Shown piece by piece: positions 1-64,000 of a stretch of 64,000 nt of DNA. Numbering within the stretch: position 1 is the first letter of the stretch; each line of letters begins with the position of its first letter. Both the position numbers and the translations under genes were made by a program. The notes under the pieces are model-generated. The model was not told where the DNA came from and searched no databases. It worked only from the letters and a program-made list of their open reading frames with translations. The stretch spans positions 26,648,957-26,712,956 of the forward strand of contig NC_056542.1 of the NCBI RefSeq assembly GCF_910596095.1, written 5' to 3'. The stretch is from Thunnus maccoyii. Taxonomy: Eukaryota > Chordata > Actinopteri > Scombriformes > Scombridae.

Positions 1-38
1 TTAAATTAATTAACATATAACTATATATCTATGTATAA

Positions 39-290
39 ATTTCCCATTACAACTCTGATACAAGCCGGTTCCTGGTGGCAGGTACATGCTGCTAGTGATG
101 AGGCAACAGTGGCCCATGTATAAACAATTACCAGCGCACTTTGCACACTCAGCCATCTGGGAAAGAACTCAAAGGAGCTGATAAGGTGGTTAGTAGATTT
201 GGTCATGCTTTAATTAATGTGTGCCTTCATCATCCACATACTGTATTATGTTAAATATCTGCATATACTACAGTGTTTTATCACAATAAA
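39..290 (+). pseudogene. Hepcidin relic: promoter and 5' UTR joined to 3' UTR, no coding exons
   Basis: Positions 39-186 align by eye with the hepcidin promoter and leader of copies 17 and 18: TTCCCATT, a GGCAGGTACATGCTG element, GATGAGGCAACAGTGG, a TATAAA at 119-124, CAGCGCACTTTGCACACTCA and AAAGGAGCTGA. At about 186-190 the sequence passes straight into hepcidin 3' UTR (GATTTGGTCATGCT, TTAAATATCTGCA, CAGTGTTTTATCACAATAAA). The poly(A) signal is at 285-290. All three coding exons and both introns are absent. A single internal deletion of an old gene copy is the simplest reading. The flank at about 420-480 (AATGGCCTCCAGTCTCAGC) also matches the flank downstream of copy 17 at about 59030-59060, which supports origin from a whole duplicated unit. 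Confidence 0.8.
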
Positions 291-879
291 CTTGTATGGT
301 ACTTATATAATGTGTGGAAAGTGACATTTTAACACAGAATATGCATTTGCAATCGCCTTATTGCTACTGTCAATACATTAAGTCTATAGTGGTAGTGGTT
401 TCTATAGTATTAGCAAAGCCGAAGCTTGATTGTTATTTACAATGGCCTCCAGTCTCAGCGTAAACATAAAAACAGTTTTAGAGAGCAGATGCTACAAGAG
501 TGCCAATAGGTTTGTGTGTGTACTTACTGTGTGAGCTATGTGGTTATGTCTCTCAGTATTTGTGTGAGAGAGGTTAGTGGAAACATGCCACTGCACTGTA
601 TTTTTTATAGAAACAAAGTTCTGCAGCTGTGTTCAAAACAAAACTGTAGACTATTCAAATAAAAAGTGAATTAAATTCAAAGTACTACTGATAGGAAGGC
701 AGGGTCATACCTACAACTGCTGATCTTTCAACTGACTAATTTGGACAGTTGAAGCATCATATTAGTTTCAGATAAACTTTTAAATACATTTTTACATAGA
801 AGGAAGACTGTGGATTTTGTCCCCCATCATGTACATTATAATGGAGTTATTATTACAAACAAACTACTTTGTTATTACT
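291..879. other. Old hepcidin 3' flank, no gene seen
   Basis: AT-rich sequence without a convincing reading frame. Part of it (about 420-490) resembles the 3' flank of copy 17 near 59020-59070, so this is probably the degenerate flank of the relic at 39-290. Nothing else is recognised. Confidence 0.5.
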
Positions 880-2652
880 AACAAAGGTTCAGGAACAAGA
901 CCACGCGCCTCTCTTTCACTAAATTCAATCACCTGTGCCTCACCTCAATCCTTCTCCTTCAGACACCATGCTTCTGATCAGCTGGGATCCAGACCCTCCA
1001 CACGCATCCACGCAATGGCCCACTCGGACGCGGCTCTTTTCCAAGCGATTAACATCTTCGACCGGATGTTTGCTCACCTTCGGCAAGTTCTCGAGGAGAC
1101 AGTCATCCCTACGTCTTGAGGGACATGAGGGCATGCCCTCATTTTCAGTGACATTGACTGACTATATCAACTGCTTTGCCGCAGTGAACAATTTTCATTG
1201 CAATCACTTCATGTCCATTCATTGCTTCAGGGAGCCTGGTTTTCCTCATCATTAGTTGATACGTAGGGAAGCCACAGAGCTCCCTCCTTTCTAACTCCCT
1301 CCATTTTGTACTGTTTTTGTTTTCATCTCATCCCTGCGTCCGCAGGCTGCACAATCAACCCCTGCACATGCATCCCCTCATCCCGGCACCCTTTCCTCTT
1401 CCCTTCCTTTAGCTGCAGCTACCTCAGCGATTTTGACTCCACCCGCCCCTGCAGCTCTTTCCTTTTCTCTCTTCCCGTAGCCGCTACTGGTCTTGCTGTT
1501 ACCTCAGCCACAGTCGCATCGAGCCACAGTGCTCCCTCTACTGGACCCATTCCATTTCCTCCTGTTCTATCGGATGCAGCAGTAGGTGGTTCGCCTTCGA
1601 TCAGCCTCCTGAATGGTCCCCACCACACCCCCCCTCTGCTCTCTATGAACTGTACCACGTCATCTTTGCAGCCCTCCTTTGGGGGTATGAGCGGTCTTCC
1701 AGTCATCCTCGTTCATACAGCCTACTACATCATTGTCGACCATAATAAACTAGAAATTTAAATCCTTGGCATCAGACTCAGATTCCCGCCTGAAAGCCGT
1801 TCCCTCCATTTTCAGCTTCCATGCCTCCCACAGTCTTTCATTCCCTTCACTCAACGTTCTGACCCTCTCCTGCTTCACCACCTTTGCCATTCCATTCTCA
1901 AGATTAAATCTTCCACAATACACGTCTACACCAGCCAAACTAATGTCTCCATGAAACTGTCCTCAGGGGTACCATACCTAGCCTTGTTCCACGCACACTT
2001 CAGCATGTTATCTGTAAGTCCAAACCACAGCTTATGCCAAATGCTCGCCCCTCACTTCAGACTTGCTGGCCCACTACCAAACTCTCCGCACAGGCAACCT
2101 GTCTCCCCACATCGACAAAGGTCAGTCCACATTCCTAACCGTACTCTGGCCAATTCTTCCGCAGTGGAGCGGCTTCAACCACTTCCAAATAAGAAATGCC
2201 AGACCACCTGTTAAAATTAAATAAATAAAATTCTCGACCGCTAGTCTTCCCAAGATTCCATACCTACCTCAGCGACATTCAAAGAGCCCATTCTCACTTA
2301 GTCCAATGAAGTTAATTTTGGGGGACGACGAGGCAGAAAGCTCATCGAGACACGTGTCCCCCACCTTGAGTCTCGACCGCCGGGTTCCTAGACGCTCCAG
2401 CCTCTTCGTGATTCCATTTGGTCCCCGTCATCCCCACGCCATCGACCCCCTTCATCCCTCTCCTCGACCCCATCATCCCACCGTACACAACCCGGACCAA
2501 CCTTCAGCTCCCATTCATCCCCCGGCAATCGACCCCCTTCATCCCTCTCCTCGACCCGCATCCAGCCCACCATACACTATCCTCACCAATCCTGAACCCT
2601 CTCAACAATCCAAATAAATCTACTTCTATACCGTTCAAATGGTGTGGTCTTT
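880..2652. mobile_element. GC- and pyrimidine-rich insertion, unclassified, probably a fossil mobile element
   Basis: This 1.75-kb block differs sharply in composition from its AT-rich surroundings: C- and T-rich on the + strand, with many CG dinucleotides. It interrupts the flank between the relic and the array. A short inverted match, ACTAACAAAG, occurs near the left edge (about 878-887) and on the opposite strand near the right edge (about 2651-2660). That could mark termini or be chance. Several overlapping open stretches exist on both strands, but none shows a domain I recognise. A 1.9-copy tandem repeat lies inside (2441-2610). I cannot assign a family; old virus-like, DIRS-like or DNA-transposon origins all remain possible. 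Confidence 0.4.
2441..2610. repeat. 87-bp tandem repeat, about 1.9 copies
   Basis: ATCGACCCCCTTCATCCCTC occurs at 2441 and again at 2528, an 87-bp offset. Related CCCACC(G/A)TACAC and CACCAA/GACCAA segments follow in both copies. It lies inside the GC-rich insertion. Confidence 0.75.
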
Positions 2653-3503
2653 GTTAGTGAAAGTGCATTATGAAGGGATCCTCTACTGGTCAGTATGAAT
2701 AGGAGGAATGATTACAGCAAGAAAAACTTATTTCAATTTTCATTTGGGCACCTGAGTATTGTTTTAAGACAGACCTGAAAAACTGTGAACCCATCCTTTA
2801 GTCTGTTTAGTTGTGTATAAGCCAAGTTTGATTTAAAATTCATTCATTTTGCAGGTATTTGAAAATAAGTCAAAGTATTGAAATGTTGATCTAATGATGT
2901 TGCTACATGAAAAGTCAGGTATCACAATTATCTAACATTAAACTTTAAGAAATAGAGCAAACTGTCAATCACAGCTGTCAATGTCTACATAGCAGACTTC
3001 AAAGCTACTATAAGTCTTCATATCATATTAACAGAGCAATCATTTCCAAAATGACCATCAGCACACTCATTAGAGGGCTCGAATTTAGCGATTGAGACCA
3101 TAATGACTGGTTAAAAACATTGCACTTGCATTGGCTTCAGCCTCAAGGCCTGGTAGTGGGCACTTGCCTAAATCCCAGAAGCTGTGGAACCAGACATGCC
3201 ACTGTTGTTGACACTGATGTTGTGGTCACCTGAACCAAGCACAGGGTTCAACAAGGTTTTTAGTAAAAGAGGCAGAGTGTGGCACAGTAAGGGATTTTTG
3301 TTATTGCACAATATACTGCATTGACTAAGACTGAAGTTATAAAGTTTATTGACCCTTGATTTTTTTTCAATGTAAATAGCCCACAGTTAATCATTAAATA
3401 CAGTTTTTCCTTGTTAGTGTCATTGCCATTATTGATTTATCACTCACAACATGATGAATTAATCTTGAGGTGTTTACGTGATGATGTAATTAAATAAATA
3501 ATC

Positions 3504-3561
<58 letters not shown>
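3504..3561. repeat. (GATA)n microsatellite upstream of copy 1
   Basis: Uninterrupted GATA repeats, flanked by AATC on both sides. Confidence 0.95.
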
Positions 3562-3563
<2 letters not shown>

Positions 3564-3860
3564 CTAAAAACATTTAGTGTTTCTTTTATGCATTAATTGA
3601 CAGTTTTCTTTATTCATCACACTGTTTAAAATGTTTCAGTCTGTTATATATATAACAGGGATTTATTAACAACTGGCAACATATGTCAGGACATCAGTGA
3701 TACTATTGCAGCAATGTTATGAGAAATTAAAAGCTTTAACATCAGCTGTCATTTTCATTTTGTATGTCAAACATGTTCAGTTCTTCATTATCTGTTACAT
3801 GAAGTTGCTTTGAAGTACAGATTAAGTAAAAGCATAAATGCATAAACAATGAGAAGAAAA

Positions 3861-3873
3861 GTTAATGATTGAT
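3861..3873 (+). promoter_or_regulatory. HNF1-like site, class A promoter (copy 1)
   Basis: GTTAATGATTGAT is close to the HNF1 consensus GTTAATNATTAAC. The same site is at 7439-7451 (copy 2), 26059-26071 (copy 8) and 36506-36518 (copy 11), with a one-base variant before copy 13. The other array copies carry a shortened sequence here (GTTAATATAAATG). HNF1 drives liver genes in vertebrates; binding here is inferred. Confidence 0.45.
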
Positions 3874-3926
3874 TTGATATTGAGGAACAGACAGTGAAAA
3901 CAAAGAACTTTCTATTTCCTATCTTT

Positions 3927-4029
3927 GGGAATTTCCTATAACCATCACTCAAGGAGTGATGCAAACCTTTTCCCGGAAGCAGGTACATGCTGTCAATAGT
4001 GAAGCAACAGATGCTCAAGCGAGTATAAA
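3927..4029 (+). promoter_or_regulatory. Core promoter of copy 1: kB site to TATA box
   Basis: GGGAATTTCC at 3927-3936 matches the NF-kB consensus GGGRNNYYCC. A C/EBP-like TGATGCAAA follows at about 3957-3965, and TATAAA lies at 4024-4029, about 106 bp before the ATG. NF-kB and C/EBP control of hepcidins is established in the family; here it is inferred from motifs only. The leader has no upstream ATG. Confidence 0.75.
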
Positions 4030-4134
4030 TACCAGCACATTTAGCACACTCAACATCAGACAGGTGAAAAGAGCTGACAAGATCAGGATCTGAAGAAATC
4101 TTGGTGCTACTTAAACCACTCACACACTCTGAAG

Positions 4135-4671
4135 ATGAAGACGTTCAGTGTTGCAATTGCAGTGGCCATCATGCTCACCTTCATCTTCCTTCAGGAGAGT
4201 TCTGCTGTCCCAGTCACCGGAGTGAGTAACAATATAATTAACATTAGTTCGATTTTCTTATTACATCTAATGTTTTGTCAGAAAGCTAAGATGTGATTCC
4301 TGCTGTAAACATACGGAATTCTTTAACAGGAACAAGAGCTGGAAGAAGCGATGAGCAATGACAGTCCAGTTGCTGTACATGAAGAGACATCTGTGGAATC
4401 ATGGAAGGTATGTTAAGTTTACTGAATGACTTTGGTCAAATACATTGAGCTAATTCAAATTTAAGTGGATGTGCTTTGCCTACAAAGTGCAATGATGCAC
4501 TCCACAGAAGAAGATGAGCAGAGTCAGAGATAATGCTGGAGATAAACACCTCGCTCATGTCTCTTTTCTTTCACACAGATGCCGTATAACAGACAGAAAC
4601 GTGGCATTAAGTGTCGCTTTTGCTGCGGCTGCTGCACCCCCGGTATCTGCGAAGTGTGCTGCAGATTCTGA
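4135..4671 (+). CDS. hamp2: Hepcidin copy 1 (hamp2-type antimicrobial peptide precursor)
   Basis: Exons are 4135-4221, 4330-4407 and 4579-4671, all phase 0 with GT-AG introns of 108 and 171 bp. The product is 85 residues. Residues 1-24 form a signal peptide (MKTFSVAIAVAIM, cut after SSA), and 25-63 an acidic propiece ending in RQKR, a furin site. The 22-residue mature peptide opens GIKCRFCCGCC and ends GICEVCCRF. Its eight cysteines at mature positions 4, 7, 8, 10, 11, 16, 19 and 20 give the hepcidin pattern of four disulfides. The QSHL-type N-terminus that lets hamp1 act on ferroportin is missing, so a secreted antimicrobial role is more likely than iron control. Odd feature: Ala36 in the propiece, where copies 2-13 have Val. 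Net charge of the mature peptide is about +2. The poly(A) signal is at 4856-4861. Confidence 0.96.
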
Positions 4672-7066
4672 AGATTCCTGCACCAACAACCACTAAATAA
4701 TCATTTATGTGCTTTTGTCTAAAATTGTATTTATGGCATGTAAACATGTAAAGATGTTACTAGGTGTGGTCATACTTTAGTTATTGTGCGCTGTAAATTC
4801 ATTATTGACATACAGGTATTACACTAAATATCTGCAAATACTGAAATGTGTGATCAATAAATTGTTAGGTTGCTATAATTAAGTGTTTCAAAGTGTTGTT
4901 TTAATTATGAATATTATTTACAATCATATTGCTACTCTTTCTCTACACTCAAATACTCTAAAATACACAATAGTGATTCCATCTATGGCTGTCTCATGAA
5001 AGCATACATCTGATATGTTTTTGCACACTTGATATGTTTCCTGCAATATTAGTAATTCTCTGACTCTTTTAACACAAATGGTACAAATATTTTCCTACAA
5101 TAACTGGCCTACTAGAAGTATTTTATTTTAGTTCTGTGTGTAGATCATTTAGATTTATTTTTCAAGTTTGGAAGCAAGCTTGATTTTCTAACTACACATG
5201 TTGACTGATAGAAGCCTTTATAAATCAATTCAACAAATTTAGCTAAGTATAAAGCAAGCCAACTACTGACGAGATAGAAAAAGGCGTTCTTGATTAGCTA
5301 GTGGCAGTAAGTAGCACCTTAATAAATTCCACAGTTTCACACATTAACAAAAAGCAAATCCTCTGATTGTTGATATCATTAATTAGCAAACTAACTGCTG
5401 TGATGTAGCAAGCTGATATCAGACTAAAGTTACAACACAGCTACTGTCAATAAGGGACACCAACCTGCAACAGCTCCATCAAGCTCTTGTTGCTCAATAT
5501 GCTGATGATGACAGCTGGGTCTGTTTCTTTTTGAAAAAGGTTTATGGCCATGACTGAAAGAGCAGTAACAATCTTGGTGGACAAACTAAGCAGACTTGAG
5601 GGCTAACAAGCTGCTGTTTTAGAGCAAAGAGTGCACCACTTCTGTTCTGTCAGGTGTTTAATCTGAAAATTCTGTTCTAAACTCTTCTGTCACAGCTAGA
5701 GAGAGATATAGAGACAGAGAGAGGTGAGTGGCAAATGGTGGCAAACAGCTGAGGCTGGTGGGAATGTCATTCATTTTGCAGGTATTTGATAATAAATCAA
5801 AGTATTGAAATGTTGACCTAATGATGTTGCTACATGAAAAGTCAGGTATCACAATTATCTAACATTAAACTTTAAGAAATATTGCAACAATAGTCCAACT
5901 CAGTGTGAGTCTTGATGCAGGGCAGAGCAGCAGATGAGCAAACTGTCAATCACAGCTGTCAATGTCTACATAGCAGACTTCAAAGCTACTATAAGTCTTC
6001 ATATCATATTAACAGAGCAATCATTTCCAAAATGACCATCAGCACACTCATTAGAGGGCTCGAATTTAGTGATTGAGACCATAATGACTGGTTAAAAACA
6101 TTGCACTTGCATTGGCTTCAGCCTCAAGGCCTGGTAGTTGCCACTTGCCTAAATCCCAGAAGCTGTGGAACCAGACATGGTACTGTTGTTGACACTGATG
6201 TTGTGGTCATTGTAACCAAGCACAGGGTTCAACAAGGTTTTCAGTAAAAGAGGCAGAGTGTGGTACAGTAAGGGATTTTTGTTATTGCACAATATACTGC
6301 ATTCACTAAGACTGACATTATAAAGTTTATTGACCCTTGATTTTTTTTTGATTTTTCAATGTAAATAGCCAACAATTAATCATTAAATACATTTTTTCCT
6401 TGTTAGTGTCATTGCCATTATTGATTTATCACTCACAACATGATGAATTAATCTTGAGGTGTTTAGGTGATGATGCAAATAAATAAATAAATAAATAAAT
6501 AGATAGATAGATAATCTAAAAACATTTTAGTGTTTATTTTATGCATTAATTGACAGTTTGCTTTATTCATCACACTGTTTAAAATGTTTCAGTGTGTTAT
6601 ATATATAACAGGGATTTATTAACAATTGGCAACATATGTCAGGACATCAGTGATACTATTGCAGCAATGTTATGAGAAATTAAAAGCTTTAACATCAGCT
6701 GTCATTTTCATTTTTTATGTTAAACATTCCCTGTCTTTAGGAATTTCTTATAACTATCAGTGATAAGTAATTTTTTTCATTTTCTTTATGACATGAACCA
6801 AGCAAGTGGTTCAGCAAGGTTTTCAGTAGAAGAGGCAGAGTGAAGTACAGTAAGGGATTTTTGTTATTGCACCAGGTACTGCATTGACTAAGACTGAAGT
6901 TATAAAGTTTATTGACCCTTGATTTTTTTTCAATGTAAATAGCCCACAGTTAATCATTAAATACAGTTTTTCCTTGTTAGTGTCATTGCCATTATTGATT
7001 TATCACTCACAACATGATGAATTAATCTTGAGGTGTTTACGTGATGATGTAATTAAATAAATAATC

Positions 7067-7140
<74 letters not shown>
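7067..7140. repeat. (GATA)n microsatellite upstream of copy 2
   Basis: Uninterrupted GATA tract at the position homologous to the tract upstream of copy 1. An AAAT tract with a few GATAs lies at about 6476-6513, in the duplicated spacer block. Confidence 0.95.
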
Positions 7141-7142
<2 letters not shown>

Positions 7143-7504
7143 CTAAAAACATTTTAGTGTTTATTTTATGCATTAATTGACAGTTTGCTTTATTCATCAC
7201 ACTGTTTAAAATGTTTCAGTATGTTATATATATAACAGGGATTTATTAACAACTGGCAACATATGTCAGGACATCAGTGATACTATTGCAGCAATGTTAT
7301 GAGAAATTAAAAGCTTTAACATCAGCTGTCATTTTCATTTTGTATGTCAAACGTTCAGTTCTTCATTATATGTTACATGAAGTTGCTTTGAAGTACAGAT
7401 TAAGTAAAAGCATAAATGCATAAACAATGAGAAGAAAAGTTAATGATTGATTTAATATTGAGGAACAGACAGTGAAAACAAAGAACTTTCTATTTCCTAT
7501 CTTT

Positions 7505-7607
7505 GGGAATTTCCTATAACCATCACTCAAGGAGTGATGCAAACCTTTTCCCGGAAGCAGGTACATGCTGTCAATAGTGAAGCAACAGATGCTCAAGCGA
7601 GTATAAA
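7505..7607 (+). promoter_or_regulatory. Core promoter of copy 2
   Basis: kB site 7505-7514, TATAAA 7602-7607. Class A, with the HNF1-like site at 7439-7451. Confidence 0.75.
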
Positions 7608-7712
7608 TACCAGCACATTTAGCACACTCAACATCAGACAGGTGAAAAGAGCTGACAAGATCAGGATCTGAAGAAATCTTGGTGCAACTTAAACCACTCA
7701 CACACTCTGAAG

Positions 7713-8249
7713 ATGAAGACGTTCAGTGTTGCAATTGCAGTGGCCATCATGCTCACCTTCATCTTCCTTCAGGAGAGTTCTGCTGTCCCAGTCACCGGAG
7801 TGAGTAACAATATAATAAACACTAGTTCGATTTTCTTATTACATCTAATGTTTTGTCAGAAAGCTAAGATGTGATTCCTGCTGTAAACATGCGGAATTCT
7901 TTAACAGGAACAAGAGCTGGAAGAAGTGATGAGCAATGACAGTCCAGTTGCTGTACATGAAGAGACATCTGTGGAATCATGGAAGGTATGTTAAGTTTAC
8001 TGAATGACTTTGGTCAAATACATTGAGCTAATTCAAATTTAAGTGGATGTGCTTTGCCTACAAAGTGCAATGATGCACTCCACAGAAGAAGATGAGCAGA
8101 GTCAGAGATAATGCTGGAGATGAACACCTCGCTCATGTCTCTTTTCTTTCACACAGATGCCGTATAACAGACAGAAACGTGGCATTAAGTGTCGCTTTTG
8201 CTGTGGCTGCTGCACCCCCGGTATCTGCGAAGTGTGCTGCAGATTCTGA
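7713..8249 (+). CDS. hamp2: Hepcidin copy 2
   Basis: Exons 7713-7799, 7908-7985 and 8157-8249; 85 residues. It differs from copy 1 at propiece residue 36 (Val), and the mature peptide is the same (Glu at mature position 17). Copies 3, 4, 5, 9 and 10 encode this same protein. The gene body belongs to the 2,938-bp repeat run, but the distal promoter is the older class A form, which places a recombination breakpoint just upstream of the kB site. Poly(A) signal 8434-8439. Confidence 0.96.
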
Positions 8250-10442
8250 AGATTCCTGCACCAACAACCACTAAATAATCATTTATGTGTTTTTGTCTAA
8301 AATTGTATTTATGGCATGTAAACATGTAAAGATGTTACTAGGTGTGGTCATACTTTAGTTATTGTGCGCTGTAAATTCATTATTGACATACAGGTATTAC
8401 ACTAAATATCTGCAAATACTGAAATGTGTGATCAATAAATTGTTAGGTTGCTATAATTAAGTGTTTCAAAGTGTTGTTTAATTATGAATATTATTGACAG
8501 TCATATTGCTACTCTTTCTCTACACTCAAATACTCTAAAATACACAATAGTGATTCCATCTATGGCTGTCTCATGAAAGCATACATCTGATATGTTTTTG
8601 CACACTTGATATGTTTCCTGCAATATCAGTAATTCTCTGACTCTTTTAACACAAATGGTACAAATATTTTCCTACAATAACTGGCCTACTAGAAGTATTT
8701 TATTTTAGTTGCTTGTGTAGATCATTTAGATTTATTTTTCAAGTTTGGAAGCAAGCTTGATTTTCTGACTACACATGTTGACTGATAGAAGCCTTTATAA
8801 ATCAATTCAACAAATTTAGCTAAGTATAAAGCGCGCCAACTACTGACGAGATAGAAAACGGCGTTCTTGATTAGCTAGTGGCATTAAGTAGCACCTTAAT
8901 AAATTCCACAGTTTCACACATTAACAAAAAACCCAAATCCTCTGATTGTTGATATCATTAAATAGCAAACTAACTGCTGTGATGTAGCAAGCTGATATCA
9001 GACTAAAGTTACAACACAGCTTCTGTCAATAAGGGACACCAACCTGCAACAGCTCCATCAAGCTCTTGCTGCTCAATATGCTGATGATGACAGCTGGGTC
9101 TGTTTCTTTTTGAAAAAGGTTTATGGCCATGACTGAAAGAGCAGTAACAATCTTGGTGGACAAACTAAGCAGACTTGAGGGCTAACAAGCTGCTGTTTTA
9201 GAGCAAAGAGTGCACCACTTCTGTTCTGTCAGGTGTTTAATCTGAAAATTCTGTTCTAAACTCTTCTGTCACAGCTAGAGAGAGATATAGAGACAGAGAG
9301 AGGTGAGTGGCAAATGGTGGCAAACAGCTGAGGCTGGTGGGAATGTCATTCATTTTGCAGGTATTTGATAATAAATCAAAGTATTGAAATGTTGACCTAA
9401 TGATGTTGCTACATGAAAAGTCAGGTATCACAATTATCTAACATTAAACTTTAAGAAATATTGCAACAATAGTCCAACTCAGTGTGAGTCTTGATGCAGG
9501 GCAGAGCAGCAGATGAGCAAACTGTCAATCACAGCTGTCAATGTCTACATAGCAGACTTCAAAGCTACTATAAGTCTTCATATCATATTAACAGAGCAAT
9601 CATTTCCAAAATGACCATCAGCACACTCATTAGAGGGCTCGAATTTAGTGATTGAGACCATAATGACTGGTTAAAAACATTGCACTTGCATTGGCTTCAG
9701 CCTCAAGGCCTGGTAGTGGGCACTTGCCTAAATCCCAGAAGCTGTGGAACCAGACATGGTACTGTTGTTGACACTGATGTTGTGGTCATTGTAACCAAGC
9801 ACAGTGTTCAACAAGGTTTTCAGTAAAAGAGGCAGAGTGTGGTACAGTAAGGGATTTTTGTTATTGCACAATATACTGCATTCACTAAGACTGACATTAT
9901 AAAGTTTATTGACCCTTGATTTTTTTTTGATTTTTCAATGTAAATAGCCAACAATTAATTATTAAATACATGTTTTCCTTGTTAGTATCATTGCCATTAT
10001 TGATTTATCACTCACAACATGATGAATTAATCTTGAGGTGTTTAGGTGATGATGCAAATAAATAAATAAATAAATAAATAGATAGATAGATAATCTAAAA
10101 ACATTTTAGTGTTTATTTTATGCATTAATTGACAGTTTGCTTTATTCATCACACTGTTTAAAATGTTTCAGTGTGTTATATATATAACAGGGATTTATTA
10201 ACAATTGGCAACATATGTCAGGACATCAGTGATACTATTGCAGCAATGTTATGAGAAATTAAAAGCTTTAACATCAGCTGTCATTTTCATTTTGTGTGTC
10301 AAACATGTTCAGTTCTTCATTATATGTTACATGAAGTTGCTTTGAAGTACAGATTAAGTAAAAGCATAAATGCATAAATGGCGAAAGGAAAAGTTAATAT
10401 AAATGTATTGTCAAAATAAAGAACTTTCTATTTCCTATCTTT

Positions 10443-10545
10443 GGGAATTTCCTATAACCATCACTCAAGGAGTGATGCAAACCTTTTCCCGGAAGCAGGT
10501 ACATGCTGTCAATAGTGAAGCAACAGATGCTCAAGCGAGTATAAA
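10443..10545 (+). promoter_or_regulatory. Core promoter of copy 3
   Basis: kB site 10443-10452, TATAAA 10540-10545. Class B: the HNF1-like site is replaced by GTTAATATAAATG at about 10392-10404. Confidence 0.72.
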
Positions 10546-10650
10546 TACCAGCACATTTAGCACACTCAACATCAGACAGGTGAAAAGAGCTGACAAGATC
10601 AGGATCTGAAGAAATCTTGGTGCAACTTAAACCACTCACACACTCTGAAG

Positions 10651-11187
10651 ATGAAGACGTTCAGTGTTGCAATTGCAGTGGCCATCATGCTCACCTTCAT
10701 CTTCCTTCAGGAGAGTTCTGCTGTCCCAGTCACCGGAGTGAGTAACAATATAATAAACACTAGTTCGATTTTCTTATTACATCTAATGTTTTGTCAGAAA
10801 GCTAAGATGTGATTCCTGCTGTAAACATGCGGAATTCTTTAACAGGAACAAGAGCTGGAAGAAGTGATGAGCAATGACAGTCCAGTTGCTGTACATGAAG
10901 AGACATCTGTGGAATCATGGAAGGTATGTTAAGTTTACTGAATGACTTTGGTCAAATACATTGAGCTAATTCAAATTTAAGTGGATGTGCTTTGCCTACA
11001 AAGTGCAATGATGCACTCCACAGAAGAAGATGAGCAGAGTCAGAGATAATGCTGGAGATGAACACCTCGCTCATGTCTCTTTTCTTTCACACAGATGCCG
11101 TATAACAGACAGAAACGTGGCATTAAGTGTCGCTTTTGCTGTGGCTGCTGCACCCCCGGTATCTGCGAAGTGTGCTGCAGATTCTGA
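10651..11187 (+). CDS. hamp2: Hepcidin copy 3
   Basis: Exons 10651-10737, 10846-10923 and 11095-11187. The 85-residue protein is identical to copies 2, 4 and 5, with Glu at mature position 17. It sits in the 2,938-bp repeat run. Because the whole unit looks identical to its two successors, reads could not easily tell them apart. Poly(A) signal 11372-11377. Confidence 0.95.
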
Positions 11188-13380
11188 AGATTCCTGCACC
11201 AACAACCACTAAATAATCATTTATGTGTTTTTGTCTAAAATTGTATTTATGGCATGTAAACATGTAAAGATGTTACTAGGTGTGGTCATACTTTAGTTAT
11301 TGTGCGCTGTAAATTCATTATTGACATACAGGTATTACACTAAATATCTGCAAATACTGAAATGTGTGATCAATAAATTGTTAGGTTGCTATAATTAAGT
11401 GTTTCAAAGTGTTGTTTAATTATGAATATTATTGACAGTCATATTGCTACTCTTTCTCTACACTCAAATACTCTAAAATACACAATAGTGATTCCATCTA
11501 TGGCTGTCTCATGAAAGCATACATCTGATATGTTTTTGCACACTTGATATGTTTCCTGCAATATCAGTAATTCTCTGACTCTTTTAACACAAATGGTACA
11601 AATATTTTCCTACAATAACTGGCCTACTAGAAGTATTTTATTTTAGTTGCTTGTGTAGATCATTTAGATTTATTTTTCAAGTTTGGAAGCAAGCTTGATT
11701 TTCTGACTACACATGTTGACTGATAGAAGCCTTTATAAATCAATTCAACAAATTTAGCTAAGTATAAAGCGCGCCAACTACTGACGAGATAGAAAACGGC
11801 GTTCTTGATTAGCTAGTGGCATTAAGTAGCACCTTAATAAATTCCACAGTTTCACACATTAACAAAAAACCCAAATCCTCTGATTGTTGATATCATTAAA
11901 TAGCAAACTAACTGCTGTGATGTAGCAAGCTGATATCAGACTAAAGTTACAACACAGCTTCTGTCAATAAGGGACACCAACCTGCAACAGCTCCATCAAG
12001 CTCTTGCTGCTCAATATGCTGATGATGACAGCTGGGTCTGTTTCTTTTTGAAAAAGGTTTATGGCCATGACTGAAAGAGCAGTAACAATCTTGGTGGACA
12101 AACTAAGCAGACTTGAGGGCTAACAAGCTGCTGTTTTAGAGCAAAGAGTGCACCACTTCTGTTCTGTCAGGTGTTTAATCTGAAAATTCTGTTCTAAACT
12201 CTTCTGTCACAGCTAGAGAGAGATATAGAGACAGAGAGAGGTGAGTGGCAAATGGTGGCAAACAGCTGAGGCTGGTGGGAATGTCATTCATTTTGCAGGT
12301 ATTTGATAATAAATCAAAGTATTGAAATGTTGACCTAATGATGTTGCTACATGAAAAGTCAGGTATCACAATTATCTAACATTAAACTTTAAGAAATATT
12401 GCAACAATAGTCCAACTCAGTGTGAGTCTTGATGCAGGGCAGAGCAGCAGATGAGCAAACTGTCAATCACAGCTGTCAATGTCTACATAGCAGACTTCAA
12501 AGCTACTATAAGTCTTCATATCATATTAACAGAGCAATCATTTCCAAAATGACCATCAGCACACTCATTAGAGGGCTCGAATTTAGTGATTGAGACCATA
12601 ATGACTGGTTAAAAACATTGCACTTGCATTGGCTTCAGCCTCAAGGCCTGGTAGTGGGCACTTGCCTAAATCCCAGAAGCTGTGGAACCAGACATGGTAC
12701 TGTTGTTGACACTGATGTTGTGGTCATTGTAACCAAGCACAGTGTTCAACAAGGTTTTCAGTAAAAGAGGCAGAGTGTGGTACAGTAAGGGATTTTTGTT
12801 ATTGCACAATATACTGCATTCACTAAGACTGACATTATAAAGTTTATTGACCCTTGATTTTTTTTTGATTTTTCAATGTAAATAGCCAACAATTAATTAT
12901 TAAATACATGTTTTCCTTGTTAGTATCATTGCCATTATTGATTTATCACTCACAACATGATGAATTAATCTTGAGGTGTTTAGGTGATGATGCAAATAAA
13001 TAAATAAATAAATAAATAGATAGATAGATAATCTAAAAACATTTTAGTGTTTATTTTATGCATTAATTGACAGTTTGCTTTATTCATCACACTGTTTAAA
13101 ATGTTTCAGTGTGTTATATATATAACAGGGATTTATTAACAATTGGCAACATATGTCAGGACATCAGTGATACTATTGCAGCAATGTTATGAGAAATTAA
13201 AAGCTTTAACATCAGCTGTCATTTTCATTTTGTGTGTCAAACATGTTCAGTTCTTCATTATATGTTACATGAAGTTGCTTTGAAGTACAGATTAAGTAAA
13301 AGCATAAATGCATAAATGGCGAAAGGAAAAGTTAATATAAATGTATTGTCAAAATAAAGAACTTTCTATTTCCTATCTTT

Positions 13381-13483
13381 GGGAATTTCCTATAACCATC
13401 ACTCAAGGAGTGATGCAAACCTTTTCCCGGAAGCAGGTACATGCTGTCAATAGTGAAGCAACAGATGCTCAAGCGAGTATAAA
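13381..13483 (+). promoter_or_regulatory. Core promoter of copy 4
   Basis: kB site 13381-13390, TATAAA 13478-13483. Class B. Confidence 0.72.
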
Positions 13484-13588
13484 TACCAGCACATTTAGCA
13501 CACTCAACATCAGACAGGTGAAAAGAGCTGACAAGATCAGGATCTGAAGAAATCTTGGTGCAACTTAAACCACTCACACACTCTGAAG

Positions 13589-14125
13589 ATGAAGACGTTC
13601 AGTGTTGCAATTGCAGTGGCCATCATGCTCACCTTCATCTTCCTTCAGGAGAGTTCTGCTGTCCCAGTCACCGGAGTGAGTAACAATATAATAAACACTA
13701 GTTCGATTTTCTTATTACATCTAATGTTTTGTCAGAAAGCTAAGATGTGATTCCTGCTGTAAACATGCGGAATTCTTTAACAGGAACAAGAGCTGGAAGA
13801 AGTGATGAGCAATGACAGTCCAGTTGCTGTACATGAAGAGACATCTGTGGAATCATGGAAGGTATGTTAAGTTTACTGAATGACTTTGGTCAAATACATT
13901 GAGCTAATTCAAATTTAAGTGGATGTGCTTTGCCTACAAAGTGCAATGATGCACTCCACAGAAGAAGATGAGCAGAGTCAGAGATAATGCTGGAGATGAA
14001 CACCTCGCTCATGTCTCTTTTCTTTCACACAGATGCCGTATAACAGACAGAAACGTGGCATTAAGTGTCGCTTTTGCTGTGGCTGCTGCACCCCCGGTAT
14101 CTGCGAAGTGTGCTGCAGATTCTGA
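13589..14125 (+). CDS. hamp2: Hepcidin copy 4
   Basis: Exons 13589-13675, 13784-13861 and 14033-14125. Same protein as copy 3, and all landmarks are displaced by exactly 2,938 bp. Poly(A) signal 14310-14315. Confidence 0.95.
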
Positions 14126-16318
14126 AGATTCCTGCACCAACAACCACTAAATAATCATTTATGTGTTTTTGTCTAAAATTGTATTTATGGCATGTAAACA
14201 TGTAAAGATGTTACTAGGTGTGGTCATACTTTAGTTATTGTGCGCTGTAAATTCATTATTGACATACAGGTATTACACTAAATATCTGCAAATACTGAAA
14301 TGTGTGATCAATAAATTGTTAGGTTGCTATAATTAAGTGTTTCAAAGTGTTGTTTAATTATGAATATTATTGACAGTCATATTGCTACTCTTTCTCTACA
14401 CTCAAATACTCTAAAATACACAATAGTGATTCCATCTATGGCTGTCTCATGAAAGCATACATCTGATATGTTTTTGCACACTTGATATGTTTCCTGCAAT
14501 ATCAGTAATTCTCTGACTCTTTTAACACAAATGGTACAAATATTTTCCTACAATAACTGGCCTACTAGAAGTATTTTATTTTAGTTGCTTGTGTAGATCA
14601 TTTAGATTTATTTTTCAAGTTTGGAAGCAAGCTTGATTTTCTGACTACACATGTTGACTGATAGAAGCCTTTATAAATCAATTCAACAAATTTAGCTAAG
14701 TATAAAGCGCGCCAACTACTGACGAGATAGAAAACGGCGTTCTTGATTAGCTAGTGGCATTAAGTAGCACCTTAATAAATTCCACAGTTTCACACATTAA
14801 CAAAAAACCCAAATCCTCTGATTGTTGATATCATTAAATAGCAAACTAACTGCTGTGATGTAGCAAGCTGATATCAGACTAAAGTTACAACACAGCTTCT
14901 GTCAATAAGGGACACCAACCTGCAACAGCTCCATCAAGCTCTTGCTGCTCAATATGCTGATGATGACAGCTGGGTCTGTTTCTTTTTGAAAAAGGTTTAT
15001 GGCCATGACTGAAAGAGCAGTAACAATCTTGGTGGACAAACTAAGCAGACTTGAGGGCTAACAAGCTGCTGTTTTAGAGCAAAGAGTGCACCACTTCTGT
15101 TCTGTCAGGTGTTTAATCTGAAAATTCTGTTCTAAACTCTTCTGTCACAGCTAGAGAGAGATATAGAGACAGAGAGAGGTGAGTGGCAAATGGTGGCAAA
15201 CAGCTGAGGCTGGTGGGAATGTCATTCATTTTGCAGGTATTTGATAATAAATCAAAGTATTGAAATGTTGACCTAATGATGTTGCTACATGAAAAGTCAG
15301 GTATCACAATTATCTAACATTAAACTTTAAGAAATATTGCAACAATAGTCCAACTCAGTGTGAGTCTTGATGCAGGGCAGAGCAGCAGATGAGCAAACTG
15401 TCAATCACAGCTGTCAATGTCTACATAGCAGACTTCAAAGCTACTATAAGTCTTCATATCATATTAACAGAGCAATCATTTCCAAAATGACCATCAGCAC
15501 ACTCATTAGAGGGCTCGAATTTAGTGATTGAGACCATAATGACTGGTTAAAAACATTGCACTTGCATTGGCTTCAGCCTCAAGGCCTGGTAGTGGGCACT
15601 TGCCTAAATCCCAGAAGCTGTGGAACCAGACATGGTACTGTTGTTGACACTGATGTTGTGGTCATTGTAACCAAGCACAGTGTTCAACAAGGTTTTCAGT
15701 AAAAGAGGCAGAGTGTGGTACAGTAAGGGATTTTTGTTATTGCACAATATACTGCATTCACTAAGACTGACATTATAAAGTTTATTGACCCTTGATTTTT
15801 TTTTGATTTTTCAATGTAAATAGCCAACAATTAATTATTAAATACATGTTTTCCTTGTTAGTATCATTGCCATTATTGATTTATCACTCACAACATGATG
15901 AATTAATCTTGAGGTGTTTAGGTGATGATGCAAATAAATAAATAAATAAATAAATAGATAGATAGATAATCTAAAAACATTTTAGTGTTTATTTTATGCA
16001 TTAATTGACAGTTTGCTTTATTCATCACACTGTTTAAAATGTTTCAGTGTGTTATATATATAACAGGGATTTATTAACAATTGGCAACATATGTCAGGAC
16101 ATCAGTGATACTATTGCAGCAATGTTATGAGAAATTAAAAGCTTTAACATCAGCTGTCATTTTCATTTTGTGTGTCAAACATGTTCAGTTCTTCATTATA
16201 TGTTACATGAAGTTGCTTTGAAGTACAGATTAAGTAAAAGCATAAATGCATAAATGGCGAAAGGAAAAGTTAATATAAATGTATTGTCAAAATAAAGAAC
16301 TTTCTATTTCCTATCTTT

Positions 16319-16421
16319 GGGAATTTCCTATAACCATCACTCAAGGAGTGATGCAAACCTTTTCCCGGAAGCAGGTACATGCTGTCAATAGTGAAGCAAC
16401 AGATGCTCAAGCGAGTATAAA
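16319..16421 (+). promoter_or_regulatory. Core promoter of copy 5
   Basis: kB site 16319-16328, TATAAA 16416-16421. Class B. Confidence 0.72.
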
Positions 16422-16526
16422 TACCAGCACATTTAGCACACTCAACATCAGACAGGTGAAAAGAGCTGACAAGATCAGGATCTGAAGAAATCTTGGTGCA
16501 ACTTAAACCACTCACACACTCTGAAG

Positions 16527-17063
16527 ATGAAGACGTTCAGTGTTGCAATTGCAGTGGCCATCATGCTCACCTTCATCTTCCTTCAGGAGAGTTCTGCTGT
16601 CCCAGTCACCGGAGTGAGTAACAATATAATAAACACTAGTTCGATTTTCTTATTACATCTAATGTTTTGTCAGAAAGCTAAGATGTGATTCCTGCTGTAA
16701 ACATGCGGAATTCTTTAACAGGAACAAGAGCTGGAAGAAGTGATGAGCAATGACAGTCCAGTTGCTGTACATGAAGAGACATCTGTGGAATCATGGAAGG
16801 TATGTTAAGTTTACTGAATGACTTTGGTCAAATACATTGAGCTAATTCAAATTTAAGTGGATGTGCTTTGCCTACAAAGTGCAATGATGCACTCCACAGA
16901 AGAAGATGAGCAGAGTCAGAGATAATGCTGGAGATGAACACCTCGCTCATGTCTCTTTTCTTTCACACAGATGCCGTATAACAGACAGAAACGTGGCATT
17001 AAGTGTCGCTTTTGCTGTGGCTGCTGCACCCCCGGTATCTGCGAAGTGTGCTGCAGATTCTGA
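16527..17063 (+). CDS. hamp2: Hepcidin copy 5
   Basis: Exons 16527-16613, 16722-16799 and 16971-17063. Same protein as copies 3 and 4. It is the last gene of the 2,938-bp run, and its 3' flank changes to the other sequence class near 17284. Poly(A) signal 17248-17253. Confidence 0.95.
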
Positions 17064-19249
17064 AGATTCCTGCACCAACAACCACTAAATAATCATTTAT
17101 GTGTTTTTGTCTAAAATTGTATTTATGGCATGTAAACATGTAAAGATGTTACTAGGTGTGGTCATACTTTAGTTATTGTGCGCTGTAAATTCATTATTGA
17201 CATACAGGTATTACACTAAATATCTGCAAATACTGAAATGTGTGATCAATAAATTGTTAGGTTGCTATAATTAAGTGTTTCAAAGTGTTGTTTTAATTAT
17301 GAATATTATTTACAATCATATTGCTACTCTTTCTCTACACTCAAATACTCTAAAATACACAATAGTGATTCCATCTATGGCTGTCTCATGAAAGCATACA
17401 TCTGATATGTTTTTGCACACTTGATATGTTTCCTGCAATATCAGTAATTCTCTGACTCTTTTAACACAAATGGTACAAATATTTTCCTACAATAACTGGC
17501 CTACTAGAAGTATTTTATTTTAGTTGCTTGTGTAGATCATTTAGATTTATTTTTCAAGTTTGGAAGCAAGCTTGATTTTCTGACTACACATGTTGACTGA
17601 TAGAAGCCTTTATAAATCAATTCAACAAATTTAGCTAAGTATAAAGCGCGCCAACTACTGACGAGATAGAAAACGGCGTTCTTGATTAGCTAGTGGCATT
17701 AAGTAGCACCTTAATAAATTCCACAGTTTCACACATTAACAAAAAACCCAAATCCTCTGATTGTTGATATCATTAAATAGCAAACTAACTGCTGTGATGT
17801 AGCAAGCTGATATCAGACTAAAGTTACAACACAGCTTCTGTCAATAAGGGACACCAACCTGCAACAGCTCCATCAAGCTCTTGCTGCTCAATATGCTGAT
17901 GATGACAGCTGGGTCTGTTTCTTTTTGAAAAAGGTTTATGGCCATGACTGAAAGAGCAGTAACAATCTTGGTGGACAAACTAAGCAGACTTGAGGGCTAA
18001 CAAGCTGCTGTTTTAGAGCAAAGAGTGCACCACTTCTGTTCTGTCAGGTGTTTAATATGAAAATTCTGTTCTAAACTCTTTTGTCACAGCTAGAGAGAGA
18101 TATAGAGACAGAGAGAGGTGAGTGGCAAATGGTGGCAAACAGCTGAGGCTGGTGGGAATGTCATTCATTTTGCAGGTATTTGATAATAAATCAAAGTATT
18201 GAAATGTTGACCTAATGATGTTGCTACATGAAAAGTCAGGTATCACAATTATCTAACATTAAACTTTAAGAAATATTGCGACAATAGTCCAACTCAGTGT
18301 GAGTCCTGATGCAGGGCAGAGCAGCAGATGAGCAAACTGTCAATCACAGCTGTCAATGTCTACATAGCAGACTTCAAAGCTACTATAAGTCTTCATATCA
18401 TATTAACAGAGCAATCATTTCCAAAATGACCATCAGCACACTCATTAGAGGGCTCGAATTTAGTGATTGAGACCATAATGACTGGTTAAAAACATTGCAC
18501 TTGCATTGGCTTCAGCCTCAAGGCCTGGTAGTGGGCACTTGCCTAAATCCCAGAAGCTGTGGAACCAGACATGGTACTGTTGTTGACACTGTTGTTGTGG
18601 TCACCTGAACCAAGCACAGGGTTCAACAAGGTTTTCAGTAAAAGAGGCAGAGTGTGGTACAGTAAGGGATTTTTGTTATTGCACAATATACTGCATTCAC
18701 TAAGACTGACATTATAAAGTTTATTGACCCTTGATTTTTTTTTGATTTTTCAATGTAAATAGCCAACAATTAATCATTAAATACAGTTTTTCCTTGTTAG
18801 TGTCATTGCCATTATTGATTTATCACTCACAACATGATGAATTAATCTTGAGGTGTTTAGGTGATGATGCAAATAAATAAATAAATAGATAGATAGATAA
18901 TCTAAAAACATTTTAGTGTTTATTTTATGCATTAATTGACAGTTTGCTTTATTCATCACACTGTTTAAAATGTTTCAGTGTGTTATATATATAACAGGGA
19001 TTTATTAACAATTGGCAACATATGTCAGGACATCAGTGATACTATTGCAGCAATGTTATGAGAAATTAAAAGCTTTAACATCAGCTGTCATTTTCATTTT
19101 GTGTGTCAAACATGTTCAGTTCTTCATTATATGTTACATGAAGTTGCTTTGAAGTACAGATTAAGTAAAAGCATAAATGCATAAATGGCGAAAGGAAAAG
19201 TTAATATAAATGTATTGTCAAAATAAAGAAATTTCTATTTCCTATCTTT

Positions 19250-19352
19250 GGGAATTTCCTATAACCATCACTCAAGGAGTGATGCAAACCTTTTCCCGGA
19301 AGCAGGTACATGCTGTCAATAGTGAAGCAACAGATGCTCAAGCGAGTATAAA
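19250..19352 (+). promoter_or_regulatory. Core promoter of copy 6
   Basis: kB site 19250-19259, TATAAA 19347-19352. Class B. Confidence 0.72.
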
Positions 19353-19457
19353 TACCAGCACATTTAGCACACTCAACATCAGACAGGTGAAAAGAGCTGA
19401 CAAGATCAGGATCTGAAGAAATCTTGGTGCAACTTAAACCACTCACACACTCTGAAG

Positions 19458-19994
19458 ATGAAGACGTTCAGTGTTACAATTGCAGTGGCCATCATGCTCA
19501 CCTTCATCTTCCTTCAGGAGAGTTCTGCTGTCCCAGTCACCGGAGTGAGTAACAATATAATTAACATTAGTTCGATTTTCTTATTACATCTAATGTTTTG
19601 TCAGAAAGCTAAGATGTGATTCCTGCTGTAAACATGCGGAATTCTTTAACAGGAACAAGAGCTGGAAGAAGTGATGAGCAATGACAGTCCAGTTGCTGTA
19701 CATGAAGAGACATCTGTGGAATCATGGAAGGTATGTTAAGTTTACTGAATGACTTTGGTCAAATACATTGAGCTAATTCAAATTTAAGTGGATGTGCTTT
19801 GCCTACAAAGTGCAATGATGCACTCCACAGAAGAAGATGAGCAGAGTCAGAGATAATGCTGGAGATAAACACCTCGCTCATGTCTCTTTTCTTTCACACA
19901 GATGCCGTATAACAGACAGAAACGTGGCATTAAGTGTCGCTTTTGCTGCGGCTGCTGCACCCCCGGTATCTGCGGAGTGTGCTGCAGATTCTGA
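19458..19994 (+). CDS. hamp2: Hepcidin copy 6 (TH1-5-like mature peptide)
   Basis: Exons 19458-19544, 19653-19730 and 19902-19994; 85 residues. Thr7 replaces Ala in the signal peptide, the only copy with this change. Mature residue 17 is Gly, so the peptide ends GICGVCCRF and net charge rises to about +3. From memory this is the tilapia TH1-5 peptide. It is the first gene of higher-order block 1. Poly(A) signal 20179-20184. Confidence 0.95.
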
Positions 19995-22391
19995 AGATTC
20001 CTGCACCAACAACCACTAAATAATCATTTATGTGTTTTTGTCTAATATTGTATTTATGGCATGTAAACATGTAAAGATGTTACTAGGTGTGGTCATACTT
20101 TAGTTATTGTGCGCTGTAAATTCATTATTGACATACAGGTATTACACTAAATATCTGCAAATACTGAAATGTGTGATCAATAAATTGTTAGGTTGCTATA
20201 ATTAAGTGTTTCAAAGTGTTGTTTTAATTATGAATATTATTTACAGTCATATTGCTACTCTTTCTCTACACTCAAATACTCTAAAATACACAATAGTGAT
20301 TCCATCTATGGCTGTCTCATGAAAGCATACATCTGATATGTTTTTGCACACTTGATATGTTTCCTGCAATATCAGTAATTCTCTGACTCTTTTAACACAA
20401 ATGGTACAAATATTTTCCTACAATAACTGGCCTACTAGAAGTATTTTATTTTAGTTGCTTGTGTAGATCATTTAGATTTATTTTTCAAGTTTGGAAGCAA
20501 GCTTGATTTTCTAACTACACATGTTGACTGATAGAAGCCTTTATAAATCAATTCAACAAATTTAGCTAAGTATAAAGCAAGCCAACTACTGATGAGATAG
20601 AAAAAGGCGTTCTTGATTAGCTAGTAGCAGTAAGTAGCACCTTAATAAATTCCACAGTTTCACACATTAACAAAAAACCCAAATCCTCTGATTGTTGATA
20701 TCATTAATTAGCAAACTAACTGCTGTGATGTAGCAAGCTGATATCAGACTAAAGTTACAACACAGCTACTGTCAATAAGGGACACCAACCTGCAACAGCT
20801 CCATCAAGCTCTTGCTGCTCAATATGCTGATGATGACAGCTGGGTCTGTTTCTTTTTGAAAAAGGTTTATGGCCATGACTGAAAGAGCAGTAACAATTTT
20901 GGTGGACAAACTAAGCAGACTTGAGGGCTAACAAGCTGCTGTTTTAGAGCAAAGAGTGCACCACTTCTGTTCTGTCAGGTGTTTAATCTGAAAATTCTGT
21001 TCTAAACTCTTCTGTCACAGCTAGAGAGAGATATAGAGACAGAGAGAGGTGAGTGGCAAATGGTGGCAAACAGCTGAGGCTGGTGGGAATGTCATTCATT
21101 TTGCAGGTATTTGATAATAAATCAAAGTATTGAAATGTTGACCTAATGATGTTGCTACATGAAAAGTCAGGTATCACAATTATCTAACATTAAACTTTAA
21201 GAAATATTGCGACAATAGTCCAACTCAGTGTGAGTCCTGATGCAGGGCAGAGCAGCAGATGAGCAAACTGTCAATCACAGCTGTCAATGTCTACATAGCA
21301 GACTTCAAAGCTACTATAAGTCTTCATATCATATTAACAGAGCAATCATTTCCAAAATGACCATCAGCACACTCATTAGAGGGCTCGAATTTAGTGATTG
21401 AGACCATAATGACTGGTTAAAAACATTGCACTTGCATTGGCTTCAGCCTCAAGGCCTGGTAGTGGGCACTTGCCTAAATCCCAGAAGCTGTGGAACCAGA
21501 CATGGTACTGTTGTTGACACTGTTGTTGTGGTCATTGTAACCAAGCACAGTGTTCAACAAGGTTTTCAGTAAAAGAGGCAGAGTGTGGTACAGTAAGGGA
21601 TTTTTGTTATTGCACAATATACTGCATTCACTAAGACTGACATTATAAAGTTTATTGACCCTTGATTTTTTTTTGATTTTTCAATGTAAATAGCCAACAA
21701 TTAATCATTAAATACATTTTTTCCTTGTTAGTGTCATTGCCATTATTGATTTATCACTCACAACATGATGAATTAATCTTGAGGTGTTTAGGTGATGATG
21801 CAAATAAATAAATAAATAAATAAATAGATAGATAGATAATCTAAAAACATTTTAGTGTTTATTTTATGCATTAATTGACAGTTTGCTTTATTCATCACAC
21901 TGTTTAAAATGTTTCAGTATGTTATATATATAACAGGGATTTATTAACAATTGGCAACATATGTCAGGACATCAGTGATACTATTGCAGCAATGTTATGA
22001 GAAATTAAAAGCTTTAACATCAGCTGTCATTTTCATTTTTTATGTTAAACATTCCCTGTCTTTAGGAATTTCTTATAACTATCAGTGATAAGTAATTTTT
22101 TTCAATTTCTTTATGACATGAACCAAGCAAGTGGTTCAGCAAGGTTTTCAGTAGAAGAGGCAGAGTGAAGTACAGTAAGGGATTTTTGTTATTGCACCAG
22201 GTACTGCATTGACTAAGACTGAAGTTATAAAGTTTATTGACCCTTGATTTTTTTTCAATGTAAATAGCCCACAGTTAATCATTAAATACAGTTTTTCCTT
22301 GTTAGTGTCATTGCCATTATTGATTTATCACTCACAACATGATGAATTAATCTTGAGGTGTTTACGTGATGATGTAAATAAATAAATAATC

Positions 22392-22457
<66 letters not shown>
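22392..22457. repeat. (GATA)n microsatellite upstream of copy 7
   Basis: Uninterrupted GATA tract in a long-class spacer. Confidence 0.95.
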
Positions 22458-22459
<2 letters not shown>

Positions 22460-22806
22460 CTAAAAACATTTAGTGTTTATTTTATGCATTAATTGACAGT
22501 TTGCTTTATTCATCACACTGTTTAAAATGTTTCAGTGTGTTATATATATAACAGGGATTTATTAACAATTGGCAACATATGTCAGGACATCAGTGATACT
22601 ATTGCAGCAATGTTATGAGAAATTAAAAGCTTTAACATCAGCTGTCATTTTCATTTTGTGTGTCAAACATGTTCAGTTCTTCATTATATGTTACATGAAG
22701 TTGCTTTGAAGTACAGATTAAGTAAAAGCATAAATGCATAAATGGCGAAAGGAAAAGTTAATATAAATGTATTGTCAAAATAAAGAACTTTCTATTTCCT
22801 ATCTTT

Positions 22807-22909
22807 GGGAATTTCCTATAACCATCACTCAAGGAGTGATGCAAACCTTTTCCCGGAAGCAGGTACATGCTGTCAATAGTGAAGCAACAGATGCTCAAGC
22901 GAGTATAAA
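22807..22909 (+). promoter_or_regulatory. Core promoter of copy 7
   Basis: kB site 22807-22816, TATAAA 22904-22909. Class B. Confidence 0.72.
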
Positions 22910-23014
22910 TACCAGCACATTTAGCACACTCAACATCAGACAGGTGAAAAGAGCTGACAAGATCAGGATCTGAAGAAATCTTGGTGCAACTTAAACCACT
23001 CACACACTCTGAAG

Positions 23015-23551
23015 ATGAAGACGTTCAGTGTTGCAATTGCAGTGGCCATCATGCTCACCTTCATCTTCCTTCAGGAGAGTTCTGCTGTCCCAGTCACCGG
23101 AGTGAGTAACAATATAATAAACACTAGTTCGATTTTCTTATTACATCTAATGTTTTGTCAGAAAGCTAAGATGTGATTCCTGCTGTAAACATGCGGAATT
23201 CTTTAACAGGAACAAGAGCTGGAAGAAGTGATGAGCAATGACAGTCCAGTTGCTGTACATGAAGAGACATCTGTGGAATCATGGAAGGTATGTTAAGTTT
23301 ACTGAATGACTTTGGTCAAATACATTGAGCTAATTCAAATTTAAGTGGATGTGCTTTGCCTACAAAGTGCAATGATGCACTCCACAGAAGAAGATGAGCA
23401 GAGTCAGAGATAATGCTGGAGATGAACACCTCGCTCATGTCTCTTTTCTTTCACACAGATGCCGTATAACAGACAGAAACGTGGCATTAAGTGTCGCTTT
23501 TGCTGTGGCTGCTGCACCCCCGGTATCTGCGGAGTGTGCTGCAGATTCTGA
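23015..23551 (+). CDS. hamp2: Hepcidin copy 7 (TH1-5-like mature peptide)
   Basis: Exons 23015-23101, 23210-23287 and 23459-23551; 85 residues. Signal and propiece are as in copy 2, but mature residue 17 is Gly. Its first mature Gly-Cys codons use TGTGGC, as in the Glu-type copies 2-5, whereas the other Gly-type copies (6, 11, 12) use TGCGGC. That suggests conversion within exon 3. Poly(A) signal 23736-23741. Confidence 0.95.
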
Positions 23552-26124
23552 AGATTCCTGCACCAACAACCACTAAATAATCATTTATGTGTTTTTGTCT
23601 AATATTGTATTTATGGCATGTAAACATGTAAAGATGTTACTAGGTGTGGTCATACTTTAGTTATTGTGCGCTGTAAATTCATTATTGACATACAGGTATT
23701 ACACTAAATATCTGCAAATACTGAAATGTGTGATCAATAAATTGTTAGGTTGCTATAATTAAGTGTTTCAAAGTGTTGTTTTAATTATGAATATTATTTA
23801 CAGTCATATTGCTACTCTTTCTCTACACTCAAATACTCTAAAATACACAATAGTGATTCCATCTATGGCTGTCTCATGAAAGCATACATCTGATATGTTT
23901 TTGCACACTTGATATGTTTCCTGCAATATTAGTAATTCTCTGACTCTTTTAACACAAATGGTACAAATATTTTCCTACAATAACTGGCCTACTAGAAGTA
24001 TTTTATTTTAGTTGCTTGTGTAGATCATTTAGATTTATTTTTCAAGTTTGGAAGCAAGCTTGATTTTCTAACTACACATGTTGACTGATAGAAGCCTTTA
24101 TAAATCAATTCAACAAATTTAGCTAAGTATAAAGCAAGCCAACTACTGATGAGATAGAAAAAGGCGTTCTTGATTAGCTAGTAGCAGTAAGTAGCACCTT
24201 AATAAATTCCACAGTTTCACACATTAACAAAAAACCCAAATCCTCTGATTGTTGATATCATTAATTAGCAAACTAACTGCTGTGATGTAGCAAGCTGATA
24301 TCAGACTAAAGTTACAACACAGCTACTGTCAATAAGGGACACCAACCTGCAACAGCTCCATCAAGCTCTTGCTGCTCAATATGCTGATGATGACAGCTGG
24401 GTCTGTTTCTTTTTGAAAAAGGTTTATGGCCATGACTGAAAGAGCAGTAACAATCTTGGTGGACAAACTAAGCAGACTTGAGGGCTAACAAGCTGCTGTT
24501 TTAGAGCAAAGAGTGCACCACTTCTGTTCTGTCAGGTGTTTAATATGAAAATTCTGTTCTAAACTCTTCTGTCACAGCTAGAGAGAGATATAGAGACAGA
24601 GAGAGGTGAGTGGCAAATGGTGGCAAACAGCTGAGGCTGGTGGGAATGTCATTCATTTTGCAGGTATTTGATAATAAATCAAAGTATTGAAATGTTGACC
24701 TAATGATGTTGCTACATGAAAAGTCAGGTATCACAATTATCTAACATTAAACTTTAAGAAATATTGCAACAATAGTCCAACTCAGTGAGTCCTGATGCAG
24801 GGCAGAGCAGCAGATGAGCAAACTGTCAATCACAGCTGTCAATGTCTACATAGCAGACTTCAAAGCTACTATAAGTCTTCATATCATATTAACAGAGCAA
24901 TCATTTCCAAAATGACCATCAGCACACTCATTAGAGGGCTCGAATTTAGTGATTGAGACCATAATGACTGGTTAAAAACATTGCACTTGCATTGGCTTCA
25001 GCCTCAAGGCCTGGTAGTTGCCACTTGCCTAAATCCCAGAAGCTGTGGAACCAGACATGGTACTGTTGTTGACACTGTTGTTGTGGTCATTGTAACCAAG
25101 CACAGTGTTCAAGAAGGTTTTCAGTAAAGGAGGCAGAGTGTGGTACAGTAAGGGATTTTTGTTATTGCACAACATACTTAGTCAATCATTAAATACTTTT
25201 TTCCATCTTAGTGTCATTGTCATTATTGACTTATTAACAACAGGCAACATATGTCAGGACATCAGTAATGTTATTGCAGTAATGTTATTAGGAAATAAAA
25301 GCTTTAACATCGGCTGTCATCTTCATTTTTTATGTTAAACATTCCCTATCTTTAGGAATTTCCTATAACTATCACTCAAGGAGTGATGCAAACCCTTCCC
25401 AGAGGCAGGTACATGCTGTCAGTGCTGATAAGTCATTTTTTCATTATCTTTATGACATGAACCAAGCAAATGGTTCAGCAAGGTTGTCAGTAAAAGAAGC
25501 AGAGTGAAGTAGAGTAAGGGATTTTCGTTAATGCACCAGATACTGCATTCACTAAGACTGAAGTTATAAAGTTTATTGACCCTTGATTTTTTTTTTGATT
25601 TTTCAATGTAAATAGCCAACAATTAATTATTAAATACATTTTTTCCTTGTTAGTGTCATTGCCATTATTGATTTATCACTCACAACATGATGAATTAATC
25701 TTGAGGTGTTTAGGTGATGATGCAATTAAATAAATAAATAAATGAATAGATAGATAGATAATCTAAAAACATTTTAGTGTTTATTTTATGCATTAATTGA
25801 CAGTTTTCTTTATTCATCACACTGTTTAAAATGTTTCAGTATGTTATATATATAACAGGGATTTATTAACAACTGGCAACATATGTCAGGACATCAGTGA
25901 TACTATTGCAGCAATGTTACGAGAAATTAAAAGCTTGAACATCAGCTGTCATTTTCATTTTGTATGTCAAACGTTCAGTTCTTCATTATATGTTACATGA
26001 AGTTGCTTTGAAGTACAGATTAAGTAAAAGCATAAATGCATAAACAATGAGAAGAAAAGTTAATGATTGATTTGATATTGAGGAACAGACAGTCAAAACA
26101 AAGAACTTTCTATTTCCTATCTTT

Positions 26125-26227
26125 GGGAATTTCCTATAACCATCACTCAAGGAGTGATGCAAACCTTTTCCCGGAAGCAGGTACATGCTGTCAATAGTGA
26201 AGCAACAGATGCTCAAGCGAGTATAAA
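26125..26227 (+). promoter_or_regulatory. Core promoter of copy 8
   Basis: kB site 26125-26134, TATAAA 26222-26227. Class A, with the HNF1-like site at 26059-26071. Confidence 0.75.
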
Positions 26228-26332
26228 TACCAGCACATTTAGCACACTCAACATCAGACAGGTGAAAAGAGCTGACAAGATCAGGATCTGAAGAAATCTT
26301 GGTGCAACTTAAACCACTCACACACTCTGAAG

Positions 26333-26869
26333 ATGAAGACGTTCAGTGTTGCAGTTGCAGTGGCCATCATGCTCACCTTCATCTTCCTTCAGGAGAGTTC
26401 TGCTGTCCCAGTCACCGGAGTGAGTAACAATATAATTAACACTAGTTCGATTTTCTTATTGCATCTAATGTTTTGTCAGAAAGCTAAGATGTGATTCCTG
26501 CTGTAAACATGTGGAATTCTTTAACAGGAACAAGAGCTGGAAGAAGTGATGAGCAATGACAGTCCAGTTGCTGTACATGAAGAGACATCTGTGGAATCAT
26601 GGAAGGTATGTTAAGTTTACTGAATGACTTTGGTCAAATACATTGAGCTAATTCAAATTTAAGTGGATGTGCTTTGCCTACAAAGTGCAATGATGCACTC
26701 CACAGAAGAAGATGAGCAGAGTCAGAGATAATGCTGGAGATGAACACCTCGCTCATGTCTCTTTTCTTTCACACAGATGCCGTATAACAGACAGAAACGT
26801 GGCATTAAGTGTCGCTTTTGCTGCGGCTGCTGCACCCCCGGTATCTGCGAAGTGTGCTGCAGATTCTGA
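26333..26869 (+). CDS. hamp2: Hepcidin copy 8
   Basis: Exons 26333-26419, 26528-26605 and 26777-26869; 85 residues. Val8 in the signal peptide (shared with copies 11 and 13) and Glu at mature position 17. It is preceded by the spacer variant shared only with copy 11. Poly(A) signal 27054-27059. Confidence 0.95.
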
Positions 26870-29263
26870 AGATTCCTGCACCAACAACCACTAAATAATC
26901 ATTTATGTGCTTTTGTCTAAAATTGTATTTATGGCATGTAAACATGTAAAGATGTTACTAGGTGTGGTCATACTTTAGTTATTGTGCGCTGTAAATTCAT
27001 TATTGACATACAGGTATTACACTAAATATCTGCAAATACTGAAATGTGTGATCAATAAATTGTTAGGTTGCTATAATTAAGTGTTTCAAAGTGTTGTTTT
27101 AATTATGAATATTATTTACAATCATATTGCTACTCTTTCTCTACACTCAAATACTCTAAAATACACAATAGTGATTCCATCTATGGCTGTCTCATGAAAG
27201 CATACATCTGATATGTTTTTGCACACTTGATATGTTTCCTGCAATATTAGTAATTCTCTGACTCTTTTAACACAAATGGTACAAATATTTTCCTACAATA
27301 ACTGGCCTACTAGAAGTATTTTATTTTAGTTGCTTGTGTAGATCATTTAGATTTATTTTTCAAGTTTGGAAGCAAGCTTGATTTTCTAACTACACATGTT
27401 GACTGATAGAAGCCTTTATAAATCAATTCAACAAATTTAGCTAAGTATAAAGCAAGCCAACTACTGACGAGATAGAAAAAGGCGTTCTTGATTAGCTAGT
27501 GGCAGTAAGTAGCACCTTAATAAATTCCACAGTTTCACACATTAACAAAAAGCAAATCCTCTGATTGTTGATATCATTATTTAGCAAACTAACTGCTGTG
27601 ATGTAGCAAGCTGATATCAGACTAAAGTTACAACACAGCTACTGTCAATAAGGGACACCAACCTGCAACAGCTCCATCAAGCTCTTGTTGCTCAATATGC
27701 TGATGATGACAGCTGGGTCTGTTTCTTTTTGAAAAAGGTTTATGGCCATGACTGAAAGAGCAGTAACAATCTTGGTGGACAAACTAAGCAGACTTGAGGG
27801 CTAACAAGCTGCTGTTTTAGAGCAAAGAGTGCACCACTTCTGTTCTGTCAGGTGTTTAATCTGAAAATTCTGTTCTAAACTCTTCTGTCACAGCTAGAGA
27901 GAGATATAGAGACAGAGAGAGGTGAGTGGCAAATGGTGGCAAACAGCTGAGGCTGGTGGGAATGTCATTCATTTTGCAGATATTTGATAATAAATCAAAG
28001 TATTGAAATGTTGACCTAATGATGTTGCTACATGAAAAGTCAGGTATCACAATTATCTAACATTAAACTTTAAGAAATATTGCAACAATAGTCCAACTCA
28101 GTGTGAGTCTTGATGCAGGGCAGAGCAGCAGATGAGCAAACTGTCAATCACAGCTGTCAATGTCTACATAGCAGACTTCAAAGCTACTATAAGTCTTCAT
28201 ATCATATTAACAGAGCAATCATTTCCAAAATGACCATCAGCACACTCATTAGAGGGCTCGAATTTAGTGATTGAGACCATAATGACTGGTTAAAAACATT
28301 GCACTTGCATTGGCTTCAGCCTCAAGGCCTGGTAGTTGCCACTTGCCTAAATCCCAGAAGCTGTGGAACCAGACATGGTACTGTTGTTGACACTGTTGTT
28401 GTGGTCATTGTAACCAAGCACAGGGTTCAACAAGGTTTTCAGTAAAAGAGGCAGAGTGTGGTACAGTAAGGGATTTTTGTTATTGCACAATATACTGCAT
28501 TCACTAAGACTGACATTATAAAGTTTATTGACCCTTGATTTTTTTTTGATTTTTCAATGTAAATAGCCAACAATTAATCATTAAATACATTTTTTCCTTG
28601 TTAGTGTCATTGCCATTATTGATTTATCACTCACAACATGATGAATTAATCTTGAGGTGTTTAGGTGATGATGCAAATAAATAAATAAATAAATAAATAG
28701 ATAGATAGATAATCTAAAAACATTTTAGTGTTTATTTTATGCATTAATTGACAGTTTGCTTTATTCATCACACTGTTTAAAATGTTTCAGTGTGTTATAT
28801 ATATAACAGGGATTTATTAACAATTGGCAACATATGTCAGGACATCAGTGATACTATTGCAGCAATGTTATGAGAAATTAAAAGCTTTAACATCAGCTGT
28901 CATTTTCATTTTTTATGTTAAACATTCCCTGTCTTTAGGAATTTCTTATAACTATCAGTGATAAGTAATTTTTTTCATTTTCTTTATGACATGAACCAAG
29001 CAAGTGGTTCAGCAAGGTTTTCAGTAGAAGAGGCAGAGTGAAGTACAGTAAGGGATTTTTGTTATTGCACCAGGTACTGCATTGACTAAGACTGAAGTTA
29101 TAAAGTTTATTGACCCTTGATTTTTTTTCAATGTAAATAGCCCACAGTTAATCATTAAATACAGTTTTTCCTTGTTAGTGTCATTGCCATTATTGATTTA
29201 TCACTCACAACATGATGAATTAATCTTGAGGTGTTTACGTGATGATGTAATTAAATAAATAAT

Positions 29264-29264
29264 C

Positions 29265-29330
<66 letters not shown>
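29264..29330. repeat. (GATA)n microsatellite upstream of copy 9
   Basis: Uninterrupted GATA tract in a long-class spacer. Confidence 0.95.
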
Positions 29331-29332
<2 letters not shown>

Positions 29333-29679
29333 CTAAAAACATTTAGTATTTATTTTATGCATTAATTGACAGTTTGCTTTATTCATCACACTGTTTAAAA
29401 TGTTTCAGTGTGTTATATATATAACAGGGATTTATTAACAATTGGCAACATATGTCAGGACATCAGTGATACTATTGCAGCAATGTTATGAGAAATTAAA
29501 AGCTTTAACATCAGCTGTCATTTTCATTTTGTGTGTCAAACATGTTCAGTTCTTCATTATATGTTACATGAAGTTGCTTTGAAGTACAGATTAAGTAAAA
29601 GCATAAATGCATAAATGGCGAAAGGAAAAGTTAATATAAATGTATTGTCAAAATAAAGAACTTTCTATTTCCTATCTTT

Positions 29680-29782
29680 GGGAATTTCCTATAACCATCA
29701 CTCAAGGAGTGATGCAAACCTTTTCCCAGAGGCAGGTACATGCTGTCAATAGTGAAGCAACAGATGCTCAAGCGAGTATAAA
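29680..29782 (+). promoter_or_regulatory. Core promoter of copy 9
   Basis: kB site 29680-29689, TATAAA 29777-29782. Class B, with CCCAGAGGCAGG between the two elements, where most copies read CCCGGAAGCAGG. Confidence 0.72.
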
Positions 29783-29886
29783 TACCAGCACATTTAGCAC
29801 ACTCAACATCAGACAGGTGAAAAGAGCTGACAAGATCAGGATCTGAAGAAATCTTGGTGCAACTTAACCACTCACACACTTTGAAG

Positions 29887-30423
29887 ATGAAGACGTTCAG
29901 TGTTGCAATTGCAGTGGCCATCATGCTCACCTTCATCTTCCTTCAGGAGAGTTCTGCTGTCCCAGTCACCGGAGTGAGTAACAATATAATAAACACTAGT
30001 TCGATTTTCTTATTACATCTAATGTTTTGTCAGAAAGCTAAGATGTGATTCCTGCTGTAAACATGCGGAATTCTTTAACAGGAACAAGAGCTGGAAGAAG
30101 TGATGAGCAATGACAGTCCAGTTGCTGTACATGAAGAGACATCTGTGGAATCATGGAAGGTATGTTAAGTTTACTGAATGACTTTGGTCAAATACATTGA
30201 GCTAATTCAAATTTAAGTGGATGTGCTTTGCCTACAAAGTGCAATGATGCACTCCACAGAAGAAGATGAGCAGAGTCAGAGATAATGCTGGAGATGAACA
30301 CCTCGCTCATGTCTCTTTTCTTTCACACAGATGCCGTATAACAGACAGAAACGTGGCATTAAGTGTCGCTTTTGCTGTGGCTGCTGCACCCCCGGTATCT
30401 GCGAAGTGTGCTGCAGATTCTGA
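29887..30423 (+). CDS. hamp2: Hepcidin copy 9
   Basis: Exons 29887-29973, 30082-30159 and 30331-30423. Same 85-residue protein as copy 2 (Glu at mature 17). First gene of higher-order block 2, so positionally the counterpart of copies 6 and 12, which are Gly-type. The leader is one base shorter and has CTTTGAAG just before the ATG, where the others have CTCTGAAG. Poly(A) signal 30608-30613. Confidence 0.95.
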
Positions 30424-32818
30424 AGATTCCTGCACCAACAACCACTAAATAATCATTTATGTGTTTTTGTCTAAAATTGTATTTATGGCATGTAAACATG
30501 TAAAGATGTTACTAGGTGTGGTCATACTTTAGTTATTGTGCGCTGTAAATTCATTATTGACATACAGGTATTACACTAAATATCTGCAAATACTGAAATG
30601 TGTGATCAATAAATTGTTAGGTTGCTATAATTAAGTGTTTCAAAGTGTTGTTTAATTATGAATATTATTGACAGTCATATTGCTACTCTTTCTCTACACT
30701 CAAATACTCTAAAATACACAATAGTGATTCCATCTATGGCTGTCTCATGAAAGCATACATCTGATATGTTTTTGCACACTTGATATGTTTCCTGCAATAT
30801 TAGTAATTCTCTGACTCTTTTAACACAAATGGTACAAATATTTTCCTACAATAACTGGCCTACTAGAAGTATTTTATTTTAGTTCTGTGTGTAGATCATT
30901 TAGATTTATTTTTCAAGTTTGGAAGCAAGCTTGATTTCTGACTACACATGTTGACTGATAGAAGCCTTTATAAATCAATTCAACAAATTTAGCTAAGTAT
31001 AAAGTGCGCCAACTACTGATGAGATAGAAAAAGGCGTTCTTGATTAGCTAGTGGCATTAAGTAGCACCTTAATAAATTCCACAGTTTCACACATTAACAA
31101 AAAACCCAAATCCTCTGATTGTTGATATCATTAAATAGCAAACTAACTGCTGTGATGTAGCAAGCTGATATCAGACTAAAGTTACAACACAGCTTCTGTC
31201 AATAAGGGACACCAACCTGCAACAGCTCCATCAAGCTCTTGCTGCTCAATATGCTGATGATGACAGCTGGGTCTGTTTCTTTTTGAAAAAGGTTTATGGC
31301 CATGACTGAAAGAGCAGTAACAATCTTGGTGGACAAACTAAGCAGACTTGAGGGCTAACAAGCTGCTGTTTTAGAGCAAAGAGTGCACCACTTCTGTTCT
31401 GTCAGGTGTTTAATATGAAAATTCTGTTCTAAACTCTTTTGTCAAAGTTAGAGAGAGATATAGAGACAGAGAGAGGTGAGTGGCAAATGGTGGCAAACAG
31501 CTGAGGCTGGTGGGAATGTCATTCATTTTGCAGGTATTTGATAATAAATCAAAGTATTGAAATGTTGACCTAATGATGTTGCTACATGAAAAGTCAGGTA
31601 TCACAATTATCTAACATTAAACTTTAAGAAATATTGCAACAATAGTCCAACTCAGTGTGAGTCCTGATGCAGGGCAGAGCAGCAGATGAGCAAACTGTCA
31701 ATCACAGCTGTCAATGTCTACATAGCAGACTTCAAAGCTACTATAAGTCTTCATATCATATTAACAGAGCAATCATTTCCAAAATGACCATCAGCACACT
31801 CATTAGAGGGCTCGAATTTAGTGATTGAGACCATAATGACTGGTTAAAAACATTGCACTTGCATTGGCTTCAGCCTCAAGGCCTGGTAGTGGGCACTTGC
31901 CTAAATCCCAGAAGCTGTGGAACCAGACATGGTACTGTTGTTGACACTGTTGTTGTGGTCATTGTAACCAAGCACAGTGTTCAACAAGGTTTTCAGTAAA
32001 AGAGGCAGAGTGTGGTACAGTAAGGGATTTTTGTTATTGCACAATATACTGCATTCACTAAGACTGACATTATAAAGTTTATTGACCCTTGATTTTTTTT
32101 TGATTTTTCAATGTAAATAGCCAACAATTAATCATTAAATACAGTTTTTCCTTGTTAGTGTCATTGCCATTATTGATTTATCACTCACAACATGATGAAT
32201 TAATCTTGAGGTGTTTAGGTGATGATGCAAATAAATAAATAAATAAATAAATAGATAGATAGATAATCTAAAAACATTTTAGTGTTTATTTTATGCATTA
32301 ATTGACAGTTTGCTTTATTCATCACACTGTTTAAAATGTTTCAGTATGTTATATATATAACAGGGATTTATTAACAATTGGCAACATATGTCAGGACATC
32401 AGTGATACTATTGCAGCAATGTTATGAGAAATTAAAAGCTTTAACATCAGCTGTCATTTTCATTTTTTATGTTAAACATTCCCTGTCTTTAGGAATTTCT
32501 TATAACTATCAGTGATAAGTAATTTTTTTCATTTTCTTTATGACATGAACCAAGCAAGTGGTTCAGCAAGGTTTTCAGTAGAAGAGGCAGAGTGAAGTAC
32601 AGTAAGGGATTTTTGTTATTGCACCAGGTACTGCATTGACTAAGACTGAAGTTATAAAGTTTATTGACCCTTGATTTTTTTTCAATGTAAATAGCCAACA
32701 GTTAATCATTAAATACAGTTTTTCCTTGTTAGTGTCATTGCCATTATTGATTTATCACTCACAACATGATGAATTAATCTTGAGGTGTTTACGTGATGAT
32801 GTAATTAAATAAATAATC

Positions 32819-32904
<86 letters not shown>
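32819..32904. repeat. (GATA)n microsatellite upstream of copy 10
   Basis: The longest GATA tract in the window, about 86 bp. Confidence 0.95.
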
Positions 32905-32906
<2 letters not shown>

Positions 32907-33253
32907 CTAAAAACATTTAGTGTTTATTATATGCATTAATTGACAGTTTGCTTTATTCATCACACTGTTTAAAATGTTTCAGTGTGTTATATATATAACA
33001 GGGATTTATTAACAATTGGCAACATATGTCAGGACATCAGTGATACTATTGCAGCAATGTTATGAGAAATTAAAAGCTTGAACATCAGCTGTCATTTTCA
33101 TTTTGTGTGTCAAACATGTTCAGTTCTTCATTATATGTTACATGAAGTTGCTTTGAAGTACAGATTAAGTAAAAGCATAAATGCATAAATGGCGAAAGGA
33201 AAAGTTAATATAAATGTATTGTCAAAATAAAGAACTTCCTATTTCCTATCTTT

Positions 33254-33356
33254 GGGAATTTCCTATAACCATCACTCAAGGAGTGATGCAAACCTTTTCC
33301 CGGAAGCAGGTACATGCTGTCAATAGTGAAGCAACAGATGCTCAAGCGAGTATAAA
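33254..33356 (+). promoter_or_regulatory. Core promoter of copy 10
   Basis: kB site 33254-33263, TATAAA 33351-33356. Class B. Confidence 0.72.
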
Positions 33357-33461
33357 TACCAGCACATTTAGCACACTCAACATCAGACAGGTGAAAAGAG
33401 CTGACAAGATCAGGATCTGAAGAAATCTTGGTGCAACTTAAACCACTCACACACTCTGAAG

Positions 33462-33998
33462 ATGAAGACGTTCAGTGTTGCAATTGCAGTGGCCATCATG
33501 CTCACCTTCATCTTCCTTCAGGAGAGCTCTGCTGTCCCAGTCACCGGAGTGAGTAACAATATAATTAACATTAGTTCGATTTTCTTATTACATCTAATGT
33601 TTTGTCAGAAAGCTAAGATGTGATTCCTGCTGTAAACATGCGGAATTCTTTAACAGGAACAAGAGCTGGAAGAAGTGATGAGCAATGACAGTCCAGTTGC
33701 TGTACATGAAGAGACATCTGTGGAATCATGGAAGGTATGTTAAGTTTACTGAATGACTTTGGTCAAATACGTTGAGCTAATTCAAATTTAAGTGGATGTG
33801 CTTTGCCTACAAAGTGCAATGATGCACTCCACAGAAGAAGATGAGCAGAGTCAGAGATAATGCTGGAGATGAACATCTCGCTCATGTCTCTTTTCTTTCA
33901 CACAGATGCCGTATAACAGACAGAAACGTGGCATTAAGTGTCGCTTTTGCTGTGGCTGCTGCACCCCCGGTATCTGCGAAGTGTGCTGCAGATTCTGA
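33462..33998 (+). CDS. hamp2: Hepcidin copy 10
   Basis: Exons 33462-33548, 33657-33734 and 33906-33998. Same protein as copy 2, with a silent Ser codon change (AGC) near the signal cleavage site. Glu at mature 17, although its higher-order counterpart, copy 7, has Gly. Poly(A) signal 34183-34188. Confidence 0.95.
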
Positions 33999-36571
33999 AG
34001 ATTCCTGCACCAACAACCACTAAATAATCATTTATGTGTTTTTGTCTAAAATTGTATTTATGGCATGTAAACATGTAAAGATGTTACTAGGTGTGGTCAT
34101 ACTTTAGTTATTGTGCGCTGTAAATTCATTATTGACATACAGGTATTACACTAAATATCTGCAAATACTGAAATGTGTGATCAATAAATTGTTAGGTTGC
34201 TATAATTGAGTGTTTCAAAGTGTTGTTTAATTATGAATATTATTGACAGTCATATTGCTACTCTTTCTCTACACTCAAATACTCTAAAATACACAATAGT
34301 GATTCCATCTATGGCTGTCTCATGAAAGCATACATCTGATATGTTTTTGCACACTTGATATGTTTCCTGCAATATCAGTAATTCTCTGACTCTTTTAATA
34401 CAAATGGTACAAATATTTTCCTACAATAACTGGCCTACTAGAAGTATTTTATTTTAGTTCTGTGTGTAGATCATTTAGATTTATTTTTCAAGTTTGGAAG
34501 CAAGCTTGATTTCTGACTACACATGTTGACTGATAGAAGCCTTTATAAATCAATTCAACAAATTTAGCTAAGTATAAAGTGCGCCAACTACTGACGAGAT
34601 AGAAAACGGCGTTCTTGATTAGCTAGTAGCAGTAAGTAACACCTTAATAAATTCCACAGTTTCACACATTAACAAAAAACCCAAATCCTCTGATTGTTGA
34701 TATCATTAATTAGCAAACTAACTGCTGTGATGTAGCAAGCTGATATCAGACTAAAGTTACAACACAGCTTCTGTCAATAAGGGACACCAACCTGCAACAG
34801 CTCCATCAAGCTCTTGCTGCTCAATATGCTGATGATGACAGCTGGGTCTGTTTCTTTTTGAAAAAGGTTTATGGCCATGACTGAAAGAGCAGTAACAATC
34901 TTGGTGGACAAACTAAGCAGACTTGAGGGCTAACAAGCTGCTGTTTTAGAGCAAAGAGTGCACCACTTCTGTTCTGTCAGGTGTTTAATATGAAAATTCT
35001 GTTCTAAACTCTTTTGTCAAAGTTAGAGAGAGATATAGAGACAGAGAGAGGTGAGTGGCAAATGGTGGCAAACAGCTGAGGCTGGTGGGAATGTCATTCA
35101 TTTTGCAGGTATTTGATAATAAATCAAAGTATTGAAATGTTGACCTAATGATGTTTCTACATGAAAAGTCAGGTATCACAATTATCTAACATTAAACTTT
35201 AAGAAATATTGCAACAATAGTCCAACTCAGTGTGAGTCCTGATGCAGGGCAGAGCAGCAGATGAGCAAACTGTCAATCACAGCTGTCAATGTCTACATAG
35301 CAGACTTCAAAGCTACTATAAGTCTTCATATCATATTAACAGAGCAATCATTTCCAAAATGACCATCAGCACACTCATTAGAGGGCTCGAATTTAGTGAT
35401 TGAGACCATAATGACTGGTTAAAAACATTGCACTTGCATTGGCTTCAGCCTCAAGGCCTGGTAGTTGCCACTTGCCTAAATCCCAGAAGCTGTGGAACCA
35501 GACATGGTACTGTTGTTGACACTGTTGTTGTGGTCATTGTAACCAAGCACAGGGTTCAACAAGGTTTTCAGTAAAAGAGGCAGAGTGTGGTACAGTAAGG
35601 GATTTTTGTTATTGCACAACATACTTAGTCAATCATTAAATACTTTTTTCCATCTTAGTGTCATTGTCATTATTGACTTATTAACAACAGGCAACATATG
35701 TCAGGACATCAGTAATGTTATTGCAGTAATGTTATTAGGAAATAAAAGCTTTAACATCGGCTGTCATCTTCATTTTTTATGTTAAACATTCCCTATCTTT
35801 AGGAATTTCCTATAACTATCACTCAAGGAGTGATGCAAACCCTTCCCAGAGGCAGGTACATGCTGTCAGTGCTGATAAGTCATTTTTTCATTATCTTTAT
35901 GACATGAACCAAGCAAATGGTTCAGCAAGGTTGTCAGTAAAAGAAGCAGAGTGAAGTAGAGTAAGGGATTTTCGTTAATGCACCAGATACTGCATTCACT
36001 AAGACTGAAGTTATAAAGTTTATTGACCCTTGATTTTTTTTTTGATTTTTCAATGTAAATAGCCAACAATTAATTATTAAATACATTTTTTCCTTGTTAG
36101 TGTCATTGCCATTATTGATTTATCACTCACAACATGATGAATTAATCTTGAGGTGTTTAGGTGATGATGCAATTAAATAAATAAATAAATAAATAGATAG
36201 ATAGATAATCTAAAAACATTTTAGTGTTTATTTTATGCATTAATTGACAGTTTTCTTTATTCATCACACTGTTTAAAATGTTTCAGTATGTTATATATAT
36301 AACAGGGATTTATTAACAACTGGCAACATATGTCAGGACATCAGTGATACTATTGCAGCAATGTTACGAGAAATTAAAAGCTTGAACATCAGCTGTCATT
36401 TTCATTTTGTATGTCAAACGTTCAGTTCTTCATTATATGTTACATGAAGTTGCTTTGAAGTACAGATTAAGTAAAAGCATAAATGCATAAACAATGAGAA
36501 GAAAAGTTAATGATTGATTTGATATTGAGGAACAGACAGTCAAAACAAAGAACTTTCTATTTCCTATCTTT

Positions 36572-36674
36572 GGGAATTTCCTATAACCATCACTCAAGGA
36601 GTGATGCAAACCTTTTCCCGGAAGCAGGTACATGCTGTCAATAGTGAAGCAACAGATGCTCAAGTGAGTATAAA
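36572..36674 (+). promoter_or_regulatory. Core promoter of copy 11
   Basis: kB site 36572-36581, TATAAA 36669-36674, with GTGAG just 5' of the TATA where the other array copies have GCGAG. Class A, with the HNF1-like site at 36506-36518. Confidence 0.75.
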
Positions 36675-36779
36675 TACCAGCACATTTAGCACACTCAACA
36701 TCAGACAGGTGAAAAGAGCTGACAAGATCAGGATCTGAAGAAATCTTGGTGCAACTTAAACCACTCACACACTCTGAAG

Positions 36780-37314
36780 ATGAAGACGTTCAGTGTTGCA
36801 GTTGCAGTGGTCATCATGCTCACCTTCATCTTCCTTCAGGAGAGTTCTGCTGTCCCAGTCACCGGAGTGAGTAACAATAATTAACACTAGTTCGATTTTC
36901 TTATTACATCTAATGTTTTGTCAGAAAGCTAAGATGTGATTCCTGCTGTAAACATGTGGAATTCTTTAACAGGAACAAGAGCTGGAAGAAGTGATGAGCA
37001 ATGACAGTCCAGTTGCTGTACATGAAGAGACATCTGTGGAATCATGGAAGGTATGTTAAGTTTACTGAATGACTTTGGTCAAATACATTGAGCTAATTCA
37101 AATTTAAGTGGATGTGCTTTGCCTACAAAGTGCAATGATGCACTCCACAGAAGAAGATGAGCAGAGTCAGAGATAATGCTGGAGATGAACACCTCGCTCA
37201 TGTCTCTTTTCTTTCACACAGATGCCGTATAACAGACAGAAACGTGGCATTAAGTGTCGCTTTTGCTGCGGCTGCTGCACCCCCGGTATCTGCGGAGTGT
37301 GCTGCAGATTCTGA
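36780..37314 (+). CDS. hamp2: Hepcidin copy 11 (TH1-5-like mature peptide)
   Basis: Exons 36780-36866, 36973-37050 and 37222-37314; 85 residues. Signal peptide carries Val8 and Val11, and mature residue 17 is Gly. Intron 1 is 2 bp shorter than in the other copies (106 bp). Poly(A) signal 37499-37504. Confidence 0.95.
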
Positions 37315-39720
37315 AGATTCCTGCACCAACAACCACTAAATAATCATTTATGTGTTTTTGTCTAAAATTGTATTTATGGCATGTAAACATGTAAAGATGT
37401 TACTAGGTGTGGTCATACTTTAGTTATTGTGCACTGTAAATTCATTATTGACATACAGGTATTACACTAAATATCTGCAAATACTGAAATGTGTGATCAA
37501 TAAATTGTTAGGTTGCTATAATTAAGTGTTTCAAAGTGTTGTTTTAATTATGAATATTATTTACAATCATATTGCTACTCTTTCTCTACACTCAAATACT
37601 CTAAAATACACAATAGTGATTCCATCTATGGCTGTCTCATGAAAGCATACATCTGATATGTTTTTGCACACTTGATATGTTTCCTGCAATATTAGTAATT
37701 CTCTGACTCTTTTAACACAAATGGTACAAATATTTTCCTACAATAACTGGCCTACTAGAAGTATTTTATTTTAGTTCTGTGTGTAGATCATTTAGATTTA
37801 TTTTTCAAGTTTGGAAGCAAGCTTGACTTTCTGACTACACATGTTGACTGATAGAAGCCTTTATAAATCAATTCAACAAATTTAGCTAAGTATAAAGCAA
37901 GCCAACTACTGATGAGATAGAAAAAGGCGTTCTTGATTAGCTAGTGGCAGTAAGTAGCACCTTAATAAATTCCACAGTTTCACACATTAACAAAAAACCC
38001 AAATCCTCTGATTGTTGATATCATTAATTAGCAAACTAACTGCTGTGATGTAGCAAGCTGATATCAGACTAAAGTTACAACACAGCTACTGTCAATAAGG
38101 GACACCAACCTGCAACAGCTCCATCAAGCTCTTGCTGCTCAATATGCTGATGATGACAGCTGGGTCTGTTTCTTTTTGAAAAAGTTTTATGGCCATGACT
38201 GAAAGAGCAGTAACAATCTTGGTGGACAAACTAAGCAGACTTGAGGGCTAACAAGCTGCTGTTTTAGAGCAAAGAGTGCACCACTTCTGTTCTGTCAGGT
38301 GTTAAATCTGAAAATTCTGTTCTAAACTCTTCTGTCACAGCTAGAGAGAGATATAGAGACAGAGAGAGGTGAGTGGCAAATGGTGGCAAACAGCTGAGGC
38401 TGGTGGGAATGTCATTCATTTTGCAGGTATTTGATTATAAATCAAAGTATTGAAATGTTGACTTAATGATGTTGCTACATGAAAAGTCAGGTATCACAAT
38501 TATCTAACATTAAACTTTAAGAAATATTGCGACAATAGTCCAACTCAGTGTGAGTCTTGATGCAGGGCAGAGCAGCAGATGAGCAAACTGTCAATCACAG
38601 CTGTCAATGTCTACATAGCAGACTTCAAAGCTACTATAAGTCTTCATATCATATTAACAGAGCAATCATTTCCAAAATGACCATCAGCACACTCATTAGA
38701 GGGCTCGAATTTAGTGATTGAGACCATAATGACTGGTTAAAAACATTGCACTTGCATTGGCTTCAGCCTCAAGGCCTGGTAGTGGGCACTTGCCTAAATC
38801 CCAGAAGCTGTGGAACCAGACATGGTACTGTTGTTGACACTGATGTTGTGGTCATTGTAACCAAGCACAGGGTTCAACAAGGTTTTCAGTAAAAGAGGCA
38901 GAGTGTGGTACATTAAGGGATTTTTGTTATTGCACAATATACTGCATTCACTAAGACTGACATTATAAAGTTTATTGACCCTTGATTTTTTTTTGATTTT
39001 TCAATGTAAATAGCCAACAATTAATTATTAAATACATTTTTTCCTTGTTAGTGTCATTGCCATTATTGATTTATCACTCACAACATGATGAATTAATCTT
39101 GAGGTGTTTAGGTGATGATGCAAATAAATAAATAAATAAATAAATAGATAGATAGATAATCTAAAAACATTTTAGTGTTTATTTTATGCATTAATTGACA
39201 GTTTGCTTTATTCATCACACTGTTTAAAATGTTTCAGTGTGTTATATATATAACAGGGATTTATTAACAATTGGCAACATATGTCAGGACATCAGTGATA
39301 CTATTGCAGCAATGTTATGAGAAATTAAAAGCTTTAACATCAGCTGTCATTTTCATTTTTTATGTTAAACATTCCCTGTCTTTAGGAATTTCCTATAACT
39401 ATCACTGATAAGTCATGTTTTCATTTTCTTTATGACATGAACCAAGCAAGTGGTTCAGCAAGGTTATCAGTGAAGGAGGCAGAGTGAAGTACAGTAAGGA
39501 ATTTTTGTTATTGCACAATATACTGCATTCACTAAGACTGAAGTTATAAAGTTTATTGACCCTTGATTTTTTTTTTTGATTTTTCAATGTAAATAGCCAA
39601 CAGTTAATCATTGAATACAGTTTTTCCTTTTTAGTGTCATTGCCATTATTGATTTATAACTCTAAACATGATGAATTAATCTTGAGGTGTTTAAGTGATG
39701 ATGTAAATAAATAAATAATC

Positions 39721-39759
<39 letters not shown>
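39721..39759. repeat. (GATA)n microsatellite upstream of copy 12
   Basis: The shortest of the six GATA tracts, about 39 bp. Confidence 0.95.
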
Positions 39760-39760
<1 letters not shown>

Positions 39761-40112
39761 CTAAAAGCATTTAGTGTTTATTTTATGCATTGATTGACAG
39801 TTTGCTTTATTCATCACACTGTTTAAAATGTTTCAGTCTGTTATATATATATAACAGGGATTTATTAACAATTGGCAACATATGTCAGGACATCAGTGAT
39901 ACTATTGCAGCAATGTTATTATAAATTAAAAGCTTTAACAACATCAGCTGTCATTTTCATTTTGTATGTCAAACATGTTCAGTTCTTCATTATCTGTTAC
40001 ATGAAGTTGCTTTGAAGTACAGATTAAGTAAAAGCATAAATGCATAAATGGCGAAAGGAAAAGTTAATATAAATGTATTGTCAAAATAAAGAACTTTCTA
40101 TTTCCTATCTTT

Positions 40113-40215
40113 GGGAATTTCCTATAACCATCACTCAAGGAGTGATGCAAACCTTTTCCCAGAGGCAGGTACATGCTGTCAATAGTGAAGCAACAGATGC
40201 TCAAGCGAGTATAAA
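40113..40215 (+). promoter_or_regulatory. Core promoter of copy 12
   Basis: kB site 40113-40122, TATAAA 40210-40215. Class B, with the same CCCAGAGGCAGG variant as copy 9, as expected from the higher-order repeat. Confidence 0.72.
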
Positions 40216-40320
40216 TACCAGCACATTTAGCACACTCAACATCAGACAGGTGAAAAGAGCTGACAAGATCAGGATCTGAAGAAATCTTGGTGCAACTTAA
40301 ACCACTCACACACTCTGAAG

Positions 40321-40857
40321 ATGAAGACGTTCAGTGTTGCAATTGCAGTGGCCGTCATGCTCACCTTCATCTTCCTTCAGGAGAGTTCTGCTGTCCCAGT
40401 CACCGGAGTGAGTAACAATATAATAAACACTAGTTCGATTTTCTTATTGCATCTAATGTTTTGTCAGAAAGCTAAGATGTGATTCCTGCTGTAAACATGT
40501 GGAATTCTTTAACAGGAACAAGAGCTGGAAGAAGTGATGAGCAATGACAGTCCAGTTGCTGTACATGAAGAGACATCTGTGGAATCATGGAAGGTATGTT
40601 AAGTTTACTGAATGACTTTGGTCAAATACATTGAGCTAATTCAAATTTAAGTGGATGTGCTTTGCCTACAAAGTGCAATGATGCACTCCACAGAAGAAGA
40701 TGAGCAGAGTCAGAGATAATGCTGGAGATGAACACCTCGCTCATGTCTCTTTTCTTTCACACAGATGCCGTATAACAGACAGAAACGTGGCATTAAGTGT
40801 CGCTTTTGCTGCGGCTGCTGCACCCCCGGTATCTGCGGAGTGTGCTGCAGATTCTGA
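40321..40857 (+). CDS. hamp2: Hepcidin copy 12 (TH1-5-like mature peptide)
   Basis: Exons 40321-40407, 40516-40593 and 40765-40857; 85 residues. Val12 replaces Ile in the signal peptide, and Gly is at mature 17. It begins what would be a third higher-order block, cut short by the compact spacing to copy 13. Poly(A) signal 41042-41047. Confidence 0.95.
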
Positions 40858-42592
40858 AGATTCCTGCACCAACAACCACTAAATAATCATTTATGTGTTT
40901 TTGTCCAAAAATGTATTTATGGCATGTAAACATGTAAAGATGTTACTAGGTGTGGTCATACTTTAGTTATTGTGCGCTGTAAATTCATTATTGACATACA
41001 GGTATTACACTAAATATCTGCAAATACTGAAATGTGTGATCAATAAATTGTTACGTTGCTATAATTAAGTGTTTCAAAGTGTTGTTTTAATTATGAATAT
41101 TATTGACAGTCATATTGCTACTCTTTCTCTACACTCAAATACTCTAAAATACACAATAGTGATTCCATCTATGGCTGTCTCATGAAAGCATACATCTGAT
41201 ATGTTTTTGCACACTTGATATGTTTCCTGCAATATTAGTAATTCTCTGACTCTTTTAACACAAATGGTACAAATATTTTCCTACAATAACTGGCCTACTA
41301 GAAGTATTTTATTTTAGTTCTGTGTGTAGATCATTTAGATTTATTTTTCAAGTTTGGAAGCAAGCTTGATTTTCTAACTACACATGTTGACTGATAGAAG
41401 CCTTTATAAATCAATTCAACAAATTTAGCTAAGTATAAAGCAAGCCAACTACTGATGAGATAGAAAAAGGCGTTCTTGATTAGCTAGTGGCAGTAAGTAA
41501 CACCTTAATAAATTCCACAGTTTCACACATTAACAAAAAGCAAATCCTCTGATTGTTGATATCATTAAATAGCAAACTAACTGCTGTGATGTAACAAACT
41601 GATATCAGACTAAAGTTACAACACAGCTACTGTCAATAAGGGACACCAACCTGCAACAGCTCCATCAAGCTCTTGCTGCTCAATATGCTGATGATGACAG
41701 CTGGGTCTGTTTCTTTTTGAAAAAGGTCTATGGCCATGATTGAAAGAGCAGTAACAATCTTGGTGGACAAACTAAGCAGACTTGAGGGCTAACAAGCTGC
41801 TGTTTTAGAGCAAAGAGTGCACCACTTCTGTTCTGTCAGGTGTTTAATCTGAAAATTCTGTTCTAAACTCTTCTGTCACAGCTAGAGAGAGATATAGAGA
41901 CAGAGAGAGGTGAGTGGCAAATGGTGGCAAACAGCTGAGGCTGGTGGGAATGTCATTCATTTTGCAGGTATTTGATAATAAATCAAAATATTAAAATGTT
42001 GACCTAATGATGTTGTTACATAAAAAGTATCACAATTATCTAACATTAAACTTTAAGAAATATTGCGACAATAGTCCAACTCAGTGTGAGTCCTGATGCA
42101 GGGCAGAGCAGCAGATGAGCAAACTGTCAATCACAGCTGTCAATGTCTACATAGCAGACTTCAAAGCTACTATAAGTCTTCATATCATATTAACAGAGCA
42201 ATCATTTCCAAAATGACCATCAGCACACTCATTAGAGGGCTCGAATTTAGTGATTGAGACCATAATGACTGGTTAAAAACATTGCACTTGCATTGGCTTC
42301 AGCCTCAAGGCCTGGTAGTTGCCACTTGCCTAAATCCCAGAAGCTGTGGAACCAGACATGGTACTGTTGTTGACACTGATGTTGTGGTCATTGTAACCAA
42401 GCACAGTGTTCAAGAAGGTTTTCAGACAACATGTCAAACATGTTCAGTTCTTCATTATATGTCACATGAAGTTGCTTTGAAGTACAGATTAAGTAAAAGC
42501 ATAAATGCATAAACAATGAGAGGAAAAGTTGATGATTGATTTGATATTGAGGAGCAGACAGTCAAATAAAGAACTTTCTATTTCCTATCTTT

Positions 42593-42695
42593 GGGAATTT
42601 CCCATAACCATCACTCAAGGAGTGATGCAAACCTTTTCCCAGAAGCAGGTACATGCTGTCAATAGTGAAGCAACAGATGCTCAAGCGAGTATAAA
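42593..42695 (+). promoter_or_regulatory. Core promoter of copy 13
   Basis: kB site 42593-42602 (GGGAATTTCC, followed by a further C), TATAAA 42690-42695. Class A-like, with the HNF1-like site altered to GTTGATGATTGAT. The distal spacer is heavily shortened. Confidence 0.72.
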
Positions 42696-42800
42696 TACCA
42701 GCACATTTAGCACACTCAACATCAGACAGGTGAAAAGAGCTGACAAGATCAGGATCTGAAGAAATCTTGGTGCAACTTAAACCACTCACACACTCTGAAG

Positions 42801-43262
42801 ATGAAGACGTTCAGTGTTGCAGTTGCAGTGGCCATCATGCTCACCTTCATTTTCCTTCAGGAGAGCTCTGCTGTCCCAGTCACCGGAGTGAGTAACAATA
42901 TAATAAACACTAGTTCGATTTTCTTATTGCATCTAATGTTTTGTCAGAAAGCTAAGATGTGATTCCTGCTGTAAACATGTGAAATTCTTTAACAGGAACA
43001 AGAGCTGGAAGAAGTGATGAGCAATGACAGTCCAGTTGCTGTACATGAAGAGACATCTGTGGAATCATGGAAGGTATGTTAAGTTTACTGAACAGATTAT
43101 GAAAAGCAAATTACCATAAGATCATTCAAAGGTGGACCAACAGCTTGCTCATGTTCGTCTTTCACACAGATGCCGTATAACAGACAGAAACGTGGCCTTA
43201 AGTGTCGTGTTTGCTGTGGCTGCTGCATCCCTGGTGTCTGCGGAGTGTGCTGCACAATCTGA
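42801..43262 (+). CDS. hamp2: Hepcidin copy 13, mosaic gene with divergent mature peptide
   Basis: Exons 42801-42887, 42996-43073 and 43170-43262; 85 residues. Exons 1 and 2 are of the array type (exon 2 identical to copy 2). Exon 3 encodes a different 22-residue peptide, opening GLKCRVCCGCC and ending IPGVCGVCCTI. All eight cysteines are kept, but the usual C-terminal Arg-Phe is lost and net charge is about +2. Intron 2 is only 96 bp and unlike that of the array after its first 20 bases. The 3' UTR and poly(A) signal (43410-43415) match the older genes 14-15 better than copies 1-12. It reads as a recombinant between an array gene and an older downstream gene, or as the ancestral edge copy whose 5' half was converted. 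Confidence 0.95.
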
Positions 43263-43415
43263 GGACTCCTGCACCAACAACCACTAAATAATCATTTATG
43301 TGTTTTTGTGTCTTAATTCAATTATACTACTTTGTATTTAGGGCATGTAAAATTAATTTTTACTAGATTTGGTCATGCTGTACTTCATTTTTGCACAGTG
43401 TATTATCACAATAAA

Positions 43416-44198
43416 ATACCATAACATAACTAAAACATAATGTGCCAAAGTATTGTTCTGCAGTCAATTTGAGCCTAACTTTAATCATACAAATCAAAAA
43501 ACATCTTTAAGTTAATTAATATAACATTACATCCACAACTCAACATTTCTTTCACAGTGCTTTCATTCTTCATAGTTAACATTTCTTAAATGAACTCAAA
43601 TATTGAATGTTTTCAGATAAAGATAGAAAGGTAAAACATTGTAATATTGTCAGAAAATAACCACTGAAATACAATAAGTGTTTACATTGTCATCACAGTT
43701 TCATTTTTTAGATTTCTGTCACTGCTACTTTTGCTTTGGTGACAAATAAATGACACTCAAAAAGAATAAAACATGATTAAATACATTTTTGAGGATTTGT
43801 TACAAACATTTGGGGCAGGCAAACAGAATGACGTGTTCTTCATTACTTTACATGACACGTTAATTCAAATTAGTTTAGAAATGAGGTGAACATGTAAACA
43901 TCAGGTGATGCTCCCCTTTAATATTATACATATATGGAAAACCTAGAAGTGATTTCTTTCACAGTTCAGCAGGGTTGTCAATAAACCAGACACAGTGAAG
44001 AAGGGAAATTTGCTTATTACATCAGATACTTGCAAAGCCTGAAGTTGCTAAAAATCTGTGATTTCATTGGTGTTAAAGCCCAAAATATATTACTTTATAA
44101 ATTTATTTTGACTTTTCATTTCATTACTGTTTCTCACTGTTTCTCATATATGTATTTATTTATTTTCAAAGTAGAAAATTTCCAAAAACCATTGCTCA
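43416..44198. other. Spacer between copies 13 and 14, first half duplicated downstream
   Basis: No gene seen. The stretch from about 43497 to 43720 recurs at about 47282-47500 (for example CAACATTTCTTTCACAGTGC against CATCATTTCTTTCACAGTGC). The stretch from 43921 onward recurs from about 47499, so the unit holding copy 14 was duplicated to give copy 15, with a deletion of about 200 bp in the second. Confidence 0.8.
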
Positions 44199-44285
44199 GG
44201 AATTTCCCAACTCTAGTCCAGCCCATCCCTGGCAGCAGAAACATGCTGCCAGTGATGAGTCAACAGTGGTCCAAGTCTGTATAAA
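44199..44285 (+). promoter_or_regulatory. Core promoter of copy 14
   Basis: GGAATTTCCC (kB consensus on the minus strand) at 44199-44208 and TATAAA at 44280-44285. Spacing is 16 bp shorter than in the array promoters. Confidence 0.72.
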
Positions 44286-44399
44286 TAAAAGCACATTTTG
44301 CACACTCAACCATCAGACAGGGGAACAACTCAGAAGAGCTGACCAAACTAAAAGAAAATTAGTTGACTTAAAAGCGTAAACGTCTCAAACTCTCCTAAG

Positions 44400-45119
44400 A
44401 TGAAGACATTCAGTGTTGCAGTTGCAGTGGCCGTCATGCTCACCTTTATTTGCATTCAAGAGAGCGTTGCCACACTCAGTGAAGTAAGTACTTGACTTTC
44501 ACTCTTTTAATCCATTTATAGATATAAATGTTTTGTCATGATGCTAAAATGTTGGTCTGACTGTAAATGTTCATAATTCATTAACAGGTGCAAGCGCCGG
44601 AGGAGATGATGAGCGATGACAGTCCAGTTGCAGCACATGAAGAGACATCTAAGGAATCCTGGATGGTGACTCAAGATATTCAGGCAAATATCTTAAGTCA
44701 ATTCAAATATAAGTGGATGTATTTTCCCTACAAAATGCCCTGATGCACTCCACAGAAGGAGCGTGTCAAAATGCTGAAATGTGGTTCTTAATATAAATGT
44801 GCACAATTCTTTAAATTTAAGGCGCAAGAGATGGAGGAAATGATGTTTACTCCAGTTTCTGCAAATGAGACATCAGTGGACTCATGGATGGTATGTTCAC
44901 TTAGCTGAATGAATCAATCCAAATACCTTAAGCTAATTCAAATAAAAATAGATGAGAGAAAGAGTGAGATAATGCTGGAGATGAACACCTTGCTCATGTC
45001 TCTTGTCTTTCACACAGATGCCGTATAAAAGCAGACAGAAGCGAGGCATTAAGTGTCGCTTTTGCTGCAGCTGCTGCCGCAACCGTCGCGCTTACTGTGG
45101 ATTGTGCTGCAAGTTCTGA
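44400..45119 (+). CDS. hamp2: Hepcidin copy 14, duplicated exon 2, cationic mature peptide
   Basis: Exon 1 is 44400-44483 (28 codons, signal peptide MKTFSVAVAVAVMLTFICIQ). Exon 2a is 44588-44665 and a second, related propiece exon 2b is 44822-44890. Exon 3 is 45018-45119. All are phase 0, so 1-2a-3 (87 residues), 1-2b-3 (84) and 1-2a-2b-3 (110) all stay in frame. Exon 2a is followed by a poor donor (GTGACT) and 2b by the normal GTATGT, so 2b may have taken over. Furin site RQKR. The mature peptide is 24 residues, opening GIKCRFCCSCC, with RNRRAY inserted before CGLCCKF. It has eight cysteines and net charge about +6, much more cationic than the array product. Poly(A) signal 45266-45271. Which exon-2 form is used cannot be told from DNA. 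Confidence 0.88.
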
Positions 45120-45271
45120 GGATTCCTGCACCAACAACCTCTAAATTATCATTTCTCCTGTTTTTTCACTTGAGCTATTTTATTGCTTTGTATTCAAGGC
45201 ATGTAAAATTAGTTTTTACCAGATTTGGTCATGATGTACTTAATTTGTGCACACTGTATTATCACAATAAA

Positions 45272-47281
45272 ATATAACATAACTAAAACATAATGTGTCA
45301 AAGTGTTGTGTGTTTTGTTGACACTGATCTTGTTGTCACATGAGTCAAACACAGTAGGAGATATTGCTTTCTGCACAAGAAACTGAATTGTGAAGACTTA
45401 CAGAAGTTACACTAAGAATTTAAATGGCACCTTTTAATATCAGCTTTAACAGCCCAAAGATAATTTTCTACCTTTATTTTTCCTTTTTCCTTTTTTTTAA
45501 TGTCCATAGTAAACAGTCCACCATAAAGTATTTATTCACAACCTATTTTTTGAGTCTTTTTGTTTGCTTTCACATTAACATTCATTCGACTCTTTGCTAA
45601 ATCCCGCCCGAACAGTAATTATCCAATCATAGCTTTGCAGCAGTAACTTGTCAAGACAGTTCTGTCAAGCTTTGGATTTTCCCACATGTTGAAATGGTGT
45701 GCATGCTGCTCTAGTAAAACAGAAACTCTGTATTTCAAGAAGTTGGGGGGTGTTTCTTTTTAACCTCACCGTGACCAAAAACACTAACGCAAAAGTAAAT
45801 GATTATCAATGAATATGCACAATTGGCCTATCACCATTCTCAATCGTTTTCCTGCATTCATTTTTATACTCAGATATGATAAATTATATAAAAGTGATTC
45901 AATCAGTGGCCAGTTCATTACAGCATTGATCTTTTCTTAATTTTGAAAATACATCTGGTGCACATGGTACATGAGGTGAGTTATTACACACATGATATAA
46001 TACTAACAGTCTGAGGTGAAAGCTGCATGTCCAGGCAAAGAGTTAACTTCCTCACCAGTTGACTATCTGTGTAGAAGACTTGGAATTAAAGGAGAGCATT
46101 GTTTATGTATCGTAGGGTAGAACAGTAAAAATGTAATTGAAATTACGTTTTTCTTCATCCTTCATTCTTAAACAAGCCCTGGACAGTTTGGATGTTTGCC
46201 ATAGAATAACATACTTGGACAAGAGTTGTTAGTTATATGATTTAATGTTGCATGTTCAAACATTAAGCTTCACTTTGACAAGGGAAAAGATTTGAAGATA
46301 AGTGATATCCAATGTGTTTGGCAAACATAATGGTGTCTAACGCAATGGAAAACCATTTTTATTATTCAAACTCTAATATAGTAGCATCTCGGCCCCCCAA
46401 AGACTGAAATTCTTGTCCTGAACAAGTATTTCAAATATAAACTGTAGTCACGTCTGATTGAAAGATGGAAATTCCTGAGCAATGGAAATGGGAAATTCCT
46501 TTTTTTTTGTTAGTGGGCCCTTGTGTTTGTTTATTAATTTCATCTTTCTTTCCGGTTCATGAGTACAGCATCTTTGTGATACACAATAATAACAATTAGC
46601 ACAAAAATGGTAAAGCACACTTCTAAAGCTGGGATATTTTTCCCTCATCACTGTGTTTAATGTGTATGTAACATTGTTTGTCAGAGTGAGAAAACTGTTA
46701 AAAAACAAAAAAAAAGGTTTTAAATAAATACATATTGTGTGTACTACTCCCTGCACAAATATACGGTATCAACAGTCTTCGTGTTAGTAAAATGATACAA
46801 ATGTACTACACATTTGTGTGTTAATGAAAACATGTGTCAGTGCTTTGTACAATATTTTATCAGTTTTTTTCACATGATGCAGCTGTGGTGTTTTGCAGCA
46901 GCATTGAGTTGTTTGTGCATAATTTAATGAAGGTAACCACAGTGGGTAATCAAGCATAACAGTCCTGTGCTTATATATGACACTTTTCAAAATACAGGCA
47001 GCACTTCATCATATTTAGAGCCTCCTTATAGGAAATAGAGACAGAACACTAACACACAATAAATAAGTATAAAGTACTAATGCAGTTTAGTGTGTGCACA
47101 GGTAACAAGTGTGCATTCTTTTGTTGGCTCTCTTACTATCCCCTTTTGCTGTCTGCTCACACTCTTGTCCTGGTAAAATGGTTCATTACATTTTGTTTTA
47201 ATAGACACTTGAATCCTCTCTCACACAGTGAACACTCACAGAAATATTTAGTTCATTTAACATAGATGAAACCAATGAAAA
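45272..47281. other. Spacer between copies 14 and 15; no intact gene
   Basis: AT-rich, without a convincing gene. Traces of hepcidin-unit flank are visible. About 45310-45480 recalls the distal upstream block of the array. About 46900-47060 (TTTAATGAAGGTAAC, CAGTGGGTAA) matches the block 3' of copy 17 at about 59390-59520. An inverted promoter fragment lies at about 46450-46530. Confidence 0.6.
46450..46530 (-). pseudogene. Inverted hepcidin promoter fragment with two kB-like sites
   Basis: Read on the minus strand this gives CCACTAACAAAAA, then AGGAATTTCCCATT, then GCTCAGGAATTTCC. That is the order seen upstream of copy 17 on the plus strand (GGCTAACAAACAAAAATAGA, GAATTTCCCATTCC, TCAGGGATTTCCC). 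No TATA box or coding exon follows on the minus strand, so it is a truncated, inverted piece. Confidence 0.6.
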
Positions 47282-47769
47282 CACATCTTTAAGTTAATTA
47301 ATATAACATTACATACACAACTCATCATTTCTTTCACAGTGCTTTCATTCTTCATAGTTAACATTTCTTAAATGAACTCAAATATTGAATGTTTTCAGAT
47401 AAAGATAGAAAGGTAAAACATTGTAATATTGTCAGAAAATAACCACTGAAATACAATAAGTGTTTACATTGTCATCACAGTTTCATTTTTTAGATTTAAT
47501 ATTATACATGTATGGAAAACCTAGAAGTGATTTCTTTCACAGTTCAGCAGGGTTGTCAATAAACCAGACACAGTGAAGAAGGGAAATTTGCTTATTACAT
47601 CAGATACTTGCAAAGACTGAAGTTGCTAAAAAATGAAATGCCCTATGATTTCATTGGTGTTAAAGCCCACAATATATTACTTATTATTTTGACTTTTCAT
47701 TTCATTACTGTTTCTCATATATGTATTTATTTATTTTTAAAGTAGAAAATTTCCAAAACCCATTGCTCA

Positions 47770-47856
47770 GGAATTTCCCAACTCTAGTCCAGCCCATCCC
47801 TGGCAGCAGAAACATGCTGCCAGTGATGAGTCAACTTTGGTCCAAGTCAGTATAAA
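47770..47856 (+). promoter_or_regulatory. Core promoter of copy 15
   Basis: GGAATTTCCC at 47770-47779 and TATAAA at 47851-47856; nearly the same sequence as the copy 14 promoter. Confidence 0.72.
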
Positions 47857-47973
47857 TAAGAGCACATTTCACACACTCAACCATCAGACAGGGGAACAAC
47901 TCAGAAGAGCTGACCAAACTATCAAAAGAAAATTAATTGACTTAAAAGCGTAAACGTCTCAAACTCTCCTAAG

Positions 47974-48693
47974 ATGAAGACATTCGGTGTTGCAGTTGCA
48001 GTGGCCGTCATGCTCACCTTTATTTGCATTCAAGAGAGCGTTGCCACACTCAGTGAAGTAAGTACTTGACTTTCACTCTTTTAATCCATTTATAGATATA
48101 AATGTTTTGTCATGATGCTAAAATGTTGGTCTGACTGTAAATGTTCATAATTCATTAACAGGTGCAAGTGCCGGAGGAGATGATGAGCGATGACAGTCCA
48201 GTTGCAGCACATGAAGAGACATCTAAGGAATCCTGGATGGTGACTCAAGATATTCAGGCAAATATCTTCAGTCAATTCAAATATAAGTGGATGTATTTTC
48301 CCTACAAAATGCCCTGATGCACTCCACAGAAGGAGCGTGTCAAAATGCAAAAATGTGGTTCTTAATATAAATGTGCACAATTCTTTAAATTTAAGGCGCA
48401 AGAGATGGAGGAAATGATGTTTACTCCAGTTTCTGCAAATGAGACATCAGTGGACTCATGGATGGTATGTTCACTTAGCTGAATGAATCAATCCAAATAC
48501 CTTAAGCTAATTCAAATAAAAATAGATGAGAGAAAGAGTGAGATAATGCTGGAGATGAACACCTCGCTCATGTCTCTTGTCTTTCACACAGATGCCGCAT
48601 AAAAGAAGACAGAAGCGAGGCATTAAGTGTCGCTTTTGCTGCAGCTGCTGCCGCAACCGTCGCGCTTACTGTGGATTGTGCTGCAAGTTCTGA
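47974..48693 (+). CDS. hamp2: Hepcidin copy 15, duplicated exon 2, cationic mature peptide
   Basis: Exon 1 is 47974-48057 (Gly5 in place of Ser in the signal peptide), exon 2a 48162-48239, exon 2b 48396-48464 and exon 3 48592-48693. Layout and the weak exon-2a donor are as in copy 14. Exon 3 encodes MPHKRRQKR and then the same 24-residue mature peptide as copy 14. The extra Arg makes the furin region more basic. The usual 3' UTR is cut short about 25 bp after the stop, where fragment 16 begins, so the transcript probably runs on to poly(A) signals at 49075-49080 or 49174-49179. Confidence 0.88.
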
Positions 48694-48718
48694 GGATTCC
48701 TGCACCAACAACCACTAC

Positions 48719-49179
48719 TTACTTCACATTCAGTGAAGTAAGTACTTGACTTTCACTCTTTTAATCCATTTATAGATATAAATGTTTTGTCATGATGCTA
48801 AAATGTTGGTCTGACTGTAAATGTTCATAATTCATTAACAAGTGCAAGTGCCGGAGGAGATGATGAGCGATGACAGTCCAGTTGCAGCACATGAAGAGAC
48901 ATCTGTGAGATAATACTGGAGATGAACACCTCGCTCATGTCTCTTGTCTTTCACACAGATGACGTATAACAACATACAGAAGAGAAGCTTTAAGTGTCGC
49001 TTTTGCTGCAGCTGCCGCCGCCGAGATGTCTGTGGATTGTGCTGCAAGTTCTGAGGATTCCTGCACCAACAACCAATAAATAATCATTTATCTTGTTTTT
49101 TTACTTGAAGCTATTGTACCGCTTTGTATTTATTTATTTGATTTTAATCATGTTGCACACAGTATGTTATCACAATAAA
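48719..49179 (+). pseudogene. Hepcidin fragment, copy 16: promoterless, truncated exon 2, seven-Cys exon 3
   Basis: Only the last bases of exon 1 (CAGTGAA) and its donor remain, at about 48732-48738. Intron 1 is intact. The acceptor before exon 2 reads AACAAG in place of AACAGG, and exon 2 (about 48843-48904) stops at ACATCT and joins directly to intron 2 sequence. Exon 3 (48959-49054) is open: MTYNNIQKR, then a 22-residue mature region opening SFKCRFCCSC. The fifth hepcidin Cys is replaced by Arg, and the furin motif is IQKR rather than RQKR. It has no promoter. It might serve as an alternative last exon for copy 15 by read-through, but on its own it is broken. AATAAA occurs at 49075-49080 (created by a change in the normal CCACTAAATAA) and at 49174-49179. 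Confidence 0.8.
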
Positions 49180-49618
49180 CATCTATCATAACTAAAATAC
49201 AGTGTGTCAAAGTGTTCTTCTGTAGTCAATTTTGTTTTTTGTCACGTTGCTCATAACATTCTCTACACTCTTTACACTCAAATATTCTAAAATACATCTT
49301 AGAAATATACACAAAATGTTACAACTGAGTTTAAAAGCGGACTGTGAAGGTTTCAAATTACAAATGAATTAAATTTAAAACACAGATACTTGGTATCTCA
49401 AGAATTTGGAGGGTAATTTTTTTTTTAACCTCACCAAAACCAAAAACATAAGAGCAAAACTGTAAGGAACTGATTTAAGAGTATGTTTTTCTGCTGTCAT
49501 GAAAGCTACAAACTTAAGCACGCACACCTAAAAAGCACTACCCACTGAACAAAAGTGACCTAGTGTCATTTCCAAATGCAACAGGCAAAACTACAGTACA
49601 TTATTTTGTGTGGTTACC
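49180..49618. other. Intergenic, no gene seen
   Basis: AT-rich hepcidin 3' flank (TCTCTACACTC, AAATATTCTAAAATACA as in the array flank), then unrecognised sequence. Confidence 0.5.
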
Positions 49619-50395
49619 AGTGGTGGAAGCAGTATTCAGATCCTTTATGTACCAATACAGCAATGTAAGAATCAATTATAAGTAAGTCCTGCATGAAAAA
49701 TCTTACTTAAGTAAAAGTACTTAAGCATTATCAGCTTGATGTAGTTAAAGTATTTTAGTAAAAGTAGTGTTTTGGTCCCTCTGACTGATATATTATTATA
49801 TGACATCATTAGATTATTAATACTGAAGCATCAGTGTTAGAGCAGCATGTTACTGTTGTAACTGCTGGAGGTGGAGCTAGTTTCAACTACTTTATATACA
49901 GTTAGCTAGTTTAGTCCAGTGGTTCTCAATCTAGGGTTCGGGTCCCTCCAAAGGGTCATCAGACAATCCTGAGGGGTCGTGAGATGATTAATGGGAGAGG
50001 AAAGAAGAAAAAAGTTCTGATACACAAATCTGTTTTCAGTTTTTGGACATTTTCTCTAATCTTTAATTTTTGGTGAAATGTTGGATCATTTGAACATTTA
50101 TTGAAATGAAACTATATGAGAAGTTTAGAGGGAAAAATCACTATTTGGTGGAGCTGTTAACAACTCATAGACATCTGAAATGTGACAATGACTACACACT
50201 GCTTTATGTAAGACGTCAAAAGCCAAAAAGGTTGGAAACCACTGGTTTCATCTTTAACAATGTGTTGTATTTTAAAAGCTTGTTATATTATCCATTGTGT
50301 CAAATCTTCATCTGAAAAATAAGTAAAGCTGTTAAATAAATGTAGTGAAGTAGAGAGTACAATATTTTCCTCTGAAATGTGGAGTGGAAGTAAGT
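49619..50395. mobile_element. Teleost MITE-like repeat, interrupted by a hAT element
   Basis: It starts AGTGGTGGAAGCAGTATTCA and continues with TCAGCTTGATGTAGTTAAAG, TATTAATACTGAAGCATCAG and TAGAGCAGCATGTTACTGTTG. It ends near CCTCTGAAATGTGGAGTGGA. This is a very common non-autonomous repeat of percomorph genomes that I recognise from memory, though I cannot name its family securely. Its body is split at 49917-50244 by a hAT-type insertion. Confidence 0.7.
49917..50244. mobile_element. Non-autonomous hAT element nested in the MITE
   Basis: Terminal inverted repeats are CAGTGGTTCTCAATC at the left and GGTTGGAAACCACTG at the right (reverse complement CAGTGGTTTCCAACC), 12 of 15 matching. Eight-base flanks GTTTAGTC (49909-49916) and GTTTCATC (50245-50252) look like a slightly decayed target-site duplication. 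Both features are standard for hAT transposons. At 328 bp there is no transposase. Confidence 0.8.
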
Positions 50396-52282
50396 ACAAA
50401 TTATGATTATTTTATGAAAGTTACAGTTAATTTGCATATTGTGTTAAATAAAAATATATACTTTCTTTAATACAAATTGCAGCTTTTATCCCAAGCACAA
50501 TCTCTCTACAAAGCCTTCAAAATGACTGACAAAGTGCCCCTTGAACCCTTGATACTGTGTGTAATTAGGACCCATGCCAAACATGAACTCAATAAGTAGT
50601 TCCATCTATTAAAACTGTGTAGGCAGAATTGGGTGCTTTTGACTGGGATCCCTCAGGACCCCAAAACATTGGTATTTTCACTAATTAAAACAGAATCAGA
50701 AAACAATGATGTGAAGTCATTAGGAACAAATTCATTGACAAAGTCATGAAAAATTAGGATGATAGAATAAAGCACCTCTGAGATAAAACAAACCTCTTGG
50801 GTCTTCGTTGCTGTGTTATAGTTGCTGTGGTTACACTAAACAAATACAGTACACAAAATTGTGTAAGGAACGAGGAAGGAACAACTCAGAAACAACCTGA
50901 TGATTAATGAACTGTTAATAACTACTTCCTTAATAACTTTAGAAATGTAGGAAATCCACTAAAGCAGATGCAGAAATGTAAGAAAAGTGGGTACAGTAAA
51001 GAATGATGTCACATCTCGAAATAACATTGAAAGTCTCCTAATTGTGAATTTGTAAAGACAGTGGTAGCAAAAGTACAGTTAGGTGTTTGACCCCCAGGAA
51101 TATGCTTTGCCTGTCACAGTCTGATGCACTCCCACACAAGTAAAGCTAAACCAGATGGGTGGGACATGTAACTTTATGGTTAGGTATGTCTGTGTGGGGG
51201 ATCAGACAGCGCAGACTGTCCTGTCAGGCCCAGGCCCAGGTAAAGGTAGCAGGGGACACAGTGAGGAGCCACCAGGACTGTGCAGACGTGGCTACTGTCA
51301 GCTCCAGCGCAGCAGAGTCTACAAAGGCTAGTCTATATGAAAAATTATATCGTCACCATGATGGAGATTCTTCTGTAACTGCAGTAACAGAAAGACTATC
51401 AATGAAATGTTAGTTTCTTGCCATTTTTTGTAAATCTTTCAATTATGTTTCCTGTAAGTTGATTATTTACAGTTTCTTGCAGTTCAGTAAAGAGTTATAG
51501 TGTTAAATGGTGGTATAAAAGTTGTTTAAGAGGGTTTTCCAGAAGAAAAAAATGATCAAATTTTGGTCCTAAAAATCTATTTAGGGCTGATTGATCTGAT
51601 CCTAATAGTGTATTTGTTGCCAAAGTGCTAGTTATCAATATAAAATATTTATTTAATATTTAATATTTATAATGTATTTTAATATTTCATTTAATATTCA
51701 TTGTATGTAAAGTTAGTTGTTTTTTTACTATGTATTCCAATTAAATTCTTGTTTCAAAAATCAATTTTTAAAACAGTTTGAATCAAGATACTATGAAAAA
51801 AAACTGGTAGGAAGAATTAGCAATAAAACAATTTTAATATCTTTTATCAAATCTGCCTCTTCTGTCACTTCTCCAGCCTCCATAATGTGACAGGACAAGC
51901 TCAGCTCAGTCCACCAGTTTGTTTTTGAGTTGCAAGTCAAATCTCAAACACTTGTGACTTGACTTGGACCAAAAGGCTTAAAAACAGTTTTGGTCACAGT
52001 TACACATATTGTTTGGAGGATGTAATTCAACTAAAACTTAAAAACTCAAACTTGGAAAACTCTAAGATGAGAGGAAAGGGCTTTGTAATGAAAAGTGGCA
52101 TTATGAAACAGGCATGAAATAAAAACTGCTGGAATCAGGATGAAATAACATTTCTTGATAGTGAGCTTTAGTTTCAAAATGTATTGGACTATTTCACAAA
52201 TTTAATGGTTAAATTAAATACAGCATTTTGTATAACATAATAATAACAGTAAACACCCATATGCAGCAAAATACAAAAAATA
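50396..52282. other. Intergenic, no gene seen
   Basis: AT-rich. An 84-codon open stretch at 51159-51413 has no recognisable domain, Kozak context or splice structure that I would trust. A GATCCCTCAGGACCCC motif near 50648 resembles GGTCCCTGGGGACCCC near 57138, perhaps a shared small repeat. Confidence 0.45.
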
Positions 52283-52655
52283 GTCCTGAAACAATCGATT
52301 CATTGATTAATCGAGGGAAAGAAAATTAATTGACAACATATCTGATAAATGATTAATTGTTTCATTGCCAATCAAAAGTGCAAAATAGTCACTTCTTAAA
52401 GCTTCTTAAATGTGGAGCTGTGCTTCTTTTCTCTGTTGCACATGTCCATATGTTGTGCCGGATGTTTTGGGGTTTTGGACAGTTGGTGAGACACAAAAGG
52501 CAATTTGAGAAAAAAAAAAAAAAGACTTCTGGGAAATTGTGAAATTGTGGAAATTTTTACTGTTTTCTGACATTGTACAGACTAAAGAATGAATTACTTA
52601 TTATTAGTTACTATAAAAAACCCTGAAAATGTAATTGATGATGGCAATAATCATT
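52283..52655. mobile_element. Teleost MITE-like repeat with palindromic ATTAATCG ends
   Basis: It opens GAAACAATCGATTCATTGAT and TAATCGAGGGAAAG AAAATTAATTGAC, continues with AGCTTCTTAAATGTGGAGCT, TTTTGGGGTTTTGGACAGTTGG and CTGGGAAATTGTGAAATTG, and ends with TTTTCTGACATTGTACAGAC and a degenerate ATTAA-rich terminus. I recognise this as a widespread fish repeat in which ATTAATCGATTA-type termini flank a short body. Family name uncertain. Confidence 0.65.
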
Positions 52656-53060
52656 ACCTGATGTTTTACTTATTTATTTATATGTGTGGCAGGATAAGGA
52701 GGAGGGGGGAGTCACTTTTCTTTTCAAAATCACATTGACTTTCTTCATTAACAGGAAGCCGCACAGAGCCCCAACTAAACTCTGTATGCTTCAGTCTGTA
52801 TGTGTTTATCTTTGTCAAATGGTTGCTCTTCATTGTTTTCAGATAAACTTGTTGTTTTTTCTCACGGAACATCCTGACATTCTAGAAAATGACAGAATTC
52901 TTCTACAGTATGACATAATAGACCTGCGTTCTCTCAGAACAGGTTTATGAGTGAGAACTTCAGCCAGAAATCATTTCAGTATCATCTGTCCAGACAGGAG
53001 ACACGAGAAAAACAATCTGCGCTACACTTCCTTTGAATTAGCAAAACTTGACATAGAAAG
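52656..53060. other. Presumed upstream region of the HIPK-like gene
   Basis: No coding feature seen. This precedes the start codon at 53061 and probably holds the promoter and 5' UTR, though I see no clear TATA box. Confidence 0.4.
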
Positions 53061-56000
53061 ATGCGAAAGCATAGGAATAGAAATCGGTCATCAGCAACCT
53101 CAAGAAGAGAGGAAATGAAAAGAGGTTAGAGAGACGAAACACACTAACATGTTCTCACATATTATACAGTGAAAAAAGTCATGATATTACTATGTATATT
53201 GAAATATGGTGTCGCATCTTTTTTCAGTTATTATTAAATGATTAGGTTAACATTAAATGATGTTAGTTCATTAAAATCTTACAGTTAAGTGTACATTTTA
53301 AAGGAGCAGTCCACATGTTCTGTATTCATCTAAATTAGGGAAAAAAAATATTTTTACAAAAAAGTACAATACAGGAAAAACTGCAGAAAGGACCATTTAT
53401 TACTTAATATTGACACACTGATAATGTACTGTGATTACAGAGTTAGTTTTGATCATTTATACTCCGTTTAATGCACATAGTTGTGTGTTTGTGCATGATG
53501 TGTTGATTGAACGCAGTGACTTACATTTTCTCTTCATGTTTCAAAGCACCTGTTGACTCAAAGCTACAACCCAATGACGTGCTGACCAGCAGTTTGAGTG
53601 AGTACTTGCTTCAGCACTTCATGTTTGACGGCTTCTTCAGCAGAGTTGCTCAGTGCCAAGACAAAGACACCAAAGACACTGTGGCCCTCAAGATCCTCAA
53701 GGAGAAGAATAACGGTTCTCAGAAGCCCAACAAAGAGGTGGATCATCTAAGTCTTTCTGAGTCTTTGAGCAGCATATTTCATTACATATCTAACATTAAC
53801 TGTTAGCTGTATCAACTGTCTAATTTCTCCTTATTTCTCTCCAGTTGGCCATGCTGAAAATGGTCCGTGGTCTTGATCCGGTCAACATCGTTCGATTCTA
53901 TGAGGGTTTTGAATACATGGGCAAGACATGTCTTGCATTTGAAATGCTGGACAAGAATCTCCACCAGCTGCTGAAGGAGAAACGCGGCAACCCTCTCTCT
54001 CTTCAGCAAATCAGATCCATCACACAACAGGTATGTAGCTCTGAAACGCCTATCAAAAGCACTGATATATATACATCAATGGAAACAGCGCACCAGCATT
54101 TGGACAACAAAATTCACAACTTTACAGATTTTCAACTGTGGCGTCTTCATTTCTTCTTCTGTCTCTGCAGCTGGTTGCCGCACTTAGAGCTCTGAAGACT
54201 GTTGGTGTGATTCATACAAATATCACACCGCAAAACATCATGCTGGTTAACCAGAAAGAAACACCCTTCAGAGTCAAACTCATTGACTTTAGTTCAGCCA
54301 TCAAAGCTACTGAAGTCAAGCGTGGTGTCATCATGCAGCCTGTTGCATACCGGCAAGTTACAGATTTATCTTTCTGATGGTTTACATCATTCTGTCATGC
54401 ATCCATGTTGAATTTGACTGTAATTGATATATTTAATGTGACTGAACAATCACACTCATGTCACTTTACATACTTTGTATTATTTTAGTATCCTCTCATT
54501 GAGTTGTAATGCCATAAACATGATTACAGCTAACACGTCAAACTGTGCAGGAATTGTTTGTAACATCTTCTAAAATGTGCTTCTCTCTCTCCTCCCTCAG
54601 GTCTCCTGAAGTGATACTGGGTCTTCCCATCTCAGAGGCTGCAGATATGTGGTCTCTGGGTGGTGTCCTGGCAACCCTGTACCTTGGCAGCTTGCCGTTC
54701 CCTCAGCGCTGCCAGTATTACCTGGTGCGTAATCTAATACACCTGGATTTATTTGTGCAGCTCCATGTCCAAACACAAACAGAAATATGGTGCATCATGT
54801 TGGCTGATGTGATTTCATATATTCTTTCTCCAGGTGAAAACTATGGTGCAGACACTGGGTCAGCCGGAGGACCAGGTCCTAGATGACGGCACCCATACGT
54901 TGCTCTATTTTAGCCAGAACCAGGACTCCACAAAGCCAGCATGGAGGCTTAAGGTATGAAAACCTGTCCTGCTGTGCTTAAAGCGGGTCAGATATTGTTC
55001 CTCTGATTTGGTAGAATATATGAAAAAGTACCTCACATACTCTTTATTCTCTGTTGATTTAGACGGCTGATGAGCACAAGGCTGTGACTGGCTTCCCGCC
55101 CCAAAATCACAGCGGCTCAACCAGGTTCAGCAGGCTGGATGACCTTGTGATGGTAGGTGGTCTTCAAATTACTGTGCAAGCACAAATAAACATTGAATTA
55201 ACACCAATACACATCTCAACGACCATTGATTTTGTTTCCAAATGCAGCTGTACCCACAGGCAGAGAAGATTGGGGAAAAGACACAGTTTGTTTGCCTGCT
55301 GAAGCAGATGCTGTGTCTGAATCCTCACAGGAGAATAACCCCAAGTGATGCCCTGAGTCATCCGTTTACAACCATGAGCCATGAACAGGGTGACGATGAT
55401 GACTCCAGCTCTTAGTGAGTGAGCCTGTAGTGAAGTTAGTACAGTTAGTAGATTAAATTTAATGTCAGATAGAAACTGTACTGGATGGATGGATGTTAAA
55501 TTATTTGAAGGATCCATTCACTCATTGATTTGTTGTCATGCTTCATCCAGTGAGACGTCCTCACCTGCTCTTACGAGTCATCAAGAGCCACAAGATGATG
55601 GTGGCTCAGCGGCAGTGGACATAGTTGCCATCTCGATAGAAAGAGATGGAGACTCTGCTGAGACTGAATCAAGAGATGAAGATTCAGATGAAAGTCCCTC
55701 CAATGGTAGAGTTTTGGATGATGAAGCTGCAGTCACCTCTGCCTCCACATCTACTGCACCTCTACCGACTGACCTGTATGACGCTGTTTCAGCTGACAAA
55801 GGTCCAGTCACCACATCTGCAACTGATGGAGTTTCAACTCCACCTCCAACAGATGACTCAGATGCTGCTGCTAGTGTAGCTGATGAAGCCACAGTCACCT
55901 CTGCCTCCACTGATGAAGCTTCAACAGCATCTCCTAAGACTGGCCTGTATGACGTTGTTTCAGCTGACGAGGGTACAGTCACTCTATCTGCAGCTGATGA

Positions 56001-56781
56001 GGTTTCAGCCTCACCTCTGACTGCTGACTTGAATAATGTTGATTCAAGTGAAGAAACTGAAAGTCGCTCAAATGGTAGAGATCCAGATGATGAGTCCCCA
56101 AATGGCGCCACTGTTGCAGCTGATGAAGCTGTAGTCACCTCTGCCTCCACAAATGAAGCATCTACCTCACCTGTACTGACTGACCTGTATGATGCTGTTT
56201 CAGCTGACGAAGGCACAGTCACCACATCTGCAACTGATGGAGTTTCAACTCCACCTTCAACAGATGACTCTGATGCTGCTGCTAGTGCAGCTGATGAAGC
56301 TGCAGTCACCTCTGCCTCCACAAATGAAGCATCTACCTCACCTGTGCTGACTGACCTGTATGACGCTGTTTCAGCTGACGAAGGTATAGTCACCACATCT
56401 GCAACTGACAGAGCTTTAACTGCACCTCTAAGAGATGACTCCGATGCTGCTGCTGGCGCAGCTGATGAAGCCACAGTCACCTCTGCCTCTACTGATGAAG
56501 CTTCAATAGCACCTCTCAAGACTGGCCTGTATGACACTGTTTCAGCTGACAAAGGTCCAGTCACTGTGTCCTCAGCTGACGAAGCCTCAGCTACACTTCC
56601 AGAGACTGACACAGATGAAGTTGGTCCAGCTGATGAACGTACAGTCATGGACTCTGATGGAGACTCAGCCACTGGCTCCCGAAACACTCGGAGGAAGCCG
56701 CTGAAAAGGATCAAGAGATTCTTCGGCAGGATGTTTAGAGCCCTGTGCTGCTGCTGTTGCTCTGTACATGTTGAGGAATAA
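53061..56781 (+). CDS. HIPK-like probable pseudokinase with Ser/Thr/Asp repeat tail
   Basis: Nine exons: 53061-53124, 53547-53737, 53845-54030, 54171-54352, 54601-54724, 54834-54953, 55063-55152, 55248-55414 and 55551-56781. Phases agree throughout, giving 784 residues. Residues 40-360 form a protein kinase domain of the HIPK (DYRK-related) type: VALK with Lys70, YRSPEVILGLP at 207-217, AADMWSLGGV. The machinery is degenerate. The glycine loop reads FDGFFSRV, the catalytic HRD motif is His162-Thr-Asn164 (Asp lost) and DFG is Asp186-Phe-Ser188. Phosphotransfer is therefore doubtful. Residues 376-755 are Ser/Thr/Ala/Asp-rich with about five LYDxVSAD repeats of roughly 57 residues. The last 30 residues are basic and contain five Cys in a row, possibly a lipid-anchored tail. 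Intron 4 uses a GC-AG splice (TACCG|GCAAGT). The start was chosen because ATG 53061 ends in phase 1 at a GTTAGA donor, matching exon 2; the first 21 residues are Arg-rich. The exon 1 assignment is the least certain part. The poly(A) signal is at 56824-56829. Confidence 0.88.
55720..56640 (+). repeat. Coding tandem repeats, about 171 bp, in the HIPK-like last exon
   Basis: Five degenerate units begin with (T/G)LYDxVSAD, each followed by (D/N)EA...VTSAST(D/N)EAS. The unit is 57 residues (171 bp), with one longer unit. Consensus residues are Ser, Thr, Ala and Asp, with acidic patches, low hydrophobicity and many potential phosphosites. The pattern indicates intragenic duplication. Confidence 0.85.
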
Positions 56782-56829
56782 TGCCATGTAATAACTCCAT
56801 TCTCTGTGTAATGTGTCATTAAAAATAAA

Positions 56830-58020
56830 TGCATAAAAATATCAACTGAACTGAATCTGTGAGCTGTCTGTAAGCAACCAGAGCCGCCATAGTAACGGCC
56901 ACAGCAGTGGTCTCAATGGCGGCAGGAGCAGTGGTGGTAGTACCTAGAAATAACAGTAGTATTGTAATAGTAGTTTTACTAGCAATAATAGTGTACCACA
57001 AGGATAATATCTTATATAATATATATAAATCTTCAATAAAATTATTAAAAGTTGATCAAAGTTTAAGGCTGGATGTTGCAGTAACACACTAACCTCATCC
57101 TATCAACATATTTAACATGCAAGGACTACAGACTGGGGTCCCTGGGGACCCCAAGAATAAACTACTGTAAGAAGCAACCAACATAGCAAAATGTTATCTC
57201 ATTTCTTCTCAAAACATTATTAATTTTGTGATTAATGTCATCTGAAAAAACAGATTATATCCATGTCTTCTACACATATCTTTGCCTGGGACATGCAGCT
57301 GTTCCCTCAGTCTGTTAGTATCATATCATGTGTGTAACCTGCATCTGCATTTTTCGCATTTTAAATGAATCAGTTGAAAACATTATAAAGGCATCAGTTT
57401 TAGTTTCTTCAGCTTTTTAGCAACAGCCAATTTTTTCCTCTGCTGGAAATGAAAAACCTTCTTTTGTTTATGTCTGTGTGAAATCAGAGTTTACTGAAAA
57501 CTGTTCACCCTGATAGCCTTATTGTTGAGGCTCTCCCTGTGTTTCCTCTCTCTCTATAGTGTCAATGGTGAAATGAAGGCAAAGATGCTAAAATAATAAT
57601 AAGAGAGGTAAATCTGTCCACATTATGATTGTAAACAGCATACTGTATGTGCCATGCTCCAATGTAAAGCTTGACAGAGGTAGCAACAGTAACTAAGGGC
57701 CATCTTCATGAATGGTCAGTTAATCAATAGGTGATTCTAATATCACTGACATTACAATTGTGTCACAGTGTTTAAATTGCTCAGCTGTATATGAGATAGA
57801 TCTATTAACTGTAAGGTATAATGTATGTCAGGACAATTATAATGCAACTGCAGTAAAGTTATATAAGAAATAAAAGCATTTACAAAAGTATTTGTCATTT
57901 TAATTTTGGATTCATGTGTGTTTATTATATGTAACACAGACTGGAAGTGCAGATTAGGTATACTCATAATGTATGATAGAGCTGTTCATGTTTGATTTGA
58001 TGAAAGGACAAAATCTGAGG
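56830..58020. other. Intergenic, then distal flank of copy 17
   Basis: No gene seen. From about 57780 the sequence resembles the array spacer (TATGTCAGGACA, AAATAAAAGC, TGTCATTTT, AAGTGCAGATTA), so it is the old upstream part of a hepcidin unit. Confidence 0.6.
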
Positions 58021-58055
58021 CTAACAAACAAAAATAGAGAATTTCCCATTCCTCA

Positions 58056-58157
58056 GGGATTTCCCATTCTGACATGGGAATGTTGGGAGTGTTGCAAGTC
58101 CATTCCTGAAAGCAAATACTGCAAGTAATGAGGCAACAGTAGCTCAGTGAGTATAAA
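58056..58157 (+). promoter_or_regulatory. Core promoter of copy 17
   Basis: GGGATTTCCC, a perfect palindromic-type kB site, at 58056-58065. A second GAATTTCCC lies just upstream at about 58039-58047, and TATAAA is at 58152-58157. Confidence 0.75.
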
Positions 58158-58280
58158 TACCAGCACATTTTGTACATTCAACCATCAGACAGGTGAAGAC
58201 CTCAAAGGAGCTGACAGAGTCATCAAGATCAGTAGAAATCTAGCTGTTTCAAAAACCTCAACAACTCAAACTCTCCTAAG

Positions 58281-58715
58281 ATGAAGACATTCAGCATTGC
58301 AGTTGCAGTGGCCGTTGTGCTCACCTTTATTTGCATTCAGGAGAACTCTGCTGTCCCAGTCGTTGAAGTAAGAACTTGCTTAAATCGTATCATTTGTTTA
58401 TTGACTTGGCGTGTGTTGTCAAAACACTAAAATTTGGTTCCCACTGTAAATGTGCTTTTTTGTATTTTAAGGTGCACGGGATGGAGGTGATGATGAGCGA
58501 CGGCGCTCCACTTGCTGCAGATAGCGAGGCAGCATTGGCCTTGTGGGAGGTATGTTCAGTTAGTGGATGTGAGAGATAGAGTGAGATAATACTGGAGATG
58601 AATATCTTGCTCATGTCTCTTGTCTTTCACACAGGTGCTTCGCAGACAGAAGCGTGGACTTTATTGTGGCCGGTGCTGCGACAACGGCGTCTGCAGAAAG
58701 TGCTGTTATGCATGA
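58281..58715 (+). CDS. hamp: Hepcidin copy 17, six-cysteine variant
   Basis: Exons 58281-58367, 58472-58549 and 58635-58715, phase 0, giving 81 residues. The signal peptide is MKTFSIAVAVAVVLTFICIQENSA. The propiece is diverged (VHGMEVMMSDGAP, LAADSEAALALWE) and exon 3 starts with Val rather than Met. The furin site is RRQKR. The mature peptide is 19 residues, opening GLYCGRCCDN and ending GVCRKCCYA. It has six cysteines: the pair equivalent to hepcidin Cys4 and Cys5 is deleted. In the accepted hepcidin bonding (1-8, 2-4, 3-6, 5-7), the partners left over are Cys2 and Cys7, which could bond with each other. Everything else (promoter, splice sites, poly(A) at 58752-58757) is intact, so it is probably expressed. 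Confidence 0.9.
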
Positions 58716-58757
58716 TGCTGAATTATTGGAGATACTACAGTGTTTTATCACAATAAA

Positions 58758-61330
58758 TTTCAATCTCTTTACAATAAACTGTATCACAGTTTTTTTATTT
58801 TAAAAAGTGAATATGAATTATTGTTATATTGCTGCTTTTAATACACCTCAGTACTCTCAAATTCACAACAGTAATTCAATCCGTAACCATTTCATGAAAG
58901 CATAAACAAATGTTTGGAATGTTTTGTGCACAGTAAATGATTTGTTTCATGTTTCCTGAAGTATTAGTAGCATAAAAACTGCATTTATATCGGTTGAAAT
59001 GATCAGCTCAGGTTGATTATTATTAACAATGGCCTCTAGTCTCAGCATAAGTTTAAAGAGTTAACACTTTAAAGGAGCAAAATGATCAAAGTGTACCTAC
59101 ATGTTTGTGTGTGAGATGAGTAAAAATGTTGTGAATTGTCATTGTTCATATACAAAATGGCAACAAAAACAACAAACAAACATACAAACAGACAAACAGA
59201 AACTTACAGAAGGTTTTTAGTGCAAAGCATAAAATCATGTGTGCAGGGACGTAAAGTGACATTTCTTTTGTTTTGATGACTATACAGAGACAATGGTGGA
59301 TTTTTTTCTGAAAATATAACTTTTGTTTAAGAGTTTATGTCACCTAAAACCTCTGGGAATATTGCAGAAGACTGAAGTTGGTTGCACATGATTTAATGAA
59401 GGTAACTGCAGTGGGTAACGGAGCATTATAGTCTTGTGCTGCTATGTGGCACTGTATTAGATCATTTAGAGTCTCTTTATAGACAGGTTTCACCACACAG
59501 AAGAATAATATAGAATTGAAAAGGACAAAATACTGACACATTCAAAATGACTTTTTTTGTTGTTTTTGTTGTTGTTGTTGCACTGCCATACTCACATGCT
59601 GTATGTCACCTGTTTTTCTTGTTCCACTTGCTGTTTCTGCCTCATGTGTCTCTCTGCTCTCCTGTTCCTGCCTTTTAACTCTCTGCCCAACTGTAAAACA
59701 TTGATAATGGACACCAACTGCAAGTCACAAACCATCTGTTAACAGAGATATATCAAAAATTACTGTTAATTTAAACTATGTATCATTGTTGACAAAACAC
59801 ACTCCTTTACTGAAATATCTACTGTATGTTATCAGTCCTAATCTGTCATCATCTGGGTAATAACGTTATGAACTGTGTCAGAAAATGAAATTTAGTAAGT
59901 ATTTATATTTGTTTGCATGTGATAATTTAGACTTAAGATGTATAAGTGGAGTCCAAAAGTCTGAAACCACTTTCTCATTTGGACCCCACTGTATAGATTT
60001 TTCAAGTTTTAAAGCAAGCTCAAACTTCCAATGTGCTGACTCACAGAGGCCTCAATTATATAAATTTAAAACATGATTAAGAGGTTTTCTTAGAGCAAAA
60101 TTGCATGTGCCAATTATGATTGGACATGATAGTTCAAATAGAAGTTTAAAGATTTGTGGAATGTGATGCCCCCATGTCATATAAAAATAGGTATTTTAAG
60201 AAAATGGATAGTCTACTGTATATTCCAACAGATGCACATTCATGGTCATTTTTGTTGACACAGATGTGATCATTGAAGCAAATACTCAGTAAGGTCATGT
60301 AATCAGTAAATGGGGCAGACTAACATGATGTAAGGGATTTTGATTATTATGCAATATATTTGGAAAGTCTAAAGTTTCTGAAAATTCCACTGGCCCTGAC
60401 TTTATCAACAGCAGTGTAAACAGTGTGTTTAATAACTTAACTTTTACTTATTATTTTGTTTCTACCATTGTTGACTTATGTATTTATTTACAATCAGATT
60501 TTCTATTAGTTTTTTTTACACTGACAGGTAATATTAAGGTGTTTTAGTGACAAAGAAAAATATTCAAATATAATAATTATGAGTTTGGTGTTTGTTCTAT
60601 GTTTCTGTTGACAATGTGGATTATTACAATATCAGTCATTACATTCATGTCACAGTGTTTAAAATGTTCCACTGTATTATATATGAAATTGATCTTTTAA
60701 CAATTGGTAACAAATATCAAGACATCAGAAATGCTATTGAAATGATCCTCATTAATGAGACTAAAGCTTTTACAAAATCTGCTTTCACTGTGTATGTTTT
60801 GCATGTTAGGTACTTTATTATATGTAAAAGAGAGATGCTTGGAAGTACCAATTACAGTACTGTGTGCCTGACAGTATGCAATATGACAGAATTATACTAC
60901 CCTTAATATGCTACATTTAACATCAATGACATCATGATGTCAAATAGAGAGGATTACACATTGAACTTTCTTGTTGAGCAGATTCAATAAACCACATCTG
61001 ATTTTTATTCTTTTATACCTTGCAATGGCTATTCCAAAAGATTTTCTTAGTCAAAAAGTTGCTGGAGGAAAGTTCTCTTCCAGGAAATGTATAGTAAACA
61101 CACTTTTTAAAATTGTCTACAATGCTGCCAGGAGTATGATCAGAGCATGATAGAGAGACAAAGCACATTTTGCCTCCTTACTGTATATTTTAAAACATGT
61201 GCAGCAACTTCTTCATGTATAGAACTGTATGTTCTGCCTGTTCAAAATCGATGATGGTTCATGGTTGATTTAATACTGTGAAACAGACACTGGGTCCTAC
61301 AAACAAAAACAGAGAACATTCCCATTCCTC
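58758..61330. other. Spacer between copies 17 and 18
   Basis: No gene seen. About 60240-60780 follows the order of the array spacer (TTGTTGACACAGATGTGATCA, AAGGGATTTTGATTATTATGC, ACATTCATGTCACAGTG, ATATCAAGACATCAG), although strongly diverged. The spacing from copy 17 to copy 18 is 3,277 bp, like the array units. Confidence 0.7.
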
Positions 61331-61437
61331 AGGACTTTCCTATAACCATTCCCAGAATAGGGTGTGACGCAAGCCCATTCCTGGAGACAAGTAAGTGATG
61401 CCAGTGATGAGGCAACAGTGGCACAAGTGAGTATAAA
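61331..61437 (+). promoter_or_regulatory. Core promoter of copy 18
   Basis: AGGACTTTCC, one base from a classical kB site, at 61331-61340 and TATAAA at 61432-61437. Confidence 0.65.
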
Positions 61438-61557
61438 TACCAGCACATTTTGCACACTCAACTGTCAGGCCAGGGAACAACACAAAAGAGCTGACAGGAG
61501 TCACCAAAACGGCCAAAGAAGTTAACAAATTAAGCCACTCAAACTCTAAACTCTAAA

Positions 61558-62518
61558 ATGAAGACATTCAGCGTTTTAGTTGCAGTGGCCATTGTGCTCA
61601 CCCTCATTTACATTCAGGAGAGTTTTGCAGTCCCAGTCACCAGAGTAAGAACTTCAATTAAATCAAGAGCGTAGGTTTGGTTATAACTTTGGTAGGGACA
61701 TTTTTTGTTGGACGGCCAAAATATTTTTGTATGTGTACTTGCTCTCTATCACTCTTTTCTCTTTCATAGGCACATGTGCACACACACACATACACACATA
61801 AAGAGCCTGACTCTGCAAAATCTTTACTTTACTGAATATGCATTTGCTGACTTGCCTGGAACCAAACTTGTATTGTGACTTTTCTCTGATTTTTACATTG
61901 TATTTTGTTGATTAACTATAAATCTGAGACCAATTTATATTTAAAATAATATATAGACTGTCACAATGTTACAATAAAATAAATGATCTTAGTTTTGTCC
62001 AGTGAAGTTATTTTCAATTCTGTGACATTTGGAACATTTAAACTATAAATACTAACAGCTTCAGATTCTTCACCTCAATGACTCCACTACTGCTGCTGCT
62101 GTTAGTCAACAATGTGTACAGTTTGAAGTTGAAGGTTGCCAGATCATCTGGCTGAGTATCCCCCCATATCCTGCTCTTTCACTCTTTACCATAATAGCGC
62201 ACTTTTTTGCAAAAAACACACAAACCTGGCAACTCAGCAGAGATCTTACTGTTTACATCATGTGGCGTTAAAGCAGCTAGATTGTTTGAGATCAGTAACT
62301 GATCAGTCATTAAGTTGAAGGGCTCTGATTCTGTCTCCACTGAGAGACAACACAAACAGAGTAAGTGATGATGCTCGAGATGAACACCTTGCTCATGTAT
62401 CTTGTCTTTCACACAGATGCCATATAACATCAGGCAGAAGCGTCATTCTGGCCTCATTAGATGCCGTCATTGCTGCGGCTGCTGCTTCCCTGGAGTCTGC
62501 GGTATGTGCTACAAGTGA
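61558..62518 (+). pseudogene. hamp: Hepcidin copy 18, exon 2 not found, seven-cysteine exon 3
   Basis: Exon 1 is 61558-61644 (MKTFSVLVAVAIVLTLIYIQ, donor GTAAGA). Exon 3 is 62417-62518 (MPYNIRQKR, then a 24-residue mature region opening HSGLIRCRHCCGCC and ending GVCGMCYK). The 772 bp between them hold no propiece exon. Intron 2-like sequence resumes only near 62363. Exon 1 joined directly to exon 3 stays in frame and would give 62 residues with a signal peptide and a furin site but no acidic propiece. The eighth hepcidin Cys is Tyr, which leaves Cys1 without its partner. The poly(A) signal is at 62714-62719. It may be a decaying gene or a propiece-less hepcidin; I lean to decay. Confidence 0.7.
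61660..62340. mobile_element. Probable insertion replacing exon 2 of copy 18
   Basis: Sequence starting GAGCGTAGGTTTGGTTATAA has no counterpart in any other hepcidin intron here. GAGCGTAGGTTTGG resembles the start of a dispersed fish repeat that I recall. A short CA-rich tract lies at about 61770-61797, and GGTTGCCAG (about 62135) with CTGGCAACT (about 62227) could be inverted ends of a smaller element. Family not assigned. Confidence 0.4.
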
Positions 62519-62719
62519 AGACTCCAGCCTGAGATTCCTGCAACAAGCACTGAATATTAATTTGTTGTTTTTTTTGTCTTAAATTAAAAATCGGATGTTA
62601 CTGGATTCGACCATGCTGCAGATAATATGCGCTTAGTGATGCGTTGTAACACATGACGTGAAATACTGTACATTCGGAAACTAACGTAATGTCACAGCCG
62701 CAGTTTTAATGTCAATAAA

Positions 62720-64000
62720 ATACAATATCATCAATCTCAAAGTATTGTGGATGAACTATCAGAGGATGTTAGGAAGTAACATCCTCCACTGGCCTCTAAC
62801 AAACAACACTTCCAGAGTCAACTTCATTTTCCAGGGTGGTCTGCTGTCCAAGTGCTAACCAGGCCCAGCTCAGCTCTGCTGTGCTTCGCTTGTTATTCAG
62901 TGCAGTGCAGGGAGGTATGGCATCTAGCCATGGTGGTATGCATGCTATTGTGTTACTTTCAGCATGGCTGGATCGCACCTCACAATTATAATGACCACAA
63001 AGGTCAAATAAATGGTCTGGTGTTAATTTAGAGCAGAAATGATTTGGGAACACACAGACTCAGATGGACCCTGATAGAAATCTGAATGGTGAAACAACAT
63101 ACATAGAGGGCAACATATTGCAAGTGACAAGCAGAACAATGGCAACCCTGTTGTTTCTATATAAGCCTGTGTGATTACGATTTAATTACCCTCATAGACA
63201 CAGAAGTGTATGTACACGTGGAAACACACATTCGCTCACACTCACACATGCACAGACTACCAGACTGGAGCCTGGCAGACTCCTGCCTTTATCCCACCCT
63301 CATGCAGCCTTGCAGGGGGCTGAGTGGTGTGCCAGGCCTGCCTCGCGCCCAGACGGATGCCCGTTGTACGCCCCCATACTAGGCAGAGCCGCTGCCAAAC
63401 CACACAAGGAGATAGTAAATGAGAGCAGAGGGTTCTGTTCAGTTTCCTCACACACACACATACACACACATGTGGTTTATTTTATCGGACTCATACCCAC
63501 ATACACACAGACACGAAACACAATGCAGGCAGGCAGGCAGCAATTAGGGGCCTGTTCATCAGTGAACTCCAGTATACTAGCTCTATAAATCTTCAAGCTA
63601 GCATTTTTAAAGTGTACAAACTAAGTGCTCGGGTGATAAACTGAAGAATCCACAGGATGTTGCCGTCGTTGGTCATTTGATTAGTAGACACTCTCCAGGC
63701 ATTCAGACAGAGAAAAATGCAAATCATAGCTTCAGATCTTTGTAGAGACATACAAATCTATCTTTTGTTTCAGAAGATAGAGACTGATAAGCAGATGAAC
63801 ACATTTATCCATTTTACTTGCTATATAATCATTAAAGTACGTTCAGGAAAATTTATTTTGAAACATATTATACATGTTAGAAAATAATTGCTGAAAACAT
63901 GAAAAGACTGTGAACTATGTAGTTAGATTTTTTGGGAAAACAGTATTGAAAACAAAGCCAACAACACCATTTTATAACATTATATAACTATTTCATCAGA
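62720..64000. other. Right end, no gene recognised
   Basis: The composition becomes more GC-rich around 63250-63430. A few open stretches exist on both strands, but none with a recognisable domain or splice pattern. A short CA-rich microsatellite lies at about 63451-63470. Confidence 0.4.

Follow-up and report, generated by a model that had tools for sequence, protein, structure and literature searches.

Hepcidin genes at the locus

The window analyzed here, i.e., the whole stretch of 64,000 nucleotides at C10:26648957-26712956, lies on a 34.9 Mb contig (C10) of a 782 Mb assembly in 54 contigs. It carries thirteen plus-strand hepcidin genes of the hamp2 type, arranged head to tail between positions 4135 and 43262 with start codons from 4135 to 42801 (Table 1). 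All 13 gene models have an ATG, GT donors, AG acceptors, three exons and two introns, and an 85-aa frame, along with one kB-like site ~208 bases and a TATAAAT ~111 bases 5′ of the ATG and an AATAAA no more than 260 bases past the stop. An earlier note had described copies 1–12 as intact three-exon genes, each with its own kB/TATA promoter and poly(A) signal, and these elements are present in every one of the 13 models. The same note had placed a thirteen-gene array at 2838..43320: the thirteen genes are confirmed, but the cluster extends beyond both of these ends.

Measured from one promoter start to the next, the units are 2480–3578 bp long, and the gene bodies of copies 2–12 are 98.2–99.1% identical to that of copy 1 (1017 bases). 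Thirteen gene-length repeats at 97–99% rule out chance as the source of the array. No difference separates units 3 and 4 over their 2938 bases, so that 11 of the 12 units are distinct, and an exact self-match of 6,876 bases at an offset of 2938 takes in units 2–4 and the gene of unit 5. At the other end, copy 13 shows 97% identity to the array as far as position 43092, in intron 2, and 80% identity from 43139 on; relative to copy 12, it differs at 4 of 87 positions in exon 1, 0 of 78 in exon 2, and 9 of 93 in exon 3. Judged from these matches, copy 13 is a hybrid, with array sequence into intron 2 and an older hepcidin past that point, and illustrates how such an array can also make new variants at its edge.

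Table 1 Hepcidin features in the window. The left edge of the tandem array was set from the sequence; its right edge is where the 97% match stops, within the second intron of copy 13.
Feature	Position	Strand	Description
Relic	56..295	+	Promoter-like stretch (56-151) next to 3′UTR-like stretch (189-295) of a hepcidin gene
Tandem array	2838..43092	+	Pre-gene segment, then the 12 full units (2480-3578 bp) and the 5′ portion of copy 13
Copy 1	4135..4671	+	Three exons, Glu17
Copy 2	7713..8249	+	Glu17
Copy 3	10651..11187	+	Glu17, unit identical to that of copy 4
Copy 4	13589..14125	+	Glu17
Copy 5	16527..17063	+	Glu17
Copy 6	19458..19994	+	Gly17
Copy 7	23015..23551	+	Gly17
Copy 8	26333..26869	+	Glu17
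Copy 9	29887..30423	+	Glu17
Copy 10	33462..33998	+	Glu17
Copy 11	36780..37314	+	Gly17
Copy 12	40321..40857	+	Gly17
Copy 13	42801..43262	+	Hybrid, array-like exons 1-2, older exon 3
Gene 14	44400..45119	+	Outside the array; mature peptide GIKCRFCCSCCRNRRAYCGLCCKF; two alternative or additional exon-2-like exons
Gene 15	47974..48693	+	Mature peptide same as gene 14
Extra exon 3	48959-49054		By gene 15, 7 Cys
Gene 16	58281..58715	+	Hepcidin-like, 6 Cys
Gene 17	61558..62518	+	Hepcidin-like, 7 Cys

Four hepcidin-like genes in the window, upstream relics, and hamp1 had been overlooked in the earlier note. Gene 16 gave no Pfam hepcidin match at E 0.01; in gene 17, exon 2 was looked for and not found, and exons 1 and 3 join in frame. 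A protein-kinase gene (Pkinase, 128.6 bits) sits between hepcidins 15 and 16. Another relic, 5′ of the window, consists of exons 2 and 3 with the cleavage site changed to RQKC, and positions 1–723 of the window are 87% alike to L022:3064-3787. Genome searches scored the best candidates only, and their counts are lower bounds. On this basis, the signal exon occurs at least 18 times in the assembly, 17 times in the window and once at C10:9908381; the latter copy is hamp1, ~16.7 Mb from the array, with the mature peptide QSHLSLCHWCCNCCKGNRGCGFCCRF, which begins QSHLSLCHWCC. All 29 gene-body matches (likewise a lower bound) fall on contig C10. Full spacer copies number at least 12 in the 782 Mb assembly, all of them in the array; upstream there is, in addition, a single 49-base fragment. 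A mobile element as carrier is not supported, given this restriction of full spacers to the array and the zero Rfam matches in the window.

An assembly artefact in part of the array, i.e., haplotypes joined in tandem or identical units miscounted, is quite improbable. The identity of units 3 and 4 would fit such an error, as would the lengths of units 7–9 (3318, 3554, and 3575), which resemble those of units 10–12 (3318, 3541, and 2480), but 11 of the 12 units are distinct, the window holds no N within its 34.9 Mb contig, and full spacers were found nowhere else. Moreover, unit 8 is nearer to unit 1 (0.8%) than to unit 11 (1.6%), and unit 9 nearer to units 3, 4, and 5 (0.75%) than to unit 12 (1.9%). 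Joined haplotypes were rejected on comparing units 7–9 with units 10–12 window by window along the alignment: the match is not uniform, and units 8 and 9 are nearer to units 1 and 3–5. A miscount is possible among the near-identical units 2–5.

Uniformity across the repeat unit

The homogeneity spans the whole 2.5–3.6 kb unit, peptide included, and not the peptide alone. Among copies 1–12, mean pairwise differences amount to 0.9% in the promoter and 5′UTR; 1.1%, 0.2%, and 1.1% in exons 1, 2, and 3; 1.7% and 0.4% in introns 1 and 2; 0.6% in the 3′UTR; and 1.4% in the next 0.9 kb. Counted over gap-free columns, 8 of 258 coding sites are variable versus 75 of 2077 non-coding sites (Fisher p = 0.86), and the result is the same against introns alone (8 of 277, p = 1.0). 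The coding changes comprise six non-synonymous and two synonymous ones, where 2.1 of 8 would be expected to be synonymous without selection, and twelve intact frames have a probability of 0.30 under neutrality. There is no excess coding constraint. Since coding sequence is as variable as non-coding sequence and the substitution ratio is neutral, the uniform peptide follows from the uniform DNA, and its near-identity is no sign of selection acting on the peptide. For the period since homogenization, purifying selection is rejected as an explanation of the uniformity (p = 0.86; six versus two changes; probability 0.30).

The earlier note had proposed selection for dosage, ongoing concerted evolution, or both. 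If the copies were held alike since a high dose of one peptide is useful, one could account for the frames, splice sites, promoters, and poly(A) signals being intact in all 12, as well as for the kB-like sites being invariant across copies 1–12. The equal variability of coding and non-coding sites, the neutral ratio of substitutions, and the 0.30 probability of intact frames nevertheless speak against it, in a test that covers the time since the last homogenization and not selection on copy number. The sequence neither supports nor refutes selection for dosage, which we regard as a fair hypothesis, possible rather than probable. More copies may give more peptide, and this may bring some advantage.

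Exchange among copies and origin of the array

Copies 1–12 differ at 44 informative sites, and 59% of the site pairs are incompatible, i.e., occur in all four combinations, with a minimum number of exchanges (Hudson-Kaplan Rm) of 19. Compatibility is higher between neighboring sites than under 5000 random orders and falls off with separation along the unit (PHI-type p = 0.0002 for all 12 copies, and also without copies 3–4 or without copies 3–5; p = 0.0012 for the gene body alone in ten copies). Codons 71 (C/T) and 80 (A/G) of exon 3, 26 bases apart, occur in all four combinations. In a nearest-copy painting, the best partner switches along the unit: unit 7, for instance, equals units 3–5 over the opening part of the alignment, unit 6 near columns 800–1100 and 1200–1500, and unit 10 in most windows from column 2400 on. 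Site patterns are thus scrambled among the copies, and ectopic exchange has therefore shaped the array. Recurrent mutation could yield some of the incompatible patterns, but not their clustering.

In a GENECONV-like pairwise run test, 17 of 66 pairs reached p < 0.05 and two remained after Bonferroni correction; these two (2-3 and 2-4) reflect whole-unit near-identity, and without copies 3 and 4 none of the 45 pairs was significant after correction. Together with the PHI-type pattern, this may be read as many short, old exchanges instead of a few long recent ones, with units 2–5 excepted.

A recent burst of plain duplications, with little or no later exchange, might also explain the uniformity, and it would sit well with the 6,876-base self-match shared by units 2–4 and the unit 5 gene and with run tests that are mostly non-significant after correction. 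Most pairs of informative sites, however, are at odds with any single tree, and pairs lying farther apart on the unit are more often incompatible. A burst does describe units 2–5, but for the array as a whole this reading is already strained, and we consider it unlikely.

We favor, with a probability of about 0.75, amplification followed by exchange. Specifically, a ~3 kb unit holding one hamp2-type gene and its own promoter would have been amplified head to tail to twelve units by unequal crossing-over; gene conversion or additional unequal exchange would later have shuffled the units, and an exchange at the right edge would have fused the array to an older hepcidin, yielding the hybrid copy 13. 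The concerted evolution put forward in the earlier note is supported by the incompatible, clustered site patterns, by the non-uniform match of units 7–9 to units 10–12, and by the hybrid, while its being “ongoing” is suggested by the near-identity of units 2–5 in one assembly. A literature search pairing hepcidin with gene conversion or concerted evolution returned no hepcidin paper among the matches listed.

Large hamp2 clusters are already known in fish, as the earlier note had said, and the array is of the same kind, but more uniform than those of gilthead seabream (PMC11043163) or large yellow croaker (PMC6240063). Seabream likewise combines a single hamp1 with a large set of hamp2 genes, hamp2.1 to hamp2.14 (PMC11043163, which cites Serna-Duque et al. 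2022, “Massive gene expansion of hepcidin”), and there too several genes share a mature peptide (one for hamp2.7/9/11/13, another for hamp2.3/4). In seabream, however, 14 genes give 10 mature peptides, with at most four genes per peptide, whereas here 12 genes give two peptides one residue apart. The croaker also has three-exon hamp2 genes encoding 8-Cys peptides, with two of five hamp2 genes (HAMP2-1/4) sharing a mature peptide; its six hepcidin genes in all, the record at the time according to PMC6240063, are functionally divergent. Fish hamp2 peptides have been described as diversifying under positive selection (PMC3325200, PMC6240063). The array is the reverse, with DNA exchange keeping a dozen genes to one or two peptides, and it offers a natural test of whether hepcidin copy number, as against peptide variety, affects defense or iron handling.

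Mature peptides and the substitution at residue 17

The mature peptide of copies 1–12 is GIKCRFCCGCCTPGIC[E/G]VCCRF, with Glu17 in eight copies (1–5, 8, 9, and 10) and Gly17 in four (6, 7, 11, and 12), which bears out the two peptides differing only at residue 17 of the earlier note. The precursors vary further at codons 7, 8, 11, 12, and 36. Copy 13 encodes GLKCRVCCGCCIPGVCGVCCTI. Against the Pfam profile PF06446 (curated cut-off 27 bits), the Glu17 form scores 57.8 bits, the Gly17 form 64.4, and copy 13 54.5. All three have eight cysteines and follow RQKR, a dibasic RXXR-type site, and the N-terminus of the precursor is hydrophobic in appearance. The mature N-terminus, GIKCRF, lacks the QSH(L/I)S motif of the iron-regulating hamp1, which places the peptides in the fish hamp2 type. 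The product would accordingly be a secreted prepropeptide, cut at RQKR into a putative antimicrobial peptide of 22 residues and eight cysteines, presumably with NF-kB-responsive expression in the liver.

Letter for letter, the Gly17 mature peptide is identical to tilapia TH1-5, one of three tilapia isoforms in PMC4613332, for which antimicrobial activity has been reported; no Glu17 counterpart was found in the literature searched. The array would thus put out TH1-5 from four copies and a Glu17 version of it from eight. The least expected detail of the locus is that most copies have Glu where glycine is conserved.

Glycine occupies site 17 also in copy 13, in hamp1, in the upstream relic, and in the extra exon 3, as well as in genes 14, 15, and 17 (gene 16 carries Arg instead), in all three hepcidin sequences among the PDB matches (the fourth match being a defensin), and in five of five croaker mature peptides (PMC6240063). 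Glu at this site costs 6.6 bits in the Pfam profile; among eight places tested, only Phe6 is costlier (7.5 bits), and the rest cost ≤3.3. Because of this recurrence of Gly and the cost of Glu, Glu17 is probably the derived state, although eight of the twelve copies carry it. The underlying change is G to A, a direction that GC-biased conversion would not be expected to favor.

More tentatively still, the array may be in the course of conversion from an ancestral TH1-5 to the Glu17 form, which would have spread to 8 of 12 copies through an altered function, e.g., antiviral, immune-signaling, or receptor-binding instead of membrane killing; we hold this scenario to be doubtful. In croaker, one Arg/Gly difference, at a different site, shifts inhibitory concentrations from 4–16 to 0.25–1 µM (PMC6240063), and a single residue can therefore matter. 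Searches for CEVCC-type strings found no paper in a literature set that covers few subscription journals. The array also offers a natural test of the way a single substitution at a conserved position moves from copy to copy. Glu17 falls on a glycine conserved in the hepcidin core and takes the net charge from +3 to +2.

Spacers of the long units and upstream relics

In the long units of the array (spacers before genes 2, 7, 9 and 10), ~620–640 bases of the pre-gene segment are duplicated in tandem, accompanied by AAAT and TAGA microsatellites. A promoter fragment is additionally present in units 7 and 10 (25341–25421 and 35788–35868, respectively; 91%). Upstream of the window, in DNA denoted L022, the promoter/3'UTR relic located at window positions 1–723 occurs a second time (L022:3064–3787; 87%), and a hepcidin relic is also present (see table).

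Features flanking the hepcidin array
Feature	Position	Remarks
Hepcidin relic	L022:1719-2114	Upstream of window; exons 2-3 present; cleavage site RQKC
Partial hepcidin duplicate	48720-49054	3' of gene 15; own exon 3
Protein-kinase gene	53540-56782	Flanked by hepcidins 15 and 16
Hepcidin-like gene 16	58281-58715	Hepcidin signal exon and RQKR site
Hepcidin-like gene 17	61558-62518	Seven cysteines

Genes 3' of the array

Since genes 14 and 15 each contain two in-frame exon-2-like exons (44588–44890 and 48162–48464, respectively), three splice forms of the precursor are possible. Exon 3 of the partial duplicate encodes seven cysteines, with IQKR replacing RQKR. The mature peptide of gene 16, GLYCGRCCDNGVCRKCCYA, comprises 19 residues with six cysteines; gene 16 did not match the hepcidin family of Pfam at E 0.01. 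In gene 17, no exon 2 was found, and the reading frame is maintained when exon 1 is joined directly to exon 3. The intervening kinase gene encodes a long, repetitive, acidic and Ser/Thr-rich tail that ends in a run of cysteines.
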